A stretch of 64,000 nt of DNA, from contig OX637409.1 of NCBI GenBank assembly GCA_951799425.1, forward strand, positions 12,806,960-12,870,959. Direction: 5' to 3'. How positions within the stretch are numbered: position 1 is the first letter of the stretch; each line of letters begins with the position of its first letter. This stretch comes from Ilex aquifolium (taxonomy: Eukaryota > Streptophyta > Magnoliopsida > Aquifoliales > Aquifoliaceae). The position numbers were made by a program, and so were the translations under genes. Shown here piece after piece: positions 1 through 64,000 of this stretch. Below the pieces are notes generated by a model. It did no database searches. It was not told the DNA's origin and worked only from the letters and a program-made list of their open reading frames with translations.

Positions 1-64
1 GTGGTCGGAAAACTTTATTAATGAGAGAATAAAGTAATAGGTAGGAGACAGAGAGCCAAGAGTA

Positions 65-2739
65 TGTGATGCCCCAAAATCTGGTGGTCCTTTCTCACCT
101 GTTAATCACCCATCAACCCGCATAAATACATGTGTATGTCGTATAACCCGACACCACGTCATCACATCCCTTTCACTGGGGTCGTTACCAACACAAAGTT
201 TAGGCACGGTCTCCCTTGTACTAGAGCACTCACAAATGTATAACATGTGTACATATCAATCACTTGACCATTCCAAGGTCCAATTTCCATCAATTTAAAC
301 TTAATATTGAACCAATTACACCATTTAAATAAGAAAGCTCAAGGCCCGAATGTTTGGCAAGTTATATTTAAATTTTTTTAAAAGTTTGAAAAATGTATCG
401 GCACCTCTTACATGTGGTACCGGTACCTGAGTCTTCTGTCAGCCAGGTACCGGTACTTTTGTAACAAGATACCGGTACCTGGACCTTTATTTTTTCAGGT
501 TCCTTCCATTTGCCAAGTATCGATACCTAGGTGACGGGGTACTGGTACCTGAGTCCACTGTTTGCTAAGTACAAGTAACTACATGTCGTAGTACCGGTAC
601 CTGAGCCCATACCGGTACCTTAGCCCACTGGAATCCAGGTACAGGCACCCGTATGTTGAGGTACCAGGACCTGGCCCATCCAACAGCGTGGTACCGGTAC
701 TTAATCACTTAGGTACCAGTACCTAGGCCTAGATTTTCCTCAATTCTTTCCAATCTTCAACATTTAACCATCCAACCTCTTTCCAAACACATCCATACAT
801 TCATTAATACAAATTATAGTCTATAAGAGTCTATTTCAAACTCTTTACACAATTTACAAGTTCAAAATGAATTACACAATTTATTTACAAAATGTAATTC
901 AAAGTCACATCTCGGCTTCTTCGTCAATAAAGGCCCACGTGAGGACTGTCCACCGGCGCTTGTCTCACACCTGAAATGTTGTTCCTATAAAGGATAAACC
1001 ACGCTCAATATGGTATCTCCTAAAGAGGTTATTCCTCAACTTAGATGCATATGAAATATTCATATGTAATACAATAATCAAACATTCATTCAAGAATATA
1101 CAATTCAATAATGAACGTCACAATGTCATACCATGTTATGAGGTAAGACTCACACAAGCAATGCAACCCGAGCTTTCCACCGGCTCTAATAACATATGCA
1201 ATATCATGCGTATACATTCGGGCATTCCAAGCCTCCGCCATTGATGTTGAACATCCAATGACCAATTTACAAAAATCTTGGGTCTTTCTTGGGGTGAGTA
1301 TTTATGGACTTCACCTAATCGACACGACATCTATGTACTTCCAACAATAGCTCCGCGTACGCCGACACACTTTATGGACTCAATACCAATAAAGTGCGTA
1401 TCCAAAATTATCGGGTCTTGCACCCGAGGTAGAATCTAACCCTTCTTGCTGACCCCAACTCTTGCTTTCAATGCAACTCGTGCAACTCAATCGAACCTAG
1501 GTCCAACTTTCCTGATCCCACGTATCAACCCACCAAGAATGGTGTTTGATTAAATCGTGCACACACATCCACACTCATGTTACATGCCCACGAATGCGAT
1601 GTTTCTCATGCATATTCAATGTAATGTACAATTGTAATTTTCATAGCATGTTCAATATGTCATGAGTACATTATGAACAACTTTAATGCCTATCAACATT
1701 TTTCAATTGTCAATTATATAATAAGCATATAATCACAATTCACAATATCACCAAGCATGTTATCTCATTCTCATTCAAATGACATACTTAAATCATTCCT
1801 AGGCATTTTATCAAACATCCAAAGACACATAATTATGTAAACACATAACATGCCCAATTTAACACGTTACTTCATGAAATTACAAACAAGCAATTTCAAC
1901 AAACCCCAATTCATACTAGAATTGATTTTATACATTCTTATACCATTTCTCATACTCTAGTTACACCATGAGTACATTTAGATCAGAGATTTCATCTCTA
2001 ATCATGTTCCCATTTCATATACAACCCCATGTTGAAAATAAACCTAGTTAGAAAAAGGACCCTACCTCTTGAAGCATAATACACGTAGTAGAAACTCCAA
2101 GAAACCCAACTCAAGCCTCAAAGCTTTGTTCCCAACAATCCCATTTTTGATACATTGGCGAAACCCGTGATCTTTGGTACGTACTCGTAGCTCTCATTGT
2201 GTAGAACAATTTTTGTTCTTGGGCCAAAGGAATCCGAAGGACGGATCTCCCTAGATCGCAAGGAGAAACTTGGAGAACCGTTACTTTCTCTCTCTTCTTC
2301 TCTCTCTTTCTATCTGGCTGTGTTTGGTTGAGAAAATGGGGAAGAATCAGATTTTCTTCCCCTTTTAATACCCCTCATTTACTTGGCTCACAACGTGCCA
2401 CACGTGCCTCTTTTGTTTGATCCAATTTAATCACAAATCAATTAAATCTCATCACATGTTTTGAACTAAATTTAAATTATTTCTCATGTTCCACAATTAA
2501 AATCCATTGCATTTATTTTAGTCGCGCGACTCTCGATTGCATCGTAAACCGCAAAAAATCTTACTGTCTTGGAATTCGACGAAAATCGACTAGGTAACTA
2601 GATTTCACGAGACGAATCCAATGGTGAGATCCATTTTGTTATCCAAGTTTTAGAAAATTTTGGGTTTTTAACTCGTATTGTACGACTAATTACTATTTTG
2701 CCCTTCACAATAAAAGTTTAAATTTTCCCGGATTTTATA
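65..2739 (+). mobile_element. Solo LTR, family D, copy D1
   Basis: The copy starts TGTGATGCCCC and ends CCCGGATTTTATA, both decayed forms of the family D ends (TGTGACGCCCC and CGGGTTTTACA) seen at 36206, 48656, 54556 and, reversed, 53785-60291. It is flanked by an exact 5-bp duplication GAGTA (60-64 and 2740-2744), so this is a complete solo LTR with no internal region. Length is 2675 bp, close to its relatives (2343-2501 bp). No PBS or coding region adjoins it. Family D is probably Ty3/gypsy by its 5-bp duplication and TG...CA ends, but nothing in the window fixes the lineage. Confidence 0.88.
415..725 (+). repeat. GGTACCGGTACC palindrome cluster in LTR D1
   Basis: About eleven copies, several degenerate, of a 12-bp palindrome GGTACCGGTACC (core ACCGGT) occur 15-70 bp apart, each usually followed by TGAG or TAG. 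They lie roughly 350-660 bp from the LTR start. The same place in D2 (36507-36530) and D5 (59878-60020) also holds ACCGGT palindromes. Confidence 0.85.
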
Positions 2740-2744
2740 GAGTA

Positions 2745-3570
2745 AGCTCAAGGTGTGGTGTGTGTGAGATAGCTATTTGTCCCTCAAGTGTAGAGGGCTT
2801 ACAATTTATAGGCGTTGAGCCCTAGTTGAGGCGGTGACGTGAGGGTCAAGGTACTAGTTTATCGGAGATAATAGCTGTAATTGGGGATGAGAACTATCTT
2901 ATAGTAATAGCTATCCCGATGATTGCTTCCCACATGCATTGATCTTCCTAGGTCTCCTGAACTTTGGATTGGACTGAGGTCATTAGCTAAGTCTGGTCTG
3001 CATTTTGATAGTTTGGACTCAACTCATGAACTGGGCACAGGTCTGGTCTGAATCTGGGCTTGTCAAACTATATTTGATTTTTTGAGATAAACGAACATAG
3101 TGCACCTTATTCCTGCAAAACGAACACAAACAATGTTTGAATTCTGAACTAACCTATATCTCTCTACGAAGTTCGAATTCTGAAATTGAGTGTTCTCATA
3201 AAACTCAACCTCTACTTCCCTATGTGATTCCTCATCCCTATCCGTTTTCCCTATATGTGGAGCATGATCACAAACAATCTAGGTCCAAGAATGTGAATCT
3301 CACAATGCAAGAATATTCACTAGAAGGTGGTTGGGATTGATGGGTGAGGGTTTTGGTAGGCTAGGATCGCAATTTGAGAGGTTTGGAATGCAGAGGGGTC
3401 ATATGCCTTAGCTTTTAAACCCTAATGTGTCAACTTATCGTTGGGCCGATCGAATGGTGTTAGAGTTTTTCAAGCGGTCCTTGAAGCTTTTCTATCAAAA
3501 TGAAAAATCAGCTTCGGCGCTTCCACGAACCATCCCGACCCTTCATAAACTTCTCCATACTATCCTTCAA
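2745..3570. other. Unassigned sequence right of D1
   Basis: This is the target into which D1 inserted. Short open frames here show no recognisable domain. No LTR end, PBS or repeat was found. Confidence 0.4.
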
Positions 3571-4336
3571 GTCTTAAAAATATGCATAGGTCTACGTACA
3601 ACCTAAATGCAACTATATGCACATACATAGATAAAATAAGGATCTAAATGCAATGCAACTTTTAATTTTGACAATTAAAATGTACAACATTATTATTCAT
3701 GAAAATCACATAGATTTTCAATATAACATATCCATCTTTACTTCATCATCAAGCAAATTACTCTAAGACATATTTATGAATGTAGAACTTAATATTCATG
3801 CATCCTAGAGCAATGTCCTCTCACTGAGTTCACTTTCACTCACATGTGTCTAAATATTGCATATTTAGTCAATTCAAGTGTAACGTGTGTGAAACTAAAC
3901 CTCGACACTATTAAGAAACATGCCTGCATGGATGTACGTACAACCGAAATGCAACTATATGCACATGCATGGATAAAATAAGGATCAAGTCTTAAAAATA
4001 TGCATGGGTGTATGTACAACCTAAATGCAACTATATGCACATGCATGGATAAAATAAGGATCTAAATGAAATTCAATTTTTAATTTTGACAATTAAAATG
4101 GACAACATTATTATCCATGAAAATCACACATATTTTCAATATAGCATATCCATCTTTATTTCATCATCAAGCAAATTACTCTAAGACATATTTATGGATG
4201 TAGAACTTACTATTCATGCATCCTAGAGCAATGTCCTCTCACTTAGTTCACTTTCATTCACACTTGTTTGAATATTGCATATTTAGTCAATTCAAGTGTA
4301 ATGTGTGTGAAACTAAACCCCGACACTATTAGGAAA
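3571..4336 (+). repeat. Two-and-a-bit copy tandem duplication, ~345-bp unit
   Basis: Unit one (about 3571-3916) and unit two (about 3988-4336) are near-identical, both beginning TCTTAAAAATATGCAT and ending near CGACACTATTA(A/G)GAAA. Between them (3918-3987) lies a third, partial copy of the unit head. No coding potential is seen. It is a local duplication of unknown origin. Confidence 0.8.
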
Positions 4337-6486
4337 TCCCTCTAGATTAATGAATTAATGAAGCTCTACATGAATTCCTAATGCATCGTCTAAATGAAAA
4401 CATGATCAGTTAGTAAGTGTTCTAAATACATCTTTTCTATTCTTTTTAAACACACCCCCCTTATTTTTACATCTCTTCTTCTCATATGGCTTAAATTTGC
4501 ACCATCGTAAATTCCATACTTTAAATGTTATGTTTCTAACCATGTGTAGTGTAGCTCTTTTGAGCTTTACAAGTGAGCAATGACATTAAACATATAGTAC
4601 TCTCAACAATTCAAGTGCAATTAATACTTAGCCATTTATTTTATGTCTCACCTTTTTAAGTTTGGCCACATTGGGATCTTTTCTCAAAATCGATTTTTTG
4701 GCATCTTTTTAAGGGATTTAGGGTTTTAACCTATCACCAACACTGATAGTCTTGTAAGTTCATTAATCAATTACGCTAACTAGACTCTCAAATATGAAGG
4801 TGAATGGTTGGCGTGTACTTGAATTTTGAATTTTCACAAATAATTCATTATTCAAGCACACTAGGGCAAAAGAGAATTCATTCAATGATTGTGCACTATG
4901 ATTTATAACCATTAAGTTCTCTATCCCCTGATAAGTCTCATAGCAATGCACATAACTTTGATTTAAGGATGGGCACACTACGAATAAAATCAAAGTGTAA
5001 TTACCATGATTAATAATGAAAAAAAAAAAATTCCTTTTATGTTTTTTTTTTCTGATGTTTTTTTATTTTTCTTGATAACATAAAAACAAAAAATACTTGC
5101 ATAAACATGCAATAAACAAGGAAAATAAAGAAATTACCATAAATCCTAAAATGAATGCCCAACTAGGACATCAAAAATCTTTTTAGATTTATAATTTTCA
5201 ATTGTTTTTGAGTTTTGCATTTATGAAATCAAAGCAAATTAAAGAAATAAAAATATATAGAGAGTTCAATTAACTCTTCTCACACAAATTTGTCAAAGAG
5301 TAGTGAGCCACTTTTAATCACCAAAAACCTAAATTAACCATGACGATTGATTTTAATTAATCATCAATTAATTTACTCAAAAATTCAATCTTGCATAGGT
5401 CCCCAAAACCTAAACTCAAATTGCACAACAATAGTTGAATAGATAGTCAATCAATCAAATCAACAAAACTCATAGTGCGCGTGTGTGCTAACAATCACAA
5501 GTGTATATGAAATATGCAAGATTAACGCAATTGATTTGTTGACGTGGAAAATCCTCCTAAAAAAACGGCGGGAAACCTTCTCAGTTCACTAAAACCTAAT
5601 CCACTACTCGCTAAGTCAATATACAAGTACTCAAATCCTATATCAATGGACATTTGGTCCAATGGTACTCCTTACCTTGTGAAGGCTTTGCCTTCTTGAA
5701 GTCAATGTTTCAAGTCCTCTTCCCCCCTCCCCCCTCCCTTTCCCCCCAAAGAAAATACTCGAGTCTTATACCTCAACCAATACCATGGTTAGATGATTCT
5801 TTCCTTGTTGTCTCTCCATCAAGGCCCTCCTTCAACGTCTAGTGTAGCTTCACTTGGATCTCCCACCCGCACGGTTTATCTAGGTCTCGAGCAATCATGG
5901 GCACGCCAACAAAACTCGATATGCACACACCAATTGGTTTGGTTTACACCATCAAGATCTTCAATACCAAATTATGAGGTTGGGTAGAATCTCTAAAGGT
6001 AGCCTTTGGATTTAGGGATCTAGGTTAGTGGTGGAAGCTCTCAAGGTAGAAGTAGTATTTTCTTTCTTAGAAATCTCATAAGAGGCTTAAACTAGCTGTG
6101 AGAAAGGCTCTCCCAATTTAGAGGTCAGTAATAAGGGTAGTCTTAGTAAATAAGAAAATTCATATTCGTGAACGACTGCTTAATTGGTGGGAGGGCAGTC
6201 ATAGGACAGTTGACATTGGAATGAAAATCACGTTTTCATCCTGTCTAGGAGCAGCATCGTTCGATCGACCATGAGCACCTCTCGAGCAACTATGAAGAAT
6301 CGCTCGAGCATGCCTATAGAGTGAGCTCTGTGTTGTTCCCCTGTGGCCTTTTTTTGTCTAATTCCCTAAGTCATAAAGAGACATCTCTAGCCAGGGCTGG
6401 TAAGCATAGCTCGGTCCCTACAAGTTTTTGAAGCATAAAACCAAGAAAAAATTAGTCCTCTTGAGCACTAGTTTTTTTGAAATCAC
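4337..6486. other. Unassigned AT-rich region, possible decayed LTR material
   Basis: Long A and T runs (5010-5060) and no convincing gene. The stretch near 5539-5600 (GACGTGGAAAATCC followed by GGGAAACC) resembles the U5/R part of some Ty1/copia LTRs, which is weak evidence. Around 6250-6300 are CpG-centred palindromes TCGATCGA and GCTCGAGC, echoing the cassettes in the identified LTRs. Bases 6482-6486 (ATCAC) are the left target duplication of element A. Confidence 0.3.
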
Positions 6487-6670
6487 TGATTAGTAGTTAA
6501 AATTAGCATATTACTATGCCCTTTTAAGACTAATTATACTTTGATGGAGTTTAAATGATGACATTTCAGGGCATAAATTGTACAAGGGACCAAATGCGAT
6601 GGATATCAGACTTTCATGCAACACCAGCATATTCTGGAGCAAAATTGGAAGAGCTTGGACCAAGGTAAGA

Positions 6671-6982
6671 ACGTTTGAATGCCAATCAACGTTCGAACGT
6701 TACCTTCAATCATCTGAAGACCAGACTGCTGAGACATGGCGTGTTGCAGCCAAGAAGGAAGACCTTGAGGTACTTGAGCACCACGTTCGAACGCCAATAA
6801 ACGTTCGAACGTCCCCTGGAATTATTTGAGGACCATGATGCTGCATGGAGTATGAAAATGAACTTCATAGAAGACCATAGGCCACTTGAGTGGGAAGGTC
6901 AGACCCCATCTGGCGTTCGAACGCCCATCAAGCAAAGACAGAAACAACGTTCGAACGCCAGACAACGTTCGAACGTTGTCTG
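6671..6982 (+). promoter_or_regulatory. ACGTTCGAACGT palindrome cluster upstream of LTR A TATA box
   Basis: Six good copies of (A/G)CGTTCGAACG(T/C) start near 6688, 6783, 6800, 6912, 6946 and 6961, plus a degenerate one at 6671. The last is a perfect 24-bp palindrome (6959-6982), half-site CAGACAACGTTC. The cluster ends about 90 bp before TATAAATA, where U3 enhancer elements would lie. Confidence 0.88.
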
Positions 6983-7070
6983 TAGGCTGGCTGCAGAGTG
7001 GTTAGCTTTCACTTGGACTTGGGCGGCCATGCACTATTCCTTCACCCCCTCTTGTCTCCCCTTCCTTGCC

Positions 7071-7078
7071 TATAAATA
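7071..7078 (+). promoter_or_regulatory. TATA box of LTR A
   Basis: TATAAATA preceded by a C-rich tract. The equivalent in the 3' LTR is at 24863-24870. It probably sets the U3/R boundary about 30 bp downstream. Confidence 0.65.
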
Positions 7079-8257
7079 CTCTCATTTTGGGAGAGTAAAA
7101 GGAGTAGAGAGCTTGATGGAGGCTTAGACTCCCACTCATATAGTTGTAGAGTTGTCTTATATTTACTTGTATCAAGGGAGATAGTTCATCTTTTGATTGC
7201 AGATCACCCTCCAAAAATGACTATCTTTCTTCTACTTTCAATATATGTTTCATTCATTTCCATTGCTTGAGCTTCTTTCTTCCCTTAGAGGAGTGAAACT
7301 CTTCCACTTTTCTAGAGCTTCGCCAAAGCCGTGAAGGGTGGAACGTGATTCACTCATTCTTCGTTGAAGATCAGCTCCTTGTTTATTGTGTTTTACCTTG
7401 TGAACCCTATACTTGGAGGAATGAGCATCACTCACTTTTTTAGCTTTACCAAAGCCATGAAGAGTGAGTAGTTTCTCATTCACTTTTTAGTAAGAGGTGA
7501 TGGACATGTAGAAATTATCTGGAAGTTATATCTGTGCAATTTCAATTATGCTTAATGCTTTATATTCCCCATGCTTATTGAATGATTGATTGCATCTAAC
7601 AAAGTTAAGGTACTTTGTATAGCCGGGAGTTCTTTCTATAACATAGATAACTCTTGCATAGAAAGACTCATCGGTTCAAGGCAAGTACCTCGGCTAGATC
7701 TTCATGACTACCCTTCAATCTTCACTATTATTGTGCTTTAATTAAAGAATGGAAATGGAACATTAATGTCATGATTGGATGTCTTGTACAAACACTTGCT
7801 TGTTTGTAGACGGGTTGAGTCTCGGCACAGACAATTCTTGTAAACTTCTAGAAAGACATCGGAATCATGTTCTTAATTCTCATAATCCACCTTTATCTTC
7901 CGATTAACCTGCTGTTGACACAGGGATTAATTGAGTTATCAAGCACAAATATACTAAACCGGATGATTAACTACATGTCCAAATCCTCAAACTAAAGAGT
8001 GACCATTTTACATTTGAGCTTATCTTATATTCTGTCTAGAAAACCTTCTTGGAAAGAATCTTATATTCTATCCAGGATATCCCATACATCACACAACTTC
8101 AAATCTCAAGCGTTACAATCACTAGGTCTCCATCACTGCTTACTTTGAAACACCAACAAGAGTTCCCTGTGGATTCGACTCCGGACTCAAACCGGATTAT
8201 TACTACAGCTTGACCGCCTGCACTTGAGTGTACACATTTCGAATCAAGCCAAGTTTT

Positions 8258-8274
8258 TGGCGCCGTTGCCGGGG
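8258..8274 (+). other. Primer binding site, tRNA-Asp
   Basis: TGGCGCCGTTGCCGGGG is complementary to the 3' end, including CCA, of plant tRNA-Asp. It lies 6 bp after the LTR end. This PBS is typical of Athila/Tat elements. Confidence 0.92.
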
Positions 8275-8381
8275 AACCATAAAAGGTGTTTTAAGGTAAA
8301 AGGTAAAAAAAACCTTTATTTTTGTATATATTCTTTGGTTTACTGTGAATAATTTTGTTTTATTTTATTTTCTTTATTTTT

Positions 8382-9381
8382 ATGTCTGAGGGCACTCCTC
8401 ACTATCAAAATTTGCCGGTAGAATCTTGTGAGTCTGTGAATTAGCCTGAACCAAATTCACCTAGACCAGTAGCAGACTCTTGTGAGAGTAATATGGCAAA
8501 TAATGAGAGAAACGGAGAAGTCCCTATGAGAGAGGGGGAAGTGTCTAACATTCGAACTTTGCGAGATTACTTAAATCCCACAAGAAATAGTGTCCCCTCT
8601 TGTTTTGTATTCCCTAAAAATGCTCCCCTCTCTACTGTAAAGCCGGGGACAGTACAACTATTACCTGTTTTTCATGGATTGGATGCAGAAAATCCATATC
8701 TGCATATAAAAGATTTTGAGGGAGTGTGTGGAACATTTCAAGACAATTCTGAACTAGCCAAGATGAAAGTTTTTCCTTTCTCTTTAAGGGACAAAGCTAA
8801 ACAATGGCTAAATTCTTTAAAAGCTCTTTCAATACATAACTGGCAGGCATTACAAAATGAATTTTTCAGAAATTTTTTTTCCTCTATACCGCACGAATGC
8901 ACTTAAAAGGCAAGTCATGAATTTTTCGGTTAAAGAAGGAGAAACTTTCTACCAAAGTTGGGAGAGATTCAAAGATTTTCTCCAATCCTGCCCACATCAT
9001 GCTTTTGAGAATTGGACTTTGATAGAATTTTTCTATGACTTCTTACCCTCTAGACTACGTCAGTTTGTCGAAATGATGGCTCAAGAAGAATTTATGGGAA
9101 AAAGTCCGGAGGAGGCATTCATTTTTTTTGACACCATATCTGATAGTTCTCAGATGTGTGACTCAGTCTCTCCTACCACTGTAGAAGCTCGACCGTCTAC
9201 TTCCCAAGGAGGTAAGTATGTCTTGAGAGATGATGATGACCTGAGAGCAAAAATGTCTACTTTGTCTCAAAAGCTTGAAGCTTTAGAGATGAAAAAGGTC
9301 CATCAAGTTGATATTAGCCCTTCCACAGAACAAGTGTGTGGAATCTGTGCGCTAACAGGACACCCTACTGGGGAGTGTCCT
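8382..9381 (+). pseudogene. Element A gag (capsid), truncated
   Basis: The reading frame opens at the ATG at 8382 (MSEGTPHYQN). It has a TAG after 20 codons, a long capsid-like retrotransposon gag region (KAKQWLNSL near 8805), a frameshift at the T8 run near 8870-8880, and a zinc knuckle of form C-x2-C-x4-H-x4-C (CGICALTGHPTGEC) at about 9337-9378. The frame is then cut by the insertion of LTR F1 at 9382. Gag would form the virus-like particle and bind genomic RNA. The C-terminal part resumes only at about 13576, after a chimeric junction. Confidence 0.85.
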
Positions 9382-11168
9382 TGTAAACCCCCACATATAA
9401 TAGAACTTATACCAACTATGTTGATATACAAATGTATGTTGTATAAGTTTGGGTTGGTTTTGGAAGGGTTTGGAATGGATTGGAAATGAAAAACAGGTGA
9501 AAAAGCCAAATCCGGACAAACCGTACAAGTACAGTGTACCGGTACCCCGATGTCTCGAGAGCAAACCATACCGGTACAGTGTACCGGTACTGTCGGTAAA
9601 AATGAAAAATTTTAAACAGTAAAATTCAGGATTGGGCTGAGTTTAAAACACATTTTCATTCTATTTTCTTCTATTCTTTCACTCCACTCTCACCCCAAAC
9701 CTCTTAGAACCCTAGGGGAAGATCAAAGGAAGAAGAAAAGGGAGAAAAAAAGTCTCTAGAGCTTGAGTTTTGCTTGGAACTTTTGATTTAAGGTAGGGTT
9801 TTCTTCTTATTCTCTTACATTGAGGCTAGAGCTTATATATATGTATTCTTTTGACTCTAAATCCTATATGTATGCTATGAAATCCTTGATTCTTGATATT
9901 CTTGTAAATATTACCATGTTTTAAACAATGCTATGGTGGAATAGCTACTTTTCTTGACTTAAAACCCTAGTTTTCAAGAGAAATAGATTTTTCTCTTGAT
10001 TTTTCCTTTGTCCTTGATTTCAAAACTTTAGTGTTTTGTATTGAACAACAAAATGGTATTGTTGATGATCTCTTGCATATTTTTCTTGAAATTGCTCCGT
10101 TAGAAGAACACCTATGGAATTGGGGGTTTTTTATTTACTTGGGAATTTGAGAAATTTTTGGGGATTGTATCTCTTATGGATGTTTGGATGACCATGGGTG
10201 GCCGTTGACCAGGTATCGTAGAGTAGGTAGATGCGTTTCTTACTCCGTGCAGGTTTGAATTTTTCCTACCACTCGTAGTGGGGTTGGTGCCTTGTGAGGA
10301 CCAAACCACTATTCGCTCACGGGTACCGAGGCTGAGGGTTAGTATACTATTCCTGAGTTGGATTCGTCACTGCCAATGTGTTGGTATACGCCCTTCCTAA
10401 AGTTGTATATCCTTGAGAGGATTGGGTGTGTGTGTGTGTGGGTCAGGATATTCTCGATGTGTTTATTCATGCGATATCATACATCATACCTAAGATACAA
10501 AGTGTGAGCAATTGTATATTGTGGTATACAAATACAAGTTGTGGTTTGAAATACATTGTGAGCTATGGTTTCTTGTGCCAATGGTTGGCTATGGTTTATA
10601 TTGATTTGTTGGAATTGTTCGTTTTGGAAATTGGTTTTACTTCCTCATTTATTTCATTGATATTGCTTAAACTTGAGATCAGATAAACTGTCACTGTTTT
10701 ATTTCAAAAGTTATATATGATATTTGTGAAATGAGACCGATTTGTTTTATATGTTTCCTAAACCTTGTTCGAGTTTGGGAGGATTTTCCTACAGAGCTTA
10801 GTGCTCACCCCCTACAAACAATATTCATCTTCAGGTGTTGGTTTAGAAGAGGAGCTGGGAGTTGATGAGCAGGTGCTCTGGGAAGCTCAAGGGGATAGGC
10901 ATGTGGATCCGGAAGGGGATGTCTAGAATTATTTCCTTTTGTTCTAGACTAGGAGATTTATTTTGAAATAGTGCTCAAGTTAATATTTTCTGTATTCCGC
11001 TGCGAGATAATATTTTTGGCATATTCTTTTGGATGTAATGGCCATGGTTTGGTCTATTCTTTTGGATGATGAATGAAAGTTTCTTGTTTATGAAATTTAT
11101 TAGTTGCTCTCATGATGTGAATGGTTTTAGATAGTGATGCCGTCCAAGGGATGTTTTGGGGTGTTACA
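9382..11168 (+). repeat. F1 5' LTR (family F)
   Basis: 1787 bp, from TGTAAACCCCCACAT, the same head as the LTR at 61816, to GGGGTGTTACA. Shared family F landmarks include ACAGAGCTTAGTGCTCACCCC near 10793. Bases of roughly 9391-9640 do not match other family F LTRs. They match, in reverse complement orientation, the start region of LTR family D (compare 59745-60060). Confidence 0.85.
9531..9590 (+). promoter_or_regulatory. GTACCGGTAC palindromes in F1 LTR
   Basis: Three copies of GTACCGGTAC (core ACCGGT), each with CAGT or ACTG on one side. The flanks (TTTGGAATGGATTGGAAATG upstream) are homologous to the plus strand left of the D5 cassette at 59820-59880. Confidence 0.8.
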
Positions 11169-11174
11169 AGGTTT

Positions 11175-11187
11175 TGGTATCAGAGCC
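11175..11187 (+). other. Primer binding site, initiator tRNA-Met
   Basis: TGGTATCAGAGCC lies 6 bp after the LTR end and is the standard PBS of many plant chromoviruses. The same PBS and leader recur, reversed, at 45649-45660. Confidence 0.88.
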
Positions 11188-11412
11188 TAGGAATTAGGTC
11201 TTACATGAGAGCTGTAGGTTATGGATTACCACTAGAGAGGTAGGATTAGGTTGAAGGAAATTATTAATTTAAATTTTTATACAAGCATTATGCTTTAGAT
11301 TTAGGTGATTGTTAGGATGTCTTGTACATCAAGGAACTAAACTGTGAATTGATGTGCAGGATGGACGGTAGACGTGGACGTGGATGAGGACGTGGTGGCC
11401 AAGCACAACCAC

Positions 11413-12912
11413 TGATGAGTGGGTTTTATACCTATGAATTGAGTACTTTCGGCTTGATGAAAGTGCAAGTTTTCAATTATTTTATGTTTACTTTTAATTG
11501 TTTTGTGTGTTTTGATGTTATTTTGTAGGAATCATTATTTGGAATCAAACAAGATCATTTGGAAGGAAACAAGGATTTGGAGGCTTAAAAGTGAAAGAAA
11601 TCAAGGAGGTATTGGTGTTTGGTAACAAAGGCACCAGAACTAGCACCATCTGGTGGAAGTACCTCGGTTTTCTGCCATTTTGACCATGATCCACTCAGAA
11701 TCTGGAAAATTTCAAAACATGAAAGTTGTAGATTTTGATGTCTTCTGTATTGTGTCAAAATTTCAGCTCAATCCAACGGTTGGATCAACAGTTATGGCAA
11801 TTTTACGAAAACTGGTCCAGAGCTAAAGGCTTAAAAAAAGGGCCAGCGCTGTTCCAGCTCTGTTTCAGCGCCCCAGCGCCCATTCACTGCCTTCCCAGCA
11901 CTGTCCCAGCGCCCCAGCGCGCCCCCACGGAAGTTGGACGCGATTTCTGACTTGTTTGACCCGAAATTGGACTCTAATGCCTCTTATGTGCTAGGGTTTG
12001 AGGGGAATATAAATATAATGACTTTGGGGGCTGAAAAGGAAGAGAAGAAGACCAAGGATTGATAGAAAATTGAAGGCAAGAATCAAAGGAACCGACAAGA
12101 AGAAAATCGAACTTGAAGCTTGCAACTAAATTTTCATTCTTTTCCCTTACTTTTACTTCTTAATTTTCTAAGATGTTGTTTAATTTGAGAATGATGTTTT
12201 TCAATTACATTATGAACTAAATCGTTATTAATATTGCAACGGAACCTAATGTCTAGTTAAATTAATCTACTCTCGTTTCTAGTTTTTGTTGATCTTATAT
12301 GAGTTGTTTGTCATATTTTGTGTTTAATATATAATTGTTTGGCCAACAATTAATTTGATAACTTAGATGAAATTGGAAGATGAATTCTAGGTTTAGATCT
12401 GAATATGATGACATGCGTCTGGTTAATTCTTCTTAGGATTGAGTTGCTGAGTTTGTGTATAGGATATGAATATACCTGTATGTAGTGTGTAACTTTTATG
12501 AGAGTTTGAACTTAATGAATCTATTCCAACTTATTTTGCATAGGAATATAACAATATAATTGGGATATATATGCTTATCTTACTATCAGAAGAGGTTTGA
12601 TAAATAATTTTGAAGTCTCAGTTAACAACTTATTTTGATCAATTAACTGGAAAGATAGTAGGGAGATTTATACGAAGCATTAGGGGAAGTTGTAATCTTA
12701 ACTTCTTCTATCCGTTAAATTCAATATTTGATTATTAAATTTAGGTTTATTCTTAAATTAGTAAATTCATAGTTGATTGCAATTGTTTAAATAAAATTGA
12801 ATTGATATAAAGTTAGTACTTGAAAGTTATTAGCAATAATTCTCCGTGGGAACGATACTCTACTTATCACTTTATTACTTGTTGATCATGTATACTTGCA
12901 CGTTAATTGTCA
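11413..12912 (+). mobile_element. LTR E1 (family E-like) inserted in F1 gag
   Basis: Starts TGATGAGTGGG. The first ~450 bp align with E2 (27875 on) and E3 (31113, reverse), including the block around AGTTGTAGATTTTGATGTC and TCCAACGGTTGGA. The distal part differs from E2/E3, so it is a related subfamily. The right end (TGTCA at 12908-12912) is set only by where F1 gag resumes. No clear target duplication was found (left ACCAC, right ATACC). Confidence 0.65.
11841..11930 (+). repeat. CCAGCGC repeat cluster in LTR E1
   Basis: At the position where E2 and E3 carry ACCGGT palindromes, E1 has about six CAGCGC(C) words, one of them the palindrome CAGCGCTG at 11844-11851. GC content is far above the surrounding LTR. 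Confidence 0.7.
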
Positions 12913-13575
12913 ATACCAAATTCGGACAACAACCACCACCACCACCACCACCTCCAGATGCCATGAATGACATTTATCAATGTTTAAGGGAGCTAACCAC
13001 TCTGGTACAACACCAGAATGAAAACAACAACCACAATGGTGGGGTTCATCCCTTAGCTCAGACGCCGGGCAACGGGGACGAAAATCGAAGGATGGTAGTT
13101 CTTCGAGAATTCTTACGCCAACACCCACCTACCTTCCAAGGAAGCTCTAACCCCGTGGATGCAGATAGATGGATTCGCTGGTGAAGAAAATGTGTGATGG
13201 CATGGAAGTTGCCGAGGATCTTCGGGTCGGATTAGCTATATCTGTTAGAGGGGGAGGTAGATCATTGGTGAGACTCAATGAAGAGAAGGAGGAACACAGA
13301 TGCTCTTACCTGGGAGGAGTTTGATAAAATCTTCCAAGACAAGTATTTCCTTGAATCAGTCCGAGACAAGATGAGTGCAGATTTTCTCGCTCTACGACAG
13401 GATAGCATGACGATGACGGAGTATGAGGGAAAGTTTGATGAGCTATCCCGCTATGCCACGGAGTTCATATCTACCGAGGCAAGGAGGGCCAAACGCTTTG
13501 AGCAGGGCTTGAGGCCTGCCATCAGGGAGAAGCTTGTGGCTCTCAAGATCCGGGACTATGGGGATCTTGTTGAGA

Positions 13576-14560
13576 AGGGCAAGTTCTCTGCCCAACCAAA
13601 ACCTCCACAAGGCCAATTTCATGTGGGAAATCCTTCAATTATGGAAACCCCGCAAGACCAAGCCCAAGTTGTCACTACACTAAGAAGTGGCAAGGTGATT
13701 GACAAGACCATCAGAGATATACTAATTCCAAAGCAAAAACCTGAGTCAATCCCAGTCAACTTATCATTTGAGCCCGAACCAATTGAGCCTGAACTTGAAG
13801 AAGAACTTGAGCCTATAATTGAACAAGAGCCAAAACCTTCTGAGGAAAGAGAACCTTCGTGTTCCATTCCTGCTCCTTTTCCTCATAGACTCAAAACCAT
13901 ACAGAAGTTGAAAAATCAGCCTGAAATTTACGAGCTTTTCAAGCAAGTAAATATCAACATCCCACTTTTGGATGCAATCAAACAAGTTCTGTCTTATGCC
14001 AAGTTTCTAAAAGACTTGTGCACAGTCAAGAGAAGCCAGAATGTCCAAAAAAGAGCCTTCCTGATAGAACAAGCCAGTGCCCTGCTTCAACATAAAACCC
14101 CTCCAAAATACAAGGATCCGGGGTGTTTGACTCTGTCATGTGTTATTGGAAACTTCAGAATAAAACAAGCACTGTTAGACCTTTGAGCCAGTGTTAATTT
14201 GCTACCCTACTCTATCTACCAGCAGTTAGGTCTGAGTGAACTTGAACCCACTTGTGTCACACTCCAGTTGGCCAACAGATCTGTCAAAATCCCTAGGGGC
14301 ATTGTTGAAGATGTACTTGTCCAAGTGGACAACTTTGTCTTCCCTGTTGACTTCATTGTTCTAGATACTCAGCCAGCAATACATTCGGAGAACCAAATTC
14401 CCGTCATTCTTGGTCGACCTTTCCTAGCAACTTCCAATGCACTAATCAATTGCAGGAATGGAGTCATGAAATTAACTTTTGGGAATATGAATCTCGAGCT
14501 GAATATTTTCAATATTGCCAAACACCCAAGAGAGGACAAGGAAGAAGGGAAAATAAACTC
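13576..14560 (+). pseudogene. Element A gag C-terminus and aspartic protease
   Basis: Motifs run in the Athila/Tat order: AQPKPP linker, LRSGK, a proline-rich and acidic linker, APFPHRL, FLKDLCT, then the retropepsin-like domain with ILGRPFLATSNA. The protease active-site motif reads D-L-stop-A-S, with TGA at 14184-14186 replacing the expected Gly codon. A second open frame (14199-15206) carries the rest of the protease. The enzyme would cleave the Gag-Pol polyprotein. Here it is inactive. Confidence 0.85.
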
Positions 14561-15869
14561 CATTGAATCTTTGATACAGGAACATCTGAATGATACCTTA
14601 TGTGAGAACCCTACTGAATCTTCTCTGCTAAAGTCTATCTCATCTGAGACAATAGATGGTGACCCAAACTCAAAGACATGCACCATTCATATTGGTAGGA
14701 CATGGGCCCCCAAATTCGAAGAGATTTTGCCAAGTGGCACAAAGCCACTCTCATCAAGTGTCAGACCACCAAAGCCTGAATTGAAACCTCTCTCATCTGA
14801 CCTCAAATATGCATTCTTAGGAGAGGATGAGTCATACCCAGTGGTAATTTCATCTAAGCTCACAGACTTACAAGAGTCTAAACTGATTGAAGTTCTTAAA
14901 AGCCATAAAAGCACCATTAGGTGGACCATCGCTGACTTGAAAGGCATAAGCCCGTTAATCTGCAATCATGCTATATACCTTGAAGAGAATTCAAAACCCT
15001 CTCGTCAAATGCAGCGACGACTGAACCCTCACATGAAGGAAGTCGTGAGAACTGAGGTGCTTAAGCTATTAGATGCAAGGATAATCATTCCCATCTCTGA
15101 TAGCAAATGGGTTAGTCCAACCCAAGTTGTACCCAAAAATTCTAGGGTCACAGTGGTAAAAAATGATGCAAATGAACTAGTACCAACTCGAGTTGTCACA
15201 AGATGACGAATGTGTATTGACTGTCGAAAACTCAACTTGGTAACTAGGAAAGACCATTTCCCTCTTCCCTTTCTTGATCAGGTTCTAGAGAGAATTGCAG
15301 GCCATGAATTGTACTGTTTCCAGGATGGGTATTCCGGGTACAATCAAATTGAGATAACATTAAATGATCAGGAGAAAACCACATTCACATGCCCCTTTGG
15401 CACCTTTGCATTCAAAAAGATGTCATTTGGACTTTGTAACGCTCCTGCAACATTCCAAAGATGCATGTTAAGTTTGTTCAGTGACATGGTTGAGAAATTT
15501 TTGGAAGTATTCATGGATGACTTCTCTGTCTATGGTGACTCATTTGATTTGTGTCTGGCCAACCTAGAAAAGGTGTTGATAAGGTGTAAAGAAGCCAATC
15601 TAGTACTCAATTGGGAAAAATGTCATTTCAAGGTAACACAAGGCATTGTCTTAGGTCACATTGTGTCGTCTGAGGGTATGAAAGTTGACAAGTCAAAAAT
15701 AGATCTGATTGGAAATTTGCCCGCCCCTAAGACTGTAAAGGATGTCCGATCATTCCTAAGACATGCAGATTTTTACAGGAGATTCATAAAAGATTTCAGT
15801 ACCATAGCCAAACCCATGTGTCATCTTCTAAGTCAGGACGTAATTTTTTTGTGGAATGAAGCATGCTAG
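14561..15869 (+). pseudogene. Element A reverse transcriptase
   Basis: Homology runs from the connecting region (KWVSPTQVVPK) through RT. The catalytic motif FMDDFSVYG (YxDD-like) is present at 15510-15536, as are KDHFPLPFLDQ, TTFTCPFGTFAF and GLCNAPATFQRC. A TGA at 15204-15206 interrupts the frame where related elements have a Gly-Trp pair, consistent with TGG to TGA. RT would copy the RNA genome into cDNA from the tRNA-Asp primer. A further stop, TAG at 15867, ends the open frame. Confidence 0.88.
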
Positions 15870-16310
15870 AAAGCTTTTGAAAAGCTTAAGGGTATGTTAA
15901 TTTCTGCTCCAATAATGCAACCCCCTGACTGGACTCTACCCTTTGAACTAATGTGTGATGCAAGTGATTATGTTCTAGGTGCTATGTTGGGACAAAGAAA
16001 GGATAAGAAACCACATGTGATTTACTATGCAAGTAAACTTTGAATGATGCTCAAATGAATTACTCAAGGACTGAAAAAGAATTGCTTGCTGTAGTTTTTG
16101 CTTTGGAAAAATTCTGTTCCTATCTTGTTGGTTCTTCTGTTACTGTATTCACTGACCATACAGCCCTAAAATTCTTGCTCACAAAGAAGGATGCCAAGCC
16201 AAGGCTCTTAAGATGGATACTCTTGCTCCAAGAGTTTGATCTGATCATTAAAGACAAAAAAGGGTGTTGAGAATGTGGTAGCAGATCATCTGTCCAGATT
16301 AACATATGAA
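15870..16310 (+). pseudogene. Element A RNase H domain
   Basis: Contains FELMCDASDYVLGAMLGQ with its metal-binding Asp, [28 protein letters not shown] and [16 protein letters not shown]. There is a frameshift before NDAQMNYS near 16040. A one-base expansion of the A run at 16255-16261 shifts the frame after IIKDKK and creates a stop at 16268. A displaced copy of part of this domain at 24590-24736 lacks that extra A. Confidence 0.85.
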
Positions 16311-17711
16311 TTTCATGAAGATGGATTGCCAATCAATGAGAAATTTTCCGATGAACAACTGTTCACGGTTGATGAGACACCATGGTACGCTGATATTGCT
16401 AACTTCCTTACTACTGGTACGCTCCCTCTATCCTTTACCATGATGGACAAAAAGAAATTTCTGAGGGAGGTTTGTAACTTCTTTTGGGAGGATCCCTACG
16501 TATTTAAGTATTGTAAGGATCAAATCATAAGGCGTTGCATCCCTGCTCATGAGAGCAGCTAGGTAATAACATTTTGTCATTTTGAAGCATGCGGTGGCCA
16601 TTTTTCATCAAGAAAAACCGCTGCAAAAATATTGCAGTGTGGATTTTACTGGCCCACACTTTTCAAAGATGTCCATGCCTTTTGTTTAACTTGCGATAGA
16701 TGCCAAAGGTTGGGAAGCATTTCTAAAAGAAACATGATGCCCTTAAACCCCATTCTGGTGATTGAAATTTTTGACTGTTGGGGCATCGATTTTATGGGAC
16801 CGTTTCCCCCTTCCTTTGGCTATCTATACATTTTAGTGGCCGTAGACTATGTATCCAAATGGATTGAAGCAATTCCATGCCGAAACAATGATCACCGCAC
16901 AGTGATCAATTTTTTAAAAGAAAATATTTTGTCCCGGTTTGGAATTCCGAAATCAATCATAAGTGATGGGGGTGCTCATTTTTGTAATTGAACCTTCAGG
17001 AATTTGATGAGAAAATACTTGATCTTTCACAAAATTACAACCCCTTATTACCCACAGACTAGTGGACAGGCTGAATTAGCTAATTGGGAGATCAAATTAA
17101 TTTTAGAAAAAACGGTAAATCCAGACCTCAAAGATTGGTCGTCAAGACTAACTGATGCACTCTGGGCTTATCGCACTGCTTTCAAAATAATTTTGGGCAT
17201 GTCTCCTTATCGATTAGTCTATGGAAGACCGTGTCACCTACCTGTGGAATGGAAACATAAGGCATACTAGGCCATTAAAGCAATGAACTTTGACCTGGAC
17301 AAGGCCGGACTAGCAAGGAAACTTCAGATAAATGAATTGGAGGAATTGAGAAATGAAGCATATGAGAATGCTAAGATTGCTAAAACCAGGATGAAAATTT
17401 TTCATGACAAGAACATTGTGCGGAAGTCTGTTGAACCTTCTCAAAAAGTCATGTTGTTTAAATCAAGACTCCACCTCTTTCCTAATAAGTTGAAGTCAAG
17501 ATGGACTGAGCCTTATATTGTCAAAAAGGAGTTTGGACATGGAGCAGTTGAAGTGGAAAACCCATCGAACGGTAATATCTTTACTGTTAATGGTCAGCGG
17601 TTGAAACCATTTTTGGAGGACTTTGTTAAAAATGTGGAAACCATTCTTTTAATGGAACTAGAATACTCCTCCCAGATTCGTGCCTGCCGACACTCAAATG
17701 GATCCGGTTAG
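16311..17711 (+). pseudogene. Element A integrase
   Basis: Homology begins with the linker ending IIRRCIPAHESS, then the HHCC zinc region (GGHFSSRKT to CDRCQRLG), the catalytic core with Asp in GIDFMGPFP (~16785), Asp in ISDGG (~16960) and Glu in ELANWEIK (~17085), and a C-terminal region ending VNGQRLKPF. Stops lie at 16560, 16989 and 17268. The enzyme would insert cDNA into chromosomes. It is inactive here. Confidence 0.88.
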
Positions 17712-18018
17712 GAAAAATCCAACCCAACCCGACCCGAGAAGACGCCTTTATAAGGCCCTCACCTTTTTGTCTCTTTCCCATTCACCGTTGTTAGCCCCCC
17801 TCTTCTTCTTCTTCTTTGCTGTTCGCTATTTTCTGCAACACGACCCAGCTCCCAACAAACCCTACAAACCAATGACTACATACTCCACAGACACAATCCT
17901 TTGCTTCATGCTTTGCATTTTAATCTTGTATTTACTCATGGGTGTTCTACTCTTGTTTGCACTCACACACAAGGATTTTCATCCTACCCGAAGCCCAGAT
18001 CTGCGCAAAGATGAATAA
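17680..18018 (+). CDS. Small ORF with two hydrophobic segments after pol (uncertain)
   Basis: A 112-codon open frame overlapping the end of integrase by about 30 bp. It has a Pro/Arg-rich N-terminus, a hydrophobic stretch (SPLLAPLFFFFFAVRYF) and a strong membrane-like segment (ILCFMLCILILYLLMGVLLL). Its place matches that of env-like ORFs in some Athila elements, but no homologue is visible in B or C and the first segment is partly a (TTC)n run. It may be chance. TTATAAGG at 17748 could be a TATA box. Confidence 0.25.
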   Translation: MPADTQMDPVRKNPTQPDPRRRLYKALTFLSLSHSPLLAPLFFFFFAVRYFLQHDPAPNKPYKPMTTYSTDTILCFMLCILILYLLMGVLLLFALTHKDFHPTRSPDLRKDE

Positions 18019-18131
18019 TTTGTGTATTTTTATTTGTAGGTCTCGGCAGATGAACAGATCTATACCATTCAACCTCATCTCCAAGATCCATATACTAGTA
18101 AATTCGAAACATTGGGGACAATGTTCAGTTT

Positions 18132-18145
18132 AGGTTGGGGGTGAG
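18132..18145 (+). other. Polypurine-like tract after pol of A
   Basis: AGGTTGGGGGTGAG follows CATTGGGGACAATGTTCAG. B has AAGTTGGGGGGTGAG at 35726-35740, and C has the reverse complement of a similar motif near 47263-47290. It lies well upstream of the 3' LTR, so it may be an internal rather than the plus-strand priming PPT. Confidence 0.5.
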
Positions 18146-18407
18146 AACTATAGTTCATATTTTGTGCTCGTAAATTTTTTTGTTTTTGTTGTTGTTGTTG
18201 CTATTTCTGATCATATTGTGTATCGTGCCTCGTGTTTTTTATAAATTGATTATCATGTCTGTGAGTCAGTTCCAATCGTCTTTGTGACTGACAGATGTTA
18301 AAGAACCAGATAGTGAGTCTTAAAGTTTAGAAAGTATGGATGTTAAACTTTTTTGGTTTAGTCTGGGAGTTCTACGCACTTTTCCATCTGGTGTGCATAT
18401 TGTGATC

Positions 18408-18746
18408 ATGAGAAAAACAAGACTGGTAAGGAAAACCGAAATCCGAGAAGAACAAGTGAAACCCCTCTGTGGCAGAAGCACTTTTGCTAAATGCCGACGT
18501 GACAAAAGGCTTGGTGCTTGTAAACAGTGTGGCAGAGTCTTTCACAAGAAAAGATATAATTAGTGTTCTGAACCAATTTCCAGCCGTGCACTCGATCGAT
18601 TAGACTGGATAGTGAATGGACTGAGTAAGGATTACCTTGAGACGCCATCCTATTCCGGTACTTTGCTTAACCGGTTTGTGCGACAGGAAATTAGAAGAGT
18701 CATTGATAGTTCGAATGACACAGAGATAGTGGACGACTCGGATTAG
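18408..18746 (+). pseudogene. Small basic Cys-rich protein, zinc-finger type
   Basis: The frame from the ATG at 18408 (an in-frame ATG at 18336 is also possible) gives a 51-codon basic peptide. A TAG at 18561 follows, then another 60 open codons in the same frame to TAG at 18744. The first part has spaced cysteines, CGRSTFAKC then GACKQCGRVFH. A further Cys follows the internal stop, giving C-x2-C-x4-H-x5-C if that stop is a mutation. The Arg-rich stretch before C-x2-C recalls the small nucleic-acid-binding proteins of carlaviruses (Pfam Carla_C4). That is a pattern judgement only. The second half is acidic (SSNDTEIVDDSD). It lies between pol and ORF3. Confidence 0.45.
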
Positions 18747-19018
18747 ACTGCTTTCTAAAAAAACTGTGGAAAAATGTGTTTTGGGGATGAAAGCCAAAGG
18801 TCCAAATTTTTGTAAAAAGTGTAAAAAAAAAACTTCTTGTACAAACTCTTTTGACTGAAATGAAAATATGGGTCGAGTAAGGAATTTCCAAAAATACCAA
18901 CATAAAGCGTGGGTAGGGACTTATCCTGAGACGCCATGAATTTTTGATTCAACCTTTTGTGTATAAACCTCTTTGATTGTGAATATTAATGTACATAGAA
19001 ATTTTTAATTTTTGCTTT

Positions 19019-19203
19019 GACGTTCGAACGCCAAGTGACATTCGAACGTCAAGTGACATTCGAACGTCACCTGCTTGCAGTACTCAGCCTCTGATGAAGT
19101 CTTTGATGGGAACAAAAAGTACTGGAAGTTCAGCCCGTTCGAACGCCAATAGACCGTTCGAATAAGAGTTAACATTTGAACACCAATAGTACGTTCGAAC
19201 GAG
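19019..19203 (+). promoter_or_regulatory. TTCGAA palindromes upstream of ORF3 of A (left part)
   Basis: Copies of (A)CGTTCGAACG or ACATTCGAACGTC occur at about 19019, 19037, 19054, 19136, 19154 and 19191, with paired CAGTACT and AAAAGTACTG words between and after them. The cluster was split by F2 and resumes at 21594. It is the same motif as in this element's own LTR. Confidence 0.8.
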
Positions 19204-19263
19204 AAGAACTTACAGTACTTTGGTCTCTAACAGAACTCAAAAGTACTGTGAGCTCACCACATT

Positions 19264-21593
19264 TGTAACACCCCGCATTTTCTTTTAAATATATGTATAT
19301 AGATATATAGTAAATAATTGTTGTAAAAATGTGGATATGTGTAATGATGTAAGAATAAACTATATAGATTGTAATAGTAGGAGAAATGCTAGAGATGCAT
19401 ATGGATTGGGAAGTTGGAGTTTCCAAGATGTTTAAACTTGGAAAAGGTGATTAGATGAATTTCTAAATATTTTTAGGTCAAAATAAGGTGTCCATTGAAT
19501 CCGGAAGTTCAAAAAACTTTGGGAGAGGTAATATGAGGTGTATTGGAAGTTAGGAAGTATTCCGGAGTGAAAACACACTTAGAGAAAATTTGGGTAAAAA
19601 TGAGTTGGGACACCTTCTAGTAGTTTGGTCATAACTTTTTATCTTTATATCCAATTGATCTTAAATTTGTACAGTAGATAGTAGACATCTAGGGCTACAA
19701 AAGTGTGTTTGACGAAAATTTTCCAAATCGGCTTCTAAATAGGTCAAAATTGATCTGGAAGTTGCGGGTATACTGTCACCCGCGTCCGGACGGGAATAGA
19801 CACGCGTCCGGACGCGTATGGCAGAAACTTGGACGCAAAAACACGCGTCCGGACAGCACAAAAACACGCGTCCGGACGCGCCAACCCGAGGGCTTCACGA
19901 CTCAGACTTGTTTTGGGTGTTCTCTCTCCCATTTGCAAGCCATTTCATCAAATCTAACTATTGAGAGGCTTAGAGGGGAAGAAGGAAGGGAAAAACAAGA
20001 GATTGAGGTGGTGATTCAAGTTGGGAAATGATCAATTCTTCTAGTTCTTCACACAAAAATTAAGAAGCAAGGTAGGGGGTTCTTCTCAAATTCTTTCATT
20101 GAGGCTTAGGGTATTATATATGTACGTTTTGCCTATAAATGTGACATATATGAAATGAAATCATCCTCTCTTAGTCTTTTTGTAAAGATTACATGATTTG
20201 AACAAATTAAGGGTGAATACCCATGAAATCTCTTTGCTTGCTTTCAAACCCTAGTTTTGGAGAGTGATGAATTTTCTTCTAAAAGTCTTTTTTATTCTTG
20301 ATTTCAAAATCATAGTGTTTTGTGTTGAGTAATAAAATGATATTGTTGTGATCTCTTGCATTTCTCTTGGTTGGTTATTGAAAATGTCACATGCTTAATT
20401 TGGGGATTTTGAGATATGCTTGTAAAATGAGAAATTGTGGATTTTGTAGTTATTTGGAATTGTTGGTGAATTGAGAATATTTTGGTTTCCTCATTTGTAT
20501 GGTTGTTGTGATGGACTTGGATTGCCTTCGAGAGATACCGTAGAGTGTTAGATGTTAGTCTACCCCAGTGGGGGGAGATGGTTTCCTAACACTTGTAGTG
20601 GGTTGTCATGTGGTAATGCGACAACTATCGTTCACTAGAGTTCGAACAAGGGATGTTATACTTTTCCTGGGAAGGGACTCGTCACTGCCATTAGGATGGT
20701 AGATGCCCTTTTCTAAAGTGTTTGTGACTGTGATGGAGATTGGTGGACTAGGTATAATCGTTGGGTAGATTCATGAGAAGCAATCAACATACATGGTACG
20801 GAGATGAACCAATGTACATGGGATGATGGGTTGGGTTGTTTGGGCCGGTGCATTGGTATGGGACAATGTATCGGAAAGCGCCCTTCCTAAATGGCTTAAA
20901 GTTGGAAATGGTTATTGTTCATTCTACCATAGACGGTTTCTACAAGAGTCTTGGGGAAGTATGGGATTCCGCGAGAACTTGTGGAAACAATGTATGGTGG
21001 ATTGGATTATATTCGGATATGGTTTGTTAACTGTATAGTGGTTCCACTTAATCATTCAATTACTGTTGTTCCTTAAACTTGAGATCTATTTAAATGTCCT
21101 GGTTTTACTTCAAATATTATATATGCTAATTGTGAAATGAGACCTACCGTTTTATATACTTTTCTAAACCTTGTTTGGGTTTGGGAGGATTTTTCTACAG
21201 AGCTTCGTGCTCACCCCCTACAATTGAACATTTTTCAGATTTGGTGCCAGATGAGGAGCTCGGTGCTAATGAGCCGGGCTATGGAGAGGCTTCGCTAGAG
21301 GAATACTTGGATCCTGAGTGGGACATCTAGAGATGTAGCTTACTTTTGTTCTAGACTAGGATATTCATTTTGAACCTTGTGAAGTCTAGTTTTCTTTTGT
21401 TATTTCCGATGCGCTACATTAGTTGATTTTTGAAATGTAAAGGCCAAAGATGGAATATTCTTTTGGAATAATGATGTAAGTGTTATGAATGATTCTTATG
21501 AAGTCTTATTTATGAAGGGTTTATTTTAGTGCTCTCATGATATGAATGGTTTTAGAATGTAATGTCGTCCAGGGTGTGTTTTGGGGTGTTACA
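19264..21593 (+). mobile_element. Solo LTR F2 (family F) inside the ORF3 upstream region of A
   Basis: 2330 bp, TGTAACACCCCGCATTTTC to TTGGGGTGTTACA, with exact duplication ACATT (19259-19263, 21594-21598). No PBS or internal region adjoins it, so it is a solo LTR. Open frames inside (e.g. 20823-21038) are not conserved and are not genes. Confidence 0.93.
19780..19880 (+). promoter_or_regulatory. GCGTCCGGACGC palindrome cluster in F2
   Basis: Four copies of CGCGTCCGGACGCG or a close variant (~19780, 19801, 19842, 19866), about 520-615 bp from the LTR start. Homologous in position and sequence to 42173-42275 and 46236-46338. Confidence 0.85.
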
Positions 21594-21693
21594 ACATTCG
21601 AACAGCTTTAACATTCGAACGTTCTTTTTAAAATTCTACTACATACATTCGAATGTCTTTAACGTTCGAATGTCATTTCTCAGGCTATAAAAG
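21594..21693 (+). promoter_or_regulatory. ORF3 promoter of A: TTCGAA sites and TATA box
   Basis: Continuation of the palindrome cluster (ACATTCGAAC, ACATTCGAACGTT, ACATTCGAATGT, ACGTTCGAATGT), then TATAAAAG at 21686-21693 flanked by a 6-bp inverted repeat CAGGCT/AGCCTG. A C- and A-rich leader follows, and the ORF3 ATG lies about 220 bp downstream. This layout suggests an internal promoter for ORF3. Confidence 0.65.
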
Positions 21694-21906
21694 CCTGGAT
21701 CGTCTTCCCCATTCCCAAACCCCCAAAACCCTTCAAAAACCTCCAAACCCTAGAGTCCCTTTTCATTATCCAGACCTCAAAACACCACCCATTCTCCATT
21801 TCTACCTAAAATCAACCACCCTAAAGCCATTCCCATGTCAAAAACCCTCATTTTCACAAGAAAATCAAGACTTTCAAAGCCCTCATAACCTCAAAACCGA
21901 AACACC

Positions 21907-23025
21907 ATGCCTCCAAGAGTCAAACTGCTTGCTAGGCGCAGCCCAATAAACCAGGAGCCCAATATGGTGGAGGAAATCATCGAAGTGAGAGAGGGGAGGC
22001 CACCCATTACGCGAAGATATGACAAGACCTGATTCCCCACGGCTCTAAAAGCTGAAAGGTACGATAATTTCTACCAAAACCACGCTGTTGTTTGTGAGCG
22101 GGACGTGGTATTGAATGATTTTGTTGAGTTGGGTATATTGGCAGATATGGAGATGAGAGGTTGGGTATTATATTTGTGAAACGGCGGAGAGGCCGTAATT
22201 AACTTGGTGTGGGAGTTTTACTCCAACGCCGAAATAATCAATGGGGCGCTGAAGAGTTATGTAACGGGAACTCATGTTGATGTTGATGAAGACTACATAA
22301 GGGAGTTGAGGCAAGAAGTGCCTCGGGTGTAAAACCCGACATACCCTTCGAGAAAGAAGGTGGCCATGAACACTGTTGGGGCAGAATTAACGGGAGTGCC
22401 TAAATTTTCTTAGCCAGGGAAGAGATTTTTTAGACAAGGGGAGCTCATTGACAAAAACAAAATGTTAAATTTGATTGCAGTGTCAAATTTTGCTCCGATA
22501 GGAAGAAAAAATGAAATCCTCCCCGACATGGCCCGGTTGCTTTACGCACTTGGGAAGGGCCAAAGCATTGACCTCCCCCCCCTAATTTTGACAAAAATGA
22601 AGAAGGGTTGTGATGTGAAGTGAAACTCGCTCCCGTTTGGCACCCTAGTTACGGAGATATGCAAAGACCATGGGATCAGGGTGAGGCCTGAGATGAGAAT
22701 CCAAAAGCCAATGAGGCCACTGAACAAGGCCTCCTTCAGGAGGAGCCAAGGTCATAGTGGCGGCCCGGCAGCAAGACATGAGGTGCCCCCTACCCCAGGA
22801 GTTGATGAGGTGCAAGAGGAGATTGATGAGGAGGAGGAGGAGAGAGAGCTAGAGACTGAGAGAGCCCAGGAGCAGCCACAGGAGGCAGGACCCAGCTCCA
22901 GCACCCAGAGATCACTGAGAGATATCATGTTTGGCATTGAGACCAAGCAAGCTGAGATTCTCCGACAGTAGGAGGAGATTCTCGGCTACCTGAGAGGTGG
23001 AGCTGGTAGATCTGGAGGAGAGTGA
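21907..23025 (+). pseudogene. ORF3 of A ('putative plant transposon protein' type), frame preserved
   Basis: 373 codons from the ATG at 21907 to TGA at 23023-23025 with no frameshift but about six internal stops, each explicable as a single C-to-T or G-to-A change. Conserved blocks shared with ORF3 of C include a VV..(E/R)DV-(I/V)-(F/L) stretch, F..LGI.(...)RGW, EFYSN, and a G-(E/D)L-x-D-x-x-x-x-LNLI-x-(V/I)-SN region followed by ARLLY..G.G..IDL. The C-terminus is very acidic (a Glu run near 22825-22865) then probably coiled coil. Pfam holds such sequences as a putative plant transposon protein domain of unknown function. No transmembrane segment is visible, so an envelope role is unlikely. 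Confidence 0.72.
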
Positions 23026-24589
23026 GGATGAGTTATTTCTGTTCTTGATAGTTGTTTGTTTCTTTCTTCTTTGGTGGATAAATTTCTTCTTTGATAGGAT
23101 ATTGTGGATATTTGAAGTTTCTGTGTTTGGTTACTTCTTTTGTGGATAAATTGAATCTGTAGTGTTGTTGTAAACGATCATATTATGTGAAATGAATGAT
23201 TCAGTTTATCACTTTTATCTGTTTAAATGCATATGTAGAATTAGCACTTTAGTAATTCTGGTTAATGAATGATGAAACGGATGTGGATTCTAAGGCTGCT
23301 TGTTAAAATGACTAAGCATATGATCAGTTTGACACCTCAACTTAGCAACCTAGACTTACACATTTCTTGGAAAACTGGTATTTTCTCTATGCTTAAATTT
23401 TCAAATGTACATTAGTAGTTGTTATTCTTAAGGTACAAGATGATCAGACTCGAAAGTGGAATCGATATATAACCGACATTCCCTGAAACACCCAACATAA
23501 CCAGTGGAGATGACAAAGAATACCATGGTAAGTTTTGAGCTTTACGATGCTTCTGAGAGGATATCAACATTTACTCAAGTGAACTCTTTCACTTCATATT
23601 TTTTTTTTTGAATAATCTCATTAAAACTTGCTTTGATTGACGCAACTAAAGTGATCTGTTAACATATCCCCCAAGAGATCTGTTGACATATCCCCCAAGA
23701 GATCTGTTAATACGACACATACATGTGCACATACTTGAGAAAGGATCTTAGGCCATCTTTGACTTAATTTTGAGCCTTAAGACATTTCTTTTACAAAATT
23801 ATATCCCTAGTTAACTGTGATTGAGCCTTTAATGTACGATCTTTTTCCAAATAGCTCGTATGATTACCAAGCCACAAGAGAATGTACTTGACATACCTTT
23901 GCTATCTAATTTTCTTACACCTTCTTATAAATCAATATGATACAGAAATTCAAGGAAAAGGGAAAAGGCTATGGAGGCTACTATTCAATGACAAGAAAAA
24001 TCGATGGGAACAATTGAAATAGAAAAGAAACAGAAATGTAGGAAATTGCCAAGAAAGTGAAAAATGAGAAAAATGAAAGAAAGAAAAACCATTTATGGGA
24101 AAAATGTCGAAAGCTAGAAAGAAGTGTGCTACATTATAGAATGAAAGGATAGCTTTTGAATATCATTGACATCATTTCGTTAGCCACTGACCTCTGACCA
24201 CATTACAACCTATAAAAGTCCTAATCGATCTCAAGTCTTTTGCATGCATGTGTCGTCAACCAAAAGTGGGATATGATAAATAGTATTTCTTTAAATTGCA
24301 TCAATATTCTTCCATGAGATTATGCCAAAGCATGATTGGTTTGTTTCCTTAAACTTGCTAATTGTGCATGTGATTTTTCGATTGGCCATCCTCTGATCAC
24401 ATGCCATTTGAGAGACAAGTCACTATAATCAGAGCGAATTTTTGTTGCTGAGGGCATTCTAAGAGAGGTTTGTGAAATCAAAACTATCCATGGAGGGTGG
24501 TAAAGTGGAATGTTTGTTATGTAACAATTATTGTTTCTAGAATGACCATTCCTACAGGGAATTCCAAATGCCAATGTGACTGATGCTAA
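23026..24589 (+). other. Long noncoding 3' region of element A
   Basis: No gene. The segment around 23500-23950 (GTGGAGATGA..AAG, then AATAATCTCATTA) aligns with 36108-36200 plus 38550-38640 in B and, reversed, with about 39650-40060 in C. A purine-rich stretch follows (23940-24120). The conserved noncoding part may have a packaging or RNA-processing role, which is inference. Confidence 0.55.
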
Positions 24590-24736
24590 TTGTTGGTTCT
24601 TCTATTACTGTATTCATTGACCATGCAGCCCTAAAATTCTTGCTCAAAAAGAAGGATGCCAAGCCAAGTCTCTTAAGATGGATACTCTTGCTCCAAGAGT
24701 TTGATCTGATCATTAAAGACAAAAAGGGTGTTGAGA
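24590..24736 (+). pseudogene. Displaced RNase H fragment joined to 3' LTR of A
   Basis: 147 bp matching 16125-16266 ([12 protein letters not shown] and [19 protein letters not shown]). Unlike the main copy it lacks the extra A, so its frame stays open through the equivalent of the frameshift. At 24736/24737 it joins directly to LTR sequence equivalent to 6945. Confidence 0.85.
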
Positions 24737-26044
24737 CAACGTTCCAATGCCAGATAACGTTCGAACGTTATCTGCAGGCTGGCTGCAGAGTGGTTAGCTT
24801 TCACTTGGACTTGGGTGGCCATGCACTATTCCTTCACCCCCTCTTGCCTCCCCCTCCTTGCCTATAAATACTCCCATTTTGGGAGAGTAAAAGGAGTAGA
24901 GAGCTTGATGGAGGCTTAAACTCCCACTCATATAGTTGTAGAGTTGTCTTATATTTACTTGTATCAAGGGAGATAGTTCATCTTTTGGTTGCGGATCACC
25001 CTCCAAAAATGACTAGCTTTCTTCTACTTTCAATATATGTTTCATTCACTTCCATTGCTTGAGCTTCTTTCTTCCCTTAGAGGAGTGAAACTCTTCCACT
25101 TTTCTAGAGCTTCGCCAAAGCCATGAAGGGTGGAACGTGATTCACTCATTCTTCGTCGAAGATCGGCTCCTTGTTTATTGTGCTTTACCTTGTGAACCCT
25201 CTACTTGGAGGAATGAGCATCACTCACTTTTTTAGCTTTACCAAAGTCATGAAGAGTGAGTAGTTTCTCATTCACTTTTTAGGAAAAGGTGATGGACATG
25301 TAGAAATTATCCGGAAGTTATATCTGTGCAATTTCAATTATGCTTAATGCTTTATATTCCCCATTCTTATTGAATGATTGATTGCATCTAGCAAAGCTAA
25401 GGTACTTTGTATAACCGGGAGTTCTTTCTATAACATAGATAACTCTTGTATAGAAAGACTCATCGGTTCAAGGCAAGTACCTCGGCTAGATCTTCATGAC
25501 TACCCTTCAATCTTCACCATTATTGTGCTGTAATTAAAGAATGAAAATGGAACATTAATGTCATGATTGTATGTCTTGTAGAAATACTTGCTTGTTTGTA
25601 GACGGGTTGAGTCTCGGCACGGACAATTCTTGTAAACTTCTAGAAAGACATCGGAATCATGTTCTTAATTCTCTCAATCCACCTTTATCTTCCGATTAAC
25701 CTGCTGTTGACACGGGGGTTAATTGATTTATCAAGCACAAATATACTAAACTAGATGATTAACTACATGTCCAGATCCTCAAACTAAAGAGTGACCTTTT
25801 TACGTTTGAGCTTATCTTATATTCTGTCTAGAAAACCTTCTTTGAAAGAATCTTATATTCTGTCCAGGATATCCCATACATCACACAACTTCAAATCTCA
25901 ATGGTTACAATCACTAGGTCTCCACCACTGCTTACTTTGAAAACACTAACAAGAGTTCCCCGTGGATTCGACTCCGGACTCAAACTGGATTATTACTACA
26001 GCTTGACTGCCTGCACTTGGGTGTACACATTTCGGATCAAGCCA
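24737..26044 (+). repeat. Element A 3' LTR, 5'-truncated
   Basis: 1308 bp corresponding to 6945-8251 of the 5' LTR. The first ~458 bp of the LTR are missing and are replaced by the RNase H fragment. TATAAATA at 24863-24870. A perfect 24-bp palindrome lies at 24751-24774. It ends AAGCCA, followed by the duplication ATCAC. Confidence 0.88.
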
Positions 26045-26211
26045 ATCACCTAGAAGCCATACACGGATGAATTCTAATGCCACTTTCATCCACACATAAT
26101 TTTTCCCACTTCCTGCATTGAGCTTGAGGGAGATTAACACTCATCATATACTATAAGCCATATACACAAACAACTGGGTTCATGTGAGAATTTAGGGAAA
26201 ACAATGAAGCA
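26045..26211 (+). repeat. Element B 5' LTR remnant (family E-type end)
   Basis: From about 26085 this matches the ends of E2 (31500-31584) and of B's 3' LTR (39340-39452), including GAGGGAGATTAACACTCA and ATAAGCCATATACACA, and it ends GAAGCA. The upstream part is lost or separated by element A. Confidence 0.75.
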
Positions 26212-26215
26212 TTTT

Positions 26216-26232
26216 TGGCACCGTTGCGGGGA
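26216..26232 (+). other. Decayed tRNA-Asp primer binding site of B
   Basis: TGGCACCGTTGCGGGG differs from the PBS of A by one G-to-A change and one lost C. It lies 5 bp after the LTR end. Confidence 0.8.
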
Positions 26233-26366
26233 AAGGCTAAGCGTTGAGTTTGAAGGTGATTTGGGGACAATAGAGGTAAGTCTCGTGATTTTCATCACAG
26301 GTCGAGTTACGTTGCTCCTTTGTTAATAATTGTGCATAAATTTTCAATTGTAGTTAGTGTATTTGC

Positions 26367-27874
26367 ATGTGGGGTCGTGATATCCAAAATAGACTAGTTA
26401 GACGAGACCTAGGAGTAAACATTAACATGAATCTAGATCTGCCCGAATATGCTAGAGACAATTTTGGGGATGATGGTGCTAACAATCCGAGGGGTGGGGG
26501 AGTACAAAATCCCCGAGCACTAAACCCTTGAATTCAATTTCCCCTCCAAGAAATAAGGGAAATAATCTCCCCATTGATCCCCCGGTGAGATCGATGATAG
26601 ATTATCTCTAACCTACCCGAAGCATTACCCCATCATACATTCTTTTACCCGTGCAAGCACATGGTTTCCTTATAAAATCGGGCATGTTACAACTACTTCC
26701 TCAATTCCATGGTGTGGAATGAGAAAATCCTTACCTATACATTAAGGAGTTTGAAGAAATAGTTGGAACATTTATTTCAAGTCATGTCATGGAAGATCTA
26801 GCACGTATAAAGTTATTCCCCTTTTTTGTCAAGGACAAAGCAAAAACTTGGTTGAACTCCTTGAAACCCTGCTCGATAAGTTCTTGGGCACAAATGTTAT
26901 CTGAATTTCTAAACAAATTCTTTCTGGTACCCAAGACAACTGCTCTAAAGAAATAAATTCAAAACTTCTCTGAAAAACCAAATGAGTAGTTCTATCATGT
27001 TACGATAGATACAAGTACTTGTTGCACTCCATTCCACATCATGGATTTTTTACCGTGGCAACTGGTTAGTTTCTTCTATGAAGGAATTATACCAGGGCAT
27101 CGACAGTTTATTGACATGATGTGCAACAGAGAGTTTTTGAGTAAGGACCCTAATGAGGCCCTAGAGTACTTTAATACATTAGCGGAGAATGCCCAATCTT
27201 GGGCTATCACGGATCCTACCGATGTGTCAAGGTCCTCTCTAGGAAACCAACCAAATTAGGGGGGGGGGGGGATGTATAACTTGTGTGACCAAGAAGATTT
27301 GTTTCCTAAGATAGCAAAATTATCCCATAAGGTGGAGAGCTTAGAGGTTAATAGGAGGCATGAGGTGTCGAATGTCACTAAGGCCGAGGAATCTTGCTAA
27401 ATATGTGAGAGTGTTGAGCATTTTATTGCGGAGTGTCCAAACATTCCGGCACTGAAGGAAGTATACTATGAGCAAGTAAATGCATTTAACCAAAGTAGGC
27501 ATTCATATTCCCCACACTCTAACACATACAATCCGGGATAGAGCTCCCACCCGAACTTTAGTTGGAAGAATGACAACCCTATTCCTCATGGGTCCACTTC
27601 ATTGTCATCTCCCATCCCACCTAAGAAAAATCAATCATTTTATGGTCATAGTCCGTCATTTAGCTCCTAATATCCACGGTCCAATCCACAAGAGTTTTCA
27701 TAAAACCCACCTCAACAAGGGTTTGGTCAACAAGGACCACTCAATCCGCCCACATACCAACCTCCTCACAAGAGAAATTTCGAGGATGTCATGCATCAAT
27801 TCATTCAAAGTCAAACCACAATCAATAATCAAAATGCCGCTGCTTTTAATGACATTCAGACACAAATCACTAAT
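26367..27874 (+). pseudogene. Element B gag, heavily mutated
   Basis: Starts at the ATG at 26367 (MWGRDIQNRL). Recognisable pieces are ENPYLYIKEFE, KDKAKTWLNSL, FHIMDFLPWQLVSFFYEG, and a zinc knuckle of form C-x2-C-x4-H-x4-C near 27399-27440 with a stop inside it. Multiple stops and frameshifts are present. The G10 run at 27260 is one of them. The frame is cut by insertion of LTR E2 at 27875, and the C-terminus resumes after 31584. Confidence 0.82.
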
Positions 27875-28327
27875 TGATGAGCGCGTAATATTGCATATTT
27901 AACGGCCTCATTACATGTATTTTAACTTAACTTTGCATTTAATTACTTAGAGTTCGTCTTATTTGTGAATATGTGAAATTTTTGATGTTGCAGGTAATCA
28001 TAGAGTAATTGATGGCTTTCGAAACCCTGCAACTATGTGTGGATTAGTGTTGAAGATATGGACACATTATATGAGGATTTGGAGGCTTAAAAGTGAATGA
28101 AATCAAGGAGGTATCGGTACTTGGTAACATAGGTACCGACACCCACACTATTTGGTATTGGTACCTTGGTATTACCCATTTTTTACCATGTCCACTTCAA
28201 ATCTGAAAAAGTGCAAAACATGAAAGTTGTAGATCTGGATGTCCTCTATCTTGCGTCAAAATTTTGTGGGATCAAAAGTTATGACAAAATTACAAAAACT
28301 TGTCCTGAACTTGCATCCCCCTTACGA

Positions 28328-28406
28328 CCTACCAGTAGAAGGAAACCAAAATCTACCGGTAGGTTTTGCACACTGGAGTTAGACCTACTGGAAACCTACC
28401 GGTAGG
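28328..28406 (+). promoter_or_regulatory. CCTACCGGTAGG palindromes in E2
   Basis: Perfect copies at about 28353 and 28395, with degenerate ones at 28328 and 28384. They follow the same flank (AAAGTTATGACAAAATTAC, then GTCC) that precedes the cassettes in E1 and E3. Confidence 0.8.
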
Positions 28407-29260
28407 TTTTGCTGACACATGCTAGAACCTGAAACTCAGACTCTACCTGCTTGGGGGGCCCACCTCTACTTCTCCCACACATCCCCTGACATATTCTACA
28501 TACAAGCATGCCTCCCTACACCTAGGATTGAACTTTGGAAGAAAAAGCATGGAAGAGGAAGAGAGAGAAATAGGGAGGCATGGTGGGTTGTAGGCTAGGC
28601 TTATCGTAGCTTGTGCAAGTGTCAAATCACTTCCCATTGATGGGAAGTCAAATCACATAGGCTAAGGGAAGAGGGATGAACGAAATTTACCAAGTCTTAC
28701 ACCATTTATATAGATTTTGACAAGCTTTTGGAAGGAAGAGGCTACCTAAGCTTAGGAATAGTTTTAGAGATAGAAAGCTCAAGGAAGAAGATGAAGTTAG
28801 AGAGAGAAAGTTCAATTTTCATATTTGTTTACCATTTTCAGTGTTTTAAGCTTTAAACTACTTGTAATCTTTCCCTTTTTCACTTTCAAATCTTTCATTC
28901 AAGTTGTATGCAAGCTTAGCTAAGTATTTCTAGCATTTTCAAGTTCTATATTTGGGTATTTGTTTTCAATCTTTGTATTTTGACTATGAATGCCATTTCT
29001 CTTGTAGTTTAACTCTTTTCTTGCATTAATACTAGTTCCATGTTTCATTTCTTCATCATGTCTCTTTACATTATTCATGTCTTTGCATTCATTATGAGTA
29101 GTTAAGTTTTTAGTTGGCTAATCCAGGGGAGATTTCTTCTTGGGTATGCTAAATCAACTCTCCTCCATTCTTCCTCGTAGTGTAAAGTGCTTGGTTTGAC
29201 TAGGTTGAGTGCAGACATGGTTGTGAGCTCTTGATACATAGTAGACTTGTCACGGGGTAT

Positions 29261-31113
29261 TGATTGATTGGTAATTACGTCGTTCCTAACCTCGTAACAT
29301 CACCCTCACCCTCAATGTGTGTATGTGGCTTATAGTGATGGGGGAGTGTCACTCTCCCTCCGGATGATGCAAGAAGATAGGAAACAACAACAAAATGGAT
29401 GTGAATGGAAATGTGATGAACAAAATAGATGGAATGAGATGCGGTGTGCACAAAAATGCTCCCCAAATCGAAAGGAGTCTTTTGTGGTCGTGTGTTTTAC
29501 TTGGAAAATATTCCAAGGTCGTCTCCTCAGGGAAGGAAAGGGAGTTTTGTGAAAGTGATTTTGCAAAAGTGAAAAGAAAGTGTAAAATCTTGTATTTGAG
29601 TTTTGTGTTTGGTTTGTGAATGAAAATGCAAATAAAGCAAGTGTTGATTAACCACAAAGGTTCACTCCAATGGGAATGTCAAGCCAACTCAAAGCCTTCC
29701 TCCGATTGAGCATGAATGAACGATTGATTCGGGGGAAGCTAGGGACGAGATTGGTGAGTAATCTAAGCATAAACCGTGACTAGGCCTACGGAATATCAAA
29801 GGCTCACCAACTCATCCACTCTCAACCCCGTCAAACCGAACCATTTGACTCAAAAGGGAGGAAAGAAGAAGAGTTGAAATGGAATCCCCAAGAGGAATTT
29901 TCCCTTGGATTAACCAACTTAAATCCTAGCTAATCATACATAAAAATGAAAGACAAGCATAATGTAAAGACATATAATGAAGACATGAAGCATGAAAATT
30001 AACTTACAACAAGAAATCTAAAGCTATGAAGAGAAATATTCAAAACCCATTTTAAGCTAAAAATGAAGAACATGAAAGCATAACAATGGTGAAATGAAGA
30101 ACATGTAAGTAAACTTGCAATAGACTTGAAAGGAATGAGATTAAAGACAATAGATTAAAATTAGAAGATCCTTACAAGAGATTACATGACAATGGAATGA
30201 AGAGAATGCAAAAATGTAAACTTTCGGCACTATTCATTGTCTTCTTCATTGGAACTAAACTAAGCTTAGGTAGCCCCCCTCAATACAAGCTTGTAATGTT
30301 GAATATATAGAGTGTATGCCTCTCATTTTCGTGCATGGTGGTCCCCCCTAGCTGTGTGAACGAGCTCCCATCAAGAGAGGGCTGAATGGATGGCTTTGAC
30401 AGGCTAGGGAGAGCATAGCCTGGTAGCCCACTTCCCTCCCCCTTCCTTCAATGTTCAAGCCTCAAAAGTCTTCCCCAAGGTGTAAGAGAGACATGGTTGT
30501 GTAAGGAAATGTTGGGGGAAACGTGGGGGAATCGATGGTGGGACCCCCAAGCAAGTGGGGCTGAGTTGCAGGAGCATCGGGGCTGCTTCAGGGGAGCGTA
30601 CCGGTACGCGTACCGGTACCCCGAACACCAGAAACTTCGGCGTACCGGTACCCTCTTTTCTGCTCTGGACCACTTTTGGTAGAATCGGCATAACTTTTGA
30701 TCCAACCGTTGGATTGAGCTGAAATTTTGACAAAAAATATAAGACACCCAGATCTACAACTTTCAAGTTTTGAACTTTTTCAAATTCTGAGTAGATCATG
30801 GTCAAAATGGAGGAACTCCGAGGCAGTACTTCCAAACGATGTGGCTGCTGATGCCCTTGTTCCCAAGCACCAATGCCTTCTTGATTTCTTCACTTTTAAG
30901 CCTCCAATTCTTCATGTATTGTGTCCATGCCTTCACCACACATCCATCAAGGTTGCAATGTCCTAAAATCAATCATTTAAGCTATAAAAGGTTGCAACAT
31001 CAAAATATCAACATTATAGTTCAAAACGGCTAACTTCTAAGCACTTATATGCAAAAGTTGAGTTGAAATGCTAGCAATAAGGCCATGAAATATGTAAAAT
31101 TACGCACTCATCA
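29261..31113 (-). mobile_element. Solo LTR E3, reverse, inside E2
   Basis: 1853 bp. On the minus strand it starts TGATGAGTGCG at 31113 and ends CCAATCAATCA at 29261. Exact duplication GGTAT (29256-29260, 31114-31118). Its length is almost identical to E2. Confidence 0.92.
30591..30652 (-). promoter_or_regulatory. GTACCGGTAC palindromes in E3
   Basis: Three copies: two adjoining within 30598-30620 and one at about 30640-30652. They replace the CTACCGGTAG of E2 at the same LTR position. Confidence 0.82.
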
Positions 31114-31584
31114 GGTATGCTTGAGCCTACACCTCTACATTAGTCCCTCACTTCCTGCGAATCAATCAAGCATCGAGACACCATTGGAAGAATGTTTTGA
31201 GTTGATTTGACATTCCCATTGGAATGACCCTTTCGGATTAGCCAACCTTGTTTTCATTACATTTTTAGCAAAAACTCCACTCACCAAAACACAAACTCAC
31301 AAGACTTTACACTTTTCCATTTTTACAAAATCACTTTCACCACAATTCGACCTTCCTTCCCTGAGGAGACGACATTGGAATACCCATTCCAAGTAAAACA
31401 CGACACTTACAAATCTCTCTTCGCTTGGGGAGCACTTTTGCACACACACACACATTTTCATCCACACACATGTTTTCCCCATTTCTAGCATTGAACCCGA
31501 GGGAGAGTGACACTCACCTACACACAAAAGCCATATACACATTAAGGGTTCGTGTTTGGAGATTAGGGTGAACGCGATCAAGCA

Positions 31585-32620
31585 CTAAGTTGACTAATGC
31601 AATGGGGTCTTTCCAACATGAAAAAGAGAAATTTCCCGCTGAACCCCAAGGATCAACATGTGATTGAATCATTCGATGTTCCTAAAGAGAATTTTGAGCA
31701 ACTCAAGGCTATCACTGCTCTTAGGAGTGGGAAGGAAATAGACAAAACCATTTTACCTAAGGTCTCACCCAAAATTTTTTTAAAAAATGAAAAAGAGACC
31801 AAGGGTAACTCCGAAGAGGGTGAACCACTTGAGAAGCCTAAGATTGTTGACTTGACTGTGAATGATTGTCCTATCCCGGCTCCCTATCCCCAACGGTTGA
31901 GGGCCTTGCTAAAATTGCTAACTATTATGATATTCTTGAGATGTTTAAGAAGGTAAAGATCCCTTCTTGATGCCACTCCTTGATGCCATCAAGCAAATCC
32001 CTTCTTGTGCAAAAATATTGATGGACTTATGCACCTTGAAGAGGAAATTGAATGTGCACAAGAAGCCTTCCTCACCGAGTAAGAAAATTCCATCTTAAGG
32101 ACAAACACTCTGCCCAAGTTCAAGGATCCTGACTGCCCTACTATTGTCATCACCATTGGGAATTGCCGTGTGGAGCGAGCGTTGCAAGACTTGGGGGCAA
32201 GTGTCAACCTTCTACCATTCTCGGTGTATCAACAACTACAGCTTGAGGAGTTGAAACCAATTTCTAGCACTCTTTAGCTAGCGGATCGGAGCATGAGAAC
32301 ATGAGGGGGAGTAGTGGAGGATGTGTTGGTCCAAGTGGAAAATTTTTATTTTTCCGTTGATTTCATTGTGCTTGATACTCACCCTGTTGCTAACCCTAAT
32401 TCACAGATTCCTGTCATATTAGGTAGACCTTTCCTTGCAACTTCTAATGCCATGGTCAATTGCAAGAATGGTCTAATGAAGCTTGCATTTGGAAACATGA
32501 CAATGGATCTTAATTTGTTCAACCTTTGTAAGCAAAGGTGGGAACTTGGACCCCGACATTTGGAAAACTACCGCCACAAGAAAAGAAAATTTTTCTATCC
32601 ACAGTGCAACCACCCACTTT
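31585..32620 (+). pseudogene. Element B gag C-terminus and protease
   Basis: Resumes gag after E2 with an EKEKFPAEPQ linker, ITALRSGKEIDK, CPIPAPYPQRL, then a protease with an intact active-site motif D-L-G-A-S at 32188-32202 and ILGRPFLATSNA near 32430. Frames shift several times, and stops interrupt the region after SSTL and before GGVVEDVLV. Unlike element A, the catalytic motif itself survives. Confidence 0.82.
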
Positions 32621-33600
32621 GGAGTTGAAGTCATTACCATCTACACTTAAATATGAATTCTTGGGGTAGAACCAAACATTTCCAGTGGTGATAAGCTCTT
32701 TATTGGAGCCAAAGCAAGAGGAAGAACTATTGCGAGTCTTGAGAAAGCATAAAGGAGCCATTGGTTGGACCATTGTTGACATCAAGGGAATTAGCCCTCT
32801 CATTTGCACTCATAGAATATATCTTGAAGAAGACACCAAACCATCCCGACAACCATAAAGAAAACTCAATCCCATTATGAAGTATGTGGTTAGAGATGAA
32901 ATGTTAAAGCTACTTGACATGGGAATTATCTTTGCAATTGCCGACAATAAATGGGTTAGTCCCACATAGGTGGTGCCAAAGAAGTCAGAAGTGATGGTGG
33001 TGGCCAATGAGGAGAATGAGTTGATTCCGATGCGGGTGGTCACTGGTTGGAGAGTTTGCATAGATTACTGGAAGCTTAACTCATGCACTCGAAATGATCA
33101 CTTTCCGTTACCATTCCTTGATCAAGTGTTAGAAAGGGTAGCCAAACATCTTTTCTATTGCTTCTTAGATGGCTACTCTAGTTACAATCAAATAGAGATC
33201 ACGTTGGAGGATCAAGAGAAAACTACATTCACGTGCCCCTTTGGAACATATGCCTATCGCGGAATGCCATTTGGGCTATTTAATGCCCTGGGAACTTTTC
33301 AAAGATGTATGATGGGAATATTCAACGACATGGTGGAAAAGATTGTGGAGGTTTTCATGGATGACTTCTAAGTGTTTGGGGACTTGTTTGAAGGATGTTT
33401 GGAAAATTTAGAGAAAGTTTTAGAGAGATGTGAAGAGAAGAATTTGGTGATTACCTAAGAGAAGTGTCATTTTATGGTAACTTAGGGGATCGTGCTTGGA
33501 AACATTGTGTCTGCAAAAGGAATCAAAGTGGACAATCTAAAGTGGAAGCAATTTCTAATCTACCCACTCCAAGGATAGTCAAGGACATCTGGTTGTTTCT
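32621..33600 (+). pseudogene. Element B reverse transcriptase
   Basis: Has GWRVCIDYWKLNS, DHFPLPFLDQVLERV, TTFTCPFGTYAYRGMPFG and the catalytic motif VFMDDF, followed immediately by TAA at 33369-33371. Further stops lie at 33450-33490. The Gly-Trp pair mutated in element A is intact here (near 33050). Confidence 0.85.
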
Positions 33601-34130
33601 TGGCCATGCACTATTGCTGTTTCATTAAGGATTTCAGTGCATTGGCAAGACCTTTGACAAATTTGCTAGCAAAGGATGTTCCATTCGTGTGGTTAGATGA
33701 TTGTGAGTCATCTTTCCAAAAACTTAAAAGTATGCTTATCTCACCTCCAATCATGCGACCACCCCAATGGGAACTCCCATTTGAGCTCATGTGCTACGCA
33801 TAGTGGTTACGCAGTTGGCACAGTGCTAGGTCAAAGGGAAGATAAATTTTTTTTATGTAATATACTATGCTAGCAAAACTCTAAATGAATCACAAATGAA
33901 TTACACTAGTACTGAGAAAGAGTTGCTGGATAAATTTAGGTCATACATCATTGGTTCACCTATTGTAGTTTATACTGATCATTCTACTTTGAAGTATTTG
34001 TTGTCTAAGCAAGATGCTAAATCGAGACTAATAAGGTGGATACTCCTCCTTCAAGAATTTCATCTGATCATCAAGGATAAAAAAAGAGTTGAGAATGTGG
34101 TGGTGGACCATTTGTCACGACTTGTTGTCC
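33601..34130 (+). pseudogene. Element B RNase H domain
   Basis: Contains CCFIKDFSALARPLTNLL, FELMCYA (the Asp of the first catalytic block is lost through a frameshift), STEKELLDKFRSYI, YTDHSTLKYLLSKQDAK and [16 protein letters not shown]. The open frame from 33896 runs on into integrase to 34594. Confidence 0.8.
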
Positions 34131-35510
34131 AAGATACCGAAGAGCACATCCTTATCCTTGATGAGCATTTATTTTCTATCCATTCAGTTTGTCCGTGGTA
34201 CGCTAATATTTGCAATTTTCTTGCCACAGGACAAATACCCCCACACTGGAGCCCGGAAGATAAGAGAAGATTCATGGCGGATGTGAAGTATTTCTACTTC
34301 GGCAACCTGTACTTGTTCAAGTATTGCCTTGACCAAGTCATGAGGTGGTGTGTACCAAAAAATAAACAACGGGATGTCCGCTCCTTCTATCATTCTAAAG
34401 CGTGTGGCGGGCACTTCTCTTCCAAGAAGACTTCAGCTAAGATTTTACAAAGTGGTTTTTATTGGCCAACATTGATTAAAGATTGTGTTTCATTTTCCAA
34501 GCAATGTCATAGGTGTCAGAGGTTGGGAAGTGTGACCCATAGAAATACGATGCCCTTCTCCCCCGTTCTTGTCCTTGAAATTTTTGATTGTTAGGGCATC
34601 GATTTCAAGGGTCTATTCCTGATGTCCTTTGGCTACCTTTACATACTCCTGGCAGTTGACTGTGTCCAAGTGGGTAAAGGCAATCCCAACCAAGACCAAC
34701 AATCACCAAGTCGTGGTCAAGTTTTTAAAATAAAACATTTTGTATAGGTTTGGGGATGTCTCGTGCAATGATAAGTGATGGTGGCCCACATTTTTTGCAA
34801 TAGACCATTTTTTTCCTTAATGCATAAATATGGCATAACACACAAGGTGTCTACCACTTATCACCCACAGACTAATGGCCAAGCTGAGTTGGCCAATAGG
34901 GAGATAAAGAACATACTTGAGAAAATGGTTAACCCGAATCAAAAGGATTAATGACTTAGGTTAACTGATTCCTTGTGGGCTTACCACATTGCTTATAAGA
35001 CCATTCTTGGTATGTCTCCCTATAGGTTAGTCTACGACAATGCTTGTCACTCTCCGGTGGAGATGGAGCATAAGACATATTGGGCCATAAAAATTTTGAA
35101 TTTCAACCTAAGATTAGCTAGGGATTATAGGAAGTTGGAGATAAATGAATTTGAGTAAATTCATTGAGATGCATACGAGAGCTCTAGAATTCACAAAGAG
35201 AGTGCCAAATTTTTTTATGACAAATCCATTTTGAGAAAAACATGCAAGCCCAGCCAAAAAATGCTCTTGTATACTTCTTGCCTCTCAATTTTTCCAAGGA
35301 AAACTTCGATCGAGATGGAATTGCCCCTACATTGTCAAGGTGGCCTACCCACATGGAGCCATGGATATGGAAAACCCCAAGGATGGTAAAACATTCAAGG
35401 TCAACAGTCAAAGACTTAAACCATTCGTTAAGGGTTTTGAACTTCAAGAAGTTGAGGAGGAGTTGGTGGATCCGCTCTATCCAGATATCGTTGAGGCATA
35501 ACTGTTCAGG
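34131..35510 (+). pseudogene. Element B integrase
   Basis: HHCC region (HSKACGGHFSSKKT to CHRCQRLG), a stop replacing the Trp before GIDF at 34594, the core with decayed Asp regions, [14 protein letters not shown] with the catalytic Glu, [11 protein letters not shown], and a C-terminal part ending near 35510. Many frameshifts after 34660. Confidence 0.82.
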
Positions 35511-35726
35511 TAGATATTAGTGTACAATTGTTTTTCTTTTTACTTTACTTTACAAGTTAAATTGTTCACTCATTTTCAATCGTACATAGTGTTCTTTCTT
35601 CGTGTGTGCAGCTAGCGGTGTTTTTGTTAAAGCTCATTGCGAGGTGTTCTCTTACCCTTCTTGCTTTTTAATATCTATCATCTCATTGCATGTCTTTTTG
35701 TTGTATTGAGGACAGTGCGTAGTTCA

Positions 35727-35740
35727 AGTTGGGGGGTGAG
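35727..35740 (+). other. Polypurine-like tract after pol of B
   Basis: AGTTGGGGGGTGAG follows GAGGACAGTGCG, in the same place as the tract at 18132 in A. Confidence 0.5.
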
Positions 35741-36205
35741 GTGCACCATTTACATGATACACCAATTTTTTGTTGATAATACCATTTTGTGGTGACCAGC
35801 ACCATTTACATGTTTCCATTTACATATTCTACCATTTTTTGTATAGAATAGTTGGAAATGTGAAAAATTTTGAAAATTTTTTGTGGAAAATATCTAAATA
35901 TTGAACAATATTTCCCTAGTCTAATTGGTATGGGATCTGTGATTGCTTGATCTTCATTTTGAACTTTGACTACATGAGTACACCATAGACGTTTATCCTA
36001 TACCTGAGTGTCACATACGTGTTTTCTTTCGAACTCAACCATAGTGCACATTGAATGTGTTATTTCAATAATTTACTGATTGGATCCACATTTTAGAGGT
36101 TGACATACATAGTGGAGATGAAGTAAGTACCCATGTGAGCTTTAGTGCCAATCCTTGTTGGAGGGAACTTCCATTTACTCAAAGGAACATTTTTCAAATT
36201 CAAAA

Positions 36206-38548
36206 TGTGACGCCCCTAAAACCGGGGGTCATTTATAAGTCCGTTGATCAACCATCAACCCGCGGAAATACCCGTGGATGCCGGTTAACCCGACACCGCG
36301 GCACCACATCCCCTTTACAGGAAAAAAAATATATATAAGGTCTATATATTTTTGATTGATTGACCCATCCGAGGTCCAATGTACCACCATTGGTACTCTA
36401 TTATTGTCCATCTATAACATTGGAATGAAAGAATACATAGCCCAAAAGCTTAGCAAAACAGTTTGAAAATTTCTGATTTTTGGAACGCTGGGCCTACTGG
36501 ACCACGTTGTACCGGTACACTGTACCGGTATGTTGTGCCCAGTTTTGCCTGTTTCACCTGTTTTTCATTTCCAACTCACTCCAACACATATCATTTCCAT
36601 CCAACAAATGTATAATGAAGATTTTCATATTACACAAGGTCCGTACGAATTCTATTACATACATTTCCGTGAATTTACATACCAAAACTAAGTTTTCATA
36701 ATAATTTTACAAAAACTCAAAATAAAGCCACATTTTGGCTTTCTTCATCCACGGGGCTCATGTTGGGAGCCATCCACCGGCGTACATCCCGCACCTGAAA
36801 TGTTTTTCCCGTATAGGGTGAGCCACGCTCAATAGAGTATCTCCTAAAGAGGCTACTCCCCAACCTAGATGCATATGAAATGTTCACATGCCAAAATCAA
36901 CAACTCATAACATTCCAATTTAGAATATGCATTCCATGTTGGAATCTACTATGCCATGCCATGAAATGAGATGAGACTCACTCACGCACATCATCCCGAG
37001 CTCTTCCCAGCTCCTCAACACATGCAAGTGCCAATGTGTATGAATCCGTCATCTATGATCACATCAAATGACATTTACCAATCTAGGGTCTTTGTAGGGG
37101 TGGATGTTCATGGACTCACACCAAATGTCACCCAACCTACACGGAATTTACGGACTTCCACCGAAGATTCCGCGTACACCTACACACTTCATGGGCCGAG
37201 CCAAAGGAGTGCGTATCCCAATCACCGGGCCTTGCACCCGAGGGATCTTCTAGCCCTTCTTGCTAACCCCCAACCCTATTGACCATGCAAACTGTGAGAC
37301 TCGGTCAGGTCTTCGACCAAGCTTACTGGAGCCCACCCGTCATCCGCCAAATATGGGGTTGACAACAATCATGCACACACACCCACAAAATGCGATGTTC
37401 CCTTGCATATGTAATGTGATGCCTCATTGCAACAATGAATAAATGTTCAATATGCTATGAATGACATATGAACTATTTCAACGCGTTTCACATATCCCAT
37501 GGCAAATTATATCATAAGCATATAATTCTCATACTTCTTCACAATGTCAATATATCAATATGTACATATTAACATTGTGTCTAGAAAAAACACCAAAGCA
37601 TGTCATCACATAATCAAGCAATAACACATTTAATTCTCAAGGCATAATGTAAACACATAACATGCCCACAATTCACATAACTCAAAATCAAATTAGGTTA
37701 ATCTCATATACCCAAATTTGAGGTGAAATTTATTCTACTTATTTTCCATACCCATTTCACCAATTTCATCACAATAGGCAAGTGATATATGATTCTATCA
37801 ACCTACCCATTTCACAAAAATATTCTAGGTTTGGAATAAACCTAAATAGGAGGGAACCCTACCTCTTAAAGCGTAAAACGACATTGAGAAGCTTCAAGAA
37901 ACCAATTCAAGCTAGAATCTTCACTTCCCCAAAATCCCGTCATTGGAATCTCACCCAAACCTGACCTCCTTGGTATGGTTTTGTAGCCCTTGGCGAGGAG
38001 AACAACTTTTGTTCTTGGCCCAAGTGGATTCGAGCACCTGATCTCCGTAGATCGTAGAGAGAAGGTGGAGACTCAAGTCTTTTTCCCTTTCTTCTTTCTC
38101 ACATTGAAACCGGCTGAAGAAATGGGGAGAAAAATCAGATTTTCTCCCCTATTTATACCCTTTAATTGCTTGGTCCACAATGCGCCACACGACCCTCCTT
38201 TCCCAGGTCTGTTTTCGCCCCGAATCGATTAAATTTCACTCCGGTTCAAGTTCAAAATATTTTTATTTTAACTTGCCTTAATTTATTTTCCAAACATTTT
38301 AAATTTTATAAAAAAAATTCGTTTTTGGGTTACCCGAGACCCGATTGCCTCGTAAAACGCAAAAAATTCGACTATCTCAGAATTCAACTAAATTTGACAA
38401 GGTAGCTAGATTTCACGAGACGAATCCAACGGTGAGATCCGTTTCAACATCCGAGCTCTAGAAAAGTTCAGGTTTGCAACCCGTACTGTAGTGGCAAATT
38501 ACTATTTTTCTTTTTTTTACAAAAGTTCAAATTTACCCGGTTTTACAC
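36206..38548 (+). mobile_element. Solo LTR D2 (family D) in B's 3' region
   Basis: 2343 bp, TGTGACGCCCC to CCGGTTTTACA. Flanks CAAAA (36201-36205) and CAATA (38549-38553) form a 4/5 duplication. No PBS or coding region. Confidence 0.88.
36507..36530 (+). promoter_or_regulatory. TGTACCGGTACA palindromes in D2
   Basis: Two adjoining copies, about 300 bp from the LTR start, with flanks GACCACGT and TGTTGTGCCC. The following CCTGTTTTTCATTTCCAA is the reverse complement of the flank of the F1 cassette at 9481-9500. Confidence 0.8.
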
Positions 38549-38925
38549 AATATCTGTTCAATAATCTCGTTATGCTTGCTTTGGTTAGAGTGCATATGGA
38601 TGGTTGATTGAGCCTTAATTGAAAATTCTTTTTCACGCTACATGTTTTACCGAGCCAGTGCAAAATGATTACCACACCTTGGTTGTTCCGAGACTGATTG
38701 TGATTAATCATGAAGAAAGGGAAATGTGGTGAGAAAACCCCCAAAAAAGGGATAAATGACGTTGAATTCAAATTTTGAATGAAAAAGAATAGAGAAAGCC
38801 AAGAAAAGGAAGAAAAGGGGGTTGAAAAGAAAAGAAATGAAAAAAATAAAAAAAAAAGAAGAAAAATGTTGAAGAAAGAAGGAAAAAGAGACATAAAAGT
38901 TGAAGTGAAGGTGTAAAGTTGACTA

Positions 38926-39452
38926 GGTTGAGTGCGGACGTGGTTGTGGGCTTTTGATACACCGTAGACTTTTTACGGGGTATGCTCTTGTCCAACGCAA
39001 CCACATTCATCCCTCACTTCCTACAAATCAATCAAACACCTAGATACCATTGGTTGAATGAAATGACTCGATTTGGCATTTCCATTGGGATGACCTCTAT
39101 GAATTAGTCAACCCCGTTTACTTGCATATTTCACAATTCATAAACCACCAAATTTCAAACCAAATGATTTTCTAATTTTCACTTTCTTCTACAAATCTCT
39201 CTTCAAGACCACTTAACTTCGCCTTCCCTAAGGAGACGACTTTGGAATAATCATTCCAAGTAAAACATGACACTGTAAGTCTCTCTACGCTTGGAGAGCA
39301 ATTTTGCATACTCACACATTTTTTGTTCATTCACTCACAATTTTTCCCACTTCTTGCATTGAGCTTGAGGGAGATTGACACTCACCATACACTATAAGCC
39401 ATATACACAAACAATCGGGTTTGTGTGGGAAGTTAGGGAAAACAGTCAAGCA
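38926..39452 (+). repeat. Element B 3' LTR remnant
   Basis: Aligns with E2 from GACTAGGTTGAGTGC (29197) onward, across the E3 site, to the LTR end GTCAAGCA. The first ~1.3 kb of the LTR is missing and purine-rich 3' sequence abuts it. Bases after 39452 belong to element C. Confidence 0.75.
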
Positions 39453-40542
39453 TTCTTCCCCTTTTGTAGCTTTGCTTTGAGCTTTATTTCTTTCACCCTT
39501 TTTTCACTTGACTTATTTCTTTTCTTCCCCACAACCTTTAATTGTATTTTCCTTTTCCTTTTTTCTTTACTTCTTTGATGTTGCTTCCTATTTTCCAAGC
39601 ATTTTCACTGATGCATATTCCTTGATAAGAGCAATGCTTTAAATATAATTTCGGGATACCCAAGGAAGGATTAAATTATTTTAAATCTGGCTTGGTCAAA
39701 AGTATGGCTTAAGAAAGGATTTATTTCTTTAAATGGCTCAATAACCGCTGACTACAGATATCACTTGGAAAGAAATGGCTACAACTCAAGTTTTTACACA
39801 AAATGGCCTAGGATCATTTTTCAAGAAGGTGCATATGTGCAATTCTTAAGATGATTTTCAGGAGGTATGCCAACTAATTACTTAACATGTGTTAATCAAA
39901 ACAAAAATAATGAGATTATTCAAGAAATGTAGCTGAATAATATTCTTACTTGAGTAAATGTAAATATTCCCTTCAAGGAGAATGAGTTCAAAATCTCACC
40001 AAGGTAACTTCTTCATCTCCACTATATATGTAAGCCTTCAAAGAAGAATGTTATTCCAAAAATTCTCAAATAGCATGAATGTCGTGAACATGATTTATGA
40101 GTTCCAAATAAAAGTAGATATGACACTCAAACTTAGCATATAATCCTGTAGTAAACGAAAGTGAGTCAAACTCAAAGGTAGATTGGTCATCAAAATAATT
40201 GCATGTTACTTCACACCTAACAATTTATCATAAAACCAAAATTTGGGTGAAATATTTCATATGTACATATGACTTAAAAGATCTTCAAATAGAATAATTA
40301 AGCAAAAACAAAATCCCACGTCAAGTGGTGATCAAATAAACTTAAACCCAATCCAAGCACGGAGAAACTTAATCGAAGCAAAAAGTAAATTGTTCAAAAA
40401 CCAGAATTTTCGAAAGTATAGTCTTCCTAAAAGTGCCTATATTGGTGATAATTCTCTATATTGATGATGATGGTCCACCAAATCTCCTCCCATGGTGGTT
40501 GAGGATCTCCTTCTGAGTTGCTTCGAACTAACCTATCCTTGC
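39453..40542 (-). other. Noncoding 3' region of element C
   Basis: No gene. On the minus strand it carries GTGGAGATGAAGAAG near 40010 and the following AATAATCTCATTA block shared with A and B, then a purine-rich stretch at 39480-39590. Confidence 0.55.
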
Positions 40543-41556
40543 CTACAGACTTAGTAGTATCTCCTTATTAGTCCTTTCATCCATTGGTGGCTGCTCCTGT
40601 CTGTCAAATTCATGTTCCTCCTCCACATTTACACCTACTCCTTTATATGTTGGCTGGGCTTCTGGTGGTCCTCCTTGTATTCCATTGCTCTTTTTCAGAG
40701 AAGTGACATCCAGGTGTGCCAGCTCCTCGACAAGTGTCCAGGTAAGATCTATGATGACTCTCTTGCTTTTACAAATGTTAGTCACCAAAATACCAAAAGG
40801 AAGCGAGGGTTTCTTGTTTTGGATTGCCAAAGTCATCTAGTCCATTATTAAAATTTAAAAATCTATAAAATGACCCACACCAAAAGAGTAAAGCAATCTA
40901 GCCCTTTTAGTGTAAATCTGATTTTTTTGGGCTTCAGGCATTAGATTAGAAATAGTAATCAAGTTCAAGATCCGATAACTATCCGTCAAATCCCCTTGCC
41001 TAATGCATTTTCCTCTCCTACCCCATACAAAGTTTGGGTCATTGGTGAATTCTCTCTCAATTATGGTCAAGTCAAGAGGGGGGTTAGTTGGGTAATCGGC
41101 ATTTGGTTATCTCCTTATAGGTTTAATTTGATCGATAATGGTACCCACACCTACTTGGAACCTTATTCCCCTAACATATGTCTCAAACATATTAGAACCA
41201 ATCATATCGACATTGCTATAAAATTCCTGAACAATGCATTGATAGCCAACACCCAAGGTTCTCATATAGTTTGTCCATCCTCTTGCTTCTAAATTTTGCC
41301 TAATACCTAAATGTTCAAAATCCTCAAAAATAACATCCTGTTCATTTACAACAATTTTACATTCAAAATAACGTTCATACCATAATTGTTGATCAACATT
41401 TTAAAAAACATTAGGTTCAATTTTAGAAGGGACATGTGGATTAGGCACTTGCTCACTCGGAATTTGTTGCCTCGTAGCTCCTTGCGATGGTGGAGATGCC
41501 TCCCTTCGAGATCTACTTGTGCTAGCTTGAACATTGGTCTTCTTCTTGGGACCCAT
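40543..41556 (-). pseudogene. ORF3 of element C ('putative plant transposon protein' type)
   Basis: From the ATG at 41556-41554 (MGPKKKTNVQASTSRSRR, a basic N-terminus). Stops follow after PSKIEPNVF, after IKPIRR and after GHFIDF, plus one frame change before PSLPFGILV. Shared with ORF3 of A: FEHLGIR..LEARGW, QEFYSN, YVRGI, QGDLTDSYRILNLITISN, ARLLYSFGVGHFIDF. The C-terminus is acidic. Both ORF3s lie between pol and the 3' noncoding region, and both have their own TATA box. Function unknown. Nuclear or DNA-binding activity is a guess from the basic N-terminus. Confidence 0.7.
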
Positions 41557-41614
41557 TTGATTAGAAGGTTTTTGATGGAATGAGGGTTTTGATTTTGAAT
41601 TTTGAGGGATGACA

Positions 41615-42766
41615 TGTAACGCCCCAAATACCACCCTGGACGGCATTACTATCCAAGACCATTCACAACATGAGAGAACGACTAAATAAATTCCATAAAT
41701 AAAGAATGTCAAGCTTAGAATTCAAAACAAAGGGGCAATCATGTGTTGAAATCAATAGCAAAGGAGAAGTCAAGAGACAAACACATTTCCCTTGAAGACT
41801 AGGGTTTGGTAGCAAGCAAGGAGATTCAAGGGTTACCCAACAATCACAATATTTTCCACATGGCATCAATTGCAAGAATAGCAAGAATTAAGGATTTGAT
41901 AGCATACATATAACATTTAGAGTGAAGAGATACATATAAATAAACCTAGCCTCAATGTAAAAGAATGGAAGAAAACCCCTACTTTGCTCCTTAATTTTTG
42001 TGTGAAGAACTAGAAGATTTGATCCTTCCCACTTGAATCAACCCTTGAATTTCTTGTTTTCCCCTTCTTTCCTTCCTCTCTAAGCCTCTCTATGGTTTGC
42101 ATTGATGGAAATAGGTTGCAAATGGGAGAGAAAACGCCCAAATCAAGTCTGAGTCGTGAAGCCCTCGGTTTGGCACGTCCGGACGCGTGTTTTGTACTGT
42201 CCGGACGCGTGTTTTTGCGTCCAAGTTTCTGCCATACGCGTCCGGACGCGTGTCTATTCCCGTCCGGACGCGGGTGACAGTATACTCTCAATTTCCAGAT
42301 CATTTTTGACCTATTTAGAAGCCGATTCAGAAACTTTTCGTCAAATACACTTTTGTAGCCCTAGATGTCTACTATATACTGTCCAAATTTCAGATCAATT
42401 GGATATAAGGATAGAAATTTATGATCAAAATACTAGAAGGTGTCCCAACTCTTTTTTACCCAAATTTTCTCTAAGTGTGTTTTTACTCCGGAATACTTCC
42501 TAGCTTCCAATACACTCCACATTACCTCTCCCAATGTTTTTCGACCTTCCAGATTCAATGGAGAACTTATTTTGACCTAACAATATTTAGAAACTTCCAT
42601 AATCTCTCTTCTCAAGTTTACGCACCTTCGAAACTTAACTTCTCAATCAATTTGTATCACTAGTTTTTGCTTTTATTCCTACCGTCACTACACATATCCA
42701 CATTTTTACAACAATTATTTACTCTAAATCTATATACATATATAAAAGAAAATGCGGGGTGTTACA
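41615..42766 (-). repeat. 3' LTR of the LARD (family F)
   Basis: 1152 bp. On the minus strand it runs from TGTAACACCCCGCATTTTC at 42766 to GGGGCGTTACA at 41615. It is shorter than F2 (2330 bp) because most of the distal half is missing. Confidence 0.93.
42173..42275 (-). promoter_or_regulatory. GCGTCCGGACGC palindrome cluster, LARD 3' LTR
   Basis: Four sites. The one at 42236-42251 is a perfect 16-bp palindrome, half-site ACGCGTCC. They lie about 490-595 bp from the LTR start. Confidence 0.88.
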
Positions 42767-42805
42767 ATCCAACCCCCTTAAAGAAAGTTTCGTCCTCGAA
42801 ACTTA
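42767..42805 (-). other. LARD polypurine tract and relic end of pol
   Basis: On the minus strand the last internal bases read as codons F-E-D-E-T-F-F-K-G-V-G-L, then TAA formed by the first bases of the LTR. AAGGGGGTTGG (within 42769-42780) is the PPT. This ending matches the usual end of chromoviral polyproteins. Confidence 0.75.
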
Positions 42806-45429
42806 ATCGTCGAGTTAGTCTCTCAAATTCTCAATAATTTGAGAGACTAGAATCAAAATACATTCCTTCACTAGAATTCATTTATCACCTCTATTCTTAA
42901 TAATTGTCTACGGTTGTTCTAACTAATTTCTCATCATGCATAATTGCTAAGTCATAATACTTAATTGTCTACTCATCAAATATCAATTCTCTTTTGAATT
43001 TCACCAATCATTTCAATCAACCTCATATTTGCTTCTTACATGTATCTTCTTCATAAGCTTATCAAAATAACTCAAATGCAATTCCACCATTAGGATTACT
43101 CATCTTTCCTACACTAACATCATGGTGTAACACAAAATTTGTTAATGGTATCACGGTAAGATTTATCTCAATTCCTGAAAATAGATACAACGTTCTTCAA
43201 GATTTCGTCTCTCACAACCCAAGAGGGATTCAAAATCTTGAAATCTACCATAATTTCAATTCATAACTACACACTCCACACAAGTCAATGTTCTAAGATC
43301 AACTCTTAGATTTCACATCAATTTGTACTTTCTCATAATACTCCTTACCATTATTGTCATTAATCCAATAGCTCGCTGCGCACTCTAATATAAATTATAA
43401 TCCACCGATTCACAAGTCAAAATATGCTACAAGATAAGAACTTCGCATCGATTTGAAAGTTCTGAGAGAGTATCTTAGATTCCACCAAAGTATACAAGTG
43501 AAACCTAACCGCACTTGTTTTCCAATTATAACTTCCAAAATGTGTACACTAACGATCCATCAAATCCATTCAAAAGGGAATTTTTTTTTTTTTTAACCAG
43601 CTATAATACTTAAGCTAAGGATCAAGTTATATCTCCAAGATATTTTCTCTCGATCTATAATCTTGAGCTAGAACTAATAACCATTTAATCAATTCTTAGT
43701 GGCTTTCATTCACATCACAACTCTTTTCATGATACCTATACTTTCGAATCCTTCTGATACCATTCATTACAATATACCTCTTGTAACATATCAAAATGTG
43801 AGGATAAACTGTCAAGGATCCCAAAACTAAAATAATCTAAACTAAAATAAGACTCTCGATGATTCATCCCATGTCAAAGCAAATCTTCATAGGTATCATC
43901 CTTGATTCTTCAATTTGCTTCTTTACCATTATCACCATCAACCATAAGTTCGAATCTTCTATACTCATACTAACATTCCTCAAGTATAACTAATCATTCC
44001 GATCTTAACAAGGTACTAAAAGAGACAAGAAGAAGAACGTCCTATTTCCCCCAACACAAATCTAATGACATTAAAAGGTTTCCTAGAACAATAGAAGTTC
44101 ACCTCAAATTTGGGATATCATCCTCTTTTCATAATTGTCTACTATATACAACATCAAACTTTTAACATCTATAATCTTTAATCCTACAATATCAAGGGTC
44201 AAAGGTAATTACTACAACTTAGTCATGCTTTTTAGATTTCCCCTTTTTCCATGTCTATAAATCCGTTTCCATAACTCGACCTCAATTTCAAATCCATATT
44301 TGTAAATACAAGTCAACTATTAACTATATACTTAACCAAAAGAATCTCGATTGTTAATACCTTAGAAAGTCTAAGAGTAGTCAACTAAGCCCTCAAGGAA
44401 ATAAGATAACTAATTATAACGCTCTCAATGAGTATCCTATGCATGATCCTTCTAAACTTTCAAAGTAAATTTAATCAACCCTTCATAATATTTCAAACAA
44501 ATATTGGGAACCTCAAGTAAGTGGTTATGAAACAATCTCCTACAGATTTAAGATCTATAACCACAATTCCAATCATTATTCCAAAAATAAGCTCCCATTC
44601 GAGGTTACTTCACCATATTCCTTCAATTGGTCATCTTTAAGAATTATTCAACCTCATACATCGCACTCACCGTTACCCTCCCAGGGTTTCTATTATAGAA
44701 CTCAAAACTACATTCATTCCTTAATTTCTATGCCTTTTAAGTAACACACATAACCTTCCATACCCTTATCATTAGGAACTTAATTCATCTTAGAGAACCT
44801 CTAAGTTAACCTTATCTCCACGCATCCCAATTGGGTTATGATATCCCTTGACTTCTAAAATATGAGCAATACTATTAGTGGAAGAGAATACTTAAAGTTG
44901 ACAAGCACCAAATCATAATCACCTTTTATATTGTTATCCATCAAAAGCACTTCAATCAATATGGGGGTGTCTCCCAATCAAAGCCTAAATAATGTAAAAT
45001 TTCACTTAAGGATAGGTCCTTCAGAGTCTAAGAAGAAATCACAACACTTTACTGTCCAAAGAACACCATAGTGCAGATTTTTGACCAACTTCAAAGAATA
45101 AACTGATTTGACTCGAGTATTTTGAGCATGCGTGACCTCTAGGGTTGGAAAGATATACGAGTTAGGGTTCTAACAAAAATAACGGTGCACAATTTGGACT
45201 TTCCAATGAAGAGTTATGAACAAATTGGTGCGAGGTAGTCTGCCGGACTGTTTGGTTCCTTTATACTTGTCTAACTCAAGTTGGGTTTCTTTGTCACAAA
45301 TCCTATCTCATACCCATCTCCAATATAAATAATATGACTCGCAATCAAGATCCATGCCTAATCTCATTTACAAACCAAAAGCCAAATTATCATCCGTTTC
45401 CTAGACTAGTCTAAACCACATGATACGAA

Positions 45430-45474
45430 CTAGCGTACCCATTTATGTCTAATACAACCATGTCTACCATCCAT
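45430..45474 (-). pseudogene. LARD relic gag start, 14 codons
   Basis: ATG at 45474 gives MDGRHGCIRHKWVR then a stop. F1's gag begins MDGRRGRG at the same distance from its PBS. After this the LARD loses similarity to gag. Confidence 0.65.
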
Positions 45475-45648
45475 CCTGCACATCAATTCACAATTTAGTT
45501 CCTCGATGTGCAAGACATCCTAAGTATCACTTTAGTCTGTAACACAAGACGGGTGTGAAATCTAAATCAAACCCTTTTATTCAACTTAGTCCTAAGGCTC
45601 TAGTAGTAATCCATAACCTACAGCTCCCATGTAAGACCTAAAGCCTAA

Positions 45649-45660
45649 GCTCTGATACCA
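45649..45660 (-). other. LARD primer binding site, tRNA-Met
   Basis: Minus-strand TGGTATCAGAGC, 4 bp inside the 5' LTR end. The following leader (CTTACATGGGAGCTGTAGGT) matches 11202-11221 of F1. Confidence 0.9.
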
Positions 45661-45664
45661 ACTT

Positions 45665-46829
45665 TGTAACGCCCCAAATACCACCCTGGACGGCATTACT
45701 ATCCAAGACCATTCACAACATGAGAGAACGACTAAATAAATTCCATAAATAAAGAATATCAAGTATTGAATATCAAGCTTAGAATTCAAAACAAAGGGGC
45801 AATCATGTGTTGAAATCAATAGCAAAGGAGAAGTCAAGAGACAAACACATTTCCCTTGAAGACTAGGGTTTGGTAGCAAGCAAGGAGATTCAAGGGTTAC
45901 CCAACAATCACAATATTTTCCACATGGCATCAATTGCAAGAATAGCAAGAATTAAGGATTTGATAGCATACATATAACATTTAGAGTGAAGAGATACATA
46001 TAAATAAACCTAGCCTCAATGTAAAAGAATGGAAGAAAACCCCTACTTTGCTCCTTAATTTTTGTGTGAAGAACTAGAAGATTTGATCCTTCCCACTTGA
46101 ATCAACCCTTGAATTTCTTGTTTTCCCCTTCTTTCCTTCTCTCTAAGCCTCTCTATGGTTTGCATTGATGGAAATAGGTTGCAAATGGGAGAGAAAACGC
46201 CCAAATCAAGTCTGAGTCGTGAAGCCCTCGGTTTGGCACGTCCGGACGCGTGTTTTGTACTGTCCGGACGCGTGTTTTTGCGTCCAAGTTTCTGCCATAC
46301 GCGTCCGGACGCGTGTCTATTCCCGTCCGGACGCTGGTGACAGTATACTCTCAATTTCCAGATCATTTTTGACCTATTTAGAAGCCGATTCAGAAACTTT
46401 TCGTCAAATACACTTTTGTAGCCCTAGATGTCTACTATATACTGTCCAAATTTCAGATCAATTGGATATAAGGATAGAAATTTATGATCAAAATACTAGA
46501 AGGTGTCCCAACTCTTTTTTACCCAAATTTTCTCTAAGTGTGTTTTTACTCCGGAATACTTCCTAGCTTCCAATACACTCCACATTACCTCTCCCAATGT
46601 TTTTCGACCTTCCAGATTCAATGGAGAACTTATTTTGACCTAACAATATTTAGAAACTTCCATAATCTCTCTTCTCAAGTTTACGCACCTTCGAAACTTA
46701 ACTTCTCAATCAATTTGTATCACTAGTTTTTGCTTTTATTCCTACCGTCACTACACATATCCACATTTTTACAACAATTATTTACTCTAAATCTATATAC
46801 ATATATAAAAGAAAATGCGGGGTGTTACA
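45665..46829 (-). repeat. 5' LTR of the LARD (family F)
   Basis: 1165 bp, identical in layout to the 3' LTR apart from a 14-bp insertion near 45757-45770, a 1-bp deletion near 46139 and two substitutions seen by eye. Confidence 0.93.
46236..46338 (-). promoter_or_regulatory. GCGTCCGGACGC palindrome cluster, LARD 5' LTR
   Basis: Same four sites as at 42173-42275. One outer arm has changed (GACGCGGG to GACGCTGG). Confidence 0.85.
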
Positions 46830-46992
46830 TGACATCAAGCTAGAATGGCTAGATTTAGTGTTTAATCAGGCAAGAAGGGAGGAAAAATGGATGGGTATTG
46901 AAGATACATGGAGGAGAGGGGTCTTGGGAGGCTATGTTTGCAAAAAATGAAGAAGACGATGCTAAAAGTGGGCTGATCTGCGAAAACAACAA

Positions 46993-47043
46993 CTTTTATA
47001 ATCGTCCCTGGCATCCGGATGATGCAGGGGGCGTCCGGACGCT
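46993..47043 (-). promoter_or_regulatory. ORF3 promoter of C: TCCGGA palindrome and TATA box
   Basis: Minus-strand TATAAAAG at 47000-46993. The palindrome GCGTCCGGACGC (47031-47042) lies 31 bp upstream of it, with a degenerate copy GCATCCGGATG between them. Without the LARD the ORF3 ATG is about 220 bp downstream, as in element A. The palindrome is the one found in this element's own LTR. Confidence 0.7.
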
Positions 47044-47420
47044 GCCTCTGGTTTTCGCGCTTTTGACTCCTCTTGCATGCTAGAACAAATGGAACTCTTA
47101 TTAATATAAGCATAAAAATATACAAAGTTATCACACCTATTTATAAAAATTCAAAACAACACAAATAATTAACACATTTATTTATAAAAGCACAAATATT
47201 TATAAAATTACACACATAAAATAAAGAATTGAACTTTTAACATTCCCATTTCCGTCACCCCACATCCTGAATGTGACATTGTCCCCAATGTGAAAATGCT
47301 CATATAGAAGTTCAAAATAAAATGGTAAAAGGACGAAAATATGTTTAGGATCCTAAAAAACAAACAATAAAACTGATATTAGTACAAGATATATACAATA
47401 TTTACAATTCATTGCTTGGT

Positions 47421-47757
47421 TTAGAGAATAATGTGTGGTTCCATTAAGTGAATGGAATCCATGTTTAAAACGAATCCATTGTGAAATGGTTTAAGTCGCT
47501 GACCATTTACTTAAAAACGTTACCATTTGACGGATTATCAATTTCAACGGCCCCATGTCCAAATACTTGTTTAACAATGTATGGCCCCGTTCACCGTGAC
47601 CTCAACTTGCCAGGAAATAGGTGGAGCCTTGAGTTGTACAATAAGATTTTTTTGGGAGGGGGTAAAGGATTTTCACACAATATTTTGATCATAAAAAATT
47701 TTCATCCTGGACTTTGCAACCTTGGCATTTCCATATGCCTCATTTCATAATTCCTCC
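47421..47757 (-). pseudogene. C-terminal end of integrase of element C
   Basis: Minus-strand pieces ELRNYEMRHMEM, GPLKLIIRQMVTFF in a shifted frame, and VNGQRLKPF align with 17339-17650 of A. Everything upstream (gag to integrase core) is missing: the LTR end and AGTTTTTGG of the PBS region run straight into the integrase GGAGGAATT. Confidence 0.75.
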
Positions 47758-48875
47758 AAAAACTTGACTCAACTAAAGAAATGCACGCCCAAGTATAAGT
47801 GGCCAAGTTGTAGTGATAACTTAGTTAAATCCGAGATCGAATCCTCAGGGAACTAATGGGGGTTTTCTAAACAAAAGATCAATAGAGACAAAGACATGAG
47901 GACACTTAAAGAGTGAGTGATTGTGTTGTGCAGAGTTGGGTGCTAGAGAAAATGTAAAATTTTTTACAATAAGGAAAAAAGTCACTCCTTAGCTCAGGGT
48001 TTTGGAATCATACGTGAGTGTTTGAATGCAATACTTGTGCAGAAATGAACTCTCAGCTAACCCCTGTGTCAATAGTAGGTTAACTAGAAGATGATGATTG
48101 ACTTCAGATTAAAGAATGTAGCTCTGACATTTTGCCCATAGTTGTAAATATCGAAGATGCTAGGACTTCACCTATCTATAATCAATTAAACAACATAAAC
48201 AAAACATCTAGCTGGGTTAGATAATCAATCATATAGTTAAGCACCATGTAGGTGAATATTGAAGGATAACATGAAGACCTAGCTTAAATAATTGTAGGAA
48301 GTTATAAACATTACCTACAGCAAGACTCAACTCATCTGTACGTAATCAAACAACTATACAAAGTATGTTAGCTTGCTAGATTCATTCAACAATTCATAAG
48401 TTAGATTAGGCGATTAAACATAATAGAAATTGCACAAATATATTATTCAAACCTTTCACTGATAAATCCATTCCCCTTTACTAAAGATTGGATGAGAAAA
48501 TACTCACCCTTCATGGCCATTAGTAGGCAAGAAAAGTGAGAGAACCTTATCCCTCTAAGCCAAGGAAATTCAAGATTACGAAAGGTGAAAACGAAAAGAC
48601 AAATTGAAATTGCAATAAGTAAATGCAAGACTTATTTCATTACTAAAGTTCAAATTGTGACGCCCCAAAATCCGGGGGTCCGTTGATCACCCATCAACCC
48701 GCGGAATGCCCGTGGATATCATGTAAATCGATATCACGCCATTATGCCCCATTTATCGGGATCCATAATTTAACGAAATTCGGGCATAGTCTCCTTTGTA
48801 CGGAAAACTCTACCTCAAACACAACCTGTGCAATATACAATCACACGACCCATCCGAGGTCCAATATACAACATT

Positions 48876-48960
48876 GACTGCACCGGGTCCATTTATGAGT
48901 AAATAATGACCACACCGGGTCCATTTATAAGTAAACATTGACCACACCGGGTCCATTTAT
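48876..48960 (+). repeat. 32-bp tandem repeat in D3
   Basis: Three copies of CACCGGGTCCATTTAT followed by AGTAAA..TTGAC. It occupies the LTR position of the ACCGGT palindromes in D1, D2 and D5. D4 has two copies at 54778-54830. Confidence 0.85.
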
Positions 48961-50132
48961 CCATACCCAAATAATAACATGCCATGTTACATTAAAATAG
49001 TCCATATAAGTTCGATTACAATTCTTTTACATATATTACATGCCCAAAACATAGTTTTAACAAAATTTTTACAAAAACCAAGGTTAAAGGCCACAATTCG
49101 GCCTTTCTTCACCCTTGAGGCTCCAAATGAGAGGCGTCCACCGGTGTGTAACCTGCACCTGAAATATTTTCCCATATAGGGTGAGCAACGCTCAATAGAG
49201 TATCACCTACAGAGGCTACTTCCCACCCTAGATGCATATGAAATGTCACATGCAACAATCAATCATTCAAAATATTCCAATCAATAATATGCATTCAATG
49301 ATAGGAATCATATGCCATGCCATGAAATGAGACGAGACGAGACTCACACAACTTCGACCCGAGTCCTCACCGACTCCCACAACACAATGCAATGCACATG
49401 TGTAATGAATCCGTCAATTGACGAAAATACATCCAATGATTGTTTGAAATAAAAGTTATGTATTTATAAACCAAATCATTGTGGATGTTACCCATTGAAT
49501 CGGTGTTTTATAAACAAAATCTTGTGTCTTTGTTGGGCAACGGATTTTGGTATCACAACCGCCAGTTCCATACACCATCACACTTCCGAAATTTCACCTC
49601 AAGAGAGTGTGTGAACCAAGTAGCCGGGTTTTGCACCCGAGAGAGAGTCTAGCCCTTCTTGCTATACCCGACACAAGTTTTCCATCCATGCAACCATGCG
49701 ACTCAGTCGGATCTTCAACCCAACTTTCCCGAGCCCACCATCAACCACCAAGTATGGTGTTTGATTAAACCATGCACCCACACACCCACACTCATGTATA
49801 AAGCTATGAATGTGATGCCTCCATACATATGCAATGTAATGAACCATTGCACTACCAACGTCATGCTTCATATGTAATGAGTGCCATATGAGCAAATTTA
49901 ACCACATATCATGTCCCATATGTAATGAATGCCATGGATCAATTTAACCATACATTTCAACATGTATCATGGACAATTATATCATATGCATATAATCTCC
50001 AAAAAATTTATCACAATGTCAATATATCAATACACATATATCAACATTTCATACTTAACACAATCACAAGCATGCTATTTCATAATTATTCAAATAACAC
50101 ACTTTATTACAAAGGCACATAAAAGCATATAA

Positions 50133-50290
50133 CAACCCCCATAACAGCCCCAAAACAGCCCACATAACAACCCACATAACAGCCCCAAAACAACCCACAT
50201 AACAGCCCACATAACAGCCCAAAACAGCACATCTAACAGCCCATATAACAACCCAAAATAGCACACATAACAGCCCAAAACAGCCCACAA
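50133..50290 (+). repeat. Minisatellite of ACAGCCC/ACAACCC words in D3
   Basis: Around a dozen 8-16-bp units of the type CATAACAGCCC or AAAACAGCCC in tandem. Open frames on the minus strand are an artefact of this repeat. Confidence 0.85.
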
Positions 50291-51349
50291 TTTCATCAAG
50301 TTACAAGAGATTATGCAAGTAACTTCTATACATCAAATTCAAGCTAGAATTTAGCTTAAGTCATTTCAATGCCAAATTTCCTCATTTCCATGACCATCAA
50401 CACACCTAGGTTAACTTCCATATCAACCCCTGATTTTTCAACATCAAAGGGTAGGAATAAAACCAAAGTAGGAAGAACCCTACCTCAAATGAAGTGTGGA
50501 GACTTCAAAAACACCAACCAAACCTCAAGACCTTGATTTTTCGAAAATCTTCCCTTTGGATCTTCGGTGAAATTCCTTGTTTTTGGTATGGTTGCGTAGC
50601 CCTCGTCGAAGTGATCGACTTTAGTTCTTGGCTCGACGGATTCCGACCGACGGAACTCCGAGAATCGACGAAAGAAAATTTGTTTTCTCTCCCTCTTTCT
50701 CCCCAACGTTGAAGGCTGATCTTCAGCAGAGATATCTCCCAAAATATCTAATTTTAGTCCTTATTTATAATTTTCAAGGCTTGACTCTCGTTGCGCCAAA
50801 TGTCCCCCACTTGTTCGGGTCCGTTTTCGCCCCGAAACGATTAATTTCGTCCCGGTTTAAGTTCAAATTATTTTATATGAACTTTATTTAAATTATTTTT
50901 CAACTTTCAAAATTTTCTTAAAAATTTCGTTTTTGGGGGTCACCGGACACCCGTCGTCTCGAAAAACGTGAAAAATCTGACTATCTCGGAATCCGATGAA
51001 ATTTGCCTAGATAACTAGATTTCGCGAGACGAATCCAACGGTGAGGTCCGTTTTGTCATCCGAGATCTAGAAAATTTCAGGTTTACAACCCGTACCGTGA
51101 CAATTTACCGTTTTACCCCCTTTTTGTAAAAAGTTCAAATTTACCCGGGTTTTACACAAATGAAATACAAATCACCCTTTAAGCTCAAAGGAAGCCAAAA
51201 AGGTGAGTGAAGTTCATCCTACTAAATAAACAAAGAAGCTAAAGAAACGTAAACCTAGAGCTCTCTCAAACATTAGAAGACTTGAAAGTAAAATGGAAGA
51301 GAAAATGGAACTCTAAAAGTGATGGATTTCTTCTAAACATAGAGGGGTA

Positions 51350-51650
51350 TTTATAGAGAAGGATGGGCGGCAAGGGGTGGCTAGGAGAGCCAATGATTCG
51401 GAGCTTCAAGTGTTAACACTACTTTCCGTTTTTGGCAGGGGCGTCCAGACACTAGTGGTAGGCATCCGGACCCTAGCAATTCTTTGGTTTACATAGACTG
51501 CTAGATTTGATTTTAGGAAGAGGCATTTGGACAGTGGTGGCTGGCGTCCGGACGCTGGTCTTTGTTAGCCGCTTTTTCTTTCGGCCTTCTATCATAGAAT
51601 CTTGAGGCGGTTATGGCATCCGGACTGTGCAGGCAGGCATTCAGACGCCT
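51350..51650 (-). promoter_or_regulatory. TCCGGA palindrome cluster and TATA box of LTR C
   Basis: A perfect GCGTCCGGACGC at 51544-51555 and four degenerate relatives (~51440, 51471, 51616, 51637). The minus-strand TATAAATA at 51357-51350 lies about 80 bp downstream of the nearest. The arrangement is that of LTR A, but with a different core. Confidence 0.78.
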
Positions 51651-51872
51651 TTTTCTTGTTGATTTTCCCTCTTTTCTTTATTTGATTTATCCTCCTTAAT
51701 TCGTTTTCCACCCCTAAACTTTTCCAAATCACCTTCTTGCCTTGCAAATCGAATTAGTGCCCAAAATTACCCTATACTAATTAAATCATCTATTCTACAA
51801 CTAAGTAAGTATGAAATGCATGTAATTAACCTCTTTAATGTCCATGGAAATGTTACTTTTAAAGGTTAATCA

Positions 51873-52982
51873 GGGTAAACCTCCCCTATTCCTCTTATAT
51901 GTACCTAAAATATTCTCACATTTTTTGTCACAAATGCGAATCCAATGACAACATGTAACAAGTATGATACAAAATCAAGTTACCCAATATATTGTTATCT
52001 TATCTATACTACTTTAAAAAGCCAAGATATGTGAAAAACATTTTTTTCCACTTTTACCCTCTAAAACCTCAAGTATGTCATTCTTATCCCTCAAGATTAA
52101 ACCAATCTAGCCTTCCCTAAAGGAAACCTAAATCATCAATGCCTCCCAATTTTCTACCATTACCAATCGTGTCTCTCCCTCTCCCTCCCCCTATGCGTAT
52201 TCACAAACAGACACCCACACGTTCCTTCTCTTCGTCTTCCCCTCTCTCTTTCCCTTGTGTATTCATCAATGCCTCCCAATTTTCTACCATTACCAATTGT
52301 CTCTCTCTCTCTCCCTATGCATATTCACAAACACACACCCACACGCTCCATCTCTTCATCTTCTCCTCTCTCTTCCTTGCGTATTACGACTCGATGAAGA
52401 ACAAAAGGCCACCGTTATCAATCTTCTCTTTGCGTATTCAATTCCTTCGACCATTATAGGAATTCAACTGAAGAATTCCGCAATTCATATTTAAGCATCA
52501 AACAGACATTCCCCTGTATTCTTTTCAATTGCAACATGTCAATAAAAATACAACCACGGGACTGAAATAACATTTTGAAGACTCCTGACCAACGCTTGGC
52601 AAGCATCTTGTGCACCAATTCTAATAGAAATTCAGTAGGTAGCATCATGATCCGAACTATCTGCGTGCATGTCCATGGAGGAATCGTTGGAGTTGGGGTG
52701 ATTATCCCTATTCTCGTGTTGGACAAAGTTAGTTTCATTGTTCCTCATTTCATTCGAAGAGGGCTGAGCATTGTTATACTAGCCGCCCCTCACTAATAGT
52801 ATAGCTCCGAAGGCTCCGATGAATAGAGCTTGACAAAGAATTTGAGAAAATTGACAAATACGTAAAGAGCACTTACTAGCAATATTTTTTCTGATTGTTT
52901 TGCTTAATATTTTCTTATCGATTGCATAATTTTGGGATTTTATTATGGGGGATTTTTTTGAACTAATAACTTATTATTGTAG
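51873..52982 (+). other. Non-retroelement flank with local duplication
   Basis: Probably host or Helitron DNA. TCTATACTACTTTAAAAAG at 52003 resembles the 5' end of plant Helitrons. About 52134-52260 is repeated at 52264-52390 (CAATGCCTCCCAATTTTC start), with CT-rich tracts. Open frames across it (52139-52494) have no recognisable domain. Confidence 0.4.
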
Positions 52983-53140
52983 GATGAAATCAAGAATTCA
53001 AAGGTTCAAAAACTGTGTGACAGATCCTCAGTGGCCTCGACACCACAAAACTTCAAGCTTGCGGATATTCAAGCTCAGAAGCCTGTGAAGGCCATTAGAA
53101 TTGGTGTTCTTGGAGCTAGTGGTTACATTGGTTCGGAGGT
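52983..53140 (+). CDS. N-acetyl-gamma-glutamyl-phosphate reductase (AGPR)-like exon
   Basis: A 158-bp stretch open in one frame, bounded by an acceptor TATTATTGTAG|G and a donor GGT|GTAAGA. It encodes a variable N-terminal part (SSVASTPQNFKLADIQ), then IRIGVLGASGYIGSE, the dinucleotide-binding start of AGPR, the chloroplast enzyme that reduces N-acetylglutamyl-phosphate in arginine synthesis. The usual form of the motif has Thr and Ala where this copy has Ile and Ser. The transit peptide and catalytic exons are not visible in the window, so this is either one exon of a gene whose next intron holds 6.5 kb of nested LTRs, or a captured or relic gene fragment. Confidence 0.65.
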
Positions 53141-53784
53141 GTAAGATACTTTTAATTGCATTCATACTATATATTCTACATTTTTTTTCCTGGTTCAATT
53201 GATAATTCACTGTGTTCAGTTTACTTGTGCCCTTCTTGTTGTTGCCGAGTTGAACTTTAACATGAATGGTAATTTCACGGAATATTGGACTTATTTACAT
53301 GTCTTTATCTTGGATTAGTCCTATTTCTTCGAAGTCATTAACAATGAATAGTGTGATGTGTTCGCTAAATATTATTGCAAACAAATAGATTTTCATAGGA
53401 ATTATGAGTCTTTATTACATTGTAGGAAACAATAGTCTAAATTTAGTTCATTGTTAGTTTTACCTCTTTGAAGCTTACTGTTTAGATTTATGATATGATA
53501 ATTGATTATAATTCTTGGCAATTCATTTTCCCGAGGTTTTGTATATATCTCTATTGAACGATTCAAGTAGTGACCGGACTGGACTGGATTGGAATGACAT
53601 ACATGGTTTCAAGTAGCTTATGAAATTAAAAACAGTCTATTTCAATCATGAATTAGGGGTTTTAGAGGGTATTTTTTGGAGGGAGTTTTCTGAATTTACC
53701 GACTTATTTTCTCCAAATGTTTTGCTTGTTGTTTCTATTACTTGATATTTTTGGTGGGATGTTCAAAGAGGTGCACATGCACTC
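53141..53784 (+). other. Putative intron after the AGPR-like exon
   Basis: T-rich noncoding sequence beginning GTAAGA. It ends at the duplication CACTC of D5. No further AGPR exon is seen. Confidence 0.45.
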
Positions 53785-55179
53785 TGTAAAACCCGGGAAA
53801 TTTGAACTTTTTCCAAAAAGGGCAAAATAGTAATTTGCCACTATAATGCGTACTTAAAATACTCATGTTCTAGACCTCGGATGAGGAAACGGAGTTCGCC
53901 GTTGGATTCGTATCGCGAAAACGAGTCACCTTGTCAAATTTCGTCGAATTCTGAGATAGTCGAATTTTGCACGTCGTTCGAGGCGACTGCGTGGCGAATG
54001 ACCTCACGAACGTCCCCATAAATAAATTTTATGAAATTTCCTTAAAATTAAGTTAAAGATCAAATAAAATTAATTTGAACTTAAACCGGAATCAAATAAA
54101 TCGTTTCGGAACGAAATCGGATCCGATTAAACGAAGGACACATGGCGCGACGTGGGCCAAATATTTAAAACTATATATAGGGGTAAATATCTTAGAAAAT
54201 GAGATTTTTAGCCTCTTGTGTTCTTGTTTGGCCGGCCAAGAGAGAGAGAAGAGAGAAAACCTTGATCTTCAAGCTTTCTCCGTCGATTCCTGGAGTTCCG
54301 TCGGTCGGAATCCGTCGAGCCAAGAGTTAAAGTCGATCACATCGACGAGGGCTATGCAACCACACCAAGAGAAAGGGATTTCACCGAAGATCCAAAGGAG
54401 GAGATTTGGGGGAAATCTAGTCTTGGGCTCGGGAAGTGTTCTTGAAGCTTCATTCGGGTGAATTACGCTTCAAGAGCTAGGGTTCTTCCTACTTTGGTGT
54501 AATCTTTCCTTAGATGTTGGTAGTCTAAAGGTTTAATATGTTATGCCTATGATAGTGTGACGCCCCAAAATCCGGGGGTCCGTTGATTACCCATCAACCC
54601 GCGGAATACCTATAGATACCTAGTATCTCGATATCACAATGTTATGCCCCATTTACCGGGGTCCATAACTTACGAAATTTGGGCAGAGTCTCCTTTGTAT
54701 GGGGAGCTCTACCCAATACCCAACCTGTGCAATACACAATTACTAGACCCATCAGAGGTCAATTATAAAGCAATGGCCGCACCGGGTCCATGTATAAGTA
54801 AACATTGGCCACACTGGGTCCAATTAACCATACTTAAATCAAAACATGAAAGGCTAATCTAACAATAGTCTTTATAAGTTCTATTACAATTATTTTGCTT
54901 AATTTACATGCCAAAGACATAATATTTCAAATGTTTTCACATGAAATAAGGCTAAGACCACATGTCGGCCTTTCTTCAACCATGAGGGCCCAAACTTGAG
55001 CCGTGCGTCGGTGAACCTCCCGCACCTGAAATTGTTCCCGTATAGGGTGAGCCAACGCCCAGTAGAGAAATTCCTACAGAGGCTACTCCTCAACCTATAT
55101 GCACATGAAATATTCACATGCAACATCCATAATTTCCATAACCATTCCAATCAAGAATGCAATTCAATGATGGAATGCC

Positions 55180-56200
55180 ATTAAGCCATGCCGTGAATGA
55201 GATGAAATCCACTCATGTACATCCAACCCGAGTCCACCCCGACTCTCTTTACATGCCAATGCCATGTATGTTAAACCGGGCTACCTAAGCCCCATGAATG
55301 AGATGAGACTCATGTACTCGACCCGAGCCCTTCCCGGCTCCCACACACACAATGCGAATGCCAATGTGTACCACATGCTATGAGTGAGATGAGACTCAAT
55401 CATGTAACACAACCCGAGTCCTTCCCGACTCCCACAACACAATGCAATGTGTAATGAACCCGTCTTCGACGGAAAATATGATACTCATTGGATGAGTATA
55501 TTTTATATCAAAATCTTGTGTTTCCTTTGGGCAACGGATTTTGGAATTTCACCCTGGCTCCGTAAGCATTACACTTTTGCGGAATTTCACCCCGGGAAGT
55601 GTATGAACCAAGTGGTTTAGGGCTTTTCACCCAAGGAAGTCGCCATGCCCCTTCTTGCTATAACCAACACAAGTTTTCCTTATGCAATGCAATCATGTGA
55701 CTCCATGTGACCATCGGTCCACATTTCCAAGCCCACATATCAACTACCAAACAAGGTGTTGATTAACCATGCACCACCTACACATGCCTCCACTAATGAC
55801 TAATGTCCATGAATGGAGTTACCAATGTCATGCTCTATATGCAATAATGCCAATGAGCAATTTCCATGACCATATGCATTTAATACCACATAGATTGTGG
55901 TGCAAACACCCATGCACAACATCCTTATGACACAATGTCCATGTATGTGATGTTCCCGTACATATGCAATGTAATGACCCATTGCTTCTCTCATGCAAGG
56001 TTCATATGTAATGAATGCCATATGAACTGTCTCTACCACATTCCAACATATGGTATTAACAACAACCATGCACACACACACACACCACTCATGATGTGAA
56101 TTCCCCGTGCATATGCAATGCGATGTATCATTGCAATAACATTATGTCACATATGTAATGCATGCCATATGAACTAAATTAAACACATATTCCAACATAT
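55180..56200 (+). repeat. Degenerate tandem duplications within D4
   Basis: Three ~80-110-bp units around GAATGAGATGAGACTCA..ACCCGAG..CCGACTCCCAC (55190-55460), then repeated ~170-bp units built on CATATGCAATGTAATG..CATATGTAATGAATGCCATATGA (55800-56200). Confidence 0.75.
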
Positions 56201-56638
56201 GTCATGAGAATTTATATCCTAAGCATAGAATTACCAAATCAATCATAAATTACAAGCATGTTATATCACATTCTATGCATATAACACCCATCATAAGCAC
56301 ATGATTTCGACACATCATAATATCAAGTATGTTATTTCATCAAACAACAACTTCAATCACTCAAGGCATTTCATTAAACACCTTCAAGGCACCAATCATG
56401 TAATCACATAATTCACTCATATTCATCGTATAACTCAAGAAATCATATTAAGTGATTTCTACCATTGACCATCCGTCAACTCATGGAAAGATCCATGAAT
56501 GTCACACAAACCGACATCACGTCAATAATATCCCTTTATCCGGGATTTTAACTCACACGTGTAATCTGTGACCCTTTAATCATGTCTAACACACCTCAAT
56601 ATATATATATATATCATTTGAAACCAAAGAACACATAG

Positions 56639-57066
56639 TGATGAGTGCAAAAGATTGCACAAATCATGTATTTTAGAACCTTGCAATTATGTTGAATGTG
56701 TTCGACATCTCACGAGGAGTATCCCATTTACCGGGTTTATAACTCATTCCGTATTCACCCCAAATATTTCAACTATGTTGGTGAAGATATGAACATGTTA
56801 CACGAAGATTTGGAGGTTTAGAAGTGAAGATATCAAGGTGGTATTGGTGTTTGGTAACAAAGGCACCAACACTAGCACCCCCTGGTGGAAATACCTCTGT
56901 TTTTCTCCATTTTGACCATGATCCATTCAGAATATGGAAAAGTTCAAAACACAAAAGTTGTAGATCTAGATGTCTTCTGTATTGTGTCAAAATTTCAGCT
57001 CAACCCAACAGTTGAATCAAAAGTTATGATAATTCTACGACAACTGGTCCGGAGCAGAAAAGTGTG
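56639..57066 (+). mobile_element. Family E LTR fragment (E4) in D4
   Basis: Starts TGATGAGTGC at 56639 and matches the first part of E1-E3, including AAAAGTTGTAGATCTAGATGTC and CTCAACCCAACAGTTGAATC, ending near GGTCCGGAGCAGAAAAG where the cassette would begin. The rest of the LTR is absent. Confidence 0.65.
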
Positions 57067-59877
57067 CCGACTTTTCTTCACCCAATTTCTACATCCATTG
57101 CAAATCCTTTCTTACAAGATTTATTTAGCACATTTAGGCACCCTTTTCCCACACTTAACATACACTAATGGTGCATTAAACAAGAGAATTTATCTCAAGT
57201 CATGACACCCATTCTACACCCACTTACTCAAGGCATAAAATAACAATTGCTATTTAATCCCAATTCACAACTCACATGTTATATATAGCTCATGCTAATA
57301 ACAAATCAATTTTCAAGGGATTTCACAAGTGATTCCGACATATCACATACAACTAAAAATTGACCTAAGTCATTTCTACACCCTTTCTCTTTTTCATTTC
57401 ATCAACCCAAGTTAGGGATTGATTATAAACCATTCCTCATAGGCAATGAACAAGATATACCCATAGCAACAATTCGTGTTTTTATCACATCAACTTGCTC
57501 ACACGTCACAAGGCACATTAGAATATATCTCATGCCCTCAAAACATCAAGTTCCAAGAATATCACATAAGTAATTTCTTATGTCAATCTTTGCTAAGAAT
57601 TGGTCTAGCCTCAAATTCCATACCCATTTCAACTCTTCTCATGCATAGGTGAGTGATACATACCTATTTCACATGCAAAGGTGAGTGATACATATATATA
57701 CTCTTTAATAACCTACACATTTCACATACACTATAGGTAGGAAATGAACCAAGGTAGGAAAATCCCTACCTCTTGTAGCGTGAGAATCCCGTAGGAAGCT
57801 CCCAAGACCCGAAAACCCAACTCGAAGCTTGATTTCCCAACTCCCGAAATTTCACCTTCGGTGAAATTCGTTGTTTTTGGTACCCACGCGTAGCCTTCGT
57901 CGACGTGATCACTTCTCCCTTCTAGCTCGACGGAATCCGAGCAACAAAATACAACTCGAATCTTGATCTTCGTATGCCCTCATCCGTTCACCTTCGGTGA
58001 AACTTGTGGTTTTTGGTACCCACGCGTAGCCCTCGTCGCGTAGATGAACTTTGCCTTTTGAATCGACGAATTCCGACGGACGGAACTCCCGGAATCGGAG
58101 CGGGAAGCTTGGAGATCAAATTTTTTTTCCTCTCTCCCTTCAACGTCTGAACACAGCCAGCTAAAAGGGGTGGAATATCTGATTTTTCAGATATTTAGCC
58201 CCTATTTATACTTTTAATTGCGCGGTCCACATTGCACCGCTTATTTTCGACTTTCGGGTCCGTTTTTCGTCCCGAAACGATTCATTAAGTCCCGGATTAA
58301 GTCCAAATTAATTTTATTGGAACTTTAATCAAATTATAAGGAAATTTTATAAAATCCATTATTGGAGACCTTTAAAATTACATTCGCCACGCAGTCGCCT
58401 CGAACGACGTGCAAAAATTTGACTATCTCGGAATTCGACGAAATTTCTAGTGATTACTAGATTTCGCGTTGCGAATCCAATGACGCACTCCGTTTCCTCA
58501 TCCGAGGTCTAGAACATGATTATTTCAAATACGCATAAGGGTGGAGAATTACCATTTTGCCCTTTTTCAGAAGAAGTTCAATTTTTTTCCCGGGTTTTAC
58601 AGATAGACCTTCATATATAGGGTTATGGGTATAGAAACGGAAAAGTGAGCCTAGAAATGGTTTAAACTAAATTCTAGTTCGAATTTGGTATATGAAGTAC
58701 ATGTGATTTATTACGTAACTTGGGGAAATTTGAGGCATGATTATGTGATTTATATATTGTGCCTAGAAGGTGTTTGATTAAATGCCTTGTTTGAATGGAA
58801 TGATTGTTTTGATCTAATTGAAATAACATGTTTAAGTTCAACTTGTGGAATCATATGCTTATGATGTGATTGTAATTAAAAGTGCTTGTTGATATATGCA
58901 TAGGTTGATATATTAACATCGGAATGAATATGGTATTTATATGCTTAGGACATAAATTTACCATGGATATGTTGAAATTGTGCATGGGTTGTTCTTGACA
59001 TAATGAACCTCATGTGGTATGCAATGGGACATAGCATTGCATGTGCACGGAAGCATCTCATTACATGGGTGTGTGCATGGTTGATGTCAACACCACACTT
59101 GGTGGTTGATGGTATGGCTTGGGAAAAGTTGGGTCGAAGACCTAGCTAAGCCGCTTGATTGCATGATAAATATGGGTCGGGATGAGCAAGAAGAGGCATG
59201 ACAACCTCTCGGGTGCAAGGCCCGGTGAATTGGGGGGTGCACTCCATTGGTATAAGAGTCCATAAAGTGTACGGGTGTGGAAGACCCTTGGTATGAGTCC
59301 ATGAAATGTCCGATCCCAAGAAAGACCCTAGTTTTTGGAAAATATCATTTGATGTAAACATAAATGATGAAATGAAACACTTTGGCATTGCATCGTGTAG
59401 TAGGAGTCGGTGAGGACTCGGGTTGAATTGCATGAGTGAGCGTCATCTCATTTCATGGCATGGTAGTATTGCATTTCAACTTAGAATGCATGTCCTTATG
59501 AGAAATGATTGTTTGCAAATGAATGTTGCATGAGCATGAGCATCTAGGGGGAGAATAGCCCTTGTAGGATTTACTCTACTGGGCGTTGGCTAACCCTATA
59601 TGGGAAACATTTCAGGTGTGGGGTTTGCACCGGCGGATGACTCACTTGGAGAGCATCAAGCATGAAGGGGGCCGGCTTGTGGCCTTAGTTTGAGTTTTTG
59701 TAAAACTTTTATCAAAATTCCATTTTGACGTGTAAATTATGGAATTAATTGTAATGGAACTTGTATAAGTTATGTATTATATGGAAAATCTCATTAAACA
59801 TGTGTTGGATGAGTTTTGGGAGGTTTGGAATGGATTGAAAACGAGAAATGGTTGAAAAAGGCAATATTGGGCAGACA

Positions 59878-60020
59878 GTACCGGTACTGTGTACCGGTAC
59901 GGTATGGTACCGGTACGCCATTTCCAGTAGGTTAACTGTACCGGTATTGTGTACCGGTACGGTAGGGTACCGGTACTGTGTATCGGTACGATATGGTACC
60001 GGTACACTGTACCGGTACAC
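59878..60020 (-). promoter_or_regulatory. GTACCGGTAC palindrome cluster in D5
   Basis: About nine copies of (T)GTACCGGTAC(A) separated by 8-20 bp, 270-415 bp from the LTR start. Two of them are degenerate (TACCGGTATT, TATCGGTACG). Confidence 0.87.
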
Positions 60021-60291
60021 TCTCAGAAATTTTCAGATTTTTAAACTGCTTTACCCCATTTTCAATCTAGGTTTTCCTTCCCTCCAATGATATAAATGGA
60101 CTATAATGGAGTACAAATCCTGATATATTGGGTCTGGGTTGAACCCAACGAATAATTGAATTTAGTTATATTTATGAGTTATGATCCCAGCGAAGGGATG
60201 CTATCGCCGTGGTGTTGATTTGAGTGGCATCCACGGGTATTTCCGCGGGTTGATGGATGATCAACGGACCCCCGGATTTTGGGGCGTCACA

Positions 60292-61815
60292 CACTCCCAG
60301 TTCATATAAGGCTATATTGATGGAAAAGAGAAGATTGAATGCTTTGTCATTTTGTCTAACAAAAAATTGAGTGTTTGTTTAATGCTACAATAAATTTCTC
60401 TTCTCTCAAGTATGCTTCTCTCCTAGATAACATCTCATTCACATATGACAATATAACACATACAACATAGTAGAAAAGTTAAAATGGCAGCAACATTGAA
60501 TGTGTGAATGGCTATATTTGCTGAGTGCCTATATTTTTTCAAGTTTATTTTCCATTTGTTTAGGAGGAAACTAGGGAAAACATAATGCAAAGAGTGAATG
60601 GTTCAATCTTGACCATAAAAAATCTAGCGAGTATAATCAAGTTCTATCAAGTTTGTTCATGGCCCAAACCACTACGTAATATACCTAAAACCATTCATTG
60701 CAATATCTTTTTTCATTTTTTTATTACTGCTTCATTGTGATCTAATTTGAGTGGACTCAAAAAATTTTGGTTTCAATTCTTAGAAGCTCAGGGTAGGAAA
60801 ACAATTACCAAAGCAGTTGCAGCTAAATGACACAAGTTGAATAAGACCATTGAGTAAGTTTTGATACTTTTGAGATTCCTAATCTTGCTGTCGTTGGCAT
60901 TTTTCGGCCAAATCACCACCACAAAGTTTCATACATTTCAATGCAATGGAAAGAATGCAAATAATTCATTCAGTAGAGACTTTGTTTTTAAGCTTGTCAT
61001 TGATGTGTTGGGACTTAAGAATAGCTGATTGTGACTGAGTGTGAGCACCATCAAAGAGTACTTGCTAAGATCTTACTTCACCACATGTTGTATATTAACC
61101 CAATTGCTTGTTTTATGTTGATTTCGTTATATCTTTGAGTATATTTTTGGGTGCTGCGGACATGCTCTAATTTGGTTTAAATTGTTTTTGGCTTGAGTTG
61201 GAATCGAACTCAATGGGTCTAGGGCATGAATTTCTAAGACTTTGATTCTACAAATCAGTTTTAATTCTTTATGCAATATTTTCTTTTCTCTCTCTATGTT
61301 ACTGTGTTGTTGTCTTTGGTTAATGAAGATAATTCAATTTGTTATGACATTGTTCTGCGTGGGGGAATTCGATATAGTTTTATTGATAATTTCTTTTAAG
61401 AGCTTGTCATTTAAAATTAAGGTTGTTTGAGCATGCTTTTTTTTGTTATACTCTGCATTTATTTTTCATTGATTGAAGACTTGGTATATCTTTTAAACAT
61501 AGGACTACAATTGTTCTTCCTAATCTTAGTTTTAAATTATCGATCCTAAACTCAAGTATACTTTGATTAATTTCATGTCCATAAATTTGTTACATTGTTG
61601 TTTAATTTATTGACAACGTAATGAAACATCCAATTCTAATTACATTAAATATTAAAGACATAAAATGTCTATTAAAATTGAGTTGAATGTGACTCTTCCG
61701 AATCTTAAAATTTTCATTTTTGACTATAAACTCAATATTATCCATTATTTTAATTTTGTGAGTTTATTTGAGATATCTACATTTTTTTCACCTTTTATTT
61801 ATGTGCTTGATAATT
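60292..61815. other. Unassigned AT-rich sequence, possibly intronic
   Basis: Continues the sequence left of D5. T-rich with no recognised exon, LTR end or repeat. It ends at the family F LTR start at 61816. Confidence 0.4.
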
Positions 61816-62198
61816 TGTAAACCCCCACATTCTTATCGTTATATATAGTAACGTAATTATGTTTTTGAAATGCTAATATATATGCAATGATGTATGCATG
61901 AACTATGTAGATTGTAAGAGTAGAAATCAAAATGTTAGTTGAGGTAATAGGGTATGTTGTAGAATTTTGGAAGTATTCCGGAGTGAAATCACACGTTAGA
62001 GAGGATTTGGGTAAAAAGGATTTTGGACACTGCCTTAGTAATTTCACCATAAATTTTTATCCTGATGTCCATTTGATCTGAAATTTTTACATGAGATAAT
62101 AGACTTCCAGGTCTACAAAATAGTATTTCACGAAAATTTTCCAAATCAATTTCTAAATAGGCTAAAACTTCACTGTAAGTTTCAGAAAAAATAGGAAT

Positions 62199-62370
62199 TC
62201 CGTTCGAACGTGAATTGACGTTCGAACGTGAATTGACGTTCGAACGTGAATCGACGTTCGAACGTGAATAAAAGTTCGAACGAAAGTTCGTTCCAGTACT
62301 CTTTGTCTGATTGAAAAACAAAAGTACTGGGAGCAAGTGACGTTCGAACGCCAATGACGTTCGAACGTGA
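62199..62370 (+). promoter_or_regulatory. GACGTTCGAACGTG palindrome array in F3
   Basis: Seven TTCGAA palindromes. Four lie in an 18-bp tandem register (62200-62264), one is degenerate at 62273, and two lie at 62339 and 62357. They end about 50 bp before TATAAATA. The CAGTACT..AAAAGTACTGG words between them also occur in the ORF3 upstream region of element A (19074-19250). Confidence 0.87.
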
Positions 62371-62811
62371 TCAATGAAACAGAGTATCAGAATTACGTCG
62401 GTTGAGATATTTTCTTCCCCTATAAATACATAAGGGCGCCTCCTTTAGCCTCCATACACCATTTACAACCCTAGAAATCCTTGAGAAACAAGAAAGAAAG
62501 GGGGAAACACAAGATCAAAGAGGATTTGCACCTTGAAGTGGATCAAAATCTCAAGTTCTTCAAGAACTCTAAGGAAGAAGAAGGTAGGGGTTTTCTTCCA
62601 TTCTTGTTCATTGATGCTAGGGTGTTTATATACATATGTTTTGACTCTTAATCATATATATTTGTTATGGAATCCTTGTTTCTTGATGTTTTTGTAAATC
62701 TTACCATGTTATGATGGAAGTTATAGCTTGATAGTCATAAAACCTTTGTTCTTGACATCCAAACTCTAATTTTTCAAGAAGTATGGATTTTTCTTCTTGA
62801 TATTCATTTGT

Positions 62812-63090
62812 TCTTGATTTCAAGACTTGATATCCATTTGTTCTTGATTTCAAAACCTTATATTCATTTGTTCTTGATTTCAAGACTTGATATCCATTTG
62901 TTCTTGATTTCAAAACCTTATATTCATTTGTTCTTGATTTCAAGACTTGATATCCATTTGTTCTTGATTTCAAAACCTTATATTCATGTGTTCTTGATAT
63001 CAAAACTTGATATTCATTGGTTCTTGATATTCAAACTCGATATTCAATTGTTCTTGATATCAAAACTTGATATTCATTTGTTCTTGATTC
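62812..63090 (+). repeat. 60-bp minisatellite (two alternating 30-bp units) in F3
   Basis: Units TTCTTGATTTCAAGACTTGA.. and TTCTTGATTTCAAAACCTTA.. alternate three times as a 60-bp dimer, then degenerate. F1 and F2 carry only one or two such units at the same LTR position (e.g. 10011-10035). Open frames on both strands come from the repeat. Confidence 0.88.
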
Positions 63091-64000
63091 AAAAACTCTA
63101 GTGTTTTGGTTGGAACAATAAAATTATATCTTTTGATGATCTCTTGCTCATTTTTTTCTTGAGATGTTATATTGAGAAATACCCATGGAATTGGGGGTTT
63201 TTGAATTACTTGTGATATGAGAAAATGTTTGGTACTGCATCTCTGTATGGTTTGTTATGATGGACTTGAATTACCTTCGAGAGCTGCCGTAGAGTGTTAG
63301 AGGTTAGTCTATCCCAGTGGGGGTGAGATGGTTTCCTAACACTTGTAGTGAATTGTTGTTTGTGAGAGCAACCACTATTGTTCACGTAAGTTCGAGGATG
63401 AGGGATGGTATACCTTTCCTGGGAAGGATTCATCAATGCCGTGGGAGACGGTATACGCCATTCCTAAAGTGATTTGTGTGGTTATGATGGGTGAACGAGG
63501 TAGAATCGTCGTGTAGATTCATGGGAAGCAACCAACATATATGAGTGATACGACATACATGAGAATATGGGATGATGCTATTAAATGCTTAATTGATTTC
63601 TTCAACTCTTACATGTTTATTCCTTTCATTTACTTATGGCTATTGCGTTAAATTGAGATCGAATAAATTGTCACTGTTTTATTTCAAGTTATATATGATA
63701 TTTTGAAAAGTGAGACCGAACTGTTTTATATGTTTTCCAAACCTTGTTTGAGTTTGGAAGGATGTTGCTACAGAGCTTAGTGCTCACCCCCTACAAACAA
63801 TATTTATTCTCAGATTTCGGTTTAGATGAAGAACTTGGAGTTGATGAGCAGATAGCTTGGGAAGCGCAATTGGATGTAAGCGTGGATCCCGAGGGGAATA
63901 TCTAGAATTGTTATCTTTATGTCATAGACTAGGAGAGGTATTGTAATACAATGGATGAATGTTATTTTGTTTATTCCGCTGCAAGATTAAGTCTGATTTT

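Follow-up and report, generated by a model that had tools for sequence, protein, structure and literature searches.

Why should retrotransposons of several families carry in their LTRs clusters of CpG-centred palindromes whose type varies among copies of one family and is shared between families? The question is raised by a window of 64,000 nt of Ilex aquifolium (assembly GCA_951799425.1, contig OX637409.1, positions 12,806,960-12,870,959, forward strand), the whole stretch of DNA analysed here, in which a preliminary description had proposed swappable palindrome cassettes at a fixed LTR position. The answer that we favour, with moderate confidence and from sequence alone, is that the cassettes are exchangeable promoter-proximal arrays of binding sites, with a matched array at an internal ORF3 promoter in two elements; binding, factor and activation are what we infer. 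The words named in the earlier description are present where it placed them (Table 1); its observation of cassettes is partly confirmed and its interpretation partly supported.

Table 1. Cassettes and associated features, by position in the window
Feature	Positions	Strand	Remarks
D1 ACCGGT cassette, partly decayed	415..730	-	12 sites of at least 8/10
A LTR TTCGAA cassette	6671..6982	+	three pairs, 18-bp spacing; TATA at 7071
F1 LTR, D-like flank and ACCGGT cassette	9440..9600	+	
E1 CAGCGC array, non-palindromic	11841..11930	+	TATA at 12008
A extra ORF, between pol and internal promoter, one stop	18336..18743	+	like carlavirus nucleic-acid-binding zinc-finger proteins
A internal-promoter TTCGAA cassette, part 1	19018..19262	+	broken by solo LTR F2, TSD ACATT
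F2 TCCGGA cassette	19783..19880	+	longest word ACGCGTCCGGACGCGT; gaps 22, 41, 23
A internal-promoter TTCGAA cassette, part 2	21595..21693	+	TATAAAAG at 21686
A ORF3, PF20167-like, with stops	21907..22968	+	6.3e-5 and 5.4e-5, two separately searched pieces
Second A-type LTR fragment	24733..24775	+	cut off within cassette, joined to RNase H fragment
E2 CTACCGGTAG cassette	28328..28406	+	E2 read as 5' LTR of element B
E3 GTACCGGTAC cassette	30591..30652	-	solo LTR, TSD GGTAT
D2 ACCGGT pair	36508..36532	-	spacing 13
C ORF3, PF20167-like, broken	40546..41556	-	LARD (TSD TGTCA) parts ORF3 from promoter
LARD 3' LTR TCCGGA cassette	42173..42275	-	
LARD 5' LTR TCCGGA cassette	46236..46338	-	
C internal-promoter TCCGGA pair (47014/47034)	47012..47043	-	TATAAAAG at 47000
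C LTR TCCGGA cassette	51440..51650	-	TATA at 51355
D5 ACCGGT cassette	59875..60019	+	spacings 13 and 16; TATA-like 60091
F3 TTCGAA cassette	62199..62370	+	TATA at 62421

The palindromes are enriched against shuffled sequence. CG-centred palindromes of at least 10 bp number 55 in the window, against a mean of 6.9 and a maximum of 16 in 100 shuffles, and those of at least 12 bp number 26, against 1.7 (maximum 6). At the 10-bp threshold they are the sole kind to exceed shuffles, the GC-, AT- and TA-centred counts in the window (17, 33 and 27, against means of 11.1, 30.0 and 23.9) lying within shuffle ranges; at a threshold of at least 6 bp, GC-centred (191 against 175) and TA-centred (389 against 361) palindromes likewise exceed the shuffle maxima. 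CpG observed/expected ratios are 0.62-2.61 in the five cassettes tested, against 0.21-0.49 in the remainder of the respective LTRs.

The different cassette types are present as words, as described before, but the TTCGAA and TCCGGA types both fit CGTYCGRACG and are separated by one symmetric transition. This closeness, together with the tandem duplication evident in F3 (an 18-bp unit, grown within the cassette), would suit an account in which all cassettes have diverged from a single tandem array in an ancestor, with rapid U3 turnover and neither exchange nor function. We consider such descent improbable: the enrichment at 10 bp or more is limited to CG-centred palindromes, and the flank comparisons given below also speak against it. 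Spacing recurs across families, which we count in favour of binding-site arrays. It is 17-19 bp in 13 of 20 gaps for TTCGAA (A LTR, A internal cassette and F3), 20-23 bp in 6 of 10 for TCCGGA (F2, LARD and C) and 13 bp in 7 of 12 for ACCGGT (F1, D2 and D5); the 13-bp ACCGGT spacing was not found in D1, E2 or E3. Arm symmetry outside the core is weak (p 0.034 for TTCGAA, 0.49 for TCCGGA and 0.028 for ACCGGT).

Individual copies depart from the pattern. E1 does have the CAGCGC words ascribed to it, but they form a direct-repeat array with one 8-bp palindrome and no CpG-centred palindrome array. D3 and D4 carry another tandem repeat, as had been stated, and it contains CCGG. A further E copy (56807-57055) has the flank and no cassette within the following ~245 bases. 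By its LTR ends and primer site, family F may be a Tekay/Del chromovirus, a group marked by a chromodomain integrase; the sole domain match assigned to F1 is gag at 13272-14183.

The idea of a fixed LTR position can stand only relative to TATA, and there for five of the twelve LTR cassettes (A, C, D1, D2, D5, E1-E3, F1-F3 and LARD). With TATAAAWR as the search pattern, the box lies 55-109 bp downstream of the last core (F3 55, D5 74, E1 87, A 97 and C 109 bp), so that the 50-90 bp given earlier was roughly right; for the other seven (D1, D2, E2, E3, F1, F2 and LARD), this pattern found no TATA at that distance. The array of E1, non-palindromic as it is, occupies the same LTR place. A second TATA (38157, minus strand) lies close to the opposite end of the D2 LTR, and the promoter of family D is therefore uncertain.

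The QuinCent segment of RLG_Quinta LTRs, likewise upstream of TATA, is a 162-bp motif with a cryptic inverted repeat, reported to hold nucleosomes and proposed to originate from an unrelated family; transfer of an LTR motif between copia and gypsy families has been proposed there (PMC11302176). That precedent, and the insertion of F2 within a palindrome array, would be consistent with cassettes that place nucleosomes or serve as insertion targets. We regard this as very improbable: the three other TSD-bearing insertions (D3, LARD and E3) lie outside palindromes, and short dyads of 10-14 bp at recurring spacing, in contrast to a 162-bp motif, would better fit protein sites.

Binding-site arrays at promoters are also what a second set of cassettes suggests, which lies upstream of a 3' ORF and which the preliminary description missed. 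Element A, presumably of gypsy/Athila type by its gene order and primer site, has domain matches to Retrotrans_gag, RVT_1, rve and Integrase_H2C2, and also to PF20167. Of six ORF3 pieces, four match PF20167; these matches come from separate pieces, each scoring less than the 45-bit cut-off of the family. In both A and C this 3' ORF follows pol, an arrangement also reported for sunflower Athila (PMC11728184). The clusters at 19018-19194 and 21597-21665 lie outside any LTR, and we read them as the internal promoter of A, split by solo LTR F2; the pair at 47014 and 47034 is its equivalent in C. In both elements the palindrome type of the LTR recurs 13-15 bp upstream of the internal TATA. Exact cores in A are 6 TTCGAA and 0 TCCGGA in the LTR and 10 and 0 internally; in C, they are 3 TCCGGA and 0 TTCGAA in the LTR and 2 and 0 internally. 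This match comprises two elements, with a chance of ~0.04 if types are drawn randomly from the 12 LTR cassettes. The LTR and internal cassettes of A have palindromes in common and spacers not detectably so (233 and 191 of 1000 shuffles score at least as high), which argues against recent copying of the A LTR.

Element B offers a contrast. None of the eight stop-free pieces downstream of its pol matches PF20167, and the 745 + 450 bp from pol to the 3' end contain 0 ACCGGT-type sites and one stray 8/10 match each to the TTCGAA and TCCGGA types. Internal boxes of the LTR's type occur only with the 3' ORF (A and C have both, B neither; n = 3), and the absence of ORF3 and sites from B could reflect a single deletion.

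Among the functions offered earlier, a promoter or enhancer best accounts for where the cassettes lie and for their second occurrence before the 3' ORF, and an RNA module is weaker. If neighbouring palindromes paired in RNA, they might serve as hairpin, dimerisation or packaging signals; the z scores of 14 of 16 folded stretches are at or below about -2.3 (lowest -10.6; 60 shuffles each), a stability that is not independent evidence because repeated palindromes must pair, and work cited in PMC10760457 ties maize Sirevirus palindromes to structure and small RNAs. Against such a role, D2 and the internal cassette of C fold no better than shuffles (z -1.65 and -0.34), the non-palindromic E1 stands out slightly (z -2.27), each copy is a palindrome in itself, a property that pairing between copies would not require, and sites also precede the internal TATA box in two elements. 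We hold an RNA function to be hardly likely.

The proposal that cassettes are exchanged is supported by flanks, spacers and mosaic LTRs, but not by the cassettes of F1 and D, which are unlike outside their palindromes (the score is attained in 47 of 1000 shuffles with D5 and in 148 with D2). The flank common to F1 and D remains so with masking (p 4e-11 and 7e-11), and 0 of 1000 shuffles match its palindrome-free part (p 1e-10 for D5, 1e-9 for D2). F3 and the internal cassette of A have spacers in common: in both directions, 0 of 1000 shuffles that preserve the palindromes score as high. Within family F, the LTRs look mosaic. F2 and F3 are 79% identical upstream, a likeness not kept through cassette (56.9%, with 72 gap columns) and promoter. 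F2 and LARD share 91.6% identity in the U3 flank against 61.6% in the leader; their cassettes are 95.9% identical against 76.6% downstream (Fisher p 3e-7), the excess over the upstream flank not being significant (p 0.19). The F1 leader is about equally near F2 (71.1%), F3 (71.2%) and LARD (73.4%). It is thus the contrast between F2 and LARD that carries the mosaic argument, and unequal rates could partly account for it. Descent from one ancestral array sits poorly with this apparent F2-LARD discordance, with the fall in F2/F3 identity beside a well-kept flank and with a D flank in F1. Differing U3 repeat modules and variable U3 subfamilies are familiar from the related elements Tnt1 and Retrolyc1, which are Ty1/copia and in which variation lies within one family. 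Papers on such variable arrays are cited in PMC10760457.

Which protein might read the palindromes? A host-encoded factor seems to us more likely, because the sites are common to different families. An element-encoded activator or anti-silencing protein (ORF3, or the NABP-like protein of A), acting in the manner of VANC on its own promoter and LTR while other families borrow its sites, is possible but unlikely. It would accord with the matching LTR and ORF3-promoter sites of A and C and their absence from B. VANC is an anti-silencing protein that binds the motif arrays of its own element and removes methylation. The motifs that it targets stand in tandem in non-coding regions of VANDAL elements, with C-type and T-type arrays one base apart between subfamilies (PMC5735166), a parallel to the one-symmetric-base difference between TTCGAA and TCCGGA. 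Moreover, A encodes a Viral_NABP/Carla_C4-like protein, a class whose chrysanthemum virus B member is described as a transcription factor (PMC12172455), and a nuclear signal is predicted in the sunflower Athila PF20167 protein (PMC11728184). VANDALs, however, are DNA transposons, and a scan of six ORF3 pieces, with E values up to 10 admitted, did not detect DUF1985, a VANC domain (PMC5735166). Besides A's own copy, NABP-like matches in the window reach E 0.19 at best, with none in C among the 20 listed. Families F, D and E use the same sites, with no regulator ORF found there in a non-systematic search, and the similar half-sites that our comparison finds in Sirevirus boxes of distant plants better fit a host factor.

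Sireviruses (Ty1/copia; Bousios 2010) carry palindromic boxes in two places, before the TATA box of the LTR and before ENV (PMC2829016). The likeness covers clustered CpG-rich palindromes upstream of the LTR TATA (seen here in 5/12, E1 being non-palindromic), extra copies before the 3' ORF only where that ORF exists, a single palindrome consensus per element and, in our own comparison, GTCCG and TACCG half-sites in both sets (PMC2829016). The differences are several. The domain matches of element A (gag, RT, integrase and a PF20167-like 3' ORF) mark it as non-Sirevirus. In the window, half-sites overlap in inverted order (GTCCGGAC, TACCGGTA), whereas those of Sireviruses are everted (CGGACcGTCCG, CGGTAsTACCG); the everted CGG...CCG core was not found in the window's sites, whose centres are CCGG or TCGA, and Tnd-1 in PMC2829016 is likewise without it. 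The TTCGAA type is without CCG, several LTRs here have fewer copies, and types are common to, and apparently traded between, different families of a single window. Another precedent is the Athila element Athila6A of Arabidopsis, whose 3' (ENV) ORF has a promoter of its own, described in the excerpted text without a palindrome link (PMC4977677).

Direct support extends to the enrichment, the position where a TATA is seen, the LTR/internal type match in two elements, the lack of matching sites in B, the common flanks and the mosaic LTRs. In the reading of exchangeable binding-site arrays, half-sites such as GTTCG, GTCCG and TACCG would meet at CpG in promoter-proximal arrays of dyad-symmetric sites. 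A nuclear DNA-binding protein would probably occupy them as dimers, and may aid RNA polymerase II to start at the TATA 55-109 bp downstream, where one is present. Families would swap a cassette with neighbouring U3 through recombination, most simply by template switching during reverse transcription, and tandem duplication would then multiply the exchanged cassette. In A and C, one site type would drive both the LTR and the second, ORF3 promoter, turning on genomic RNA and ORF3 mRNA together. More doubtful still than an element-encoded reader as such is a Ty3/gypsy two-promoter circuit, in which a 3'-encoded protein (ORF3, or the zinc-finger protein of A, of a type known from plant RNA viruses) reads its own CpG palindrome at the LTR and at its own promoter, and families trade cassettes to use or escape each other's regulators.

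These observations extend the Sirevirus palindrome rule, of sites at both LTR and 3' ORF promoter, to non-Sirevirus elements, and the sequence around the sites crosses family borders, which suggests that the palindromes are a tradable on-switch. Which protein reads them, and whether retrotransposons exchange promoters as modules, become testable questions. An element-encoded reader would be the equivalent, among retrotransposons, of VANC.

We lean towards reading the palindrome cassettes of the window, clusters of CG-centred palindromes of the TTCGAA, TCCGGA or ACCGGT type in the LTRs, as exchangeable promoter-proximal binding sites, whose binding and activity we infer. Measured against 100 shuffles within 2-kb blocks, CG-centred palindromes numbered 166 at a length of at least 6 bp (shuffle mean 92.3, maximum 112), 84 at at least 8 bp (25.5, 39), 55 at at least 10 bp (6.9, 16) and 26 at at least 12 bp (1.7, 6). 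The excess over shuffled sequence anticipated in the preliminary description is therefore borne out, with counts above all 100 shuffles at each of the four length thresholds. Non-CG centres of at least 8 bp stayed inside the shuffle range; GC- and TA-centred palindromes at 6 bp were also above it. CpG was higher in the five tested cassettes than in the remainder of the same LTRs.

The window consists of nested plant retrotransposon DNA, a reading based on self-comparison of the window, sequence reading and target-site duplications, and one in which a large internal deletion in element C has fused the end of the LTR with that of pol. A cluster at 19018-19260 was considered as part of an LTR, a reading rejected in favour of a putative internal promoter of element A. 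Pieces of the 3' ORFs match PF20167 in A (6.3e-5, 5.4e-5) and C (7.3e-4, 6.3e-7), in each case below the whole-family 45-bit cut-off, and eight stop-free pieces 3' of the element B pol gave no such match. The lineage names of the elements are in part provisional, and that of family F is putative. PF20167 is the family reported for a sunflower Athila ORF (PMC11728184). For one element C ORF3 piece, a shared-word search returned no homologues.

Features of the nested elements A, B and C (A and C Athila-type with ORF3; B bearing LTR E2) and of their insertions
Feature	Position	Strand	Remark
A LTR	end at 8252	+
A gag	8445-9384	+
F1 insertion	between gag and pol of A		E1 inside
A pol	Pfam matches from 15207	+	start presumably near 14187
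A small ORF	18336-18743	+	between pol and internal promoter; one stop
A internal promoter region	19018-21693	+	split by solo LTR F2
A ORF3	21907-22968	+
C LTR		-	split by solo LTR D3
C internal promoter	47043-47000	-
LARD insertion (F-related)	between internal promoter and ORF3 of C
C ORF3	from 41556	-
Element B			LTR E2, into which solo LTR E3 is inserted; followed by matches to RT, RNase H and integrase zinc-binding
Target-site duplications			F2 ACATT; LARD TGTCA; D3 CAAAT; E3 GGTAT

Several further features lie in the window. An inverted repeat, CATTGGGGACAATGT, lies 3' of pol in both ORF3-bearing elements (18112, +; 47288, -), and a degenerate form occurs at 35706 in element B. At 24590-24775 an RNase H fragment (96% to 16125-16272) runs without a break into an A-type LTR, the junction lying within the palindrome cassette of that LTR, possibly through a template switch or a deletion join. 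A fragment at 52986-53141 resembles plant N-acetyl-gamma-glutamyl-phosphate reductase (E 0.0024 to PDB chain 1xyg) and would derive from a host gene or pseudogene, and a 30-bp tandem repeat of ten copies occupies 62796-63094 in the F3 leader region.

Within elements A and C, the LTR and the internal promoter upstream of ORF3 carry the same motif type: six exact TTCGAA cores in the A LTR and ten in the A internal cassette, three exact TCCGGA cores in the C LTR and two in the C internal cassette, with no core of the two other types in any of the four. Element B is the one counter-example to these two, the motif type of its LTR being absent between pol and the 3' end; it is an element without ORF3. 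TTCGAA and TCCGGA are not unrelated words, as was at one point considered, since they stand one symmetric base apart and share the form CGTYCGRACG. Gaps between sites scoring at least 8/10 were 17-19 bp in 13 of 20 cases for TTCGAA (A LTR 3/6, A internal 5/8 within its two parts, F3 5/6) and 20-23 bp in 6 of 10 for TCCGGA (F2 2/3, LARD 2/3, C LTR 1/3, C internal 1/1). For ACCGGT, gaps of 13 bp (F1 2/3, D2 1/1, D5 4/8) and 16 bp (D5 3/8) were found, the 13-bp spacing being absent from D1, E2 and E3.

The last core precedes the TATA box by 97 bp in both the A LTR and the A fragment (24733-24775), 55 bp in F3, 74 bp in D5, 87 bp in E1, 109 bp in the C LTR, and 15 and 13 bp in the internal promoters of A and C; for 7 of the 12 LTR cassettes a TATA match at the expected distance is missing. 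Two family D LTRs (38157 and 58210, both -) bear an additional TATAAATA far from the palindrome cassette, suggesting two candidate D promoters. Arm covariation of the palindromes is weak. Between the 24-bp palindromes at 6959-6982 and 24751-24774, in two A-type LTR copies, a mirrored pair of changes indicates that the dyad was kept. A role as RNA hairpin modules draws on strong folding z-scores in 14 of 16 stretches, but pairing is inevitable for repeated palindromes and folding is not decisive.

Shuffling spacers 1000 times with palindromes fixed gave clear significance in only two of 15 tests, those between F3 and the A internal cassette (0/1000 in both directions, Gumbel p about 1e-3); the corresponding masked p, 1e-3, equals that of A LTR-C LTR and alone fails correction. 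A composite, CAGTACT...AAAGTACTG, recurs as inverted repeats at 19078 and 19213 in the A internal cassette and at 62294 in F3, and nowhere else in the window. Spacers were not significantly alike between the A LTR and F3 (283/1000 and 325/1000) or between the A LTR and A internal cassettes, and reached 87/1000 between the two C cassettes; a recent copying of the A LTR cassette into the internal position was rejected because the spacers are unlike. Matched type, unlike spacers, absence in B and, where a TATA box is seen, a similar distance to it would fit binding sites for one transcription factor, which would bind at both the LTR and the ORF3 promoter of the same element.

With palindromes masked (105 pairs, figures from the best 30), the strongest pairs besides same-family copies were F1-D5 (4e-11) and F1-D2 (7e-11). 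The likeness lies in the palindrome-free flank, where no shuffle in 1000 reached the score (D5 p 1e-10, D2 p 1e-9; first 55 bp alone, 22/1000), with 8/1000 and 2/1000 on the 3' side; beyond the palindromes, no cassette likeness was seen (47/1000 and 148/1000). F2 and F3 are 79.0% identical upstream, 56.9% in the cassette (72 gap columns) and 44.8% over the following 105 columns, so that the replaced stretch exceeds the cassette. F2 and the LARD share 91.6% in the U3 flank and 61.6% in the leader; the F1 leader is 71.1%, 71.2% and 73.4% identical to those of F2, F3 and the LARD. Plain turnover, in which cassettes are divergent descendants of one tandem array without exchange or function, seems to us quite improbable; it gains weight, and the binding-site reading loses some, because most cassettes lack a TATA match and a family D origin of the F1 cassette is not demonstrable.

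The small ORF of element A resembles carlavirus nucleic-acid-binding zinc-finger proteins (Viral_NABP 1.4e-5, Carla_C4 1.9e-4, above both family cut-offs), and its structure prediction is unreliable (mean pLDDT 50.1). Short contigs carry seven related proteins, 112-136 residues long, among them P0001 (79% identity over 136 residues; Viral_NABP 4.1e-11). Searching the literature for a retrotransposon with a gene of this kind gave no relevant paper, and no IMG/VR contig was confirmed to carry this protein or the element A RT. Dense GTACCGGTAC or AACGTTCGAACGTT arrays occur on two IMG/VR contigs (L018:4200-4420, L002:380-560). For the five window proteins tested, no relative is encoded on these contigs or at the 25 IMG/VR loci (3 + 22) that carry two exact palindromes, and those loci were left out of further analysis.

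Among the passages covered by a literature search limited largely to open-access papers, none reported palindrome boxes in Athila; for Arabidopsis Athila6A, an ENV ORF promoter is described (PMC4977677). Sireviruses, which are Ty1/copia elements, resemble the window elements in bearing palindromes at the LTR and the 3' ORF promoter, according to a survey whose Table 3 places boxes upstream of ENV in 9/9 box-bearing elements with ENV and no linker boxes in 4/4 without it (PMC2829016). The half-sites GTCCG and TACCG are common to Sirevirus boxes, as given there, and window cassettes, although their order is opposite. Because this logic is alike and both sets contain these half-sites, we think it more likely that the putative reader of the palindromes is a widely conserved host factor than a regulator encoded by the elements.
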